A stretch of DNA of 64,000 nucleotides, from assembly GCA_950295325.1 (NCBI GenBank), contig OX485806.1, positions 53,191,169 to 53,255,168 on the forward strand, written 5' to 3'. Position numbers and translations under genes: made by a program. Of the stretch, positions 1 to 64,000 are shown piece after piece. Under the pieces are notes generated by a model. That model had not been told where the DNA came from and did no database searches. It was given only the letters and a program-made list of their open reading frames with translations. Origin of the DNA: Polytrichum commune (lineage: Eukaryota; Streptophyta; Polytrichopsida; Polytrichales; Polytrichaceae). Every line of letters starts with the position of its first letter. Position 1 is the stretch's first letter.

Positions 1-140
1 TCCGGAAATTCCCTCACAACCAATCCGGATTGATCAAATCCGTCTTGGCAGGTCACACAGGGAGCTTCGGATTATCTTTGAGGACCACAACGACCAGAGT
101 AGTCCGGATCCCAACCGGAGATCTGACTCGACGGGATAAG

Positions 141-315
141 TGGGTGACCCGTACCACTTTCCGGATTGTCCCGTCCATCGGCGATGAGACCTCTTCAGAA
201 GATCAGATTGGCGCAAGTTCGGATCCCTTCCGGTCCTTTGCCCAATCTTCCCCACGGCTATCTCACTTGGACGTTACCCAGACATCCGGAACAATGAGGT
301 TCCCTTCCCACTACA
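141..315. repeat. Direct repeat, copy 1 (about 174 bp)
   Basis: This segment, from GTACCAC through CTTCCCACTACAC, recurs about 285 bp downstream at 427-600 with scattered substitutions. Both copies share the CGGATTG, GGGACCTCTTCAGAAG-like and GAGGTTCCCTTCCCACTACAC-like blocks in the same order. It looks like a tandem or near-tandem duplication inside the CCGGA-rich unit. Confidence 0.75.
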
Positions 316-426
316 CTCCGGAGATGGCCTTCGACCCTGAATCCTAACTGTTCCGGTCCTCCCCTCCTCCTTCGGACGGATCGATCTGGTTACCAATTCC
401 TAAGACTCTATTCAATCTAGGCTAAC

Positions 427-600
427 TGGGCGATCCGTACCACTTCCCGGATTGGTCCGTCTAAGGACGGTGGGACCTCTTCAGAAGCTCGGATGGCGTA
501 AGTCCGGATCCCTTCCGGATCTCACCCAATCCTCCCAGCGGCTATCCCACCTAGACGTTACTCAACCATCCGGAATAGTGAGGTTTCCTTCCCACTACAC
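427..600. repeat. Direct repeat, copy 2 (about 174 bp)
   Basis: Second copy of the repeat at 141-315, same orientation, with several substitutions spread along its length. The spacer between copies (316-426) is not shared. Confidence 0.75.
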
Positions 601-770
601 ACAGAGAGGATCCAGAAGGCAATGACTAGATCTGATCCGGGTCTCTTCTCCCATGTCCTATCCGGAACTCCTATCCCTCATGCTCTCTTTCCCTTCCGCT
701 AACGATCTCCGAATCATTCGTACACAAAATCAAGCAAGGAAAGTCAAGAAGTAAGAAATCAAATAATTGA

Positions 771-992
771 TTAGAGTAAGAGCAACCAGAATACAACAGT
801 GGAGAAGGAACCCTTCTCCAAATCCTTATTCAGCCTTAAGTAGAGGCCCAAAATCCCTAAACTGAGGGCAGCGGCCCAGGCGGCTGCCGCTACGAAAAAC
901 CCTAACTGCATCCATTCTCCCAGATTTTCCGGATCAAGATCCGGATTTTCCGCTGACAGAACCCGAGGGAGAATTTTATTCTTCATCTTCAA
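771..992 (-). CDS. Possible small membrane protein, 73 codons, unrecognised
   Basis: A short ORF downstream of the gag-like ORF on the same strand. The translation has a basic start (MKMKNK), an acidic stretch with repeated DPEN-like residues, then a hydrophobic alanine- and leucine-rich run at about residues 30-53 that could cross a membrane, and a second hydrophobic end. I recognise no family. Such a short ORF can arise by chance; its position in the CCGGA-rich unit is the only context. It could be a remnant of a longer retroelement ORF. Confidence 0.2.
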   Translation of the reverse strand: MKMKNKILPRVLSAENPDLDPENLGEWMQLGFFVAAAAWAAALSLGILGLYLRLNKDLEKGSFSTVVFWLLLL

Positions 993-1711
993 AACCTCCT
1001 AAGTCCTATCTTCCTACTTCTATTCTGCTTAACTGATCTAACTATCATCCTAACCTAAGAAGAGCGGTGTTTCTTCTGAGCCGCTCCCCTCCTTGAACTG
1101 GCTGCCTAGTCCACTAACGGCGGATGAGCCTCCTCCCGGCGACGCCTTCTGCAACCGCGTGAGCATCCTCCTCATGTTCGGAGAAGGGGCAATCTCATCC
1201 TCCGAGTCCGCTGCTCTCTCGGTCTGCGGTGTTTCGGATCCTGGTGTTCCGGAAACTAGACTGCCCTTCCGGACGCTCCGGATCGGGGAAGGATCGCTTC
1301 CGGTGCGCTATTCCGGATTATGTCCGCCCGAGATCGAGGCAGTCCGCGGATCCCTGTTGGAGGCTGCCCTCGAGGGTGGTGGAGGGAATGGGCTAATCAT
1401 TTGGCAGTCCGGAGGAGACGACGGCGAGGCTTGGGTCATAGGGGCCTTACCCCTGCTCGGAGTTGTCTCCCGGTCCAAAGTCTGGTGCCTTATCGGCGTC
1501 CTAGCCCTGTCCGGAGTCCGGGACCGATCCGAAGTCCGCGGGACAGGGGACTGGCCTCGTCCGGATCTAACAGACCCGGTGCTCTTCCGCCTCACCTAAG
1601 GAGAGCGCATCCTCTCCGGAGCTCTTCCGGAACTAGCAGGCCGAAAGTCGCCTCCATGCTGGCTGGGTCCTGCAGCCGTTGGCGGATTTTGGACCAGGGC
1701 AACTTCACCAA

Positions 1712-3133
1712 CTACCTCGTAGAGGGTTCCGGTTGGTGACCCAGGCGACCCGGATAGAGGACCCGCCGGGGTGTTCCGCTTGGCGGAACCACCTTCTGGA
1801 TTTCCGCCAGGAGATCCTTCATCGTCCGTGAGTATTTCACGAGGATGGGGAGGGTCTGCCGGGCTGAAGCGGGTTCTCCGGACTCCATCATCCGGTCGTA
1901 GAGATGCGCCTTGTTGACGATCTCTGCCGGATGCCCCACCAGCTCTCGGATCCGACTGAAGACCACTGCCTGCTCTGCGTGGTACTTCCAGATCTCCTCA
2001 CTCTTCTGACTCAGCTCCTGAGTCATGGCCGCCACCTGCGCGGTGAGGTGAGCATTCTCCGTCCTGGCTTGTTCGAGCTCCTTCCTGTCTGCCCTCTTTG
2101 CCAACTCTCGGAGAATGTTTCCGGGTCCGCAGTCGTCCAGGGCCTGATTCGCTCCTCGGACGATGTGTTCCAGCCGGTAGTACTGGTTCTGTAGGTCCTC
2201 CAACCCCTCCTGAACCCGCATGAAGGGATTTTCCGGAAAATCCCAGGTGGAGAGATCCACATTCCGCCAAGTGGTCTCCCGGCTGGGTCCGGCTTCCGAA
2301 TGATAGTGAGGGGGAGAAGAGCTTGTCTTCTGGACGGTCGGCGGTGGGCTTCCGGGTGAAGAGGGAGGGGCTTTCGGAATGATGGGGTCGCTGGAAGTCT
2401 CCGTCTCGAGGTCTCCAGCTTCCGGATGGAGCTTGTAGGTGACCTCGTCCGCCGCTATCATCAGCAGGTCCTCCTCCTCAGCTGTGATGCAGTCGAAATG
2501 CTGATAGAGGTGCAGAATGAAGGGGGAGAGGAAGGAGGGTTTCTGGCCTATATGGGGGAGGGCCCGCCCTATTATCTCTTGAATGATCAGCCCCCAATTC
2601 ACTGGCCGGACTCCGGACATAGCTCCGAACAGGGTGTTAGCCATGGTAAGGCTAATCCGCTTCGGCTTGTCTGGGTTTAGGATGGGCAGGAGGAATTCTA
2701 ATACCCTCCGCTCTCTCAGATTCCGGCAGTTCCCGGGGTGAAAGCTTTCCTTCGGATCTGCGTCCCCTTTAAATTTTCCGGCGAATAAGCCATCGCGGCG
2801 GCCGGCCCATCCTTCCGTAATTCCCCTCGAAAACTCGTAGACCCTATTCCATACATCCAGAGTCCAACTATCCGGATGTTTCCTCTTGGTTCCTAACCAC
2901 TGGTTCCCTCTCTCGAACTTGAATTCCCGGAGAGTGTCTTCCGCTCGGAGGTTCCAGGGTTTGGCGAGCAATCCTGCGCAACCCATAACCCGGAGATCCT
3001 CCGCTAGCTCTTGCAACTCCCCGTCCTCCCTTGGAATTGTAGGGATGAGGGCTTTGAGCGGAACCGGGATGGGTTCCCTCCGATCCTCCTCCCGTGCTTC
3101 CAGCATCTTTCCTCTCTTCTCTATCCGTCTCAA
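1712..3133 (-). CDS. Gag-like or plant-transposon-type protein of unknown function, 473 codons
   Basis: The longest ORF of the CCGGA-rich unit. Residues 1-50 are charged and proline-bearing. Residues 60-240 form a globular region, including a segment around 163-190 (MANTLFGAMSGVRPVNW) and an acidic helix around 216-236 (CITAEEEDLLMIAADEV). Residues 250-290 are a Ser/Pro-rich linker. Residues about 340-395 are rich in Glu, Gln and Ala with heptad-like spacing and probably form a coiled coil. This layout (globular core, disordered linker, coiled coil, no zinc knuckle) resembles gag-like or plant mobile-element proteins, but I cannot assign a family. No pol gene is visible in the unit. The most upstream ATG in frame is taken as the start; nothing else decides it. 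Confidence 0.5.
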   Translation of the reverse strand: MRRIEKRGKMLEAREEDRREPIPVPLKALIPTIPREDGELQELAEDLRVMGCAGLLAKPWNLRAEDTLREFKFERGNQWLGTKRKHPDSWTLDVWNRVYEFSRGITEGWAGRRDGLFAGKFKGDADPKESFHPGNCRNLRERRVLEFLLPILNPDKPKRISLTMANTLFGAMSGVRPVNWGLIIQEIIGRALPHIGQKPSFLSPFILHLYQHFDCITAEEEDLLMIAADEVTYKLHPEAGDLETETSSDPIIPKAPPSSPGSPPPTVQKTSSSPPHYHSEAGPSRETTWRNVDLSTWDFPENPFMRVQEGLEDLQNQYYRLEHIVRGANQALDDCGPGNILRELAKRADRKELEQARTENAHLTAQVAAMTQELSQKSEEIWKYHAEQAVVFSRIRELVGHPAEIVNKAHLYDRMMESGEPASARQTLPILVKYSRTMKDLLAEIQKVVPPSGTPRRVLYPGRLGHQPEPSTR

Positions 3134-3187
3134 CTGCGGAAAACTCTCTCCCCTCCGGATTCCCTCTCTTCCGCCTAATTGCTACAG

Positions 3188-3260
3188 AGTCCCGGCAAGC
3201 CAACTGCCGGCGACTGGAAAGTGCGGAGTCCCAGCAATCCAACTACTGGCAGCTCAAAAA
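3188..3260. repeat. Degenerate 39-bp tandem duplication
   Basis: AGTCCCGGCAAGCCAACTGC at about 3,188 is repeated in altered form about 39 bp later (AGTCCCAGCAATCCAACTAC), just upstream of the gag-like ORF on the minus strand. This is where a leader or primer site would be expected, but I see no clear tRNA-complementary sequence. Confidence 0.4.
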
Positions 3261-3739
3261 AAACAACCTCACCACTCGTTCTCTCAACAATTTGCCTCTC
3301 GTGAACAGGAAAAAAAAAGTGGGAAGGAGAAGGAAGGGACCCTTAAGTATCCTTCCTCTTTCCTTCTTCCCTTATTACCGTTTGGTTTAACGGAAAACAA
3401 ATGCCTAACCGTTTTCCGACGGTTTTCACCCAACCGTCATAAATCCGTTGTAGCCGCCACTTCCAGACCGTTGGCTAATCTTGGCGCAACCGTTACTTGG
3501 TCCGGACCAGCGGTTCGGACCATGATTAAACGGTCCTCCTAATCTAATTTGACGGACCGGTAATAATACTCATTTTTAACCTTTTTATCGCACAAGGCGG
3601 ATTTAGAATGCCCTATTTCCTAGTACAATTAATTAATCCTAAGAACCCCTATTATCCTCATACAAGCAGGGTAAAATATGGAAAATGAATCCGTATTTCC
3701 GTATTTCCGTCAAATTCGGACTCCCACAACACTATATGT

Positions 3740-5170
3740 TTTCATCATTTAGTTGAGCATTTATTTTGCAAATAATACCAAAGAAAATGCAAAGTCAACC
3801 ACAACAAGGTGTACCAAAATTGAGTCATGCATTATTTTTTTCACTTTCTATGCCATTTTTTGAGTTTTTTTCATGATTTTATTTTAATAATCATTCAACC
3901 TTTAGTTAGCTGTTGTCACAATCATACATATTGTCATCGAATTTAATGAATGATTTTTAATTTTAATCATCATAATCCTTCAAACATAAACCCTTATGAA
4001 TTATTGGGACTCTTATATTTAAAAACCTTAGTGGTACCCTTTATCATGGTTGGATCTAGCAACTATCTTTTGACATTACTCCTAACTAGTTGGATTGATT
4101 TTGTGTTTGATTACCAATTGTTTATTTTTCAAGTACCATGTTGCTTCAATGTTTGCTTTAAAGATTATTTGGCAGTTAATCAAACATAACGCATAACATG
4201 TCATGAAGCATACAATATTTTATGTGGAATCGGTTATTTGTCAAACAACAAAACATGAATATGGCAAAGGTCAACGCATAAGGTTGTGAATTTTGTTTGT
4301 GGTTCAAGTTAGGGACCAATTCCCATGGTTGCTTCTTGTAGAGGTTTATTTGACTTTGTTTTTTACACACACGGATACATATGAAAATCATTAATATTAT
4401 GCCTAGTACCTATTAAGAACATTCAAAGCATATTCAAAACATTCATTTTCATAATCTTCATCATTTTTGTGAAATCAATGGCCACATGTCGTTTATCTCA
4501 TGTTTTTGCAATTTTTTTTGAAAAAATAAATAACAATGGAATTAATAACATTCACTTTGTCTTTCCAATATGTGATGGCACTTTATAAATATTTATGGCA
4601 AATGTTTCTGCATTTTTATCATTTTAATTGGTTTGCCTACTATTTTGGAAGATATGATCAAACAAATTAAATGAGTCTTCCATAAATTAATTTTTTTTCA
4701 AATGCTTAAACAATTCATAGGTGAGATTGTTTTTGAAGAAAATATTATTTAGAAACGGGCCATGCTTTTGGTGGGAAGGTCATCAATCTTAGAATCAATA
4801 GGAGATAAGATTGCACGAGCATAAACACATATACAAAGGCATATGAACAATGCTTCAAGTGAGATGGTCTCATGCTCTCCTTGCTCTGTCTTTTATGTTT
4901 TTTTTATTTTCATTGGTTCATACAAACAATATGGAATAAGTTTTATCCCTCTTTGGACTAGCATGCTAGCCTTATTCTAGCCTTATTCTTTCTCATGCCT
5001 CTCCCATTATATTTTTATTGACTACAAGCAATCTAATGCTCTACCCTTTACACTTCAACTTTGCGAATATTCAAAGGTTTCTAAACCCATTTCACTTGTT
5101 AATGCTTGATGCCTATCTTTTGCAAATGGATTCGTTAGCACGTCCAATAGCATATCCTCCGTTGAACAAT
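3740..5170. other. AT-rich DNA without recognisable genes
   Basis: Homopolymer-rich AT sequence with only short, unrecognised ORFs. The one structured feature is a roughly 90-bp block near 4,790-4,885 that recurs at 8,190-8,285. Confidence 0.6.
4790..4885 (+). repeat. Diverged dispersed repeat, copy 1
   Basis: Shares the run ACAAAGGCATATGAACAATG and flanking words (AATCAATA, GAGATTG-like, CTCATGCTCTCC) with 8,190-8,285 in the same orientation, at roughly 75-80 percent identity by eye. The second copy lies just upstream (minus-strand sense) of a copia relic, so this may be copia sequence. Confidence 0.45.
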
Positions 5171-5176
5171 ACTTCA

Positions 5177-5735
5177 AACATATCTCTCGGTCATCTCTTG
5201 GTATTCTAATTTCTCTCTAATGAATTGATGTTGTACATCGATATGTTTGGTGCGAGAATGGTGTGTAGGATTCCTTGCAAGTGCTATGCAACCTTGATTG
5301 TCACACATAATGGATGTCGGTCCTTCTTGCACATATCCCACATCTGCCAAAAGTTGCCTAAGCCAAATCATTTCTTTAGTACAATGGCTAGTAGCCATGA
5401 ATTTTGCCTCCATTGTAGATAATGCAATGGTTGGTTATCTTTTGTATTTCCACAAAATGATTCCAACGCCAACAAAAACCATATACCCCGTGATAAGTTG
5501 TTGGTCGTTTGTGTCTCCTGTTTAATTCACATCACAAAAACCTCTTAAAACAATATCATTGCCTCCGAGGTATAATTTGAAGTCCAAAGTGCCTTTCAAG
5601 TACCTCATGATACATTTTACGTCATCCAATGCAGTGGACTGGACTTCGACATAAATTGGCTTACCGTACACACCGCAAATGCAATATCAACCCTCGTGGC
5701 CACCATTGTATACATGAAAGATCCAAAGTTTTAAT
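5177..5735 (-). pseudogene. Ty1/copia pol relic: end of reverse transcriptase and RNase H
   Basis: The minus-strand translation contains copia RNase H signatures: EAKFMATSHCTKEMIWLRQL, then IMCDNQGCIALARNPTHHSR and KHIDVQHQFIREKL. The catalytic Asp of CDNQ and the Glu of MEAKF are present. Further upstream on the minus strand (to about 5,735) other frames give copia-type blocks such as LKGTLDFKLYLGG and MVATRVDIAFAVC, interrupted by stops. In Ty1/copia elements this region is the C-terminal end of pol. The copy is 5' truncated and frameshifted and no LTR is visible downstream. It may belong to the same dead element as 7,590-8,035, with DNA lost or inserted between them. Confidence 0.8.
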
Positions 5736-5769
5736 AATTTCAAATTCACACCAAACGGAGTTCCAACTA

Positions 5770-5804
5770 CCGTAGCACCATAGCTGGTTCGTGCACCTCG
5801 AAAC

Positions 5805-5842
<38 letters not shown>

Positions 5843-7333
5843 AAAATTAAGTTTCGTCAACTAAAAATATTATTTATGAAATTTTGTCAGTCTTATGATT
5901 TAAAAAATTTAAATTCATTTTTTCGGTAAGGTCCAACAGTACTGCAAGTAGGTTGTTGTTTTTTTCATTCATTCGTGGCAGTTTTTGGCCTTAAACCTAA
6001 GTATCTACCTTAACCTTACTTAGTGTGGCTCTTGTTTGTCTTTGCACAAAGTATGTGTTATGGCTTCATGAGGGAGAGTTGAATGAAAGCTGGATCTGCA
6101 CATCCTCCTCACTCAACCTCTCAACTCCAAGCTTTCTTAAACTTTGCTCTAGTGTTGAAGCCCATACGTCTCTGTATCAAGCAGAACCAACAAAAGACAG
6201 ATGATGGAAATAAAAAAGTATGCACATAATGGAAGATTCATCATGGAAGCATTCTGAGATCAAGAACAAACTTCTGAGATCCCAGAAGCATTCTACCTTC
6301 AAAGGATCGGACAAAAGCAACCAGCCTCCATCCTTCCGGATACAGAAGCTTAGAACACTGCTCTCCAAGTAGGGGAGATGGTAGACATTAGCATCATCAA
6401 GCTCCAGAACATACTTGCCCAATTGATCCCAACACAGATTTTTCAGTGGTCGTCACATAAGCTGACAAACCGTTTCTTAAAAATTGAAACTGAGAATAAG
6501 ACCACAAAGGAATAATCATCTGCATTTCCACACAATGTTCAAACAAATTGAATGTGGCACGACACTGGTGATCTTACGGGCTCCCGGCTTCAACGAATCT
6601 CTCAGGAAGCACAACATTCTGGCAAGTAAATTCTCCAACAAGAGGAAAATTGCACTAACAAATAACCAACTTCTTAATCCGGTTTGGACTTTTTAAGGCC
6701 CATGTCAATCCGTATGATCCAACAATGAAACCCTACCAAAAGCAACTTAAGATGGGTGAGAACATACACAAAGCATTTAAAGAACTCCACATGATGTGAG
6801 GATCCCAACTCTTCAACTTACAGATTTCTCGAGGATTGAGAATCCATTTCCTCTGGTGTGTGGAGGTCGGGAAGTCAACCATCAAAACTCACTACCTAAT
6901 CCCCTAACGAATGAGAACAATAGGATTTGCAATGATAAAACCACAAAAACAGTGATTAGGCATAGGTTGGTAGAACCTGTCCGCATGTGTAAGCTTCTAG
7001 TATCTTTGCCCCCGTTCGCTTGGCCTTTGCACTTGTTACAACAAGCAGGCAAGGCATTTATGGCTAGAATCAGGAAGTGTTTGGCGTTTTTGTTGTAGGA
7101 CTTGCGCAACCTCGTGGAGCTCGTGAACAGGGCGCCGAGCCATTAACGTGTTAGCAAGCAACCTCTTATGGTGTTGACGTGATTGGACCTTAGAAGAGTC
7201 CACATTTTTCAATAATTCGTTTTTTTCTAAACATATTTTTTCACTTTTTTGTTTGATTGGGCTCATAATTTCCGGATTTTTTCAGTTTTTTATTTGGCAA
7301 TTATTTTTGCACGAACCAGTTATGGTGCTATGG
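5770..7333. mobile_element. Candidate DNA transposon or MITE bounded by 26-bp inverted repeats
   Basis: Positions 5,770-5,795 and 7,308-7,333 are inverted copies matching at 24 of 26 bases (core TAGCACCATA, then CTGGTTCGTGCA). The 1.5-kb interior contains an (AT)n run at its left end and no ORF I recognise. I could not find a convincing target duplication next to either arm. The segment lies between two copia fragments, as expected if it inserted into a copia element. It could instead be an unrelated inverted duplication. Confidence 0.4.
5807..5841. repeat. (AT)n microsatellite, about 35 bp
   Basis: Uninterrupted alternating A and T, 12 bp inside the left arm of the inverted-repeat candidate. 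Confidence 0.95.
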
Positions 7334-7589
7334 GTAATTTGCATTGTTCCATGTTAAACCACTTAAGGTCCTCTTCAATGTAGTTTTTTTGGTTCATAGT
7401 GATGGTACAAGTTTTTTTTATTCGTTTCAAATTCTAATCCTAGTAAAAGCAATCTCCTTTGGATACCAATTCATATAACCACATTTTCCTTGAACAACCA
7501 CCAATGAAGGTTACAAAACACCTTGCACCGTCCATGAATGTAGTCCTTATGGGACACACTTGTTGAAATGCATGATTTTCAAAGGCTTA

Positions 7590-8035
7590 GTCGCTCACCT
7601 CCCCCTCGTTTGGAAATGTAACCCTATGTTGTTTGTCTTCCATGCACATTTCACAAAATAACGAAGAAGTGGGGTGAGAATTTTTTTCAAGTTTCATACC
7701 ACTCAACATGTTTTGGAGAGTATGAACACCCTTCATTTTTAAATGGCCAAGGCAGCGGTGCCAAAGTTTGAGAACTCCATTTCTCGTTGGAAATTGCACC
7801 AAGTTGGCCGCTTTTGCTTCGTGCATCTTCACGAAATTTATTTTGTACAGATTTGTGTTTGTGTGGTGCAATCGCAATGACTTCACCATCGCAAGATTGA
7901 CAATGCATTCGTTTAGATTGAATCGGACCTTCAAACCATTCAACACAAATTTGTTCACCGAGAGCAAATTGGTATGCAATATGGGCATGTGGAACACATC
8001 TTTGATACGAATTTGGTTGAAACAAAAACAAAAAC
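7590..8035 (-). pseudogene. Ty1/copia pol relic: GAG-pre-integrase region and integrase zinc motif
   Basis: The minus-strand translation reads VFHMPILHTNLLSVNKFV and later LKLWHRCLGHLKMKGVHTLQ, followed by a CEMC pair. This is the copia pre-integrase block and the HHCC zinc motif (H, H, C, C all visible) that open the integrase. The reading frame merges upstream with unrelated sequence and ends after about 15 residues beyond CEMC, so the integrase core is missing. It probably shares an origin with the RNase H relic at 5,177-5,735: same strand and right order, but too close, because integrase core and most of the reverse transcriptase are absent. Confidence 0.75.
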
Positions 8036-8189
8036 AAAAAACAAAAAACAAAAAAAACTTACAACAACGAAATGTGCCTTTAGAAACCTCCAATAGTGTG
8101 AAGCGCCAACTTCTTAAGATCGAGTTTGCAACCTCAAATGCAATCAAACATCTAGGCATTTCACTTGCATGGTGGGCCCATAACCTTTT

Positions 8190-8285
8190 GAAATCAATAA
8201 GCGATGAGATTGTATAAGCATGAACACTTCTACAAAGGCATATGAACAATGTTTGGAGTGGAATGGCCTCATGCTTTCCATCTCC
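8190..8285 (+). repeat. Diverged dispersed repeat, copy 2
   Basis: Same-orientation copy of 4,790-4,885, sharing ACAAAGGCATATGAACAATG and neighbouring words. It sits immediately upstream (minus sense) of the copia pre-integrase relic. Confidence 0.45.
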
Positions 8286-8420
8286 AACTTGTTGGCAAAT
8301 GGTGTGACAAATACCCTTGTGTTTATTTAAGCTTTCATATATGTCAAGAAAGTGATTGGTTGTAATAACTTTGATTTCTATAATTTTTTGGTGTTTTGAA
8401 GGTATTTTATTTGGTTTCAT

Positions 8421-11400
8421 ATGAATGTTTCAAATGTTTGTTTGTAGGTTGGTCAAGCTCAAATAACTCAAGTTTCATTGAACATTCAAAATTTTGGTGG
8501 ATTTCATTTGATCAATGCGGACTTGACTGAGTGTCTATTAATTCCAAAGATTTCATATCCTCCGCATTCAATTCCACAACTTTAAAGACATAAAAAAAAG
8601 TTTGAATTTGGAGAGGGTTTTTTCATGAATAATGTTTCATCGCTTTTGTTTTTACCTCAGCTTAAAAAATGAGGTACGATGTAAGAACCTAAGCTGCATC
8701 ATATGGTTTTTTATCGGCAAAAGATTCATGGGCAATTATTGAGTTTCCTTTATGCTACCCTTCAAGTTACAACACTAATAATGCATAACATTTTTAATGT
8801 CATAATTGTCATTGTGTTTTTTTCTTTTGCTTAATCCAGAGAAGTTGTATTCTTTATATACTTGGTATTTTGGAATCATGTTGTTTTTTTGTAAAACAAT
8901 TGCCTTGAATTTGCCCTTAGCACTGCAAGTTATCATTTTGTGGTTGAGGTGAAGTTCTTGAATATATTCTTCAATCCCATGACAACAAAAATGCAGTTAA
9001 TGCAATGTATTATCTCATAGATAGGACATTTAAGAAGTACCCGAACCCTCTACAAATCTTAAGTGAAACATTGATTAAGCTAGGAGATGTTGTCTTTGAT
9101 GCTTACAAATCTATTGGTAAAGGTTAATCTTTAGCTATTCTATGTTGTTATCATTTTTAGTGTCATCTTCAAAGGCCAGTCATCTATGTAATGTGAGTCT
9201 ACTTATGAAATAGGCGTGTTTACTCATGTTTGTTGGCGTAATGGTCATTACCTTGTTGTATTTGAGAAAAATGACATCATATTCAATGCCATGTTGGCCC
9301 GTTTGCTTGACCCAAACCTTTGATTGGTGGCTTGTGATCCTCCAACATAACTACAAAAAATGACAAAAATCATGTTCAAAATTTGTAAGGATATATCAAT
9401 AGACTATATAAGTCTATGTTTTGGAAAGGTTAAGAATGTTGGTTCTCATTGTGAATCATTTTGTTTTTGTTATTTAAGTCTTATTCTTAGGGATTTTATG
9501 TGTAGGAAGCAATGTCCGCCCCTCATAAATTTATGCCAAGTCTTAGGCAACACAAATGACAACAACTATTACATCTTTAAAACATATTAAATCTATACAT
9601 TATGATTGTTTTGTCTTGCCTTTTGTTGATGTAAAGGCAAAGAATTGTAACGGTGTACTAGGTAATAATGAATATTATTTGGGTACATGACAATTCATAT
9701 ACACGGTTTTCATGCATTGATGTGGGTGTGCTTGTGTTTTTATTTTTATTCTGATGAAATATCCACCTGAAATGGTCTATGACTCGTGTGATTATTGCCA
9801 TAAAAATTTGAACTTGAATACCCTTTGTATTTTTGCCTATGTCCAAATATTTGATGGGCATGGCCTCCTAAATGCAATATTGAAAAATTATGTGCTCATA
9901 TATGTTTGTATTAAGTTGATTGTCATCGATTGTTTTGGTATTTATTAGGATTATTGAATTATGTTTATCCTCTTCATATTTTTTTTAAAAATTAAACCCT
10001 TAGATTAATTATATATGTATATATATATGCCAAAATACCATAATTATAAGATACTAGTGGGCTTATTACCAGCTATTTTACCTTCTTTATTGCTTACAAA
10101 TTATTGTTCATTGCTCACTGCTCATTATATAGCTCTCCCCACCCCCCCCCACACACACACAAATACATACATACATACATACATATATATATATATGGCT
10201 TTAGATTGTTCAAAGAACCTACTATTATGCACAAAGTTGTACCTCAAATCTCACACATAGTTATTACAATTTGAAAGGCTAGGTATTGAATTTATCTATG
10301 ACCACTTCCAATGGCAAACCTATTAGGACATAGTTTCTGCCATTTGATACAAACATGTGGATGTGGAATGTCGAATGACCATGTAGTATGCAAACATGGT
10401 ACAAAATAATTTACAAATTACGTGTGTGAAACGACATACCTTACACCCCATATGCATTTAAGACTCCACTGCCAAATGGGGCGACATAAACAATATGTCA
10501 TTGTCAAAGGACGATGGTAGGTACCTGGCCTCATGAACAACAAATGTTATAGAGTCTATAATTGTAGATCAAATTTAAACATCTTTGGGATTTGGTTAGT
10601 TTCAAAGCCTTCACAATATTCAAACCCAAAGATGATGTAAAAGGGTTAAAATATACACTTTGGAATAGGGTTTTTTGGCAAATCAACCTCATTTATAGGA
10701 GAATATAGGGAATTTATCAACATCCACATCGATTTTGGAAGGAATAAAATTTCATTTGTAAAAGGAAAAGGCTAACAATTTATGTTAGAATGATTAACTA
10801 TTGGACAAATTTCATAGGAATCAAACAACACAAGAACACCATATTCATTAGGCTCAAACTTAACAATGTTGACACTACAGATTTGGACCATTGATGTGCT
10901 AGATTTTTTTGTTAGCATAACACTATAAAATTTCATTTGGGAATCATTAAAAACTATAACCATAAATAATATTGGACCCAAGATCTAGACATGTCCATCC
11001 TCACTCATATTCTTATGGATATGATAAACATAGTTTTTGTGTTACTAATGGCACCCGACCGTCCACATAGGACACAACCAAAGCCCTATGTCCAAATTAT
11101 CAAGAATTTATTTCTCATTTTGTATGATGTTCATTTGGTAGAGAGTTGGTGGCATTCCTACGTTGTCATCTTGATAATATTAAAATTTGTAGTAATTGCA
11201 TGCTTCGCTCAATTCCATGGCGTGCCAAGGCTGAAACTACTTGCGCGGCCTTTTTGAAATATCACCATCCATAGTATACATTTGTTGCTCTACGTTTATG
11301 CTTCATATTTGAAGAGTGAGCCTCAAACTAAGCAAATACTCTGAGACACTATATGACCATCATTCTCAAGAAGCAAAGTAAAGGGCACAAAAAATCCATG

Positions 11401-12478
11401 AGCTCTAAATGTAGTCATTAAAAAGTAGGGGAACAATTGAGGCATATTAGAATATAGGATTGAGGCATTATTTGTATTGGTAAGTATGCGGTCTTTGTAA
11501 TTGAATCTAAATGGATGAACTTTGGACATGATAAAATAATTACAACATAACAAAATATTGTAGTATAACTTATTTTGGAAATACTTAATAAACACAAAGA
11601 TTGAACCAACATCGTTATTGATAGGAGTATTATTATAAAGACGTGTGAGACAACCCATAAATGCCAAAAGTATATGAAATGCCCACATACTTTATAGTTA
11701 TAATGGTAACCAATGCCAAATTAGAAGAAAAAAATTGTGAAAAAAAACAGATGGCAAAGTTGTCGTGTGGAAGGAAATGAAAATCAATTTCAATATATGT
11801 TAAAAAAAATCACATCCCCAACCTTTACATTAGAGATATATTTACCCAAACTTTATGACAACAATATGGAGAAGTGGCACACCAAAAACATAGTGCTACA
11901 AACATTCCAACCCCTTTCATAGGTTGTATTGTAGATGCAAACGCAATAGAAAATCCTACACTATAGAGAAAATGTAAGAGGATAAATCAACTATTTTTAT
12001 TTTCCACCATACCATTAAGAAGAATAAAAATGAAAAACCCTACATTGTTTTGGATGGCTCTCTTAATGTGGCCGCCAGAAATAACCCCCATGTAATTAAG
12101 GGTTGAATGCACATGATCAACAAGCATAACATATAATGCATTGCTAATGCATAAGACTAATGAAAATTTGGGTCCCACCTCAAACATGGGGGGATCATCT
12201 TGTTGGTGAGAAAAAAAAATGTGGTAAGCATATCGGGGGGAAGAGGGAGGGACAAATTTTATGGGGCCCCTAAGTGTTTCCCATAAACTTGGATTGTTCA
12301 TTTGTTGCCCATGGTGGGGCCGCATTTGTTGTGGGAACATGCAACAATTTTGTAAATTGTGTTGTGGTGGAAACCATTGAGGTGGATATGAGAACGAGCT
12401 TGACAAAGCCACAACCAAGCTTTGGGTGCACACATCATATATAATTTGCATGATAAAAATTACATTTGTGAGCGGTTG
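8421..12478. other. AT-rich DNA without recognisable genes
   Basis: About 4 kb of AT-rich sequence with short ORFs that match nothing I know. A compound microsatellite lies at 10,137-10,198. The right edge is set by the LTR starting at 12,479. Confidence 0.6.
10137..10198. repeat. Compound microsatellite C(n)-(AC)n-(CATA)n-(AT)n
   Basis: A C-run passes into an AC repeat, then about five ACAT tetramers, then an AT repeat, all adjoining. Confidence 0.95.
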
Positions 12479-14418
12479 TGTTGCGCACCTCTCCATGAGG
12501 AGTGCCCGAAACATCATGGGCACAAGGGTCCCAAAATGACACCTAGGACTTGTGGCGCCGTTGGTGAGAGGGCCCAAATGATTGTAGTATGGGTGGGGCC
12601 CCCGGCGTTGCAAATGCCTTCCACCCATGAAGATTAGGCATCACAAAGGTAAGGCCATGAGCTATGTGTAGTTTATGATGTGTTGATTGTAGAATGCTCA
12701 ATAACACCTCAATCGGAGGTGTGAGCTAGGAGATATGGCAATTTGATTGGGGATAGGGCTCTACTACAACAATGGCCTGGAGGTGGCTCCTAGGACTGCT
12801 AAGGTTTGAACATGCATAACTTCCTCAATACTTGCCCGAATGGAGCAAGAGAGGAGTCCATCGGCATCTACGTGAAGCATATATGACTATGTTGTAGTTT
12901 TTTTGTTACATCAGACATCATACAATGTCGCAACCCTTGCTAGCCCCCCCTTGACCATCTTGCCAATTTTCAATTCTAGCAAAGGTTACGAGTCGCTAAC
13001 CCTTCGCATACCGCCATGCTAATGGTTAGCTCCTCTAACCCCGGACCATTAGTTCATAGGAGGGGAACCAACCCTCCTACTTTGATTTCGGGACTCACCC
13101 CTTTAATCGGTAACCAATCCTTAGATGTGGACTTCCATCCATGGAAGTCCAATCTTATGTTGATCATCGCGTTGCCGGAGCAACACTACAACAACCCGAA
13201 GCATACTAGGCAACTATGGCCTCACAATGGGCCAAAGCCCATGGAGGCCGTGCCGTTCGGCCTCGGGTGGGTGAGGCCACACCACCTCACCCATATAAGC
13301 CTCTAGGACTTCACGCGGGGCCCCTACCCCACCGTCAACCAACCTCTTGTCTCTCTACCAAGAGTTGGGGCCAAGTGGACATTTTCCTTTAGCTGCTGGG
13401 CCTAGAACCCCCTAGCAGCTTCAGACCATCATAACTTCCTTGTATGATGTCTGATCATAACAACCAACCACTCCATCTTCATCTACGCTTCACGTAGATG
13501 CCCATGGACTCCTCACTTGCCCCATTCGGACAAGTATTGAGGACGTTATGCCTGTTTGAACCTTGGCAGTCCCGGGAATCACTCCCAGGCACTGCTGCAC
13601 CAGGGCGCTGTCCCGGGACAGCGCCCCACTCAAATGGCCATAACTCCTAGCTCACACCTCCGATTGAGGTGTTCTTGAGCTTTCTAGAATCACCACGCCA
13701 TGAGCTACGCATAGCTCATGGCCTTACCCTTGTGCCTCCTAGTCTTCGTGGGTGGGAGGCGTTCCCAACGCCCGGGGCCCTCACCCACACTAGGATCACT
13801 TGGGCCCTCTCACCAACGGCGCCACAAGTCCCGGGTGTCACTCCGGGGTCCCCCTTGTGCCCATGGTGTTTCGGCCACTCCTCATGGAGAGGTGCGCGAC
13901 ATACAAGGAAGTTATGGTGTTCTTAAGTTGTTGGGGGCTTCTAGGCTAAACGGCTAAGGGATGATGTTTACTTGGCCCCAACTTTTGATAGAGAGACAAA
14001 AGGTTTCTTGAAGGTGGGGTAGGGGCCCTGCCAAAAGTTGTAGAGGCTTCTATGGGTAAGGCGGTATGGCCTCATTCACTCGAGGCCGAACGACACGGCC
14101 TCCATGGGCATTGACCCAATGTGAGGATATAGTTGCATAGTATGGTTTGGGTTGTTATAGTGTTGGTTCGGCAACGCAATGATCAACATAAGATTGGATT
14201 TGCATGAATGGAAGTCCACATCTAAGAATTGATTACCGATTAATGGGTGAGTCTTAAAAGTAAAGTTGGAGGGTTGGTTCCCCTCCTATGAACTATAAGA
14301 TCCAGGGTATGAGGAACTAACCATTAGCATGGCACAATGCGAAGGGTTAGCGCTCGTGACTGTTGTTAAAAATGAAAATGGTTAAGATGATTACGGGGAG
14401 TCAGCAAAGGTTGGGACA
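12479..14418 (+). mobile_element. Old solo LTR of the hairpin-LTR family, split by a younger LTR
   Basis: Sequence from 12,479 (TGTTGCGCACCTCTCC) to 12,925 and from 13,907 to 14,418 (ends GGTTGGGACA) together matches the 973-bp LTR of element D along its whole length, with many substitutions. It is in plus orientation. The two parts are separated by the LTR at 12,926-13,901. Flanking pentamers are GGTTG (12,474-12,478) and TGTTG (14,419-14,423), a target duplication with one mismatch. Both LTR ends are present without internal sequence, so this is an old solo LTR. Confidence 0.85.
12926..13901 (-). mobile_element. Younger solo LTR of the hairpin-LTR family, nested (976 bp)
   Basis: Starts TGTCGCAACCC and ends GGTGCGCGACA, the reverse complement of the element D LTR, nearly full length and better preserved than its host. 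It is flanked by a perfect 5-bp duplication TACAA (12,921-12,925 and 13,902-13,906). Removing it together with one TACAA rejoins the older LTR in its CATCATACAAGGAAG segment. It is a solo LTR left by recombination after insertion of a full element. Confidence 0.92.
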
Positions 14419-14423
14419 TGTTG

Positions 14424-17400
14424 TGCTATGGCTTGCTCATGTTCATAGGTAATGAAAAAACCTTCATTTGTGCGACTTCATCAACATCAAAGGATCTTTT
14501 GTTACCGCAACTAATAGAAAAATGCATTTTTTTTCTTCCTTAAATTTTTTCTCATTCACCTCTTTCATAATCAACACTATGGGATTGACCCTCAAGATAT
14601 TTACAAAAATTGGAGTTTGACCTCAACGTTGTTGCAAACTCCCAATCATTTATGTAATTGTTGGAGATATAAATGGTCTCTATTACTAAATAATCGCTAT
14701 ATGATTTATTTCCTTCATCATTGTGCAATCTTTAAAGTTAATCATGGATGTCCTTGGAAAGTATGTCCCTTTCGTCATCCATGATTATGGTTAATCCAGA
14801 GGCCTTTTGAAGTATTCCACTTGTAGGAGGTGCCTCACCATGTCCAATGGGTCCTCGGCTCCCCTCATGATATTTTTATAGTAACTCTTGAGGATTCAAT
14901 CAAGGTCATCCACCTTGGTGCTAAAGACCTTTGGGTTTTGTGAAATGGAGATCATACCTTGATATAAAAATATACATTCAACCCTAACATCTACAAATTG
15001 CAAAGGTGGATTAGCACCATAAGAAGACCAACCTTTGGGTAGAGCGATCCAAATACTGCATTAGGTCATTTAGGGCAATGGCACTAGGGAGTTTGATTTG
15101 GTCAATCAAAAAACTTGACTATCAATGAAGCCAATTTTTTTTAAAGAAAACAAAAACAAATTGGGTTGGTTGCTTCAAATACCAACGTAGCATAGATAGG
15201 TTTTGTCCCTTTGAAAATGTTGAATATAATGTCTTCACTATGTGTAAGAAATCTTGCCATTTTAAAATATAATTCATTATTGGCTCATCTACTAGATAAT
15301 TGGCATATTCAACCTTGTCATAGAGGAATTTTTGGATACCCAACCCTTTAGGATCCAGAAAAGTTTGTCCATCTTGGAAATTAGGTTGGTTGTGCATTTG
15401 ACAAAACTTATAGTTTGGACAAAATACATGCATAGAACATTTGTGACCTTGACTTCTTGTCCTTTAAGGTTGAGTACGCTATTTCATCAAGGGCAACAAT
15501 TCAGTGGGATTTCAAGACAATGGAATCCAATTGCATTTTGTTGTTCACCATTTTGTAGATTTTCTTACCCTTCGTGTCTTCCACGATGAACACCCACACC
15601 TTGGGCTCCCTCCACTTGGAACTTGCGTACTCAAGGAATTCCATAAGAAAAGAAAAATCATAAGATTTCCATCAAACTTCCCAGATTGTTATTAAATTTC
15701 ATAATCCCAAAAGAGAAGTAATGTTTTTTTTCCCCTTATGATGATTTGTGGATTGCCACCATGTCAACTTTGGATCATCAAAGGTTCTAAAATAATTTGC
15801 TTGAAGTGCATGTTCGTTTGGAACCAAACATTCCATTTATCCTTGATGAAGTTGGAAAAGACTTGTGTTGTGTGGTTGAGAAACACACAATTCTTGCCCC
15901 TTTTAACCATCTTGGACTTGAAGTTATCCTCTCCCATTTTGTAGATAAGAATGGCCATGAAGGCACCGATGAACTTCAACACAACATTGAAAGTCCTCCA
16001 ATTTCTTGCTGACCTCTATGTAAACAAGGAGATTCATGTGCAACGCAAGTTCATCGAGCTTGAAAAAAAATGGTAAATTTTTTATATATGTTCTTGGCCC
16101 ATTATTTCATTGTACAGCAAGATGGAATGAAGGACTTGGGTATAAACAACACAATCTTTGGATGCACCCATGATTTATTTGTGGTTGTTTTTGTGTCGAG
16201 GATGTGGGTCACCACCTCCATGTTTGACTCCATGAAACCATGCAAAGTTTTAAATAATTCCTTAAACAAGGCTTATCCACTTTAAGGTTGAAGTGTGTAT
16301 GAATAATCAAAACCTATGAAAATCAACAAGGTCCCCTGTTTTATGTTTCTCGAACATATTTTTGCATTTTTTCCAAAAAACATTTGAGGAAATTATGAGG
16401 TAGATTTTTCCCCTCTATTGGTTTGATTTTTTATTTGTTTTAGGCATTGTCGATGGACGAGAAATCTCTCATCATTTGATATTTGAAGTCATGCATACAA
16501 CATCTGATATTTGAAATCATGCATACAAAATCTGATATTTGAAGTCAGGAAATGTTTCATCCCCTTTGACAACATGGTTTACATGTTGCTAGTAGGCATA
16601 TATAATACTTTCAGTGAGCATCTCCATTTTTGAGGTCATCCTTAAATCTTTGGGGATAACTTTTGGTATTTCTTGAGCCAAAATTTGTCAATGAAACCAT
16701 GTTTTCTCTTTGTGGCATGTTTTCATACGGTGGAAAACGTCTTAGTCTTGCTTTCCTTCACCTTATTGAATGCATTTACTATAGGTTCCAACATCTAGAA
16801 CCTATTTTCCACCTTGAAGTTGGAAACATTGTCGTCAATGTAGAATGATTTAGGTTTCACAATCTCAAGGTCCATGCAAGATTTTGTCACATACATTGAG
16901 TTGAATGACTTGAATAATCGATGCATGAACATTATCCAATTATGAGTTCTTGATGATGACATCAACTTAATCCCCCAACTCCTAAATCGACGCTATCTCC
17001 CAACCCGTCAAACGGGATCATGTGAACTACTTCATCGTGCCAACCTTAATCATGAAACACATGCCAATTGTTGAGCACTAACAACTTGAACAAACATGTT
17101 CATGATGAATATGTCTTTTGGCACATATAAGTTGCCTCTAGGAACTTTGTGCTCCTCCCATATCATGTCATGAGCAAGGATGAACCACTTGGTTTTCTTT
17201 GGGTGCCATTTGCAAGGACATCACCAATTTCAACACTAACCCACTGTATTTTTAGTTTGGATCAATCAACTTAAGCAAAAAACACATAATAATATTTTGT
17301 TACGTAAACAAAAATCATTATTTTGATGCAAATATACATGAAGAAGCCATATTTAAGTTCATTAGTGTATTTAAAGGCAATGAGGCGAGGAAATATGGTT

Positions 17401-17790
17401 ATAGATTTGTCAAATGAATTATAAATTCAGGAACTCATGTTTTAGAAATGATCATTCAAGCACGGAATTTGATTGATAAACCTAAAATATATTTTATTGA
17501 TAAAATAATTCAATTTATATATTTGGGCAAAAATTTGAGTTGTTGGGCTTATAAATGAATGTGATTAGCAAGAAATTTGAAATGGTTGGGGGAGAATGAA
17601 GTGAAAACATGATGGATATTTTTATTGTAATTATTTTGTTAATACATTGTAGAAACAATTTAGGTCGATTGACTAAAAACCATTGTTTGTTATAAATTGA
17701 CCAAATATGCTTATAAATGACAAAATAATACTAAAGATAATGTCAAATTTGGGTCATTGTAGAGCTCAACTACTTCCAATTGTTCCAAGG
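14424..17790. other. AT-rich DNA without recognisable genes
   Basis: About 3.4 kb with short ORFs only; the longest (103 codons, minus, 15,122-15,433) matches no family I know. One small tandem repeat lies at 16,472-16,547. Confidence 0.55.
16472..16547. repeat. Short tandem repeat, about 28-bp unit, nearly three copies
   Basis: TGATATTTGAAGTCATGCATA recurs with small changes (GAAATCATGCATAC, GAAGTCAGG). The third unit is incomplete. Confidence 0.8.
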
Positions 17791-17897
17791 TGTCGTGTAA
17801 ACTAAGATCGTTAAACACAACAGATCGAGTGTCGTTGTCAACATCAATTAGCAAAATAAAATAACAAACTAAAATGCTAAACAACCACCTCTTCAAG
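17791..17897 (+). repeat. 107-bp direct repeat outside the left LTR of element A
   Basis: Matches 18,332-18,438 at 106 of 107 positions by eye (one G/A difference). The two copies bracket the 431-bp LTR at 17,899-18,329 with only 1-2 bp of spacer. This is far longer than the 5-bp duplication normally made by an LTR integrase. Confidence 0.9.
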
Positions 17898-17898
17898 A

Positions 17899-18329
17899 TG
17901 AGGGTTTTTCTCTCCAAGCTTAAGAAACTAAAATGTCTTCTTACAAAGCTTAAGAAACTCTGAAATTCACACACAAGAGTCAAGCTATCTCTCACTCCAC
18001 GAAGGGAGAATCCAAGAGTGCAAGTGGTGGAGAAAGAATGCAAAGGCTTTACTCATAATCTACTACACCATAGCCATGAGAAAGCAACAACAAGCTCTCT
18101 CTCTCTCAAAACACACTCACAAGACTTGACTTGACAACAATGGCAAGTCAAGAGGCCTTCCTCTCCATACAACCCCAATCCTATGTGGAGTTCATCCATG
18201 GAGTGGATGAACAACTAACTAGGACTCCCAATGGAGTCCGTTACTCATCCCAACACACATGGACTCCTAATGGAGTCCATTTACTCCTAAATTGACATAA
18301 CTTAGCCCCCGATGTCACCTCACGTGACA
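17899..18329 (-). mobile_element. Left 431-bp LTR of element A (3' LTR)
   Basis: Begins TGAGGGTTTTTCTC and ends CACGTGACA on the plus strand (TG...CA). It equals 38,008-38,438 in length and orientation, with about five to seven differences. The two copies bracket the methyltransferase element, hence the reading as its LTRs. Doubts: no matching 5-bp target duplication at the outer edges, no clear polypurine tract, and the copy is flanked by a 107-bp duplication. It could be an independent solo LTR of the same family. Confidence 0.7.
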
Positions 18330-18331
18330 GC

Positions 18332-18438
18332 TGTCGTGTAAACTAAGATCGTTAAACACAACAGATCGAGTGTCATTGTCAACATCAATTAGCAAAATAA
18401 AATAACAAACTAAAATGCTAAACAACCACCTCTTCAAG
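18332..18438 (+). repeat. 107-bp direct repeat inside the left LTR of element A
   Basis: Inner copy of the repeat at 17,791-17,897. It lies between the 3' LTR and the integrase/PHD ORF, where a 3' untranslated region would be. Confidence 0.9.
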
Positions 18439-18762
18439 TGCCCCCACTAGCAGATAAGGAGCCCCTCCAATCGGCTAGGAACAAATACACTCATTGGTAG
18501 AGTTGTTGAACATGATGAAGTTGTTGCTACATCTATACATATTTAATTGGTTAGTAGTAATCGAAGGAATTAAACTCGTGATTGACAAAGTAATCCAAGA
18601 ACTGTAGGCTGGGTGCAATGTGACCCCCATCCTTAATCGCCTTCAACAATTAATGTTGAATTCTTGGATAACTCTTTCAATGTGGTCTTAATTCCATAAA
18701 ATTTCCAACCAACTAAATAACAACTTCACCACTAAAACATGTGGTAAACATCCACAAAATTT

Positions 18763-19269
18763 TCAATCATGACCATTAACGGCCACGGAATGAGAGGCTT
18801 TCCGACGACGAGGACAAACCCAATTGCCAGAAGGAAGAATAAAAAGGGGAGGTGTCAAACATGCCATGTGCCATCCACGTTGACATTGGTCGCACAATAA
18901 CATTGTTGCAGCTTCTTTCTTCTCTCCACAAACATAACAAGGCAGACCCTGTGGTACAACCGCCAACTCGGGATGCATAGAGCCGTCGATGGGAAGGTGA
19001 CATGGAGTACAATTCTTTGAATGCTCACGACATTCCCGTCCATCTTTGCCTTCAAGCAATAATATACCACTTGGCAAGACATCTTTTACCCGCAAAATCG
19101 TGCGCCCAGCCTTGACATCCAATGTCGTAGGCGCCTCCCGTTGCAAGTAAACATAATCCCCCTTGGAAAATCTACGAACCTGAGGTCGATAAGCTCCACT
19201 GCGGATCCGGGCATACCGTAATGTATCACGATGTTGAGCAATATTTAAGTTCTCCATAGCCATAGGCAT
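18763..19269 (-). pseudogene. Element A polyprotein C-terminus: integrase tail and PHD finger
   Basis: Continues the integrase frame after an in-frame TAA at 19,276. Residues about 1-75 resemble an integrase C-terminal SH3-like fold (FSKGDYVYLQREAPTTLDVK, then VLPSGILLLEGKDG). Residues 111-152 carry a PHD-type zinc pattern: C111, C114, C126, C129, H134, C137, C152, with the aromatic W133 and W150 in the usual places. The eighth ligand expected at 155 is Arg (CPRR rather than CPRC), so the second zinc site is damaged. PHD fingers bind histone H3 tails; at the end of an integrase one could steer insertion as chromodomains do in chromoviruses. That role is inference. The ORF ends just before the 3' untranslated region. 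Confidence 0.8.
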
Positions 19270-19275
19270 GGCCTT

Positions 19276-20214
19276 TTAGAAGAACGTTGCTCGGTCATGA
19301 AGACATTGAGCCCAAACATCTGGATCATCCAAGTTTACCACGGGAGCCAATTTCTCTCGCACCGAGCTAGGTAAAATTGGTTCCCGTCCATGCAAGAGTT
19401 GGTAAGGACTATAGGATGCCAAAGATGCTTGCCTGCTGAAACGATAACCCATTGCTATCCATGGTAACATCAAGTCCCAATCGCGATGGTTGCCATGAAG
19501 CAATCCATACTTCCGCAAACCGCGCTTAACCGTCTGAACAACTCGTTCAGCTAAGCCATCTGCCTCAGGGTGATCTCTGGAAGTTGTCCGATGATCAATA
19601 AAAACCTTGGTACACAAAGCCTCGAAAGATCCAAGGAATTCTCTCCCTTGATCCGTCAACACCTCTGCAGGTGCTCCAAACCGTGCCAAAACTCGATCAA
19701 GAAATGCCATAGCCGCCAATTCTGAGGAATTTTGGGGAAGAGCCACGAGTTCAATCCACTTACTAAAATGCTCCACCATCACAAGCACATACTTGGAACC
19801 ACATGGAGTGATAGTAAGCGGTCCGACAAAATCCAAAGACCAACAATATCCCAAGCCCATAATAGGTAAAGGCTGAAGTTGAGGTGACAAAGTATTAAAA
19901 CTTGATATGACCCGGTCACATACTTCACACCGAGAAACATAAGTGGCAACCTGTTGATACATACCAGTCCACCAATATTGGTTGCGCAACATAGAGTGCG
20001 TCCTTCGCACTCCAAAATGTCCAAGCTCCTCGTGCATTCGCCGCACCAAAGAAGCTATTTGATCTGGCCTTGGAACGATGCGCCTCGTTCCGTTCGGCCA
20101 TACACGAAATAACAAACTATTTGCCCAACGAAACCTTGTTATCCGGTGACTAACTTTATCTCGCTCCGTAGCAGATAGTCGAAGAGGAAATATCCCTTGT
20201 TGAAGTTTGTACAA
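19276..20214 (-). pseudogene. Element A integrase
   Basis: Same frame as the preceding reverse transcriptase/RNase H segment, after an in-frame TAG at 20,230. The zinc-binding head shows H61 and H66 (HEELGH) and C96/C99 (CEVC). The catalytic core has D128 (WSLDFVG), D188 (VLTDQGREF) and E223 (DGLAERVVQ), giving the D,D-35-E spacing of retroviral-type integrases. These enzymes insert the cDNA copy into host DNA in the nucleus. All three acidic residues are kept, so the core was functional until recently. The segment stops at TAA 19,276, cutting off the C-terminal tail and PHD finger. There is no start codon of its own: the true product is part of the polyprotein. Confidence 0.9.
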
Positions 20215-20229
20215 GACCGCCTGGTCTTC

Positions 20230-21825
20230 CTACACATCACTAACAACGAGAGATTTATCAACCTCCTCATCTTGTTCTTCTACAAGGATCTCAGCAGCCA
20301 ATCCCGACATCATTGTGAGATATATGGCAGCATGCCAACCCGGCACTGCCTCATGATCACAATCTCCATGCCACCTGGCTCCAGTTAAATCCTCATCTGA
20401 AGGACTTGGATTGCGAAACAATCCGTCTGCATCCAAGTTGGCAATTCCTGCTCGGTGAACAACTTCAAAGTCATATTCATGAAGTAACAATGCCCACCTA
20501 GCAAGTTTCCCGGTGAGCTTATCTGATTCCATAAGCCATTTTAAAGGCTGATGATCAGTCACCAAAGTGAATTTTTGCCCATACAAATAAGGTCGAAAAT
20601 GTGCAATGGCCCAAACGGCCGCCAAGGCCTCGCCTTCATAAGAAGAATAATTAGATTCAGCACTATTATTGCTTCTAGATGCATAAGCCACCACATATTC
20701 TTTTCCCTCTTCATCTTTCTGTGTCAATACCGCTCCCAATCCCACTGCACTCCAATCCGTGTGCAATTGAAAAGCTCTAGACACATCCGGGCGTCGAAGC
20801 ACTGGCGCTGAACCGAGCCTCTGCTTCAATGTATCATATGCATGTTGTTGTTCCCGACTCCAAATCCATGGTTGGTCTTTCCCCGTAAGAATGGTAAGAG
20901 GTTTGGCAATCAAACTAAAGTTTTTGACAAACCTCCTATAATAATTTGCCAATCCTAGAAATGCACGAAGCCGTTGTACATCACTAGGTGCGGGAATTTT
21001 GTGCAAAGCATCCACCTTCGCCTGTTGCACACCAAGACCGCCATGAACAATCATGTGGCCTAAATAGGGCAATTGATCATGAAAAAACTTACATTTTTCA
21101 TGATGTAAACGGAGTCCCCACCGTTGAAGTCGTTCAAATACCGCTTGTAAATATCTCACATGATCCTGTGGACTATTACTAAAGATGATAACATCATCAA
21201 TGTAACATCTAGCAAACGGCAAACCAGCCAATAATTGGTGCATCACCCGCTGAAATTCAGGTGGTGCATTCTTAAGACCAAATGGCAGAAATTTCCAATG
21301 ATAAAGTTGATCCTTGCCATCTTTATCAATTCCCCAAAATGCGGTCTTCACCCGATCACCTAACAACAAAGGTAATTGGTGATAACCAGACCTCAAATTC
21401 AGAGTGCTGAAGATTCTAGAAAATCCCAGTGCATCAAACAACTCCTCCGGCATCGGCATTGGATATTGATCTGACTTGGTCTTGCGGTTGACTGGACGAT
21501 AATCACCACATATCCGTTTTTCCGTCCAGTTGCCAAAGATATCCTTCTTTGACGGCATAACCATGGCACAAGCATACTCTCCATTGGAGAGTTCAATCAA
21601 TTCCGCTGCCAATAACTCTTGACATCGAGTTTGAACACCCAACCTTTCAGAGGTACTAAGTCTATACGGCCGTCTGAAAATAGGGTGGTCGTCCTCGAGT
21701 TGAATACGAACAGGTTTACCTTTATATCCTTCAAGATCATGAAGACTAAAGGCAAAACAATTACGGTAAGAACGAATAAATACCCGTACCTTTCGTGCTT
21801 CGGCACCAGTAAGCTTTGGCCCCAC
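20230..21825 (-). pseudogene. Element A reverse transcriptase and RNase H
   Basis: About 531 codons in one open stretch. Reverse transcriptase covers residues 45-260, with the YIDD catalytic box at 208-211 and FLPFGLKNAPPEFQRVM before it. Motif A, normally FSTLDLRSGYHQ, reads FSTLNLRSGYHQ, so the first catalytic Asp is Asn143 and the polymerase should be dead. A connection region with LRAFLGLANYYRRFV follows, then RNase H with HTDWSAVG (D357), SYEGEALAAVWA (Glu) and LVTDHQPLKWL (D424). The type is Ty3/gypsy. Upstream, the same frame extends a little before the first ATG and meets a frameshift near 21.9 kb that separates it from the methyltransferase frame. It ends at TAG 20,230. Confidence 0.9.
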
Positions 21826-21905
21826 TTCAATTGGCCAATCGTTAGACTCCGTGGTTCCTTCTTCATAGAATGATTGCCACTTGGTGCCAGCATAGCCTGT
21901 GATTG

Positions 21906-22300
21906 CTAGTCCGTGGAGAGGGCAACACCTTTGGCCCCATCATCTGCATTTGAATCCAAATGCGTATCCTCTCCACTACAATCAGTTTGTGTAGCTAAAT
22001 AGCTACCCACATATGAAGTATCACCAAGAAATAGAAGTGGAAACATTTTATGGGCCTCCAACTTTCCAAAATCTTGGGCCAAAGCCGAAAAAACACGTTG
22101 GGCTCGAAGCTCTTCCGCAACATGAAGTTTCAAAGGAAATAATCCCTTGGTGTCATTGACCTCAATGTGATCCTTGGATTGCAGCTCCATTGCCCCCTGA
22201 CCATTGTTCTCTGCCCTCAGAGTAAGCAATTGGTCATCCATACGTTGTTGAGCAGCAAGACAAATTCCAATTATCCACACAATGCTATTAAGATCCATAG
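21906..22300 (-). pseudogene. Element A methyltransferase motif X and linker to reverse transcriptase (downstream of element B)
   Basis: This is the continuation of the ORF at 33,205-34,854 on the other side of element B. With B and one CTTGC removed, the codon split at the junction becomes GCT and the frame runs on as QAMDLNSIVWIIG, the likely motif X that closes a cytosine methyltransferase fold. The remaining roughly 110 residues are a linker rich in Asp and Glu with no motif I recognise. The frame ends at TAG 21,906, next to a frameshift, since the reverse transcriptase uses another frame. Confidence 0.8.
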
Positions 22301-22305
22301 CTTGC
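22301..22305. other. Target-site duplication of element B, left copy (CTTGC)
   Basis: CTTGC precedes the LTR start here and follows the other LTR at 33,210-33,214, exactly 5 bp and perfect. Confidence 0.95.
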
Positions 22306-24152
22306 TGTGAGGCCAAACCCCCCACCCTTAAGCGTCCGTAGTCCGAGTAGTGGGTTTGGGCTCACATTCCTCCGCGGTATTGGATTTGGACTTGGATGAG
22401 TCCATAGTGCAAGGTTCACCCTTCAAGTGGTCTTGGATTTAACTTTGGTCTTTGCTTCCTTTGTCTTGCCATCGCGAGAGTGCTCCACATTCTCCATTAA
22501 GTTGTGCACGTGGTTTATTTTTAAAGAGAGGATGCAAGTGTTAAAAAAAACACTATTCTCTATAGTCAATCTCAAATACATTTACTTGTGAAAGCCACAC
22601 ATAACACTAACTAGCATAATGTAACTAACTACTTGTCTATGAGCTAATTAGGTAGGCTATCTACTAAGCTCCTTCATGAACCCATCTCTTTACTTTCTAA
22701 TTACATAAACCTAGCTCCTTCATAAACCCAGCTCCTTCATAAACCCAGCTTCTTAGCTTCTAACTAAACAAACCCAGCTCCTTCATAAACCCAGGTCCTT
22801 CATAAACCCAGCTCTTTACTTTCTAACTAAACAAACCCAGCTCCTTCATAAACCCAGGTCCTTCATAAACCCAGCTCTTTACTTTCTAACTAAACAAACC
22901 CAGCTCCTTCATAAACCCAGCTCCTTCATGAACCCACAACTTTGTAGTTGTAATCCCCAACTACCTCACTAATTATTCAAGCCCTTAACTAATCTTCCTA
23001 CCTAATTTCCCTAATTCTACTAACAACCCCTTTCTAATCACACAATTCTTCTCTAATCCTAAAATCCTAAAATCCTAGAGAGGAGAGGGGGAGAGAGAAT
23101 TTCCTAACTTCACTAAGACTAACTAATCCACACAAGTATATTTTTGCACTCATCACAACATCAAGTGCTCAACTCTTAAACATGGAACTTGCAACCACGT
23201 GTATTCAAAACATGAACTTTAAGTACCACAAATTGGAATCATGAATTAACTTTAAAATCCTTCACGTCAACACTAATTCTACCAAGAGGTCAAGCCCTCT
23301 TCAAGGCTAACAAGCCTTGGCTCTCAAACTAAAAACTAAGCACACACATGTGCTCCAATATGGCTTCCCACACCCACACTTATAACTCGTGGGGTGCCTT
23401 GGAGCACAAAGGAAAGAGAGAGTGAGTGAGGGAAGAATGAGGGATTATATAGTAAGCTTGAGGGGGTGAGCACCCTCAAGGCTCACGATAAGCCCTTGAG
23501 ATTTCCTCCTACTTAGTAGGCGCCAATCCTATCTTCTAAGCCTTCCTCCCTCAAATGATCAACAAGGATCCTAATTCGAACATTTAACTAGCCTTGGCTT
23601 TCTACCTACCACACTTTACCAAACTTGGGATGCTTCAACCCAAACTTAGCCTCCTTCGCTTTCCGCCGCCATAACTTTCTCCCCTTACTTTCCCAAATCG
23701 TCGCTCACCACTCAATTCAAACCACGATGCTTAACTCGTGATTTGATTGGTGCTTTGAGAATTTGCTTATCCTCCACCTTGCATTCTTCCTTGGGCCTTC
23801 CCCATTAAGTGGCCATGATGAGGTGGTCCACTTGTGCGCTCCATGTGATCCTCCATTCATCCCAATTCGAAAGCACTTGCCTCTTGAGTCACTTTGGTTG
23901 TCTCCATCCATTTGTACTAGCCTACTCACTAACTACTCAATCCAAGTTCTCCTTACCTATCCTCATTCACTCAAATCCTTCCGAAGGTAAAAACACAATA
24001 ACAACTCACATCCTAGCCTCTTACAACATGGTACTTCTAAGACTAACATTTCACTCTTTTTATATTTTTGTGAAGTAACATGCTACTTCAAAGTGCATCA
24101 ACTAACGTTTCAAGGGTCTAAGACTAAATGTGGGCACCCTTTTGGGCTCACA
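22306..24152 (-). mobile_element. Element B left LTR (3' LTR, 1,847 bp)
   Basis: Plus-strand ends TGTGAGGCC...GGGCTCACA. Same length as the right LTR; I noticed two differences (C/T in CCGCGG versus CCGTGG, and T/A in GTCCATAG versus GTCCAAAG). Just inside, in element orientation, the sequence GGTCGCCAATTA adjoins the LTR and is shared with element C. A tandem array lies at 22,668-22,937. In minus orientation it carries the element's 3' end. Confidence 0.96.
22668..22937. repeat. Tandem array in the element B left LTR
   Basis: Repeated words CCCAGCTCCTTCATAAACC and TTTCTAACTAAACAAACCC form higher-order units of about 65 bp, roughly three to four times. The same array sits at the matching place in the right LTR. 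Confidence 0.9.
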
Positions 24153-24213
24153 TAATTGGCGACCATCGGGGGATGAATCCAAACATCTCTTGCTCCAAGG
24201 GTAAGTTGCCTAG

Positions 24214-27200
24214 TCAAGCTCGGTACTCCTTACATCTACATCCCGATGTACGGGTAGGAAAGAGCTCACCATTCAACGTTTCCAATTGAATTGAATTATT
24301 AGGAAAGACCTCATAGACAAGGTAAGGTCCTAACCATACCGCATCGAATTTCGCCGGAAATTCAAGCTTTCGTGCGTCTTGAATCATGACCATCATTCCC
24401 GGTGTTAGGGCCCTTCTCTTATGTTGTTTGTCGAAAGTAATCTTTCTCCTTCTTTGGATTGCCTCAATATGTTGAGCCGCCATTCTCCTCCCTTCGTCAA
24501 GTGCTTCCAAATCGGTGAGTCGATTTCGTAAGGATTGACTTTCGGTAAGTCTCGTACTCACGGCCACCCTAAGTGACTCGACTTCATATTCGATTGGTAG
24601 TGTCGCTTCAAGACCATAGACTAAGGAAAATGGTGTAGCACGCGTAGTTACCTTATAGGTTGTACGGTATGCCCAAAGTGCCGCCGTTAGTTTCGTATCC
24701 CAATCCCGCTTCGAGTCTATAACCGTCTTGCGTAGTATACTTACCAAAATTCCGTTAACCCTTTCCGTTTGTCCATTGGTTTGTGGGTGGTAGGGAGTAG
24801 TCTTCCGGTGATCAATTTTAAATTTCTCTGTCATCTCTCGAATCAAGTCATTCAAAAAGTGAGTACCCCTATCGCTTACTAGGATCTTCGGCACCCCGAA
24901 CCGCGAAATTATGTTTTCGTACATAAATGTTGCCGCGTGTTCCGCCGTGTCGGTCTTCACCGCTTTGGCTTCCGCCCACTTGGTGAGGTACTCGGTTGCC
25001 ACCACAATATATTTCATTCCTTTTGAAGATTGGGGATGGACCTCACCCACATAGTCGATGCCCCATTTTTCGAAAGGAATTAAGGGTAATGATACATGTA
25101 AAGGCATCTCCATTCTAAGGTCGTTTCGGACATACCGTTGGCAAGCGTCGCATTTCCTTACATAGTCATGGGCGTCCTTAAATAGTGTAGGCCAAAAGTA
25201 GCCCGCTCTAAGTATTTTTTGCCCGGTGAGTTGACCCGAGAAGTGACCGCCGCAAGCGCTATCGTGGCAAGCGATTAAAATCGCTTCAACCTCCGTTTTT
25301 GACACGCATCGTCGTAAAATACCATCGGACCCCCTTCTAAACAACCTATGGCCCACTACAACAAATTGCCTACTATTTACCCTCACCTTCCTTCTCTCTT
25401 CTTTTGTCCACTCTTTGGGCAACTTGTGGGTTGTTAGAAATTCCACTATGCCCGCATACCACTCCGGTGTAGAAGTGACCACAAAGAGGCTATCATCTAC
25501 TAACATATCATTTACCGGATTTTTTCCTATCTCCTCCGACAACCTAGACAAGTGGTCCGCTTGTAAATGCATACGACCCGGTTTATATTCCACCGTGTAG
25601 TCGAATTCTTCTAATAACAAAACCCACCTAGCTAACCTACCACTTAACTCCGCCTTGTTAATTAGATACTTGATAGCCATGTGGTCAACAAAAAATACAA
25701 CCGGGTTGCACATGAGGTAATGCCTAAACTTTTTAACGGAAAACACCATGGCTAGGCACTCCCTCTCCGTTGTAGAGTAGTTTCTTTCGGCGGGGGTCAA
25801 TTGCTTACTCGCATAAGCTATAGGTTGATCCTTCTCTTTTTCTCCCGTTGCTTGACAAAGCGCACTCCCTATTGCCACATTACTAGCATCACAATAGACG
25901 TGAAAAGGTTTACCCCAATTGGGTGGTATCAACACCGGATAGGTGCTCAACCTATCCCGCAATTCCTCAAAGGCTTTTTGACAAGCATCCGTCCACTCGA
26001 ATTTGACATCCTTTTTGAGCAAATGGGTAATGGGCACCGCTATCTTTGAAAAATTAGGAATAAGTTCCCGGTACCATCCCACATGTCCTAACAACTTAGA
26101 GATCCCCTTGGAATTGGTTGGAGTTGCCAAGTCGCTTATGGCCGCAATCTTATCCGGATCGGGTTCTCTACCTTTCTCACTAACAACATAACCCAACAAC
26201 ACTCCCTTATTCACTCCCAAAAATGTCTTATCCGGGTTCAATGCTAACCTCATCTTCCTACACCTAACCAATGCCTCCCTAACACAATGTAGGTGATCAT
26301 CCACATTACTTTGTGTGCTAAAATCGTCCACAAAGACGGTCATGGATTTGAACAACAAGTCGGTGAAGATATACATTACTAATCGTTGGAAAGTAGCCGG
26401 GGCATTACATAACCCAAATGGCATCACTACCCACACAAAAGTACCCCAAGGTGTAGTAAAAGCCGTTTTATGGATATCTTGGAGGGCTATGGAAATTTGA
26501 TTATAACCCGCATACCCATCCATAAAGGTATATCGCGAATGACCTCCAACCTCCTCAAGCAACAAGGTGATAAAAGGTAAGGGGAAGTGATCCTTTTGTG
26601 TGCACGAATTCAATTTCCTATAGTCGACACAAACCCTTAATTTCCCATTTTTTTTCTTTACTAAGACCATAGGAGAAACCCAATCCGTGATTTCCACCGG
26701 CTTGATAAACCCGGCCTTCAATAACCTTTCCAATTCCGCTTTCACCAACAATTGCAATTGAGGATTCATCCTCCTCTCCTTTTGTCTAATTGGCCTCGCC
26801 CCCGGAATTAAAGGAATCCGGTGCTCTACCATTTCCCTAGGAATTCCCTTAAGCTCATCGTAGGACCATGCAAAAGTATCACTAAACTCATCCACCAAAT
26901 TGCTATACTCCCTAACCTCTTTCTCCCCCAATTTGGAGCCCATCTTCATTTGTCGGGTTTTTCCATTCTTTAATTTCACATCCACGTACCGCCAATCCGC
27001 TTCCGACACATGTGCTTGTTCCTCTTTGTTCCGATACCAATCGGAAGGCACATTGGGGTAATCTTTCACATCTTGACCTACAACTATCCCCGTAGACGTG
27101 GTCTTGAAATGTAAAGGCTCCTCCAATTTCGATGACTCAATAATCACATCCTCCTCTTGAGTCCCATCTACATGAATTAAACTAACCTCACCCTCTTCCA

Positions 27201-28830
27201 CGTCATCTACCCAAGGTGTTAACCCACCGCTAATCCACTCTTCCTCGGTGAGCACCTCACATGGCTCCAACAATGAGCCCTCTCCTAAACTAACACTAGG
27301 AAATTCACTCCCTAAGCCTACTTGGTGAAATGTAACCATTACATCAACCTCGGACTCGGGGTACTCCCTTAGCCATTGGGCATAATCCCCATTATCCCCA
27401 TAATTGTAAAAATTAGGACCTAGACTTCCCGAGCCCGAATCTATAACAACCCTTTGACCTTCGGGATGGACGACTCCCACCAATGCCTTGCCAATCTCAT
27501 TCTCGTTTAAGTCATCAATTTCCTTCTCCAATGGCAAATACATCTCCTTCTTCATCCATCCTTCTAATGAACCAATGGACACTATGACCCTATTACCCTC
27601 CGGACCATAAGTGATGGATGGTTTAGGTCCACCCCAATTGACCATAGCATTCGCCATCCGCAACCAAGGCCTACCTAGCAAAATGGGGAAGGTGTCCTTG
27701 TTGGAGTGCATTTTAATGACATGGAAGGTGACCAAGTACTCCTCACCTCCCGTAGTCATTCTACAATCCTTGATCATCCCCAAAGGCGTAGTCGAACTTT
27801 GATTTGCCATATTTATGACCAAAGGTGAAGGCCCCGTGAGTCCAAGTCCCAATTTTTTCATAGTATCCTCCGGTAGTATATTTAGACTACTCCCTCCGTC
27901 GACTAGCACATTAGGAACCACCTTATCTACTATAACAACTTCTATTTCTATAGCTTTCACGTCTCTTCCACCTTGTGATTGGATCCTAGCGGCTATTTTA
28001 GCTTTCACCTTCCTCATCCTCTTGTGTACCGGCATTCCCTCCTTTAATGTTTTCCTTGCCGTGGGTGAAATTTCCAATAGTTGGCCGAAAGTAATATCCG
28101 CCTTGAGTGTACTAAGGTCCGCCCACAAGTCGTACCCGGTAGATCTTTCCACCTTAGAATTACCCACTACGTCGAATTCGTCTACGGGAACCCCCGGTCC
28201 TTCCCATTCACCCACATCGCTATTATCCAAGTCATGTACCGCATTAGTCCTCTCCCTATCTTGTAAAATTATATTTTCCCTCTCCACATCCTTAGTAGCT
28301 CTTCTAGCTACCCTATCCAACTCGGAGAGATTAATCTCTTCATCCGAAGAGTAATTTCCTTGCTCTCCTATTCCTACCTCCAACGGGGCATCCCCTCTCC
28401 TAGCCCTAGTAGTTACCGCTAGTGCAGGTGCTTCTTCAACCACACCCTTACCCTTCACTAACTCATATGTAATAGCATTGGTGTGAGGAGGCCATTGACT
28501 TTGCTCCTCTCCAATTCTCGTTGGGAGAGGAAGCATGTCATCACATGTGGCCTCCAACACTCCATCCATGAACCTAACATCTTGGGAGTTAGATGGTCCC
28601 GGATCCGTTGGAGGCGCTTGTCTCCCGTTACTACCATTAGGTGGAACTCCTTGTCTATTTTGTATTGGAATGTAACCGGTTGTAGTTTGCAAGCCCGCCG
28701 GTGGATGAAAAGTTTGCCTAGCATTACTATGGTCATAGTATAAGTTAGGTGGCCTAAGTTCATTGGCCGGTACTCCTTGTGGCCTAGCACCTCGCATATT
28801 ATCCCTTGCTTGTTGTTGTGGATTAGCCAC
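24214..28830 (-). CDS. Element B pol polyprotein: protease, reverse transcriptase, RNase H, integrase
   Basis: An unbroken 1,538-codon ORF. Residues 1-240 are low-complexity and charged. A retropepsin-like fold follows, with VLVDGGSSLNIL (Asp311; DGG in place of the usual D-S/T-G) and ILLGRPWL. Reverse transcriptase spans about 675-870: motif A YTFMDGYAGYNQI, PFGLCNAPATFQRLV and the catalytic VFVDDFS (833-839). RNase H spans about 975-1,095, with VYCDASNVAIGSAL, ERECLAMVFSVKKF and FVDHMAIKYL. Integrase has a zinc head near 1,189-1,231 (H, H, CDAC) and D1259 (GIDYVG), D1320 (VSDRGTHF), E1356 (GQTERVNG). No chromodomain. All catalytic residues look intact, so the ORF may be functional if it is translated. 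Upstream gag lies in the same frame behind two UGA codons. Confidence 0.95.
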   Translation of the reverse strand: MANPQQQARDNMRGARPQGVPANELRPPNLYYDHSNARQTFHPPAGLQTTTGYIPIQNRQGVPPNGSNGRQAPPTDPGPSNSQDVRFMDGVLEATCDDMLPLPTRIGEEQSQWPPHTNAITYELVKGKGVVEEAPALAVTTRARRGDAPLEVGIGEQGNYSSDEEINLSELDRVARRATKDVERENIILQDRERTNAVHDLDNSDVGEWEGPGVPVDEFDVVGNSKVERSTGYDLWADLSTLKADITFGQLLEISPTARKTLKEGMPVHKRMRKVKAKIAARIQSQGGRDVKAIEIEVVIVDKVVPNVLVDGGSSLNILPEDTMKKLGLGLTGPSPLVINMANQSSTTPLGMIKDCRMTTGGEEYLVTFHVIKMHSNKDTFPILLGRPWLRMANAMVNWGGPKPSITYGPEGNRVIVSIGSLEGWMKKEMYLPLEKEIDDLNENEIGKALVGVVHPEGQRVVIDSGSGSLGPNFYNYGDNGDYAQWLREYPESEVDVMVTFHQVGLGSEFPSVSLGEGSLLEPCEVLTEEEWISGGLTPWVDDVEEGEVSLIHVDGTQEEDVIIESSKLEEPLHFKTTSTGIVVGQDVKDYPNVPSDWYRNKEEQAHVSEADWRYVDVKLKNGKTRQMKMGSKLGEKEVREYSNLVDEFSDTFAWSYDELKGIPREMVEHRIPLIPGARPIRQKERRMNPQLQLLVKAELERLLKAGFIKPVEITDWVSPMVLVKKKNGKLRVCVDYRKLNSCTQKDHFPLPFITLLLEEVGGHSRYTFMDGYAGYNQISIALQDIHKTAFTTPWGTFVWVVMPFGLCNAPATFQRLVMYIFTDLLFKSMTVFVDDFSTQSNVDDHLHCVREALVRCRKMRLALNPDKTFLGVNKGVLLGYVVSEKGREPDPDKIAAISDLATPTNSKGISKLLGHVGWYRELIPNFSKIAVPITHLLKKDVKFEWTDACQKAFEELRDRLSTYPVLIPPNWGKPFHVYCDASNVAIGSALCQATGEKEKDQPIAYASKQLTPAERNYSTTERECLAMVFSVKKFRHYLMCNPVVFFVDHMAIKYLINKAELSGRLARWVLLLEEFDYTVEYKPGRMHLQADHLSRLSEEIGKNPVNDMLVDDSLFVVTSTPEWYAGIVEFLTTHKLPKEWTKEERRKVRVNSRQFVVVGHRLFRRGSDGILRRCVSKTEVEAILIACHDSACGGHFSGQLTGQKILRAGYFWPTLFKDAHDYVRKCDACQRYVRNDLRMEMPLHVSLPLIPFEKWGIDYVGEVHPQSSKGMKYIVVATEYLTKWAEAKAVKTDTAEHAATFMYENIISRFGVPKILVSDRGTHFLNDLIREMTEKFKIDHRKTTPYHPQTNGQTERVNGILVSILRKTVIDSKRDWDTKLTAALWAYRTTYKVTTRATPFSLVYGLEATLPIEYEVESLRVAVSTRLTESQSLRNRLTDLEALDEGRRMAAQHIEAIQRRRKITFDKQHKRRALTPGMMVMIQDARKLEFPAKFDAVWLGPYLVYEVFPNNSIQLETLNGELFPTRTSGCRCKEYRA

Positions 28831-28953
28831 CGGGTAAGGGACATTAATTACTTTGTCCGGTTGGCGACACGTATCCGAGGGATGACTTCCTCCACAATTG
28901 CTACAATTAAACTCTTGACCTTCGGACCAACATTGTCCTTGAGCGTGCCACCT

Positions 28954-29358
28954 TCAACAAAAGGGATGAAATTCCTTCTTCTCTAAATTTTGGCCACCTT
29001 GCCCTCTAGGTTGTGGTCCTCTATTGCTTCCATTTCCATAGTGAGGTGGCGCTTGACCTCGTTGATTTTGTTGAGGTGGGTTACCGTTTCCTCTTTGGTC
29101 ACGGTTTTGTCCACTTCTACAAAATTGACGCGTGTGGCCCGGTTGGCCACATTGGACACACCATAATCCGGAAGAATGCCTACCCGACTCAACCGGGGGT
29201 GGAGGCCCCGGTTGTTGACTCCGGATCATTAATGACATTTGATCCGTGAGGCTTTGCATTTGTTTTATCATAGCCTCTTGGAATCCTAGTTGGCTAGCAC
29301 CTAGTCTTCTCTCAACCTCCTCCAAGTGTGGATCCGTTCTAGGGGCCGGTAGTGCCAA
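28954..29358 (-). CDS. Element B gag C-terminal part with zinc knuckle
   Basis: In the same frame as gag and pol but bounded by in-frame TGA codons at 29,389-29,391 and 28,954-28,956. It holds an amphipathic helix with EAMIKQMQSLTDQMSLM, a CCHC knuckle CVQCGQPGHTRQFC that would bind element RNA, and a Gly/Asn/Gln-rich tail. After the second TGA the frame continues through another Cys/His group (CSNCGGSHPSDTC) into pol. Its first ATG is probably not a real start; it should be read as the middle of a gag-pol polyprotein. Confidence 0.75.
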   Translation of the reverse strand: MALPAPRTDPHLEEVERRLGASQLGFQEAMIKQMQSLTDQMSLMIRSQQPGPPPPVESGRHSSGLWCVQCGQPGHTRQFCRSGQNRDQRGNGNPPQQNQRGQAPPHYGNGSNRGPQPRGQGGQNLEKKEFHPFC

Positions 29359-29388
29359 AAGAGGTGCCGGTTCCCTAACCGCTAAAGG

Positions 29389-30453
29389 TCAGGGACCGGT
29401 GTCCACAATGGCATATGGAATTTGGTTCTCATACTTAGCGGGTTCTACCGCTACCACCCTAGGGCGTATGGGGATGAATTGTGGGATCAATTCATCCTCC
29501 CTTCTCCATAGCCTTTCGTGATCTTTATCCAAGTTTTCAATATCTCTAGCCGCACGCTTGGCATCCGCCAAGGTCAAGGGATTCCTTTCTAGAACACCCC
29601 TAATAGTTCCGGACTTAAAAAACCCTTGAATGAAAAATTGCTTTAGCGTGTCGTCGTTGAGCATGGTACCCACAAATCTAGTGCACACTAAATCAAACCT
29701 CCTAATGTAAGCCGAAATTTCTTCCTCCCTTCCTTGCTTCAATGACGACAATGCCCTTAATGCGGTACTTTGACCCACTTCCGGCCTAAATTCGTTAAGA
29801 AACTCCCTTTGTAATTGTTCCCATCCCCTAAAATGTCCCTCGGCATGATCCCGATACCATTCATAGGCTTCCCCCTCTAGAGTGGTAGGAAACCACACTA
29901 ACCAATAACCCGGGTCGGTTATGAGGGAGCTAGCCAACCGTTCGATATACCGTTCCATGTGCCGAGAGGGGTCCTCATCCTTGGTCCCATAAAATTTAGG
30001 GAGATGAGATGGCATATCCATCGCCGCTAAATTTTGTGGAACCACAATTGGTAGGCCTCTTGGCCTAACCAATGGGTCTATTGGAGGTATAGGAGGTATG
30101 GGCGGAATTGGGGGTATGGGTGGTGGATCCATCCCCCGTTCCTCGGCCATGGTGACCGGTGAACTATTCAACAATCCCCTATCAACTTCTACCGGGAATT
30201 CTTCTCTAAGTGTGTAATTTTCCGAAGAAGTTTCACCACTCAATTTGGAGGGAGTGATCTCCTCTTCAAGTTGAGCTCCAAGTTCTAAGGTGTCTAGAAT
30301 TAACCTAGTCCTAGGTTCGACGTTCAAACAACTCTCTATTCTAACATTATCTTGTTCTAATCTATCACTGATTTTAGAGGACCGCCTCTTTCGAGTAGAT
30401 TTCTCTAGTCCTACTATCAAACTTGGTTTTTGTGAGCGAGTCCTACCTTGCAT
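29389..30453 (-). CDS. Element B gag capsid region, 354 codons
   Basis: Begins MQGRTRSQKPS and is strongly charged for 100 residues. Then comes a proline-isoleucine run (repeated PPIPPIPP near residues 114-128) and a retrotransposon gag domain with LVWFPTTLEGEAYEWYRDHA, WEQLQREFLNEFRP, EEISAYIRRFDLVCTRF and the LTLADAKRAARDIENL helix. Gag forms the virus-like particle in which reverse transcription occurs. The frame ends at TGA 29,389 in a DTGP context and continues in frame on the far side. The leader between LTR and start is about 0.9 kb. Confidence 0.92.
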   Translation of the reverse strand: MQGRTRSQKPSLIVGLEKSTRKRRSSKISDRLEQDNVRIESCLNVEPRTRLILDTLELGAQLEEEITPSKLSGETSSENYTLREEFPVEVDRGLLNSSPVTMAEERGMDPPPIPPIPPIPPIPPIDPLVRPRGLPIVVPQNLAAMDMPSHLPKFYGTKDEDPSRHMERYIERLASSLITDPGYWLVWFPTTLEGEAYEWYRDHAEGHFRGWEQLQREFLNEFRPEVGQSTALRALSSLKQGREEEISAYIRRFDLVCTRFVGTMLNDDTLKQFFIQGFFKSGTIRGVLERNPLTLADAKRAARDIENLDKDHERLWRREDELIPQFIPIRPRVVAVEPAKYENQIPYAIVDTGP

Positions 30454-31362
30454 TCCATAAGAATCGATCGACCCTCACTTGACCACACATAATCCTAGCA
30501 ATTCCCCTCTTAATATTTTCACTTGTCTTGGTGTGGTTATAATTTTTTTAGGAGGTGAGGAAAAGAACCTGCAAGCCCACTTAGGTGAAAGAATCCCAAT
30601 AGGGGATAGGCATGTTCATGTTAATTTTTTGGTTAAGTCGGAGCATCACCTCCGCACCTTCCCGCAAATTAACACTCACCACAATACCGATTGTGAGGGG
30701 GTGACCTTCCGAGTAGATTATGTTAAAAGTCGAGGCTTCACCCTTCAACTTCTCACACCATCCACAATTCGGGAATTACCCTCTACAACGGATAACAACA
30801 ATCACGAGTACAAAAGGCATTCCTTAATTAGTTAATGAGTTCACTTTGAAGAAATAAACATACCTTGAGCAATCGCATCCCCCTGTGAGTTAGCACTCCC
30901 CTCAATCGTGACTCAATGTAACAACACCATAAACTTTGTGAAATATTAATTTAATCTAGAGCATGAAATGACAACTCCCAAAACTTTGAGACTCACCCCG
31001 AGGTGAGTGTCAAAGTTCAATGTCCTAAGGTGAATTTACCCTCTAATGTTTTAATGAGCTACTCGGTTATAGGTTCCTTTTAAGTTCTTAGCAAATCCCC
31101 AAAAAGGTTGAGGACGTACCTTCGCCGCGCTCCTTCCTCAAAAATGAATTTGCGTAATTGACAATGCAATTCATTCCAAGGAATAGTTGAAATACAATGA
31201 ATTCAAATGTAACCCAAAGAGAGAATACTTACCGAGTTTCGGGTGCTCCTTCCCTTCTCTCAAGTTTGTGTCTCCAATTTTTCCTAGTTGCCTCCAAGTC
31301 TCCTAGTCGCCTCCAAGTCTTGTAACTACCTTCCGCTTCGCTCCCGGCGGACGCACCAATTA
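30454..31362 (-). promoter_or_regulatory. Element B 5' leader with primer-binding site
   Basis: Non-coding leader between the 5' LTR and gag. On the minus strand, about 4 bases after the LTR end, is TGGTGCGTCCGCCGGGAG (31,358 down to 31,341), which starts with the TGG complementary to a tRNA CCA end and is the likely primer-binding site. I do not assign the tRNA. The rest shows no ORF I trust. Confidence 0.6.
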
Positions 31363-33209
31363 TGTGAGGCCAAACCCCCCACCCTTAAGCGTCCGTAGTC
31401 CGAGTAGTGGGTTTGGGCTCACATTCCTCCGTGGTATTGGATTTGGACTTGGATGAGTCCAAAGTGCAAGGTTCACCCTTCAAGTGGTCTTGGATTTAAC
31501 TTTGGTCTTTGCTTCCTTTGTCTTGCCATCGCGAGAGTGCTCCACATTCTCCATTAAGTTGTGCACGTGGTTTATTTTTAAAGAGAGGATGCAAGTGTTA
31601 AAAAAAACACTATTCTCTATAGTCAATCTCAAATACATTTACTTGTGAAAGCCACACATAACACTAACTAGCATAATGTAACTAACTACTTGTCTATGAG
31701 CTAATTAGGTAGGCTATCTACTAAGCTCCTTCATGAACCCATCTCTTTACTTTCTAATTACATAAACCTAGCTCCTTCATAAACCCAGCTCCTTCATAAA
31801 CCCAGCTTCTTAGCTTCTAACTAAACAAACCCAGCTCCTTCATAAACCCAGGTCCTTCATAAACCCAGCTCTTTACTTTCTAACTAAACAAACCCAGCTC
31901 CTTCATAAACCCAGGTCCTTCATAAACCCAGCTCTTTACTTTCTAACTAAACAAACCCAGCTCCTTCATAAACCCAGCTCCTTCATGAACCCACAACTTT
32001 GTAGTTGTAATCCCCAACTACCTCACTAATTATTCAAGCCCTTAACTAATCTTCCTACCTAATTTCCCTAATTCTACTAACAACCCCTTTCTAATCACAC
32101 AATTCTTCTCTAATCCTAAAATCCTAAAATCCTAGAGAGGAGAGGGGGAGAGAGAATTTCCTAACTTCACTAAGACTAACTAATCCACACAAGTATATTT
32201 TTGCACTCATCACAACATCAAGTGCTCAACTCTTAAACATGGAACTTGCAACCACGTGTATTCAAAACATGAACTTTAAGTACCACAAATTGGAATCATG
32301 AATTAACTTTAAAATCCTTCACGTCAACACTAATTCTACCAAGAGGTCAAGCCCTCTTCAAGGCTAACAAGCCTTGGCTCTCAAACTAAAAACTAAGCAC
32401 ACACATGTGCTCCAATATGGCTTCCCACACCCACACTTATAACTCGTGGGGTGCCTTGGAGCACAAAGGAAAGAGAGAGTGAGTGAGGGAAGAATGAGGG
32501 ATTATATAGTAAGCTTGAGGGGGTGAGCACCCTCAAGGCTCACGATAAGCCCTTGAGATTTCCTCCTACTTAGTAGGCGCCAATCCTATCTTCTAAGCCT
32601 TCCTCCCTCAAATGATCAACAAGGATCCTAATTCGAACATTTAACTAGCCTTGGCTTTCTACCTACCACACTTTACCAAACTTGGGATGCTTCAACCCAA
32701 ACTTAGCCTCCTTCGCTTTCCGCCGCCATAACTTTCTCCCCTTACTTTCCCAAATCGTCGCTCACCACTCAATTCAAACCACGATGCTTAACTCGTGATT
32801 TGATTGGTGCTTTGAGAATTTGCTTATCCTCCACCTTGCATTCTTCCTTGGGCCTTCCCCATTAAGTGGCCATGATGAGGTGGTCCACTTGTGCGCTCCA
32901 TGTGATCCTCCATTCATCCCAATTCGAAAGCACTTGCCTCTTGAGTCACTTTGGTTGTCTCCATCCATTTGTACTAGCCTACTCACTAACTACTCAATCC
33001 AAGTTCTCCTTACCTATCCTCATTCACTCAAATCCTTCCGAAGGTAAAAACACAATAACAACTCACATCCTAGCCTCTTACAACATGGTACTTCTAAGAC
33101 TAACATTTCACTCTTTTTATATTTTTGTGAAGTAACATGCTACTTCAAAGTGCATCAACTAACGTTTCAAGGGTCTAAGACTAAATGTGGGCACCCTTTT
33201 GGGCTCACA
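31363..33209 (-). mobile_element. Element B right LTR (5' LTR, 1,847 bp)
   Basis: The 5' LTR in element orientation, equal in length to 22,306-24,152 and almost identical. It should carry the element's promoter, which I cannot locate by eye. The tandem array recurs at about 31,725-31,994. The perfect CTTGC duplication follows at 33,210. Confidence 0.96.
31725..31994. repeat. Tandem array in the element B right LTR
   Basis: Matches the array at 22,668-22,937 at the corresponding place in the LTR. Confidence 0.9.
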
Positions 33210-34854
33210 CTTGCCCCAATAGGAAACGTCTCTGACCTTCCTGAAGCCCGTGAGCAGCCGTGGTACCTGTAAGAAAACCCATAGCGCGTTCTCGCTCATC
33301 TGGCGTAGGCTCATCATGAGTTTGGGATTTTGAATCCCAAACCATGCCAGGTCCACGAGATCGAAATGCAAAAGACTGTGGATATGTCACAAAAGTAGGT
33401 AGTGCACCTCTCGGAATGCCCACCTTGTTAATTAATGCAAATGGCAAGGTGTCATCCTTGGTAACTGCCAAGGAAACACGATGATCATCTAAAATGTCAT
33501 CCACCTTGCGATCCATAAGGCGGGGAATGCGGGCAATCGCCGCTGAAAGCACTCGAGGTGATACCAAGTCGGTCCAAAACCAACGAGGCCGATGAGCAAA
33601 GGATCCCAAAGATGCAGCATCCAGAAATGTTGGAGTACCCAGAATTTGGTTAATGTACTCACCATCCTTCACCACTTTGTGCTGGGTATCACCCAATAAT
33701 GGTACATTTTCGAAAATGTACCCTGGCGGAGTTGATTGGTGGGTAAACCACCATTGCGTCAATCGCATCAAATCCGCAAACAAACTAGACCTAGGATCAT
33801 CCAAACCCTGGCCAGTTCCTGGCCGCGAATGGCCTTGACAAGGCCATCCTGCAATAATCAAATCCACGTGGCCCAACCTTCTCAAATCCTCATCACTAAT
33901 CATAGTGACATCTTGAGGAAGTTGACCACAACATCCATGAATGGCAGAGGCTGACAATTGTGCGGGGTATCTCAACAACAATTGTTGGATGTGGTGTCGG
34001 ACGGCTCTGTTGGCTGCATACCCATTGTCCACATGAATATATCGCCAAACTGTAATTCCAGCTTCCAACACTGCCGCCAAACCTGTGCCAATGCCTCCAA
34101 AGATCTCCACAAGGACAATACCTTCAGGTGATGGTTGCCAACGAATGGGTTGAGCAAAAGAAAATGAGGATGAAGTTGGAGGTGCCTCTCCAAGCTCCAA
34201 ATCCGCTACAATGTGTTGACAATGGTCGGATAACTCCTTAGGAGTTCGCCATGGTGGAGGTGGATCCTTGAAATGTCGAGCAGGAATTTGAAAAGATGGT
34301 AAAAATTGTTGTTCTGCCGCATTACAAGTGTAGTCCATTGTTTCCTCCAATAAAACTGGAGCACAAGGCAAATCTGCAACTAAACCGCTGCAACCAAACA
34401 TTGCCTCCGCAATCATTGTCATAGCAGTGGCTGCAAATGTGACGGGAATAAATACCTTCCTGCCATCTCCAATGGACCATCCCGGTCTAATCCATGCCTC
34501 TTCCGTCCAATTATCCAAACCAAAGCCAAGTGGGTAAAGAGCTTGTTGACCAACAAGTATATCATAGTTGGTAGCATTAGTAACAACACACTTCATTGAC
34601 AAATGAGTGTAAGTAGGCCCTGCCCGCACATGAAAAATCAAACGTAGAGGTGCCTTGGTGTAACCTGTTGCACGTTCAGTGCCCCCTACTGAAGTCACAA
34701 TAGTGAATGGACAAGGATCCAAGCTTGCTGGCGTCAATCCAAGACTGTCAGCAAGTCCTTTGCCAATCATAACCGGTTGAGCACCGAAATCCATCATAAC
34801 TCTCAGTGGTGTAGCATGGATAGAGGGCATATCCGTGCGTGAAACGACAAACAA
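33205..34854 (-). pseudogene. Element A protease and Dnmt3-like cytosine-5 DNA methyltransferase (interrupted by element B)
   Basis: A 549-codon open stretch. Residues 15-125 are a retropepsin-like domain: MMDFGAQPVMIG (Asp22, DFG where DSG/DTG is usual) and YDILVGQQALYPLGF. Residues 245-549 are a cytosine methyltransferase in linear motif order: motif I IFGGIGTGLAAVLEAG (252-258 core), motif II RYIHVDN, motif IV GWPCQGHS with catalytic Cys339, motif VI YIFENVPLL (Glu382), motif VIII AHRPRWFWTDL (Arg422, Arg424), and ERERAMGF before RRFLLGQ. The spacing and words of motifs I and VIII resemble Dnmt3 more than Dnmt1/CMT, and the order is not permuted as in DRM. Such enzymes methylate cytosine using S-adenosylmethionine. 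The last codons belong to element B's LTR; motif X is at 22,300-22,220. Stops precede it at 34,858 and 35,113. Confidence 0.92.
33210..33214. other. Target-site duplication of element B, right copy (CTTGC)
   Basis: Perfect match to 22,301-22,305. Confidence 0.95.
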
Positions 34855-34857
34855 AGA

Positions 34858-35382
34858 TTAATCTTTCATCAGCCGTACAACTCCAGGTTGCAAATTATGC
34901 CGTTCGCGAGCAGGCCTTGCAGAAATGTCTGCAAGATATGCCGCTCCCGACACATAATTCGAAAATGACGTATCCACTGCTGAAATTGATGCTGGAGGAA
35001 TATCAGTTTGCTTACCAAAAGCAATGATCGCCGCATCCGCAAGACTCGCTCGCAAATTGGCTAAGTCCTGCACCTCCTCAGCCACAGGTACGTCAACCAC
35101 AGCTTGGGATACTTAAAGGGATGGCAAATCCGCCTTACCTTCTAACATTCTCCCAGCTAAATGAAAAACTGCAGCAGGCTTGAAATCCGAAGCCATATAC
35201 TCCGAACCCGAGAAAATTGGCATATGGAGAATTTTATATGCCAATGCCTGCGTAACATCCTTCGAGATGGAATCCCCATCTCTCAAAGGTACAGGGTTTT
35301 TAGCCCCAACAACAGTGGTGTCTACCAATCCAAATGAAAGAGGTAAACGTGCTTGACCAATTTGATCAGCTGGTCCTCGTTG
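34858..35382 (-). pseudogene. Element A linker between gag and protease (two open segments)
   Basis: Same frame as gag and protease, broken by TAA at 35,113 and TAA at 34,858. The translation includes VVGAKNPVPLRDGDSISKDV, FKPAAVFHLAGRMLEG, then VPVAEEVQDLANLRASLADA and an Ala/Ile-rich segment. No catalytic motif is visible; it is probably a spacer or maturation region of the polyprotein. Confidence 0.6.
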
Positions 35383-36198
35383 CTACCACCACTCGTTGCT
35401 ACCACCACTCGTGGAGGCCACCGCATCTGCCAATGTTTGTGAGCGAGTAGAAGCCGCCGCCACCACCTCTCCAGCTGCTCCAAACATATATATGTGCGAA
35501 CCCGAGGTGCCACCACCCACATGCGGCTCAGAAATTTGAGCAAAAGATGCAGAAGATTTGAGCTTTTGCTCAAGCTCTGCCACCTTAGCCTCAAGACTCT
35601 GCTCCTTTGGAGACTTTCCAGTGACATAACTGGCAGGCCGCATCTCAGGATGAAGTTGGAAACAATGATCCACATCATGATTAGTGCCACCACAATGGTT
35701 ACACTTCAATTGTCTCTTCTTAGAATTGTCCCCTGCCTTTACTGGTTCCATCTTTTGTTTTAATTTTTCCAAAGGCTGAGTTTTCTTCTTCTTAGGACAA
35801 TTGGGATCATTCTTCGAATGGCCAGCTTCTCCACAACCCCAACAATGCAAAATCTTTTGCTCTTTGACGGGTTGAGTCTTAGCTAAACTACTAGTAGCTG
35901 TGACAATTCTTCTTGGTTTCGGACTCTCTGTCATCCAAGATACCATATCCGTGGCATCATGTTGGCAAAGAGCCCGATCACATCTCTCAACCACGGCAAA
36001 CGCTTGTGCAAGCGTAGCTCGGCCCTCGTAGTCGAGGATAATCCGAGGTGATGCCAACTCAAGTAGCCGCTTGTCAATCTTAAACAAAAAGATTTTAACA
36101 AGCTGACTCTCAGCAAAAACACCTCCCGACTCCACAGCAAATCGCGTGAGTCGCGTATACATGGTCTGTGGAGTATCATCCTTCTCTCGGCGGAAATC
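35383..36198 (-). pseudogene. Element A gag C-terminal half with two zinc knuckles
   Basis: In frame with the upstream gag segment apart from TAG at 36,199. It begins with a gag-type helical region (RLTRFAVESGGVFAESQLVK, then LASPRIILDYEGRATLAQAF). Two Cys/His groups follow: CWGCGEAGHSKNDPNC and CNHCGGTNHDVDHC. The second is a canonical CX2CX4HX4C knuckle; the first has a longer last spacing. A predicted coiled coil (EQSLEAKVAELEQKLK) follows. Zinc knuckles bind element RNA during packaging. The frame ends at TAG 35,383 beside a short direct duplication of TTGCTACCACCACTCG. Confidence 0.85.
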
Positions 36199-36892
36199 CT
36201 AGATGCGCTGCATCTGGTCTCGCCGAAACCCACCATACTCCACTTCCAAATGTGCGACAAATTCAGTAAGGGGATTAAACGGAGGTGGTGGACCAACAGC
36301 CGTCAATGCTGCCTGTGTAGCACGTGCCACCCGTGAAAGGGTTGCCGTGCTACTGCTAGCCACCATTGGCCCAAGTGCCAGTTCCGTGTCCTTAGACTCC
36401 GCCGGCGATTCCTCCTCCTTTAAGGTGGGTGGAGCTAAGGTAGCAACCGCCCCATCCTTAAGGGCTGAAATGAACTCAACCCGAGCCTCCCAATACTGCT
36501 CCACCTCCCGAATTTGTCGTTGATGACCCTCTGTCCAGCGTTCATAAGTTTGGAGTGCCTCATACTCCAAATGTTGAGGCATACCAATCATTGAAATTGG
36601 AAGACCTTTGGCGTTTCTCCTTAATCCAGGTACGAAACCGGAGTTTCCAATCGGGCAAGGAAATGCCCCCAGCTCGACCTGAAAACCGATCACGCACTGA
36701 ATTGTGGCGATCGTCCTCCATTTCGTCGAACGTGCCGACACTCCAAATCCGAAGCCTACTAGTAGTGTCCAACGCCGAAATAGGCTCAAAAGCCTCGTTG
36801 GTATCTACCTCTGGCTCAAGATTTGTGGTATGCACGTCCTCCAAGTAATCTGGTGATGGAGATCGATAATATCGGCTCCTAATTTGCACCAT
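36199..36892 (-). pseudogene. Element A gag N-terminal half, frameshifted
   Basis: The start is MVQIRSRYYRSPSPDYLEDV at 36,892. This frame runs to about 36,560 and then the better continuation (MIGMPQHLEYEALQTYERWT, followed by an acidic helical region and an Ala/Thr-rich segment) lies in a second frame that continues to TAG at 36,199. A single-base indel near 36.56-36.62 kb explains the change. The content (charged helices, then TEFVAHLEVEYGGF) is gag-like but I cannot match it to a named subfamily. Confidence 0.7.
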
Positions 36893-37005
36893 AAAATAAT
36901 CACTTGAGTACCTGCACCTGTTGCGGGCTATTTAAATGGCAATCCCTTGCCAAATGCCAAGTGTTTATGCCCCCAGAATTCCAAAATTGTGCAAAGGTTT
37001 GAGAT

Positions 37006-37440
37006 TGGTAATTAAAAAGAAAAATCAGCGTTGAAATGGCTCATTTCCAAGGTGATTATGGACTCCAATCAACAAACTAAGTGCACCAATGGACTCCTAG
37101 GAAGATTTCACACAAATTAGGCTCAAATTTCACTCCGTTCGGAGTTAATTTGCTCCCAAAAACAAAAATCAGCGTTGAAATTAATAAATTCAGCAATGAT
37201 TTTGAATTCCAATCAACAATCCAATTACACCATTGGATTCCTTGGCAAATTTCACTCCGTTCGGAGTTAATTTGCTCCCAAAAACAAAAATCAGCGTTGG
37301 AATTAATAATTTTAGCAATGATTTTGAATTCCATTCAACAATCCAATTACACCATTGGATTCCTTGGCAAATTTCACACAAGATAGGCTCAAATTTCACT
37401 CCAATCGGAGCTAGTATGCCCCCAAATTTGAACCTCAAAG
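37006..37440. repeat. 122-bp tandem repeats in the element A leader
   Basis: TTTCACTCCGTTCGGAGTTA begins at 37,128 and again at 37,250, and the matching position recurs at 37,372, a period of 122 bp. Words such as AAAAATCAGCGTTG and CCAATTACACCATTGGATTC recur in each unit; flanking units are more diverged. The array lies between the 5' LTR and gag, where packaging signals normally sit. Confidence 0.9.
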
Positions 37441-37565
37441 TTTGTGAAAATTGGATGCCAAGTTTGAAAGGTGAAAGTAAAAATGTGAAAATAAAAATAA
37501 AAAATAAAAAATAGTTTTTTTAATTAAACAAAACCAAAAAGAAAAAGAAAAAGGTAAGGGCTTAC

Positions 37566-37655
37566 CTTACCTGCCTGCCAGGGCCTGGCTGGCTGGCGCC
37601 CGGCCGACGCCCGCCCCCGGCCCGGGATCTGCCGCCGCCCGGGATTCAGAATTGG
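37566..37655. other. GC-rich block in the element A leader
   Basis: About 90 bp of mostly C and G (CCTGCCTGCCAGGGCCTGGC and onward) in otherwise AT-rich surroundings. It contains several short self-complementary stretches (GGCCGACGCC-like, CCCGGG twice). It may be a structured RNA leader element. Confidence 0.6.
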
Positions 37656-38007
37656 AGCTCCAGCCAAAATCCGGAGCGCAACCAAAATTAAAACTAAATC
37701 GGATTTTGATTGTGGTTTATGTTTGTATTTAAATTAAACTTTGCTTCACAATTTGCAAGCAAGAAAATGTGATTTGAGAATCTCGAAACTAAATGGAATC
37801 TCAAGATTCAAACATCAACAATTGAAGAAAATACAAGAGACAACAAAAGAAAAATGGGAAGATTTCTCTCAAAATCTTCTTGAGGATTGCAAGAAATGAC
37901 GAACTAAACTTTCAAACACTTGTATCACTCCTTTGCTCTCATTACTGGGCCATTCTAGCTCATAAATACAACCAAAAATGAAAAATTTGAACAATTGTTG
38001 TCAAGTA

Positions 38008-38438
38008 TGAGGGTTTCTCTCTCCAAGCTTAAGAAACTAAAATGTCTTCTTACAAAGTTTAAGAAACTCTGAAATTCACACACAAGAGTCAAACTATCTC
38101 TCACTCCACGAAGGGAGAATCCAAGAGTGCAAGTGGTGGAGAAAGAATGCAAAGGTTTTACGCATAATCTACTACACCATAGCCATGAGAAAGCAACAAC
38201 AAGCTCTCTCTCTCTCAAAACACACTCACAAGACTTGACTTGACAACAATGGCAAGTCAAGAGGCCTTCCTCTCCATACAACCCCAATCCTATGTGGAGT
38301 TCATCCATGGAGTGGATGAACAACTAACTAGGACTCCCAATGGAGTCCGTTACTCATCCCAACACACATGGACTCCTAATGGAGTCCATTTACTCCTAAA
38401 TTGACGTAACTTAGCCCCCGATGTCACCTCACGTGACA
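38008..38438 (-). mobile_element. Element A right LTR (5' LTR, 431 bp)
   Basis: Same ends (TGAGGG...GTGACA on plus) and length as 17,899-18,329. It contains several inverted repeats: 38,234-38,261, 38,299-38,321, 38,331-38,348, 38,368-38,389 and 38,422-38,438, with stems of 6-9 bp. The sequence directly inside in element orientation (TACTTGACAACAATTG) does not start with TGG, so the primer site is not evident. Confidence 0.75.
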
Positions 38439-39709
38439 AAAGGTTGACCATATTGCAGTGATTTAGTGATTTAGTGTGTCATCTGGATTATGATGATTCG
38501 AGATTAATTAATTTCCTTGTTGATTGTTGTTTCTATTATTGGCTTCCTTGTTGTGTTGGTAGGTTTCTTCATTCTTCTTTTAAAAGTTCCTCTACCGTGT
38601 ATCTTCCATAATGGACTTTTGTGTCTAACTTAAAGGTCATATTTTGTTGTGATAATTTTTTTTCTTAATGATATCTCTTCAAGTAGTTTGGTTCCTTATG
38701 TGTTGTATCCAATCTATCAACTTCTTTGTCTATAACTTTTTCCTTGTATTAAACTTCGTGTGTTGTAATTGTTTTTTTGAGCTTAAGTGCTACTTCCTAA
38801 CTTTGATATAGATATTTTCTTCTTCTCTTTGTACATCGTAGCGTTGTATCATTTTCATGTATTGCTGTTGGCTTCTCTTCTTCCCAAGTAGTTTAGTTTG
38901 TTTTTTCTACAATGGCTAAATATCGTTAAGTAAATTTCTTTCAAATGTATCCAAAATTTTCTTCTCCAAGTTGTTAAGTAACATGTTTAATTTCCTTCCA
39001 AGTCGGTAAGTAGCCAAGTAACCAAGTATCCAAATAACCTTTCTTCTTGGTTTCAACTAGGTGAGTAACCAAATATCAAGTCCATTTTGCTTTCACTTCG
39101 GTAAGGAACCAAGTAACAAGTATTCTTTTATTTTCTAAGTACCTTAAGTCATACGTAACCAAGTAACACTCTCCAGATCGTCAAGTAACACTCTTCAAGT
39201 AGACAAATATCTATATCAAGTAGTCAAATATATTTTTCTAAGTAGAAAATAATAATTATCAAGTTGTCAAATTGCTTTGTTATAGTAACCTTCTCCAATG
39301 CCTAAGTATCTTCTTTCCAAATCACTGAGTAATCAAATGACTAAGTAATCTTTATTTCCAAACATTTTTTCTCAACTCTTACCTCTTGTTTCTTAATTGT
39401 TAGTTTCCATTACCGGAACCTCTTTCTATTGAAACATGTGTGGATAGTATTTTAACAATAATAAAGTGTTTTTTAGATACTCTCTTCCCATATAAAGGAA
39501 ATTTCCTCTTTATATATGTGGTAATGCCTCATTTAATCTTCTACTTTCTCATCAAGTCTTGAGGAGGCATTATTGAGTCATTATCTCATTTTAATACTTC
39601 CTCTTATAATAATATTTTTCTTCTCATTTTTCATTTGGATTATCAGCTATATATATTACATTCAAATTTTAACCTATTTATAACAATTATTGTGCCATGT
39701 CTGCTATAA
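38439..39709. other. Pyrimidine- and AT-rich DNA with scattered AAGTA/CAAGTA words
   Basis: No gene recognised. From about 38,690 to 39,360 the words CAAGTA, AAGTAACCAAGTA and TAAGTA recur irregularly, giving a low-complexity stretch without a fixed period. Confidence 0.6.
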
Positions 39710-40140
39710 TTGGATGGAGTGACAAAAATGAGTGTGGAGAATCCCAATGGATATGACTTATGGGCTGACTTTAGTTCGCTCAAGGTCGATATCACATTCG
39801 GGCAATTGTTGGAAATATCACCCATGGCTCGGAAGACTCTCAAGGAAGGAATGCCTGTGACTAGGAGAACGAGGAAGGTGAAGACTAGGGTCGCTGCTAC
39901 AGTTCAATTGCAAGGAAGAGGTCGTGAGGTGAAGGCAGTAGAGATTGAGGTCATGGTGGTGGACAAGATGGTGCCCAATGTATTGGTAAACGGAGGAAGT
40001 GGGCTAAACATCTTACCAGCACACACCATGAAGAAGTTGGGTCTTAGCCTAACAAGTCCATCACCTTTCATCATCAACATGGCAAATCAAAGTCCAGCAG
40101 TACCCTTAAGGATTAAGGATTGTAGAATTAGCACAAGAGG
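39710..40140 (+). pseudogene. Element C pol relic: N-terminal region and protease (5' truncated)
   Basis: The plus-strand translation (GYDLWADFSSLKVDITFGQL, KTLKEGMPVTRRTRKVK, VLVNGGSGLNILPAHTMKKL) matches the element B pol region from about residue 230 to 355. The putative protease Asp (VLVDGG in B) is Asn here. Homology starts abruptly near 39,715, so gag and the 5' LTR are missing. It is cut at 40,140 by a solo LTR and continues at 41,114. Confidence 0.9.
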
Positions 40141-41108
40141 TGTCGCGCACCTCTCCATGAGGAGTGCCCGAAACACCATGGGCACAAGGGGGACCCCGGA
40201 GTGACACCCGGGACTTGTGGCGCCGTTGGTGAGAGGGCCCAAGTGATCCTAGTGTGGGCGAGGGCCCCAGGCGTTGGGAACGCCTCCCACCCACGGAGAC
40301 TAGGAGGCACAAGGGTAAGGCCATGAGCTATGCGTAGCTCATGGCGTGGTGATTCTAGAATGCTCAAGAACACCTCAATCAGAGGTGTGAGCTAGGAGTT
40401 ATGGCCATTTGAGTGGGGCGCTGTCCCGGGACAGCGCCCTGGTACGTGCCTGGGAGTGATTCCCGGGACTGCCAAGCTTCAAACAGGCATAACTTCCTCA
40501 AGACTTGCCTGAATGGGGCAAGTGAGGAGTCCATCGGCATCTACGTGAAGCGTAAATGGAGATGGAGTGGTTGGTTGTTATGATCAGACATCATACAAGG
40601 AAGTTATGATGGTCTGAAGTTGCTGGGGGCTTCTAGGCCCAGCGGCTAAGGGAAAGTGTCCACTTGGCCCCAACTCTTGGTAGAGAGACAAGAGGTTGGT
40701 TGACGGTGGGGTAGGGGCCCCGTGTAGAGTCCTAGAGGCTTATATGGGTGAGGTGGTGTGGCCTCACCCACCCGAGGCCGAACGGCACGGCCTCCATGGG
40801 CATTGGCCCAATGTGAGGCCATAGTTGCCTAGTATGGTTCGGGTTGTTGTAGTGTTGCTCCGGCAACGCGATGATCAACATGGGATTGGACTTCCATGGA
40901 TGGAAGTCCACATCTAGGAATGGGTTACCGATTAAGGGGTGAGTCCCTAAAGCAAAGTAGGAGGGTTGGTTCCCTCCTATGAACTATAAGGTCCGGGGTA
41001 GGAGGAGCTAACCATTAGCATGGCGGAATGCGAATGGTTAGCGCTCGTAACCTTTGCTAGAATTGAAAATTGGCAAGATTATTAAGGGACCTAGTAAGGG
41101 TTGCGACA
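40141..41108 (+). mobile_element. Solo LTR of the hairpin-LTR family inside element C (968 bp)
   Basis: Begins TGTCGCGCACCTC and ends GGGTTGCGACA. It is flanked by a perfect AGAGG duplication (40,136-40,140 and 41,109-41,113). Removing the LTR and one AGAGG rejoins the element C reading frame across a conserved stretch that matches element B. It is nearly full length and keeps most hairpins of the family, including an 11-bp stem at the CCATGAGCTA...TAGCTCATGG site. Confidence 0.95.
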
Positions 41109-44100
41109 AGAGGTGAGGATTATGTTATCACTATTCACGTCATCAAAATGCATTCCAACAAGGATACATTTCCCATTTTGTTGGATCGACCCTGGTTGAA
41201 AATGGCGGACGCCATAGTAGATTGGGGAGGAGCCAAGCCATTCATAACTAATGGTCCTAAAGATAATAGAATCAAGGTGTCTATCGGGTCACTAGGTAGT
41301 TGGGTGAAGAAAAACATTGTTACATCTTCGGATGAAGAAGAAGGAGACAAAGAAGATGATAGGAAGAGTGAGACATTAGTGGGAGTGGTCCAGTCAGGTA
41401 GTCAAAGAGCTAAGCTAGACGCAAGTTTGGGAAATCTAGCTCCTAGTTTTTATCATTGGAGTGACAATGGTAAGTATGCTCAGTGGTTGAAAGATTATCC
41501 GGAGTCGATGTGTGATGTGATGGTAACCTCTCACCATGAATACTTGAAGGATAATATAGATAGCTCAAGGACTGAAGAGTATGCGTTATTGGAGTCATGT
41601 GAGGTGCTTACGAAAGAGGAATGGTTACAGGGAGGATTGACTCCATGGATAGATGGGATGGAAGAACGTGGCGTTAGTTTAATGCATATAGATGGGACTT
41701 AGAATGAGGAGGCATTGCGCGAGGCTGCAAAGTTGGAGGAGCCCTTGCACTTCAAGACCACATCGACATGCATTCTAGTGGGTCAGGATGTCAAGGATTA
41801 TCCCAAGGTTCCCCCAGATTGGTATAGAAACATGACGGAATAAACTCATGTGTCTGAGGCGGATTGGAAGTATGTAGAGGTGAAACTACGGATAGAAAGG
41901 TTAGGCAGATGAAGATGGGGTCTAAGCAGGACGACAATGAAATCAAAGAGTACAGTGAGTTAGTGGATGATTTCAGTGACACATTTGCATGGTCATATGA
42001 CGAGCTTAGGGGTATACCTCGAGAGATGGTGGAACATCGCTTTCCTTTGATTCTAGGTGCTAGACCAATTAGACAGAAGGAGAGAATGATGAACCCACAA
42101 TTGCAATTGTTAGTAAGGGCAGAGTTGGTGAGGTTGTTGAGGGCTGGGTTTATAAAGCCGGTAGAGATCACGGATTGGGTGTCTCCAATGGTATTGGTTA
42201 AGAAGAAAAATAGGAAGTTGAGAGTGTGTGGATTATAGGAAGCTGAATGCTTGCACACAGAAAGACCATTTCCCTTACCATATATCACACTACTTTTAGA
42301 GGAGGTAGGAGGGCATGCTTGCTACACCTTCATGGATGGTTATGCTGGTTATAACCAAATTTCTATACCGTTACAAGATGTTCACAAGACGGCCTTCACC
42401 ACTCCTTGGGGCACGTTCGTGTGGGTGGTCATGCCATTTGGATTGTGTAATGCTTCAGCCACGTTTCAGAGACTAGTCATGTACATCTTCACCAACTTAT
42501 TGTACAAATCCATGATAGTCTTCGTGGATGATTTTAGCACTCAGTCGAATTCTAGTTAACATTTAAAGTGTGTGAGAGAGGCTTTGATTAGATGCCAAAA
42601 TAAGCAGTTGGCTTTGAATCCGGACAAAACATTCTTAAGAGTACAGAGAGGAGTGTTGTTAGGATACGTGGTGAGTGAAAAGGGAAGAGAGTCGGACCCA
42701 AGAAAGATAGCAGTCATAGATGAGTTGGCTACGCCGACCAATGCAAAAAGCATAGCCAAATTGTTGGGACATGTAGGGTGGTATAGAGAGTAGATCCCGG
42801 ATTATGCAAAGATTGTAAGTTTGAGTGGACACAAGCATGCCAACAAACATTCGAAGAGTTGAGGTCAAAGCTTCGCGCCTACCCGATGTTGAGGCCACAA
42901 ATTGGGGAAAGCCATTTCATGTGTTTTATGATGCTAGTGCAGTGGCTGTAGGTAGTACATTATGTTAATCGATAGGAAACAAAGGCAATGATCAACTTGT
43001 GGCTTATGCAAGCCGACAGTTCACCCATGCAGAGAGAAATTATTCTACCGCTGAAAGGGAGTGCTTAGCCATGGTCTTTTCAGTTAAAAAATTCCGCCAT
43101 TACCTCATATGTAACCCAGTGGTTTTCTTCGTCGATCACATGGCGATTAAATTTTTAGTCAACAAGGCGGAGTTGAGTGGAAGATTGGCTAGGTGGGTCT
43201 TACTGTTGGAAGAGTTCGACTACACCGTGGAATACACGCCAGGGCGTATGCACTTGCAAGCTGACCAGTTATCAAGGTTGTCTGATGAGATTGGATCCAA
43301 CCCGGTTGACGATAGCTTGAAATATGACAATATTTTTCTGGTAACAGCTAAGGCGGATTGGTACTCAGGCATTGTCGAATTTCTAACAACCCAACAGTTG
43401 ACCGTATATTGGACGAAGGAGGAAAAGAGAAAGGTCAAAGTTAATAGCAGGTACCACGTTGTGATAAGACATAGATTATTCAGGAGAGGGGCTGATGGTT
43501 TATTGAGGCGTTGTGTGTCGAAGGTAGAAGTGCCCTCCATCTTGTCAGCATACCATGATAGTGCATGTGGTGGACATTTTTCTGGACTACTCACAGGCCA
43601 AAATATACTCATGGCAAGTTATTTCTAGCACGACTTGTTTAAGGATGCTAAGGAGTACGTCAAGAAGTGTGACGCATGTCAGAGGTATGCGAGGAATGAC
43701 CTCCGCCTAGAAATGCCACTTCATGTATCCTTATCTCTAATCCCTTTTGAGAAATGGGGCATCGATTATGTTGGAGAAGTTCACCCCCATTCCTCAAAAT
43801 GCATGGCGTACATTGTGGTTGCTACTGAATACTAGACCAAGTAGGCAGAGGCCAAGGCTGTCAAAACAGACACAACTATACATGCAACCACATTCATGTA
43901 CGAGAACATAATGTCAAGGTTTGGTTGCCCCAAAATTGTGGTTAGTGATAGGAGAACTCACTTCCCGAATTCGTTAATTCAAGAGATGACATATACATTC
44001 AATATAGATCATAGGAAAACAACTCCTTATCATCCGCAAACCAATGGTCAAACGAAGTGTGTTAACGGAACATTGGTGAGCATCCTTCGCAAGACAATTC

Positions 44101-44604
44101 ACGACTCCAAGAGAGATTGGGATGTCAAGTTAACTGCGGCATTGTGGGCTTATCAAACTACGTTCAATGTGACAACACAAGCCACACCATTCTCATTGGT
44201 GTATGGTTTGGAAGCCACTCTTCCCATTGAATTTGAGGTGGAGTCATTGCGAGTTGTTGTGAATTCACGTCTCACGGATAGTTAGTCATTGAGGAATAGA
44301 CTGACAACACTTGAAGAACGGAACGAGAACAGGAGGACGAGTGTTCAACACATCAAGGCCATCCAAAGGCGGAGAAAGATCACCTTTGACAAGCGGCACA
44401 ACACACAGACCTTACGGCCAAGCATGATGGTCTTACTTCATGATGCTAGGAAATTGGAGTTTCCGAGTAAGTTTGATGCCGTGTGGTTGGGCCCATACCT
44501 CATTCGTAAGGCATTCCCAAACAACTCATTGCAATTATAAACATTGAATGGTGAGAGTTTTCCAACTCGCACATCCGGCAGTCGGTGCAAAGAGTACAGA
44601 GCTT
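41109..44604 (+). pseudogene. Element C pol relic: reverse transcriptase, RNase H, integrase
   Basis: Decayed plus-strand relative of element B pol. Visible blocks: IHVIKMHSNKDTFPILLDRP, FAWSYDELRGIPREMVEHR, the reverse transcriptase with YTFMDGYAGYNQI and VFVDDFSTQS (about 42,330-42,550), RNase H with AERNYSTAERECLAMVFSVK, the zinc head HDSACGGHFSG and CDACQRYAR, the integrase core with GIDYVGEV and HPQTNGQT, and the terminal CKEYRA at about 44,604. In-frame stops occur at 41,701, 41,840, 42,236, 42,793, 43,626 and others, and a deletion near 42.8 kb removes part of the connection domain. The integrase Glu (GQTERVNG in B) reads GQTKCVNG, so that residue is lost. Confidence 0.92.
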
Positions 44605-44664
44605 GACACACACTTGCCTGCGAAGCGATAGATTCGGGATCCATCCCCTGATGGTCGCCAGTTA

Positions 44665-46233
44665 TGTGAGCCCGAATTTGTGTTCACAATTCAAGTTAAC
44701 ATTTTGAAAACATAAAAAATATAAAAATTAGTAATTGTTGAGTTAGTTTGATTGCTAAGATTGGGTGGGAGTTAAGGATTAGACTTAGGTAGAGTTAAGT
44801 TGTTTGACTTAAGTATTAAGGGTGGGAGATTGAAAATGAGCTAATTACTTGCTTTAGAATTAGGTGATACCAAGTCAATTGGTTTCGGATTAGTTTAATG
44901 TTCGTTTTAGGCTTTGAACCCAGTCTGTTTAGAGATGGGGGAAGTTTTTTTCGGCAGCGGATCAGGTGTTGGTTTCTAGTATCATGAGAGAGGCTCCTGA
45001 TGCGAGCTGGGAGAAGGAGGGCAGTCAAGGAATAGGGGATTAGAGAAAATGGCAGAGGAGGTGTGAAAGCTCTTGGAGCTGCTTGCCGCGAAGGGAATGA
45101 ACACTGTTGGAGGGCTCGGGGGCGAGCAAGGAACATCAGTTTCCGAAGAAGGGGGTGGTGGTTGCAGGAGAAATGGAGACTCGCATCTAGGAGATGCCCT
45201 GGGAAGAATTGCAGCCGAAGGGTGAAGATTACTAACCTAACTCTTGGCGTGGAGGTGTGACTGTGAACATGAAATGGTTCCATCACAAACCGACTGGATG
45301 AGCGCCGCGACCAAGAGAATCCATGGGATGTTTGGTAAAATCAAACAGAGAGCCTTGATCACAACTACAATTGTTGCCGAGCCGCCAAGGGGTTAGCATC
45401 TAGGCCGAAGAACCAATCGCTACGGAATGACGGCATGAGCCAATGTTGGTTGGGTGATGCATCTAGCATTCACTTGGTCAATGCTGAAATTGTCCCGCAA
45501 GCCTAATGGGTATGCAATGCAGAGGTCTGACAAGGGCCGCAACTCCAAGTTGAATCATTTAGAAACAGGGGAACGGTTCTGCGCTTCAGCTCACACCTCG
45601 ATTACAGGCATCTGGGCAGAGACAAGTAAAGGCTGCGAGATAGAAGGTGAGAGTCATTGTCGCTCACTGTCAACCCACTCAGGAAGGAAACTGTTGCCTT
45701 GGCATTCCAGGGTATTTCGAGGGGATTAAGACAGATGTGGCTGCCTAGAGCCGACTGCAGTAGCCAGTTGCCAAGGAAATGAGGAGCAAGGTAGACCGGG
45801 GAAGGGCAACCTCCTGGAGTATGGCAGCCTAGCAGTTATAACAGTTGAATTGATGTTGGGAAGGAGAAAGGGCAGTAAGTAGAGAATCAAAGAGGTAGCA
45901 TTGGGTGACTAACTAGGTTAGTGGGGAGACCAACAAGGGTGACCTTGAGGTGACCAGTGCTTTGAATTTAGATTAGTTTATCGTGTTAGAGTTAATGCTT
46001 TGATTAGGTGTGTGGAGTTTTATAAAAAGAAATCAAAGTTGATAATCACTACAAGGAGGAAGAGTATTTCCTGAATGCTTGTGGCCTCTGGTATTTGTAT
46101 AAAGAGTGCATTGAGACTCATATCACTGGGCATTGGGTGTTAAACTCAAGGGTCAAGCAATGAGGCAAGTACATGTGAGCCACAAGCTCTCACCCGAACT
46201 ACGACGCACAAGGGTGGGGGTTTAGGGCTGATA
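44665..46233 (+). mobile_element. Element C 3' LTR (about 1.57 kb)
   Basis: Starts TGTGAGCCCGAATTTG right after TGGTCGCCAGTTA, the same junction as in element B (GGTCGCCAATTA before TGTGAGCCC). The far end around 46,170-46,233 (ATGTGAGCCACAAGC, ACTACGACGC, AAGGGTGGGGGTTTAGG) matches the end of the element B LTR with substitutions. The middle is poorly alignable by eye. No 5' LTR partner remains. Confidence 0.75.
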
Positions 46234-47049
46234 TAGTTCCCTCGGCATTGCGATTGATTCAGCGGTGAAGTCAGCCTCATGGATGCCCATCCATTGCGGC
46301 ACTGAGTTTTTAGTCCGCTTCTCTGAATCTTTGAACTCCCAGTAGAATCAGCCTTCCCGCTTCTGGATTCGGCTTGTGTCACACCCTCCCTTTTGTTATT
46401 CGTTGATGAATGAGTTGAATTAATGGCAGAGAATTCAGCCAGCCTCCCAACCAATCTTTAAGTTTTAAGTCTGAACCTCACGACTAGCTGCCTTGTATGT
46501 AATAGTGAATCCCCACAAACCCAAGATCTTAGTCAATTGAGAATTGGCGGTAGCTCATTGCACCTGCCACCTCCTCCTGATGCCTTTGAAACGCATCCCT
46601 TCCAACATGCCCTTAGTGTTTCCCCGAGGTCTCTTTGGACTCGGTGGTAGTTGCCAAACAAATCGGCTCTCCCCTTTACCTTGAGAAATTACCAGCTTGT
46701 AGCCATGTTTTTCTGGCATCCCACTGAAGTTCCCCCCCTTCTTGAGCCTCTACATCAAAGTCCGGAGGTAGTTGTGTTTTTGGGCAGCGCTTCGCCCTGG
46801 CGCGGTAGCTTTTTTACCGCCTCCGAGAGATAAGAGAATGATCCCCAACCCGAGGCTTCCTAGGCCACCTTCCGCTGATCCGAGAATTTCGAGGTCAATC
46901 CATTTGAGGAGGCCCCCTCCCCCTCTAAAGGATGTAACTCTAACCCTAAAACGAACAGTGTTTTGGCCCAATCAACCACCCTAAAACAAATACTAACCTG
47001 AGTCATATCCCAACTAACTCTAAGCTTTACCTACAATTAATTAATTCCC

Positions 47050-47231
47050 AAATCAATACTTATAGCCTCAAGCCCAAAGTAATTCCCATATAAACCTTTA
47101 AACTCAACTCAAACCTAAACTTAAAGTCTCACTATTTTTATCCTTTTGAATAATCTTTGTAAATACAAAGCCTAAGGTTTTAATGTTTTTTAGGATTAAG
47201 AACACATGTGGGCACCATATTGGACTCACAC
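47050..47231 (-). mobile_element. Possible LTR terminus, element B/C type
   Basis: On the minus strand the sequence starts TGTGAGTCCAATATGGTGCC, close to the element B LTR start TGTGAGCCCAAAAGGGTGCC. The extent of the remnant leftward is unclear; 47,050 is only a nominal limit. Confidence 0.4.
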
Positions 47232-50200
47232 ATAGTCTTAATAACAGTCACAAGTAAATGCCAAATTCTTGAAGGCGTACATGGCCCTTATTCCTTTTAT
47301 ATTGGCTCTCTGGCCTTCCACCAAACGTTATGGGACAATGGCACCTCCTTTCTTCTCTGCAATTCACCTCCTCTGACCAGGCTCCTCAGTTTCCCGACCT
47401 TTCGCCGCCACTGCATACCATGGTCCTGGCCTTCAAGATTATGATCACCTCTTGAGATAGTTATTTAGATGATGGATCTTACAAAATTTGGTCACGAGGT
47501 TTACTCCGATGCCCAATTCTCAATTTCATTGAGTTATCTCAACTTACAACTTCACTGTGGGCACCACATTCTTCACACAAGAGAGAAAGTTGTGTTCCTT
47601 TCTCAGATAGGACATTCCACATACATCTCCCCTGGTAGTAAACTTACTTAATCCTTGGGGAATCAACAGAAAGGTATGTCAACTAACACAATTTGCTTAC
47701 GTCATGTCGAGAATAAACATGTAATTAACCGTGTTACTCTAGTTTGTTCCAGAATTTATGGCACTTTAAGGTTGTCTGATTTACACTTCTCCTTTCAAAG
47801 TTGCATGTGTTGTGGTTCTGACAACTTCAAATTGATTGAGTGCCAAATACATATTTAATCATTTTCACAGGTTATATAAACTCATCAAGGTGTTGAGGTA
47901 AATTATGAGAAAAAGACTGCACTGAATAAAACGTTGTATTTTAGGTCCTCATACATACCTACCTCGAATGAGGAGTATGTTGAACCTCAATTCTTTCTCT
48001 AGTAATGTGTAGGAATTACAGGGTTTCACACCATTCCATAACAAATTGACGCAAGCAGAATTAAGGAGATTCTTACTCTTCACTAGCGAGGTATGTGGCA
48101 TAATATTTTTGTGATTAAGCCATTAAATATCACCCACACAATATCCTCCGAATTGTAGTGAAAGGACGGTCCTCACTAAGATCCTTGCAATTCAGAAACA
48201 TAAGACTCACATTGAGAGATGTAGAAATGTGCGTCACATTTTTATATCATAATGGGATTTTGTTTACAAAACAAGGGCTTCACACCTAGAAAATTGGTCT
48301 TTCTTTAAAGACATAAAGCATCACTTGAAGAAGGCAAAGAATCTACTCTCTTTCCAAGAGGTAAAACTAGACAAACCTCTCTCGCCTATAGGTTTGCTCA
48401 TATCTCGATCCTTTGAGTCTCTTCCCTTTGATCACTTGTCTATGGCCCTGCCCATTCGACTTTCCCATCCTAATATTTAGTTTAGGTGAAGAAAAGAATT
48501 CACTTCTTACTCTATTATACTAATTAGTCACTAATTTCATATTTTCCTATTCATTCGGCATTCTAATTTCCATTTGGAGCACATATTTCATCAAAATTCA
48601 AAAAGTCATACGTCCTCTCCAAAATTTTGTATCACAATGCCTTTGCTATCATTGTCCAAAGGCTCAAAGAAATCTCCATTAGGTCCTGCTATAGGGTCAA
48701 TTTTTATAACCTCATTGGTTAACAATTTAGAATCTCCAAACATCATGTTCATTGGATACTATGCGGCCAAATTCTGGTCCACTGATGCCATGCATTGGTA
48801 TAAATGGATACTAAATTTCTAGCCCTAGCCAAACTGAACCGATTTTTGGTTTTGTTGTGCAAAAAGAAAATACCTATTCCAATTCTTTTGGCAAGACAAG
48901 GAGGATGGACACTTGGGCCAATACGTGCTTGGCCAAATAGATCAAACGTGTGCCACCTGTGAGCAAGAATCAACCTCCCTTAATTGCATCCTAGTTGGTG
49001 TGGAGGAATCTTTTCTTCACACAATCAAACTTTACCATTCACATACACACTTGTTCCATTTGATGGTGAGAGAAGTGGTGTGCACGACACCCTTTTATTA
49101 CAAAAACAACAGGTACTAAGAAATACTCGAGTGGCGGATACGATCCATGCATTGCATTGCTTCTTTTTGCCACTGATGGCCTAATGTAGCCCCATAATCA
49201 CGCACCTAATCCCTACTTGCTAGTAGAACAATAGCCTTCCACAGCCACTTCCAAATATCCTCGCTTTGCCTACATTAAGTGTTCATGCCCGGTCTCCTTT
49301 CAAAACTACTCACTTTGTTTGACTGGTTGTTACAGCAGTCTCCCAATGCATGCATTTGTGAATTACAATTGCATGGCCTCCACACCTCGACCCTAAGGCC
49401 GATGAAGAGTGTCCCTCTCTACACTAACAGTGGCTCATCCTCGCTTTGCCCTACCTAAGTTTTCCCGTATGCAGGAGTGGGGCCCTGGTATCGTAGGTGA
49501 TGATGTTGGTTGTCTGAGCCAGCATTGCAGCAACAACTTCGCTCTCTGGTCTGTCCTACGGTGACAATTCTGCCACTTCAGATTACTTAGCCGTGTTCCG
49601 CTTGTTGCACTGGTCAAGTGCCTCCGCTAGCTTATTAGGCATTTTTTTCCCATGTGGTGGCGGTTGTGGGCGGCCGTCAAAGTGCCATGTTCGAAGCGGT
49701 TGTCGGCCAACCTTCTTGCAAACAAGCCAGCGGCGACGCGTGGTGGTTGTTGCTCCTGCTACTTGTCAACTTGAATCCCCCTCCAGAATCTCCGCGATCA
49801 AGAACCATTCCTCCTGGTCCCATTCCGATCGCTCGTAGCTTGGGTAGTGTCGGCCCTCACCCTCTCTTCTTCTTGGTCTGCCTCCCCTTCGTCGCCTTCT
49901 TCCCCATCCTTTCGCTTCTCCTAATATGACATGCTCAATTGCAATGCTTATGGTCGCCTTTAATGCAGCAAGTTGGTCGGGGGCGTCTGTCTCCAGAAAA
50001 TTGCCTGACTTTGTCCGGAACTCTCATGTGTATGGTGTTTCCTCCTTTGGTAGAGGGACCACCCTTAGACTCTCACCCACATTGTGCATCCTGGACTGGG
50101 TGAGATCCCCATTCGCACAATGCCGTATCATCCCAGTGGCGACGCGAATTCAGTCCTCCACCTCTTCGCCGGATCTTCACTACCCTCAACGCCATTTTCG

Positions 50201-50879
50201 CGTAGAACGACCCCTCCTTTAGCGCCGCATCTCACTCCCCGACCTGCGTTACACCATCAACACCACAAGACTCCTCCAAATTTTGCCGCCCATCCCCGCG
50301 AACCCTGTTGAGGTAGAAACCCACGTGAATGTTGTCCCCGGATGGATTCGTGAATGCCTCAGATCTTCAGCAACTTCGACATTTGGCGGCAAGTTTGTCC
50401 AAACTTCAGTAGCCGCTCCCGATTGCGAGGTAGCTTTCGCCGAATGGGTGGCACCGATCCTTTTTCATCCCGATCTTTCACCTTCAAGCCCACACATGTA
50501 GCCTCCTGGATGCATTGCCCGAGAGTCTGGGACAACCCAACCACACTAGCCACAACTATGATGTTGCTATTGCTGCCTCCTACGCCCATTCTCCACGTCC
50601 CAATGCAGCAGAGCTTCCGCACACGCCCCTCCTTCCGCACTCGCTTCCCTCTCATTGCATAATGAGCCTCTCCTTCCTTGCCTTCCAAGACCCCTCCAAC
50701 TTCCTCTTTTTTCCTCGCGTTGCCTAGCATTTTTTGGGCCGCCCGAAAAGAAAAATGGGTTTGGCCTCCTTCCTTGTCCTTTCCCCTTCTAAGACTCCCT
50801 CCTCCCACACACATTAAATTTTTACCCCTTTTTATTTTATTTTATTTTCTTTTAAAAAAGAGATTGGCCTTATCACTCA

Positions 50880-50943
50880 ATTTTTCACCTTTTGATATTT
50901 AATTCATGGTTAATTAACATGTGAGACCATCCCTAGGGCTCAC
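50880..50943 (-). mobile_element. Possible LTR terminus, element B/C type (weak)
   Basis: On the minus strand it starts TGTGAGCCCTAGGGATGG and soon has CTCACATG, resembling the LTR start of elements B and C. The similarity is limited to about 25 bp. Confidence 0.25.
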
Positions 50944-53900
50944 ACCACCTTAGACCACAAGGTTCCACCACACATGAAGTGCAATGTTGGTTTCCATGGC
51001 TAGAGGCATATTGACAACTGAATTTGTACATTCTTATGTGTTTGATATCGACTGACCATTTGATCATAATGATTGTCAATGCCTCCTCATGGCATCCAAG
51101 AATCTTGATTTCAGAATAGCAATTTGTGGATGCTAAGGTCATTCATTAAATACACATTCAACATTCTATTTACATGGTGGAGGTCCATGGCAATCATACC
51201 CTTTTGGTTGTAGAATTTTTCTTCGGCCAATGTGGCGAGGATATAACAAACTTGAAATAATGATTTTTGAGGCTAGACATATGATACTCCAATTTTTTTT
51301 ATTATCAACTAAACTTTTCTCACTACAAGTTTTGCACCATCAAAAATATTCAATGTTTTCTTTACATTTTTTGCCATGTGGAGGTAAATTATTGCCCAAA
51401 ATTGTTGTTGTTTACATTTGCCTTGATTTGATGGGCCTTAATGGAAAATCTCCTACAAACATCACTTCTTGGATTTAATAAATTCACATAGGTGGTCCAA
51501 TTAATATGTATAATTATTTGATCCCAAAACATGGCTAACCTAAACAAGTCAATCAAGCATAAAGATCTCGGTGGCAAACCTCAAAGATTTGAGCATTTTC
51601 TAACCCAAACTAGGCAAGTGGATAAGAAAAATCTCCAAATTCCTAAGCTTGGGAACCAAAATCAAATTTTTAGGCGTCTTGGGCAACTTACATTGTTTCA
51701 AACAAGAGATGTTGGGTTTGCACACGAATTGCCACTAAAGGAGAAGAAAACCCCCAAGGTGCAGTATTTCTCATAGAAAATGGGTGTACAAATGATAATT
51801 TGTAAATAATGCCAACCATTTTTATGAGCAAGCATTTGTAAACCAATTGCACACCCTTGACCTTTCTTGATGGAATGTGAATGCATCTTGTGTTACAATA
51901 GCCGACATGTTATCTTCCATCAACATGACATCCACAACCACAAAATCGATGTTTGAACTTGAAGGACATATTATCCTCATTTCTTGCTCCAATGAGACTT
52001 GGGAGATGTGGACAACATTATGTGATGCGCACAATGAAGGAAACTTAGTCAACCAACAAACTTTAAAAATATATATCATAGAAAAGGATGTAAACGCCCT
52101 ACCTATTTCAAAAGAATTGTTTAGGCCACTCCAAAGGCTCAAAAAATTAAAACTGCACTCTATCCATCTCAAGAGCATGGTTAAGAGGTAGCTATCCTAC
52201 CCTCAAACTGATCCTATCATAACTTGAGGAGTAAAGATACCCCCCATAGAGCCACCTTAAAATAAGCATAAAAGCGCACCAATACCAACACCAACAAAAG
52301 GTAATCCAACAACCAAAAAATAAAAATTTGTAGTAACAAAAACCAACACCATTTTCATAACCAAAATCAAAATGATGGTCCCTTGAGGAAACTAACATTT
52401 GGGAACACATGGGAACAAGAAACAACCCGTCGGGAGCATTGTAGACAATAAACAACCCTTTGAAAATACTAGAATTAATCGGGGAGCTCTGATAACATGG
52501 GTACAAATGGAAAGGACCATGTTCGTGGTTTTAAGGCATGTTACCGTAAAATTAGGAGAAGACATGCAACTTTAGAATACCCAACCCATAGTGATAGGGG
52601 TAGACATAAGGTTTTAAATGACAAGAGTTTGATACAATCATTTTGAAAACAAATTATGCAAAAAAACATTTATGGATGAATCATAATATAGCATTAGAGC
52701 ATAAATATGTAATACATCGAGAAGGAAAAATCCAACTCAATTTTTTTAAAGCCACCTCGACTATACTTGGAGTTTTGGCAATTACCAATTCTTATTAGTA
52801 GCCAATATTGGTAATCTCACACTTACACATAATATGGAATATGTAACCATCATGTGGATATAATAGAATGTTAGAATTATGACATCTACAAGATATATTG
52901 GTTGTAACCATTCATGAGATGCTCTCATTTACAAATATCATAGGTTAAGATCTTGCATTAGCCACATATCAAATTTTTACAAATGCCCTAGGGTCATGAT
53001 CCAAATTCATAACCCTCTTCAACATAAAAAATCAATTCATAACTTTGGTCACAAAGTTTTTGTGTAAGTTTGCTTACTATAAAACTCCTAACATTTTTGT
53101 TATATTATTTAGGAGGAACATCATCCAACCCAATCCAACTTTACCCTTTTCATTGGGGGTTTTTAAAGATTGTCCCATTGTTTTATTTGGTTGCACCCAT
53201 CAACATGACAATGTCGTTTGGTTGATGCAATTTATCTCGGATATAAATATTCCATAATTTTTTTATGATTAAGTTCAACTAGGGTGAGATATTTGGTTTA
53301 CATTTATACCAATCCATGGTTGATGTTGGAGAGGGTGGATTGTGATTCTAGCCATATGGTATTTAATGAACATGATTTTCAAAGAATTTGACATGTATTT
53401 CTCCTCATTTAATCTAACATGCATTTCTAACGTATTAAACGACATTTTTGGGGTGATGTTTATTTGTATATCTACATTGGTATTAATAGAATTCAACCTC
53501 CAACATGTGTTGGTTCCTCTAAATCATTGTCTTTCCTAGAATTGATTCATGCGGCAATACCTCCTCATGGTCATACCTTGGTGGCATTTTCTACCCTATG
53601 ACATCACATCCCACACAGATTCAACTCATCCACATTTTTTATTCCAATTTTGTCACTGCACGATCGTGTTTCCAAGGCCATACAAAAACCCAAAATTGAA
53701 GTGTTTGTGTATACTCAAGTCCTTTGCCTTCCCATCACAATGGGTAGGACCAATTTGCAATGGGAGAAGAGTTATTCTACATTGTTAGTAGGAACCAAGT
53801 TTAAAATGAGCAATAAAAAGCAAGTTAAGGGGTGAGAATGACAATCTAGTTCCAATCATTGTTCATTTGCTTTTGTATATGTGTAATGTGTTTGTGCAAT

Positions 53901-54278
53901 CTTAACTATAATTCTATTGAATTCCAATAGGTTATGTGTCGTAGTACTTGCTAGCTCCCATTAACTTATCTTCACCATTTTTCAACTCTAGTAAATATCA
54001 CGAGTGCTAACCTTGCATATCTCACACACATGCATGATTAGCTCCCCATACCTTGGACCTCCAAGCTCATAGCTTGGTAACCAAATCCTTTTACACATGC
54101 ATTCGGGACTCTCCCCTTGGTAGGTAGCCATTGGTGAGGTGTAGATTATGTTCATTGAAGTCCAATTTTGAGTTGGTCATCGCCTTGCCGGAGAAACATT
54201 AAAACAACTTAAAATACTTGGCAACTTTGCCCCCACATTGGGCCAATGCCCATGAAAGCCGTATTGTTTTCTAGCCTT

Positions 54279-56163
54279 TGTGCACCCTTCCTTGAAAAAT
54301 GCCTACAACATCATGGGCATAAAGGGGAGTCTGGAGCCACCCGAGACTCATAACGTCATAGATGAGAAGGGCCAAGGGCGTTACAAATTCCTCCCATCCA
54401 CTCACTTTATGTCATGAGGCTAAATCCATGAGCATTGGGTAGCGTATGGCCTCTAGATTCTAGAATGCTTAAGAACTCCCCAATCGGAGGTGTGAACTAG
54501 GAGATATGCCAATTTGAGTGGGGCGTTGCTTGGGAACAATGCCCAACACTCTAGGGGGCATTGTGGTGGGACAACAATGCCATGGGAGTGGTTGTCGCGC
54601 ACCTCTCCATGAGGAGTGCCCGCAACACCATGGGCACAAGGGGGGCCTCGGAGTGACACCCGGGACTTGTGGCCCCATTGGTGAGAGGGCCCAAGTACTT
54701 CTAGTGTGGATGAAGGCCTCGGGCGTTGAAAATGCCTCTCACCCACGGAGACTAAGAGTCATGAGGGTAAGGCCATGAGATTTGAGTAGCTTATGGCGGA
54801 GGAATTTTAGAATGCTAAGGAACACCTCAATCGGAGGTGCAAGCTAGGAGATATGGCAATTTGAGTGGGGTGTTGTCCTAGGAGTGACCTGGGAGTGGCG
54901 CCCGGGACTGCCTAGGTTTGAAGTGCCATAACTTCCTCAGTATTTGCCTGAATGGGGCAAGTGATGGATCCGTCAGCATCTACACAAAGTGTAGATAACG
55001 ATGGAGTGGTTGCTTGATAGCATCAGACATCCTATGTAGAAGTAATGGTGGTCTGAAGCTGTTGGGGGGTTCTAGCCCCACCGGCCAAGGGAAATTGTGT
55101 ACTTGGCCCCAACCCTTGTAGAGAGACAAAAAGATACTTGACGGTGGGGTAGGGGCCCCGCCCAAAGTCCTAGAGGCTTATATGGGTGAGGCGGCTTAGC
55201 GGACCGACCCCCCCGGAGCATAATTGGCAATGTGTTCCGGGTAGTTGTAGTGTTGTTTTGGCAACACAATGATCAACTCAAGAGTGGACTTTCATGAATG
55301 GAAGTCCACCTTAGCCATTGGCTACCTACTAAAGGGAGAGTCATGAATGCATGTGTAGGAGGGTTTGGTGACCAAGTTATGAGCTTGAATGTCTACGGTA
55401 TTGGGAGGTAACCATGCATGTGCGTGGGATGTGCAGGTTAGCGTTTGTGGCACTTGCTAGGTTGGAAGGCGGTCAAGCTAAGTTAAGGAAAACTAGCAAA
55501 GGTTGCGACAGTGGCGCACAAGACTACCGATGTTAGTACAACCATCATCCCTAAATACTTGCTTGAATGGGGCAATGGGAAGTCTATCAACATCTATGCA
55601 AAGTGTAGATGTTGATGAAATGGTTGGTTGATAGAATCAAAGATCCAATAAAGAAATTATGGAGGTTATGGAGACCTCCAACCCCAACGGCTAAGGGAAA
55701 ATATCTACCTTGCCCCAACCCTTAGGAAATAGGCAAAATAGTATTTGACAATGGGATAGGGGCCCTACCCAAAGTCCTAGAGGCTTATACAAGGAGGCAA
55801 TGTTGGTGACAAACCCCACCCCGTGTAGAACATCACGGCCTCCACGTGCGTTGGCCCAATGTGAAGACAAAATTGACAAATATATTTTGGGTTGTTTTAA
55901 TATTGTTCTTGCAATGCAATAATCAACTCAAGATTGGACTTTCATGAACGGAAGTCTACATCTAACCAATGGCTACCTACCAGGAGGAAAACATTGAATG
56001 CATGTGTAGGAGGGTTTGGTAACCAAGCTATGAACTTGGAGGTCTAAGATACAAGAAGCAAACCATGCATGTGTTTGGAATATGCGGTGTTAACACTTGT
56101 GACACCTATTAGAGTTGAAAATTGGTGAAAATAAGTCAAGGGGATCTAGTAAGAGTTGCAATA
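54279..56163 (+). mobile_element. Second-layer LTR (plus), split by a third-layer LTR
   Basis: Pieces 54,279-54,592 and 55,511-56,163 make one plus-strand LTR of the hairpin family: start TGTGCACCCTTCC, end AGAGTTGCAATA. It sits inside the minus-strand LTR starting at 53,937. The ends are worn and I see no clear target duplication (GCCTT versus GCAGC). It is itself interrupted by 54,593-55,510. Confidence 0.75.
54593..55510 (+). mobile_element. Third-layer solo LTR (918 bp) in the nest
   Basis: Starts TGTCGCGCACCTCTCC and ends GGTTGCGACA. Flanks GTGGT (54,588-54,592) and GTGGC (55,511-55,515) are a target duplication with one mismatch. It is moderately diverged from element D's LTR and shorter by small deletions. 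Its inverted repeat at 54,978-54,996 has the stem pair ATCTACA/TGTAGAT where the young copies have ATCTACG/CGTAGAT. Confidence 0.88.
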
Positions 56164-56316
56164 GCAGCAAACAAGGTTGGTCGACAATCCCGCCACCCCA
56201 TATAAACCTCTCAATATAAGACTTTGGGCAAGGCCCGTACCCCATTGTCAAGTAACTATAAAGTCTTTCTCCTAAGGGTTGGGGCCAAGTAGACATTTTC
56301 CCTTAGCCATCGGGGT

Positions 56317-56321
56317 TGGAG
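56317..56321. other. Target-site duplication of element D, left copy (TGGAG)
   Basis: TGGAG directly before the 5' LTR; repeated directly after the 3' LTR at 63,549-63,553. Confidence 0.95.
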
Positions 56322-57294
56322 TGTCGCGCACCTCTCCATGAGGAGTGCCTGAAACACCATGGGCACAAGGGGGACCCCGGAGTGACACCCGGGACTTGTG
56401 GCGCCGTTGGTGAGAGGGCCCAAGTGATCCTAGTGTGGGTGAGGGCCCCGGGCGTTGGGAACGCCTCCCACCCACGAAGACTAGGAGGCACAAGGGTAAG
56501 GCCATGAGTTATGCGTAGCTCATGGCGTGGTGATTCTAGAAAGCTCAAGAACACCTCAATCGGAGGTGTGAGCTAGGAGTTATGGCCATTTGAGTGGGGC
56601 GCTGTCCCGGGACAGCGCCCTGTTACAGCAGTGCCTGGGAGCGATTCCCGGGACTGCCAAGGTTCAAACAGGCATAACTTCCTAAATACTTGCCCGAATG
56701 GGGCAAGTGAGGAGTCCATCGGCATCTACGTGAAGCGTAGATGAAGATGGAGTGGTTGGTTGTTATGATCAGACATCATACAAGGAAGTTATGATGGTCT
56801 GAAGCTGCTGGGCGGTTCTAGGCCCAGCAGCTAAAGGAAAATGTCCACTTGGCCCCAACTCTTGGTAGAGAGACAAGAGGTTGGTTGACGGTGGGGTAGG
56901 GGCCCCGCGTGAAGTCCTAGAGGCTTATATGGGTGAGGTGGTGTGGCCTCACCCACCCGAGGCCGAACGGCAAGGCCTCCATGGGCTTTGGCCTATTGTG
57001 AGGCCATAGTTGCCTAGTATGGTTCGGGTTGTTGTAGTGTTGCTCCGGCAACGCGATGATCAACATGGGATTGGACTTCCATGGATGGAAGTCCACATCT
57101 AGGAATGGGCTACCGATTAAGGGGTGAGTCCCGAAAGCAAAGTAGGAGGGTTGGTTCCCTCCTATGAGCTATATGGTCCGGGGTAGGAGGAGCTAACCAT
57201 TAGCATGGCGGAATGCGAATGGTTAGCGCTCGTAACCTTTGCTAGAATTGAAAATTGGCAAGATTGTCAAGGGGGCTTAGCAAGGGTTGCGACA
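56322..57294 (+). mobile_element. Element D 5' LTR (973 bp), packed with inverted repeats
   Basis: TGTCGC...GCGACA ends. By eye it is identical to 62,576-63,548 over all 973 bp. It contains at least 14 inverted repeats, arms/spans: 56,451-56,465; 56,501-56,525; 56,551-56,569; 56,597-56,620 (24-bp perfect palindrome); 56,688-56,708; 56,723-56,743; 56,771-56,800; 56,804-56,831; 56,931-56,954; 56,959-56,979; 57,039-57,052; 57,073-57,094; 57,144-57,163; 57,193-57,226. The LTR must contain the element's promoter and RNA end signals; I cannot point to a TATA box with confidence (CTTATATGGG at 56,924 is a candidate). Confidence 0.96.
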
Positions 57295-57296
57295 TT

Positions 57297-57308
57297 TGGT
57301 ATCAGAGC
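57297..57308 (+). promoter_or_regulatory. Element D primer-binding site (initiator Met tRNA type)
   Basis: TGGTATCAGAGC lies 2 bp after the 5' LTR and is followed by AGGG. It is the sequence complementary to the 3' end of plant initiator methionine tRNA used by many plant LTR retrotransposons to prime first-strand synthesis. Confidence 0.93.
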
Positions 57309-57334
57309 AGGGTTCCAATATTTGAGCTAGCACT

Positions 57335-58100
57335 TTGAGGGAGACATGGCTATCAAACGTGAGGGTTATTATGGTTAGCCCGGGGTTTCCAAAAGGTTGT
57401 GAGGCTCAAATTAGAACAAAGATCATGTGTAAAGGGAATTTGACCATACCATTGGTTCTAATGACAATGGTGGGCATGATGGTGGATTCGGTAAGGAAAT
57501 TGGTGGAGTCCTTTGAAAGGGCTCCCGCACACCTCAAAAAAGCATTTGGGGCCTAGAATACCGAATGCACCCAAAACCTTGGAGGGCATTAATGTTGGAT
57601 TGAAATTCCAATTCGAAATGCTTGGAAGGTATTGATGTTGGAATGAATTTGGTGGAAATGAGGCGTGCGGGCCTCTTAAGGCGTATATGCGCGAATTTCA
57701 CACCCAAATGAATTGTGCATCTTAGATGAACGAGTTTTCTAAGAAGTACATCGTTTTAGGTGGGATTTCAAAAGCGGGTGGTGAATACCAAGTTCAAATT
57801 TCCAAAAGTTTATTGAGGTTGTGGCGGGGATCATCAAAATTGCAACGAGCATTAAGGCCGATGACCCCAATAAGAAATTTGGTGGTGCCTTACAACAATG
57901 GACGTTGAGGGGAGATAGGTACCACGCCAAATAATACTTATGCCGCGGACCGAATGTAAGACGATGGCATTGTGGCCAAGGCTAGTAGCCTTAAGCCGAG
58001 GCCAAGTCTTTTGTACTTTGAGGCTCAAATGAATGGGACAAATGTCTCATGGGTTGATAAAGAGGCTACCATTCCTTCTTGAGCCCAAAACTCGCAAGGG
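57335..58100 (+). pseudogene. Element D gag remnant, heavily degraded
   Basis: Short open pieces (57,335-57,556 and 57,726-57,908) lie between primer site and protease-like region, where gag belongs. I see charged segments such as SVRKLVESFERAPAHLKKAF but no zinc knuckle and no continuous gag domain. Calling it gag rests on position. Confidence 0.45.
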
Positions 58101-58600
58101 AGTTGGGGCTTGCCGATTGATAGAGCGGGCAAGCCCACCAAGGTGCGGTTTGGAAAGGGCGAACCGCATGAAACAAAGGAGGCCGCGATGCATGTAACTT
58201 TTCAATGTGGGACATTGGATTTTTGTCAAAATTTCACACCATGTGAAATAGATGAAATGCATGTCATTGTGAAGGCTGCCTTCTTTGGAACTCACATGAT
58301 AGATGTGAGGTGCAAGCCGGTGAGCTTGCGGTGCATTTGTGATGTCTTGATGGCAAAGAATTGCACTACAAATTGACAAGGACTCCTATGGTAGGAGGAA
58401 CCAACTCGAATTTGGTCTTAATGGACCAAATGAATAAACGGAAAAACATAATAATAATGGTCGTGGTTCAATTGGAGCAACTCCAAGGAACTCATGGGGA
58501 GGCTAGGAAAGATAGGCCTCCCCAAAACCACATTGGTGGGATGTTGGTGAGGTACAAGGATGTATTCACCAATGTGTTGTCCAAAATGTTACCGCCAACG
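58101..58600 (+). pseudogene. Element D protease/linker remnant and start of reverse transcriptase
   Basis: A piece with FQCGTLDFCQNFTPCEIDEM and VKAAFFGTHMIDVRCKPVSL resembles the protease-to-RT linker of Ty3 elements, followed by TRTPMVGGTNSNLV. The block RYKDVFTNVLSKMLPP at about 58,552-58,599 matches the start of Ty3 reverse transcriptase (the ...KDVF...LPP motif). Stops interrupt it. The sequence then enters a run of A and the polymerase core is absent. Confidence 0.6.
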
Positions 58601-58607
58601 AGTGGGG

Positions 58608-58631
58608 AAAAAAAAAAAAAAAAAAAAAAAA
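58608..58631. repeat. A(24) tract at the reverse-transcriptase deletion
   Basis: Twenty-four consecutive A residues directly where the frame should enter the reverse-transcriptase core. On the far side (LAQREIEFLRYVMTKE) the sequence resumes near the RT thumb. Confidence 0.95.
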
Positions 58632-58845
58632 CTTGCTCAACGAGAGATTGAGTTCTTGAGGTATGTGATGACAAAGGAAGTTGGTGGATGAACATGACAA
58701 ATGTCAAGGCAATCCAAGAGGAGAATTGGCCCTTGACTCAAGAGAAGGGCTAAGGTCATTTGTTGGCCTAGCCAACTGCTACCACCACTTCATTCGAGGT
58801 GTTTCTAAGGTTGCTAGGACCTTAGTCAACTTGTTGGAAAAATGG
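58632..58845 (+). pseudogene. Element D reverse-transcriptase thumb / connection remnant
   Basis: The block LRSFVGLANCYHHFIRGVSK (about 58,751-58,810) is the conserved Ty3 segment after the reverse-transcriptase fingers and palm. The palm with the YVDD box is not present anywhere between 58,600 and 58,750. Stops follow. Confidence 0.8.
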
Positions 58846-59985
58846 CTATCCCAAGAGTGGGATGAGCCTTGTCACCAAGCCTTTGGGGAGCTCAAGAGCA
58901 AGTTTCCTTCACAAGATGTGGTTAAGTTCCCGAGCTTTCACAAGCATTTTGAGATGCACATGGAGGCGAAGGACTTTACCATCGGCGGATGTTGGTCCAA
59001 GATGGATGACCATTGCTTATGGAAGCATTAAGCTCCATGGTTGTCGAACCTTGTACGGCTTGTGCAAGAAATGGTTATCCCAAGAGTGGGATGAACCTTG
59101 CCACCAAGCCTTTTGGGGAGCTTAAGACCAAGTTCTCTTCGCCACCCGTGCTCAAGTTCGTGGAGTTTGACAAACCTTTGAGGTGCATACGGGGGCAAGT
59201 GACTTTAGCATTGGCGGATGTTGGGGCAAAATGGATGCCCTTTGCATATAAGAGCATGAAGCTCGATGGTTGTCCGACCTTGTCCAACTTGTGCAAGAAA
59301 TGGCTATCCCAAGAGTGGGATGAGCCTTGTTACCAAGTCTTTGAGGAGCTTAAGAGCAAGCTCTCTTCGCCGCCCGTGCTCAAGTTTGCGAAATTTGACA
59401 AACCTTTTGAGATGCATACGGGGGCGAGTGACTTTACCATTGGCGGATGTTGATCCAAGATGGATGCCCATTGCATATGGGAGCATTAAGCTTAAAGGTT
59501 GTCAAACCTTGTGCGACTTGTGAAAGAAATGGCTATCTTAAGAGTGGGATGAGCCTTGCCCCCAAAGTCTTTGGGGAGCTTAATACAAAGTTGTCTTTGC
59601 CACCCGTGTTCAAGTTCGCGGAGCTTGACAAACCTTTTGAGGTGAATACGGGGTGGCGAGTGACTTTGCCATTGGCGGATGGTTAATGTAAGATGGATGG
59701 CCATTGCATATGAGAGCGTTAAGCTTGATGGTTATCCGACCTTATCCGACTTGTGAAAGAAATGGCTATCCTAAGAGTGGGATGAGCCTTGCCACCAAGT
59801 CTTTAGGGAGCTTGAGAGCAAGTGTTCTTAGACGCCCGTGCTCAAGTTCGCGGAGCTTGACAAACCTTTTGAGGTGCATACGGGGGTGATTAACTTTGCC
59901 AATGATGGATTGTTAATGTAAGATGGATGGCCTTTGCATATGGGGGCTTGAGGCTCGATGGTTGTCAAAGAAGACAACCAACTCA
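58841..59985 (+). repeat. Five tandem copies (229-bp period) of the RNase H start region in element D
   Basis: AATGGCTATCCCAAGAGTGG-type units start at 58,841, 59,070, 59,299, 59,528 and 59,761 (steps of 229, 229, 229 and 233). Each encodes a version of QEWDEPCHQAFGELKSK, FDKPFEMHTGASDFTIGGC and a frameshifted end. Because 229 is not a multiple of three, each copy shifts the reading frame. In intact Ty3 elements this segment (connection plus RNase H start) occurs once. Copies differ by scattered substitutions. Confidence 0.93.
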
Positions 59986-60290
59986 TGACAAAGAACTTCT
60001 TTGCCGTAGTGCATTGCTTGAAGATGTGGCGACATTATTTGGGGTCGCACAAAGCAAAGGTCTACATGAACAATGTGTCCTAAAAGTATTTTAACGTATA
60101 CAAGCGCAAGTGAGCGCCAAGTCATTGCGGTGGCATGATAGTTTGGCGCTTATGAAGGTGGATTTGATCCACAAACCGGACCGTGGAAATGTGGTGCCGG
60201 ATGCGCTAAGTAGACCGGATGAGTTCCAAGCAATGAGAACCATCCAAACCTTGTGGCTAATGTGTGCCGGCGAAGGAAACTTGTGATGCA
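59986..60290 (+). pseudogene. Element D RNase H C-terminal remnant
   Basis: Frames in this stretch give FFAVVHCLKMWRHYLGSHKA, then a damaged VYMNNV block and a region like the PGRANVVADALSRK end of Ty3 RNase H (around 60,170-60,215, where GGACCGTGGAAATGTGGTGC falls). Several stops occur. The order after the tandem array is as expected for pol. Confidence 0.65.
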
Positions 60291-60319
60291 AGATACGGGA
60301 GGGGTAAATTAACTACCCC

Positions 60320-61345
60320 GAGGCACAAAAGCTTTTAGGTGAGCTTCGCAAGAGCAAGGTGCTCAAAGAGGTTAAGTTGGTGGACGGATTGTTCAAGTGC
60401 AAGCAAAGTCGGGTGTATGTGCCTCAAGGCAAGTTGAGGCTATCGGTTTTGAAGGAAAAATGTGATAGTCCTATTGCCGGCCATAGAGGAGAAAGAAAAA
60501 ACCGCCATAGAATGGTGTCATGGAGGTACCATTGGCGGTGCATAAAGGAGGATATAACCCACTTTGTGAAGGCGTGAATAAAGTGCCAAGTGAACCGAGC
60601 CTCTTACCAAAAGCAAGGCGGTTTCTTGCAACCGTTGCTTATCCCGTCGGCGCCATGGCATACTATGTGCATGGACTTGATCACAAGTTTGCCGGAGTCA
60701 CATGGGTATGATGCCATCTTGTTGATGGTAGAGCGGTTTGCCAAGTTGGCACACATGGTGCCGATTGTGGGAACCGCCACCGCGTTGGAGACCGCATAGC
60801 CTTTTTTCAAAGGATGGTTGAGGCACCACGGGTTGCCAAGAGTGATTGTGTGGGATCAAGATCCAAAGTTCACAAGTGCATTTTCAATGCATTTCTCTAA
60901 GGAGGTCGGAATGAAACTAAGGTTTAGCACGGCCTTGCATTCCCAAATGAATGGGAAAGCGGAGCATGCGAATGGAGTCTTGAAGCAATACTTGAGGAAC
61001 TTGGTGGGGGCGGACCAAGGAGATTGGGCGGACTATGTGGGTCGAGCGGAGTGTAATTGCAATGTAGCCACGCACTTGGCCACCAAGGGGTGGTATTTCG
61101 TGGTGGCTTATGGAGTGGATGCGCTCCAACCTATTAACCTAGCTCTCGAGGGGGCACATTCAACACTAGAGTTCAACCAAGATGGTGAGGACTTGGCCAA
61201 GGATGGTAAACAAGTCTTGGAGATGACCAAGTTGTTGGTGGAGAAAGCCCGAAGGTGCTACGGAGTGCAAGTCAATGCCGGAAGACGCGAAGTGGAGAAT
61301 GAGGTGGGCCAAAAGGTGTTGTTGAATGTGAACAATGTCACTTAG
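60320..61345 (+). pseudogene. Element D integrase remnant
   Basis: Open pieces at 60,359-60,577 and 60,818-61,345, with another frame between. The zinc head begins IAGHRGERKNRHRMVSWRYH; the first Cys of the CxxC pair is lost at a stop. The core shows MDLITSLPE (first Asp, about 60,673), VIVWDQDPKFTSAF (second Asp, about 60,860) and ALHSQMNGKAEHANGVL (Glu, about 60,962), so all three catalytic acids remain though the frame is broken at 60,799 and elsewhere. Downstream, ADQGDWADYVGRAECNCN and the helical tail are typical of chromovirus integrases. Confidence 0.85.
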
Positions 61346-61740
61346 CCGGAAGGCCTCACTCCAAAGTTCATGTCCGAAATTGGAGCTCTGTTTTCCATTG
61401 TGGAACAAGTGTTCAAGGACATATATAAGTTGGAATTACCGCCGGAGATCAAAGTGCATCCGACATTTCATGTCTCATTACTAAAGCCATTTAAGGACGA
61501 CACCTTGTGGCCCGATCACAAGGAAGTGATTAGGCCACGTCCCGACCTTGTGGAGGTTATTTGGAATATGAGGTAAGAGGGCATCCTCAAGTGTAGGAAG
61601 CCCAAGTGAAAATGAAAGAAAAGGTACAAAGAAGTACTTGGTGAAATGGTAGAAAGAAATCGCTTAGGCGGCGGCAAGGGACATGGTGAACGCCAAGGAA
61701 TTGGTAAAGCACTTTGAAGAAACTAAGGCTAGACATTCCA
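61346..61740 (+). pseudogene. Element D integrase C-terminus and chromodomain remnant
   Basis: MSEIGALFSIVEQVFKDIYK and LELPPEIKVHPTFHVSLLKP (61,370-61,500) are the conserved chromovirus integrase end. After RPRPDLVE the frame slips: EGILKCRKPK is in another frame at about 61,577-61,606, and KKYLVKW then, after stops, AAARDMVNAKELVKHFEET at about 61,630-61,730. Together these match the chromodomain (E-x-I-L...KYLVKW...W/A...N) that in chromoviruses guides integration to modified histones. Frameshifts and stops make it non-functional. Confidence 0.8.
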
Positions 61741-62575
61741 ATAAAATGAAGCGTAGCCATTGATGAGGACATCAATCTCCTTTAGTGGAGGAGAGACGCT
61801 AGTAGCACACTTAGCTTCGAGGTTAATTGCTCCACAACATGAACTTGTTCTTTGGCTTGAGGAAATAAAGTCCAAACTTTAGTGGTGCAAAGAGAAAAGT
61901 ATGAGATGAGGTCCTAGTCTTGTACTTGTGCTTGGTTAATGGAAGAGGGGGAATAGATATGCCAAACTAGGTTGGGTAAGCCGAGTAATTGGGGGCCATG
62001 GCTTGGACGGGCCTTGGATAAAACCAAGAAACTTCTTAGTTGTGGGCTTGTCCGGGCGGGGGCAAGGTGATGGCGCGTGCTCATAAAAGTGCTACCCGCG
62101 AGCTAACGAGAGTTGGCGCATGGGAGTCATGAACCCATGTCTTGAAAGAGCAAAGTGGGAACCGAGTCGGGCGGGACTTGGCATCACCCCCGTGCGATCG
62201 AGGCGTGGCTTAACAATGGAAAGTCATCTCGGAGTTGCAACCGAGACAACTTAGTGGAAGCGTTGAGGTCTCGCCTAGATGTGTCACGTTAGGCTAGTGG
62301 AGCCTAACGGGGGAGGCCCCAAAGGAGGGGCAACCCATGTGAGTCCCGAAGTAGGTGGGTCTAGTATAGGTTAGGTCCTTGGAGGAGTTCCAAGGTCGCT
62401 AACGGACCACCTAGTAACGACACCTTTGGGACTATGCCAAATTTGAAGATGCATTGTGGGGGTCGCGCCCTAAGGTAAACACAATGCCGCACCATAGAGG
62501 ATGGCAACTTGAGAATTGGTGTGCCGACTACGAGTATAGTCGATGGGGGCATCGACTCCGTTTGGTGGGGGTGAG
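61741..62575 (+). other. Element D 3' untranslated region with purine-rich end
   Basis: No ORF of note. It is purine-rich in places and ends TTTGGTGGGGGTGAG directly before the 3' LTR at 62,576, a likely polypurine tract (interrupted by one T) for second-strand priming. Confidence 0.65.
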
Positions 62576-63548
62576 TGTCGCGCACCTCTCCATGAGGAGT
62601 GCCTGAAACACCATGGGCACAAGGGGGACCCCGGAGTGACACCCGGGACTTGTGGCGCCGTTGGTGAGAGGGCCCAAGTGATCCTAGTGTGGGTGAGGGC
62701 CCCGGGCGTTGGGAACGCCTCCCACCCACGAAGACTAGGAGGCACAAGGGTAAGGCCATGAGTTATGCGTAGCTCATGGCGTGGTGATTCTAGAAAGCTC
62801 AAGAACACCTCAATCGGAGGTGTGAGCTAGGAGTTATGGCCATTTGAGTGGGGCGCTGTCCCGGGACAGCGCCCTGTTACAGCAGTGCCTGGGAGCGATT
62901 CCCGGGACTGCCAAGGTTCAAACAGGCATAACTTCCTAAATACTTGCCCGAATGGGGCAAGTGAGGAGTCCATCGGCATCTACGTGAAGCGTAGATGAAG
63001 ATGGAGTGGTTGGTTGTTATGATCAGACATCATACAAGGAAGTTATGATGGTCTGAAGCTGCTGGGCGGTTCTAGGCCCAGCAGCTAAAGGAAAATGTCC
63101 ACTTGGCCCCAACTCTTGGTAGAGAGACAAGAGGTTGGTTGACGGTGGGGTAGGGGCCCCGCGTGAAGTCCTAGAGGCTTATATGGGTGAGGTGGTGTGG
63201 CCTCACCCACCCGAGGCCGAACGGCAAGGCCTCCATGGGCTTTGGCCTATTGTGAGGCCATAGTTGCCTAGTATGGTTCGGGTTGTTGTAGTGTTGCTCC
63301 GGCAACGCGATGATCAACATGGGATTGGACTTCCATGGATGGAAGTCCACATCTAGGAATGGGCTACCGATTAAGGGGTGAGTCCCGAAAGCAAAGTAGG
63401 AGGGTTGGTTCCCTCCTATGAGCTATATGGTCCGGGGTAGGAGGAGCTAACCATTAGCATGGCGGAATGCGAATGGTTAGCGCTCGTAACCTTTGCTAGA
63501 ATTGAAAATTGGCAAGATTGTCAAGGGGGCTTAGCAAGGGTTGCGACA
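62576..63548 (+). mobile_element. Element D 3' LTR (973 bp)
   Basis: Same length as the 5' LTR, and I found no difference on a line-by-line comparison. Ends TGTCGC...GCGACA. It is followed by TGGAG (63,549-63,553), completing the target duplication. Confidence 0.96.
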
Positions 63549-63553
63549 TGGAG
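63549..63553. other. Target-site duplication of element D, right copy (TGGAG)
   Basis: Perfect match to 56,317-56,321. Confidence 0.95.
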
Positions 63554-64000
63554 TCTCCCAATAGCTTCAAACCTCCATAATTTTGTCATTGAATCTTTGA
63601 TTCTATCAAGCGACTAGTCTCACGACATCTATTCTTTGCATCAATGCCAATAAACTCTTCACTTGCCCCATTCAAATAAAAATTAACAAATTATGGTTCT
63701 TTCAACATTAAGAATCTTGTGTGCCACTCCCATGTCATTGTTGTCCCACCACAATGCCCCTTCGAGTGCTAGGTTTTGTCCCTAGGTAGTGCCCCATTCA
63801 AATTGGCATATTTCCTAGCTCATACCTTTTATTGGGGAGTTTTTGAGCAATCTAGAATCTATCGCCTTATTCTACCCAATGTTTGTGGCCTTAACCTTGT
63901 GACTCCTAGTTTCCATCGGTGGAAGGCATTTTTAACGGCCGGGGCCTTCACCTATACTAGGATCACTTGGGCCCTCTCACCTATGGTGCCACAAGTCTCG

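What the first reader, a model, noticed from the sequence alone, without database searches (positions are those of the whole stretch)
17899..38438. A Ty3 retrotransposon that carried both a DNA-methylation writer and a histone-reader domain
Seen: in one polyprotein frame between 431-bp repeats lie gag, protease, a cytosine methyltransferase with motifs I, II, IV (Cys339), VI (ENV), VIII (HRPR) and X, then reverse transcriptase, integrase and a PHD finger. Known: captured methyltransferases in LTR retrotransposons have been reported in charophytes and dinoflagellates, and chromoviruses use chromodomains to choose targets. Inference: this lineage combined a writer (methylate its own DNA or its surroundings) with a reader (PHD on H3) in one mobile unit, perhaps to survive silencing or to settle in chosen chromatin. 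The methyltransferase motifs are intact although the element is dead.
Basis: partly seen in the sequence, partly recalled or inferred. Interest (0 to 1): 0.92.

Follow-up and report, generated by a model that had tools for sequence, protein, structure and literature searches.

The report
Retrotransposon carrying DNA-methylating and histone-reading domains
A plant jumping gene with very young copies in this genome carries its own DNA-methylating enzyme and a histone-reading domain, a pairing also seen in related elements from environmental DNA, so a mobile element may write and read the chromatin marks that control it.

Summary
The core observation holds. The window has a broken Ty3-type element (really 17791-38438, minus strand) encoding gag, protease, a DNMT3-type cytosine methyltransferase, RT, RNase H, integrase and a C-terminal PHD finger. 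A younger Ty3 element (22306-33209) splits the methyltransferase at motif X. The family is young: of 20 copies fetched from this genome (picked for long open frames), 8 of 14 with both A repeats have no mismatch between them. Methyltransferase and PHD occur together at 34 of 34 loci examined. Metagenome proteins pair both domains in two orders; Marchantia and Sphagnum proteins show the methyltransferase, with PHD not seen there. DNMT3 capture by Gypsy elements was known (2018); the writer-reader pairing I did not find in print. Activity, targeting and benefit are untested, and constraint on the methyltransferase is weaker than on RT.

The parts
17791..38438 (-). whole outer element (9.7 kb plus a nested 10.9-kb insertion)
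   Evidence: ends shared with other copies; TGTCAC...ACGACA termini
38007..38438 (-). repeat A1 (432 bp, 5' end)
38238..38250 (-). stretch of A1 complementary to the primer-binding site (predicted self-primer)
   Evidence: 13-nt perfect complement, 0 of 200 shuffles
37994..38006 (-). predicted self-priming primer-binding site, directly after A1
35383..36804 (-). gag with zinc knuckles, two reading frames broken by stops in this copy
   Evidence: ORFs, weak zinc-knuckle matches below cut-off; open in other copies
34450..34857 (-). aspartic protease region, start of the PR-MTase frame
   Evidence: PF13650 0.00066, below curated cut-off; limits approximate
33210..34116 (-). DNMT3-type cytosine methyltransferase, motif I to start of X
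   Evidence: Pfam 1e-10, DNMT3A 6.8e-7, model and Foldseek
21909..22305 (-). rest of the methyltransferase (motif X) and ORF1 tail
   Evidence: continues AMDLNSIVW after the nested insertion
21906..21908 (-). UAG followed by CAAUCA (readthrough-type context) between ORF1 and ORF2
   Evidence: 21 of 21 copies incl. this one fit UAG-CARYYA
20230..21939 (-). reverse transcriptase and RNase H (frame shifted against ORF1 in this copy)
   Evidence: RVT_1 4.9e-28, RT_RNaseH 1.1e-38
19276..20229 (-). DDE integrase
   Evidence: Integrase_H2C2 2.7e-17, rve 2.6e-14
18763..19275 (-). integrase C-terminal part plus PHD finger (PHD at about 18808-18939)
   Evidence: PF00628 1.2e-10; PDB matches
18332..18438 (-). 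repeat B1, directly after a G-rich tract
   Evidence: tract seen in L012, L025, L027
18326..18337 (-). B1/A2 junction ACGACA-GC-TGTC, palindromic, like a joined pair of integrase ends
   Evidence: same in 16 of 20 copies (15, L027), the window and L083
17898..18329 (-). repeat A2
   Evidence: 6 mismatches to A1
17791..17897 (-). repeat B2 (3' end)
   Evidence: 1 mismatch to B1 over 100 bp
22306..33209 (-). nested younger Ty3 element, LTRs 22306-24152 and 31363-33209
   Evidence: 2 mismatches in 1847 bp, 5-bp duplication CTTGC, gag-pol domains

Best explanation
It is one broken member of a young family of Ty3-type retrotransposons that carries a DNMT3-type DNA methyltransferase and a PHD finger as standard parts. 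Shown by sequence: two ORFs in one frame, gag-PR-MTase, then UAG-CARYYA, then RT-RH-IN-PHD; A-ORFs-B-A-B ends; 4-bp target duplications; a primer-binding site complementary to the element's own A repeat. Inferred: the RNA starts in A and primes its own reverse transcription. Occasional readthrough yields about Gag-level writer and less integrase-reader. cDNA of the form B-A-ORFs-B-A is joined into a circle and opened by integrase at the palindromic B/A junction. The PHD, of the unmodified-H3 type, helps tether integrase to chromatin without active-promoter marks, and the methyltransferase marks the cDNA or fresh insertion, so that the new copy matches silent chromatin and is tolerated. Together they would act like the two halves of host DNMT3 (reader of unmethylated H3K4 plus writer; that host function is recalled).
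For: Domains; DNMT3 fold; catalytic Cys in 70 of 72 MTase rows, 2 with a gap there; 12 of 20 picked copies with both ORFs open at near full length (L023 has a frame change near the end of ORF1); UAG-CARYYA in 21 of 21, the second codon changing between Leu, Ser and Pro while YYA stays; 4-bp duplications in 17 of 17 readable copies, the window's imperfect; self-priming pairs of 13-15 nt in 15 of 17 testable copies and in the window, with different but complementary letters in three subfamilies and in L083; MTase and PHD together, at least in part, at 34 of 34 loci; constraint between subfamilies and in shared changes; PHD near UHRF1, BAZ2, DPF, BHC80 and ATXR5, with Gly at the cage-Trp place in 118 of 122.
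Against: No activity, expression, methylation or chromatin data. The MTase evolves faster than RT; pairwise dN/dS within sub1 is 0.56 (RT 0.10) and sub1 MTase singletons look neutral. Changes in the PHD within subfamilies are too few to judge. KnitGypsy-Dnmt3 showed no activity in yeast, which its authors call inconclusive. CpG depletion of the element (0.66-0.72) is no stronger than in the rest of the window (0.56). The MTase looks degenerate in two Volvox proteins, and Pfam does not find it in one of them (P0133) or in P0125. Three readable copies have a short A-ORFs-B form. Circle opening is inferred from repeat order alone. PHD matches include an H3K4me1 complex (Ehd3).
Confidence: 0.6

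Rival explanations
1. The methyltransferase and PHD are separate, loosely kept passengers: PHD is an old integrase tail that binds H3 for integration, and the MTase is slowly decaying or serves only in trans, with no joint function.
For: MTase dN between subfamilies is 0.277 against 0.059 for RT; sub1 MTase singletons look neutral (28 N, 9 S) and so do protease singletons (10 N, 4 S); the ORF1 tail is loosely constrained (dN/dS 0.65); Volvox MTase parts look degenerate; 31 of 185 proteins are RT-RH-IN-PHD without MTase in the same frame, though in the moss type it lies in the other ORF.
Against: Constraint between subfamilies and in shared changes; catalytic Cys in all 70 rows with a residue there; MTase kept at two positions in two groups.
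Confidence: 0.25
2. Self-methylation only: the MTase methylates cDNA inside particles (as proposed in 2018 for dinoflagellate and Klebsormidium elements), and the PHD has nothing to do with it.
For: MTase lies in the Gag-level ORF ahead of the UAG, fit for packaging; dinoflagellate SymbioDIRS DNMT3s methylate CG de novo in yeast (PMC5890265).
Against: In the second group the MTase lies in Pol next to integrase; the PHD is present in nearly all 120 listed integrase relatives; no special CpG depletion.
Confidence: 0.3
3. Ordinary Ty3 element whose MTase and PHD frames are assembly or annotation chance.
For: None found; the window copy is broken.
Against: Open frames in independent copies, the same order in L083 from another assembly and in metagenome proteins such as P0057.
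Confidence: 0.01

Closest known systems
KnitGypsy-Dnmt3 of Klebsormidium nitens (de Mendoza et al. 2018, PMC5890265)
   Same: LTR Gypsy element with a DNMT3-type MTase; repeats arranged as in DIRS (A-coding-B-A-B); purifying selection on the MTase
   Different: The word PHD does not occur in its main text (figures and supplements unseen); MTase described in the Pol ORF, here in the gag-PR ORF before a UAG; descent from one capture not tested
SymbioDIRS-Dnmt3 and SymbioLINE-Dnmt of dinoflagellates (same paper)
   Same: retrotransposon-encoded cytosine MTase; DIRS-like repeats in the first
   Different: tyrosine recombinase or LINE machinery; unrelated element classes
Chromoviruses (chromodomain after integrase; Tcn1 and Tf1/sushi)
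   Same: Ty3 pol order; chromatin reader at the integrase C-terminus; self-priming as in Tf1/sushi/Tcn1 (PMC6317226, passages)
   Different: PHD in place of chromodomain; extra MTase; A-B-A-B ends
Host DNMT3A/B (ADD reader of unmethylated H3K4 plus MTase)
   Same: nearest fold and a zinc-finger H3 reader in one system (ADD function recalled)
   Different: reader and writer lie on two parts of a transposon polyprotein, split by a stop

Membership tests
KnitGypsy-Dnmt3 type | Ty3/Gypsy pol with DDE integrase | tested here: met
KnitGypsy-Dnmt3 type | DNMT3-type methyltransferase with catalytic motifs | tested here: met
KnitGypsy-Dnmt3 type | DIRS-like repeat order A-ORFs-B-A-B | tested here: met
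   16 of 20 copies and the window; 3 readable copies are short A-ORFs-B, L026 has no A2 and no readable 5' end
KnitGypsy-Dnmt3 type | MTase in the Pol ORF | tested here: not met
   MTase lies in ORF1 with gag and PR, before UAG; the Klebsormidium figure was not seen
KnitGypsy-Dnmt3 type | common descent of MTase and pol with the Klebsormidium element | not testable with these tools
   no Klebsormidium protein among the listed hits, whose candidates were partly capped
Ty3 (Metaviridae) | order PR-RT-RH-IN, TG..CA ends, 4-5 bp target duplication | tested here: met
   (17 of 17 readable copies, 4 bp)
Chromovirus | chromodomain after integrase | tested here: not met
   Pfam shows PHD and no chromodomain at E 0.1
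Tf1/sushi-type priming | primer-binding site complementary to the element's own RNA 5' region | tested here: met
   15 of 17 testable copies, window, L083; true RNA 5' end not tested
DIRS order | tyrosine recombinase, no target duplication | tested here: not met
   DDE integrase, 4-bp duplications
TMV-type readthrough | UAG followed by CARYYA | tested here: met
   21 of 21 plus L083; rule recalled; readthrough itself not tested
H3K4me0-type PHD | no aromatic-cage Trp, similarity to BAZ2, BHC80, UHRF1, ATXR5 | tested here: met
   cage rule recalled; binding not tested

The most novel reading that the evidence does not exclude
An old clade of Ty3 elements of the green lineage made its own chromatin-state kit by carrying a DNMT3-type writer and an unmodified-H3 reader, keeping them through at least one move of the writer within the polyprotein. 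It integrates with a DDE integrase from a two-LTR circle opened at an internal palindromic site, a route held to be a dead end for retroviruses (recalled).
Probability: 0.3. Interest if true: 0.9.

Novelty: new variant of a known kind. Interest (0 to 1): 0.76.

Why it matters
Transposons are usually the targets of DNA methylation. A family with very young copies that carries both a methylation writer and a histone reader makes it testable whether mobile elements write their own silencing, and whether doing so protects them. The host has copies without any mismatch between their A repeats and sister subfamilies, so methylation maps, small-RNA data and integration maps can answer it directly. 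The repeat order also offers a case for integration from circles by a DDE integrase.

Tried and rejected
Rejected: plain LTR element with 431-bp LTRs (the copies share about 107 bp beyond the repeat); ribosomal frameshift between the ORFs (suggested by the window copy, but other copies have one frame with UAG); a structured element 3' of the stop (folding energies 1.5 and 2.0 sd below and 0.3 sd above shuffles in three copies: not convincing); chromodomain (none). The viral-contig scan gave 17 loci with weak matches (27-44% over short stretches), judged from the table only. Crude motif regexes missed motifs; the alignment columns replaced them.

Led nowhere: host identity. Seven contigs hold 406.1 of 407.8 Mb (lengths); seven chromosomes would fit polytrichaceous mosses, which is recalled and not tested. 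Whether the host has MTase-less Ty3 relatives of this clade did not complete, because the genome search with the MTase and RT queries was never served. In ten paper searches I saw no paper on an MTase plus PHD in one LTR element, judged from listings and the passages below; subscription papers are mostly absent from the library. Papers: PMC5890265 read in parts 1-3 of 7 plus a term search; PMC12344493, PMC3350952 and PMC6317226 only as found passages; others only as listings.

Bias and slips: the 20 copies are those with the longest open frames of 123 matches, so they say nothing on how many copies are intact. Only 61 of 123 MTase matches and 61 of 150 PHD matches had a listed partner; of the 89 PHD matches without one, 14 were examined, one is the window, 74 were not. 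In one search the group called IN holds 28 rows, one of which (P0059) is an upstream-type protein; the correct count is 27. In one search the printed 3' flank of L009 belongs to a false second hit; its true flank is. In one search L013 failed the priming test because its A end was miscalled (its PBS is seen), and L028 matched only 9 nt; L021, L024 and L026 had no readable A start. In one search one anchor matched L027 at a false place.

For this the odds of the novel case went from 0.35 to 0.30 and interest from 0.78 to 0.76.
Full report
What is in the window. On the minus strand lies a Ty3-type element whose parts, in order, are gag pieces with zinc knuckles, protease and cytosine methyltransferase, then (after a nested insertion) the methyltransferase tail, RT and RNase H, integrase, and a PHD finger. 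The MTase piece is nearest to DNMT3A among solved sequences (6.8e-7); its model is confident (pLDDT 93.6, pTM 0.90) and the 50 listed Foldseek matches are all from DNMT3 entries. A second, younger Ty3 element with its own gag and pol, 22306-33209, sits inside motif X; its 1847-bp LTRs differ at 2 sites and it is flanked by CTTGC on both sides. The window copy is also broken by stops and frame changes.

Other copies. The window lies in a 407.8-Mb genome, 406.1 Mb of it in seven contigs. PF00145 gave 123 scored matches there and the PHD piece 150, both lower bounds. I fetched 20 copies, those of the 123 with the longest open frames. They fall into three subfamilies: sub1 (11 copies, plus the window element), sub2 (8) and sub3 (L027). 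In 12 of the 20, ORF1 (1356-1386 aa) and ORF2 (1045-1048 aa) are both open; one of these, L023, has a frame change near the end of ORF1.

The two ORFs are joined by a leaky-stop signal. In 20 of 20 copies and the window, ORF1 ends in TAG followed by CAATCA, CAATTA, CAACCA or CAGCCA, and the related contig L083 has TAG CAATCA. All fit UAG-CARYYA, the TMV-type readthrough context (recalled). The second codon changes between Ser, Leu and Pro while the YYA pattern stays, so the letters rather than the amino acid seem to be kept. The methyltransferase therefore belongs to the ORF1 product and the PHD to the readthrough product.

The ends are unusual. 16 of 20 copies and the window read A-ORFs-B1-A2-B2, the order that the 2018 paper reports for KnitGypsy-Dnmt3 and for DIRS elements. 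A is about 295-435 bp by subfamily and B about 107 bp in sub1. The B1/A2 junction reads ACGACA-GC-TGTCA in these 16 copies. 17 of 17 copies with both ends readable have a perfect 4-bp target duplication outside TGTCA...ACGACA; the window copy's is imperfect (CTTT, CCTT); three copies (L021, L024, L026) had no readable 5' end. Three of the 17 (L009, L011, L019) have a short form that ends at B1, and L026 also lacks A2. A1 and A2 show no mismatch in 8 of 14 copies in which both could be compared, with 1-3 gaps in some; the other six have 1, 2, 1, 1, 2 and 10 mismatches, the window copy 6.

Self-priming. Directly after A1 lies a 13-15 nt site perfectly complementary to a stretch inside A in 15 of 17 copies with a readable A start and in the window; no shuffle of 200 did as well in these. 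The two failures are L013 (A end miscalled) and L028 (9 nt, 3 of 200 shuffles). The letters differ between sub1, sub2, sub3 and L083 but stay complementary, which is strong evidence for Tf1-type self-priming. A G-rich tract lies just before B1 in L012, L025, L027 and L083. By primer sites, the LTR is thus B-A, whereas the integrated ends are A-start and B-end. A two-LTR circle B-A-ORFs-B-A opened at one B/A junction gives exactly the long form, and a one-LTR circle or a cut at both junctions the short form; this is inference.

Writer and reader go together where examined. All 20 copies have both. Of 37 PHD matches in frames of 1000 aa or more, 23 had a listed MTase partner. For the other 14 I fetched 1.5 kb at the expected place: 13 show the MTase (L055 and L056 only partly) and in the 14th it is split by about 7 kb of inserted DNA. 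Over the whole capped lists only 61 of 150 PHD and 61 of 123 MTase matches had listed partners; 74 PHD matches remain unexamined. Even the window's own MTase is missing from the list of 123, so the list is incomplete.

Selection. Between sub1 and sub2, dN/dS is 0.106 for MTase (dS 2.6, near saturation), 0.029 RT, 0.023 RNase H, 0.089 PHD, 0.65 for the ORF1 tail; for gag, protease and integrase dS was saturated. Pairwise values within sub1 and sub2 are 0.56 and 0.23 for MTase, 0.10 and 0.07 for RT, 0.64 and 0.60 for PHD (50 codons). Changes shared by two or more copies show constraint in the MTase (sub2 N 19.5, S 33.5, P 6e-9; sub1 N 6, S 6, P 0.043). Singletons are constrained in sub2 (50.5 N, 47.5 S) but look neutral in sub1 for MTase (28 N, 9 S, ratio 0.97) and protease (10 N, 4 S), while RT-RNase H singletons are constrained (15 N, 16 S, 0.26); PHD changes are too few to judge. 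So the MTase is kept over longer times but is less tightly held than RT, as expected if it can be supplied in trans, or if it matters less.

Relatives. Protein searches gave 32, 34 and 378 hits, the last listing 120; the first two scored only a capped set of candidates. MTase relatives include Marchantia polymorpha and Sphagnum proteins, some joined to RT (P0024, P0053); no PHD was seen in those listed. Integrase-PHD relatives include Volvox and Haematococcus. In the 185 proteins, two orders occur: PR-MT-RT-RH-IN-PHD (P0057, 2358 aa, has all in one frame) and RT-RH-MT-IN-PHD (19 proteins, plus shorter ones). Pfam finds the MTase in P0057 and P0049 (first order) and in P0140 and P0173 (second), but not in P0125 or in the Volvox protein P0133. 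In a tree of 72 MTase domains, the 27 of the second order form one side of a branch with support 100; in a tree of 53 pol sequences, the 16 of the second order group with one other row, support 99. Both are quick trees with midpoint roots, and the Volvox proteins are in neither. A single moss MTase finds all 27 at E 3e-30 or better in that set of 72, and mean identity across the two orders is about 38% against about 22% to DNMT3 in Foldseek alignments. One retrotransposon MTase family, moved once within the polyprotein, is the simplest reading; host DNMT3 genes were not included, so two captures of related genes are not excluded. The catalytic Cys is present in 70 of 72 (2 gaps), the Glu of motif VI in 71 of 72, and motif IV varies from WPC to WEC. 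L083, filed in a cyanobacterial MAG, is an independent relative with MTase, PHD, the same stop context and the same junction.

PHD zinc ligands are in 121-122 of 122 relatives, and the place of the cage Trp of H3K4me3 readers is Gly in 118 of 122 (the rule is recalled). Of 87 solved sequences matched, the best include PHF12, CHD4, WSTF, DPF2, KDM5-type, ATXR5, KMT2D, KAT6A, PHF21A, UHRF1, AIRE and BAZ2. The model of the integrase end plus PHD is fair (pLDDT 83.7, pTM 0.53); its top Foldseek rows are multi-domain PHF1 matches of about 14 A rmsd, and the close single-domain ones are UHRF1, DPF, BAZ2, BHC80 and ATXR5, some solved with unmodified H3, plus Ehd3 with H3K4me1.

Known and new. DNMT3 capture by a Gypsy element is known from Klebsormidium (PMC5890265). 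A survey of plant LTR elements (PMC6317226) has neither PHD nor methyltransferase in its main text and names the Tcn1 and TAR lineages for self-priming (passages). A 2025 study mentions DNMT3 in retrotransposons as previously reported (PMC12344493, passages). The writer-reader pairing, the two orders, the UAG placement and the priming and junction anatomy I did not find in print, within the searches named in Tried and rejected. Function remains unproven.

Noticed in passing
L083 (CADCWO010000201.1, 1-9285): A contig filed in a cyanobacterial MAG is a relative of this plant element, probably eukaryotic contamination; its ends overlap by exactly 127 bp, so it is a circular contig, either a collapsed repeat or a real circle.
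   Followed up: partly
P0008: A protein named as from Candidatus Obscuribacterales is also of this retrotransposon family, probably contamination.
   Followed up: no
P0119 and P0133 (Volvox): The MTase region before integrase seems degenerate, without a clear PCQ motif, while integrase and PHD remain.
   Followed up: no
window 22604-23006 and 31661-32063: The nested element's LTRs hold tandem 63-bp units.
   Followed up: no
window 36980-37367: Tandem units of about 122-144 bp in the untranslated stretch before ORF1 of the outer element, also matched by L012.
   Followed up: no
window 12465-14424, 39710-41115, 54590-64000: Several diverged copies of another repeated element; two stretches 6254 bp apart are identical over 300 bp.
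   Followed up: no
window 58770-59966: Array of about 229-bp tandem repeats, 60-85% alike; by eye it recalls RNase H coding sequence, not tested.
   Followed up: no
relatives P0057, P0058, P0129, P0108 and others: Motif IV reads WEC instead of WPC: the proline before the catalytic cysteine is replaced by glutamate.
   Followed up: partly
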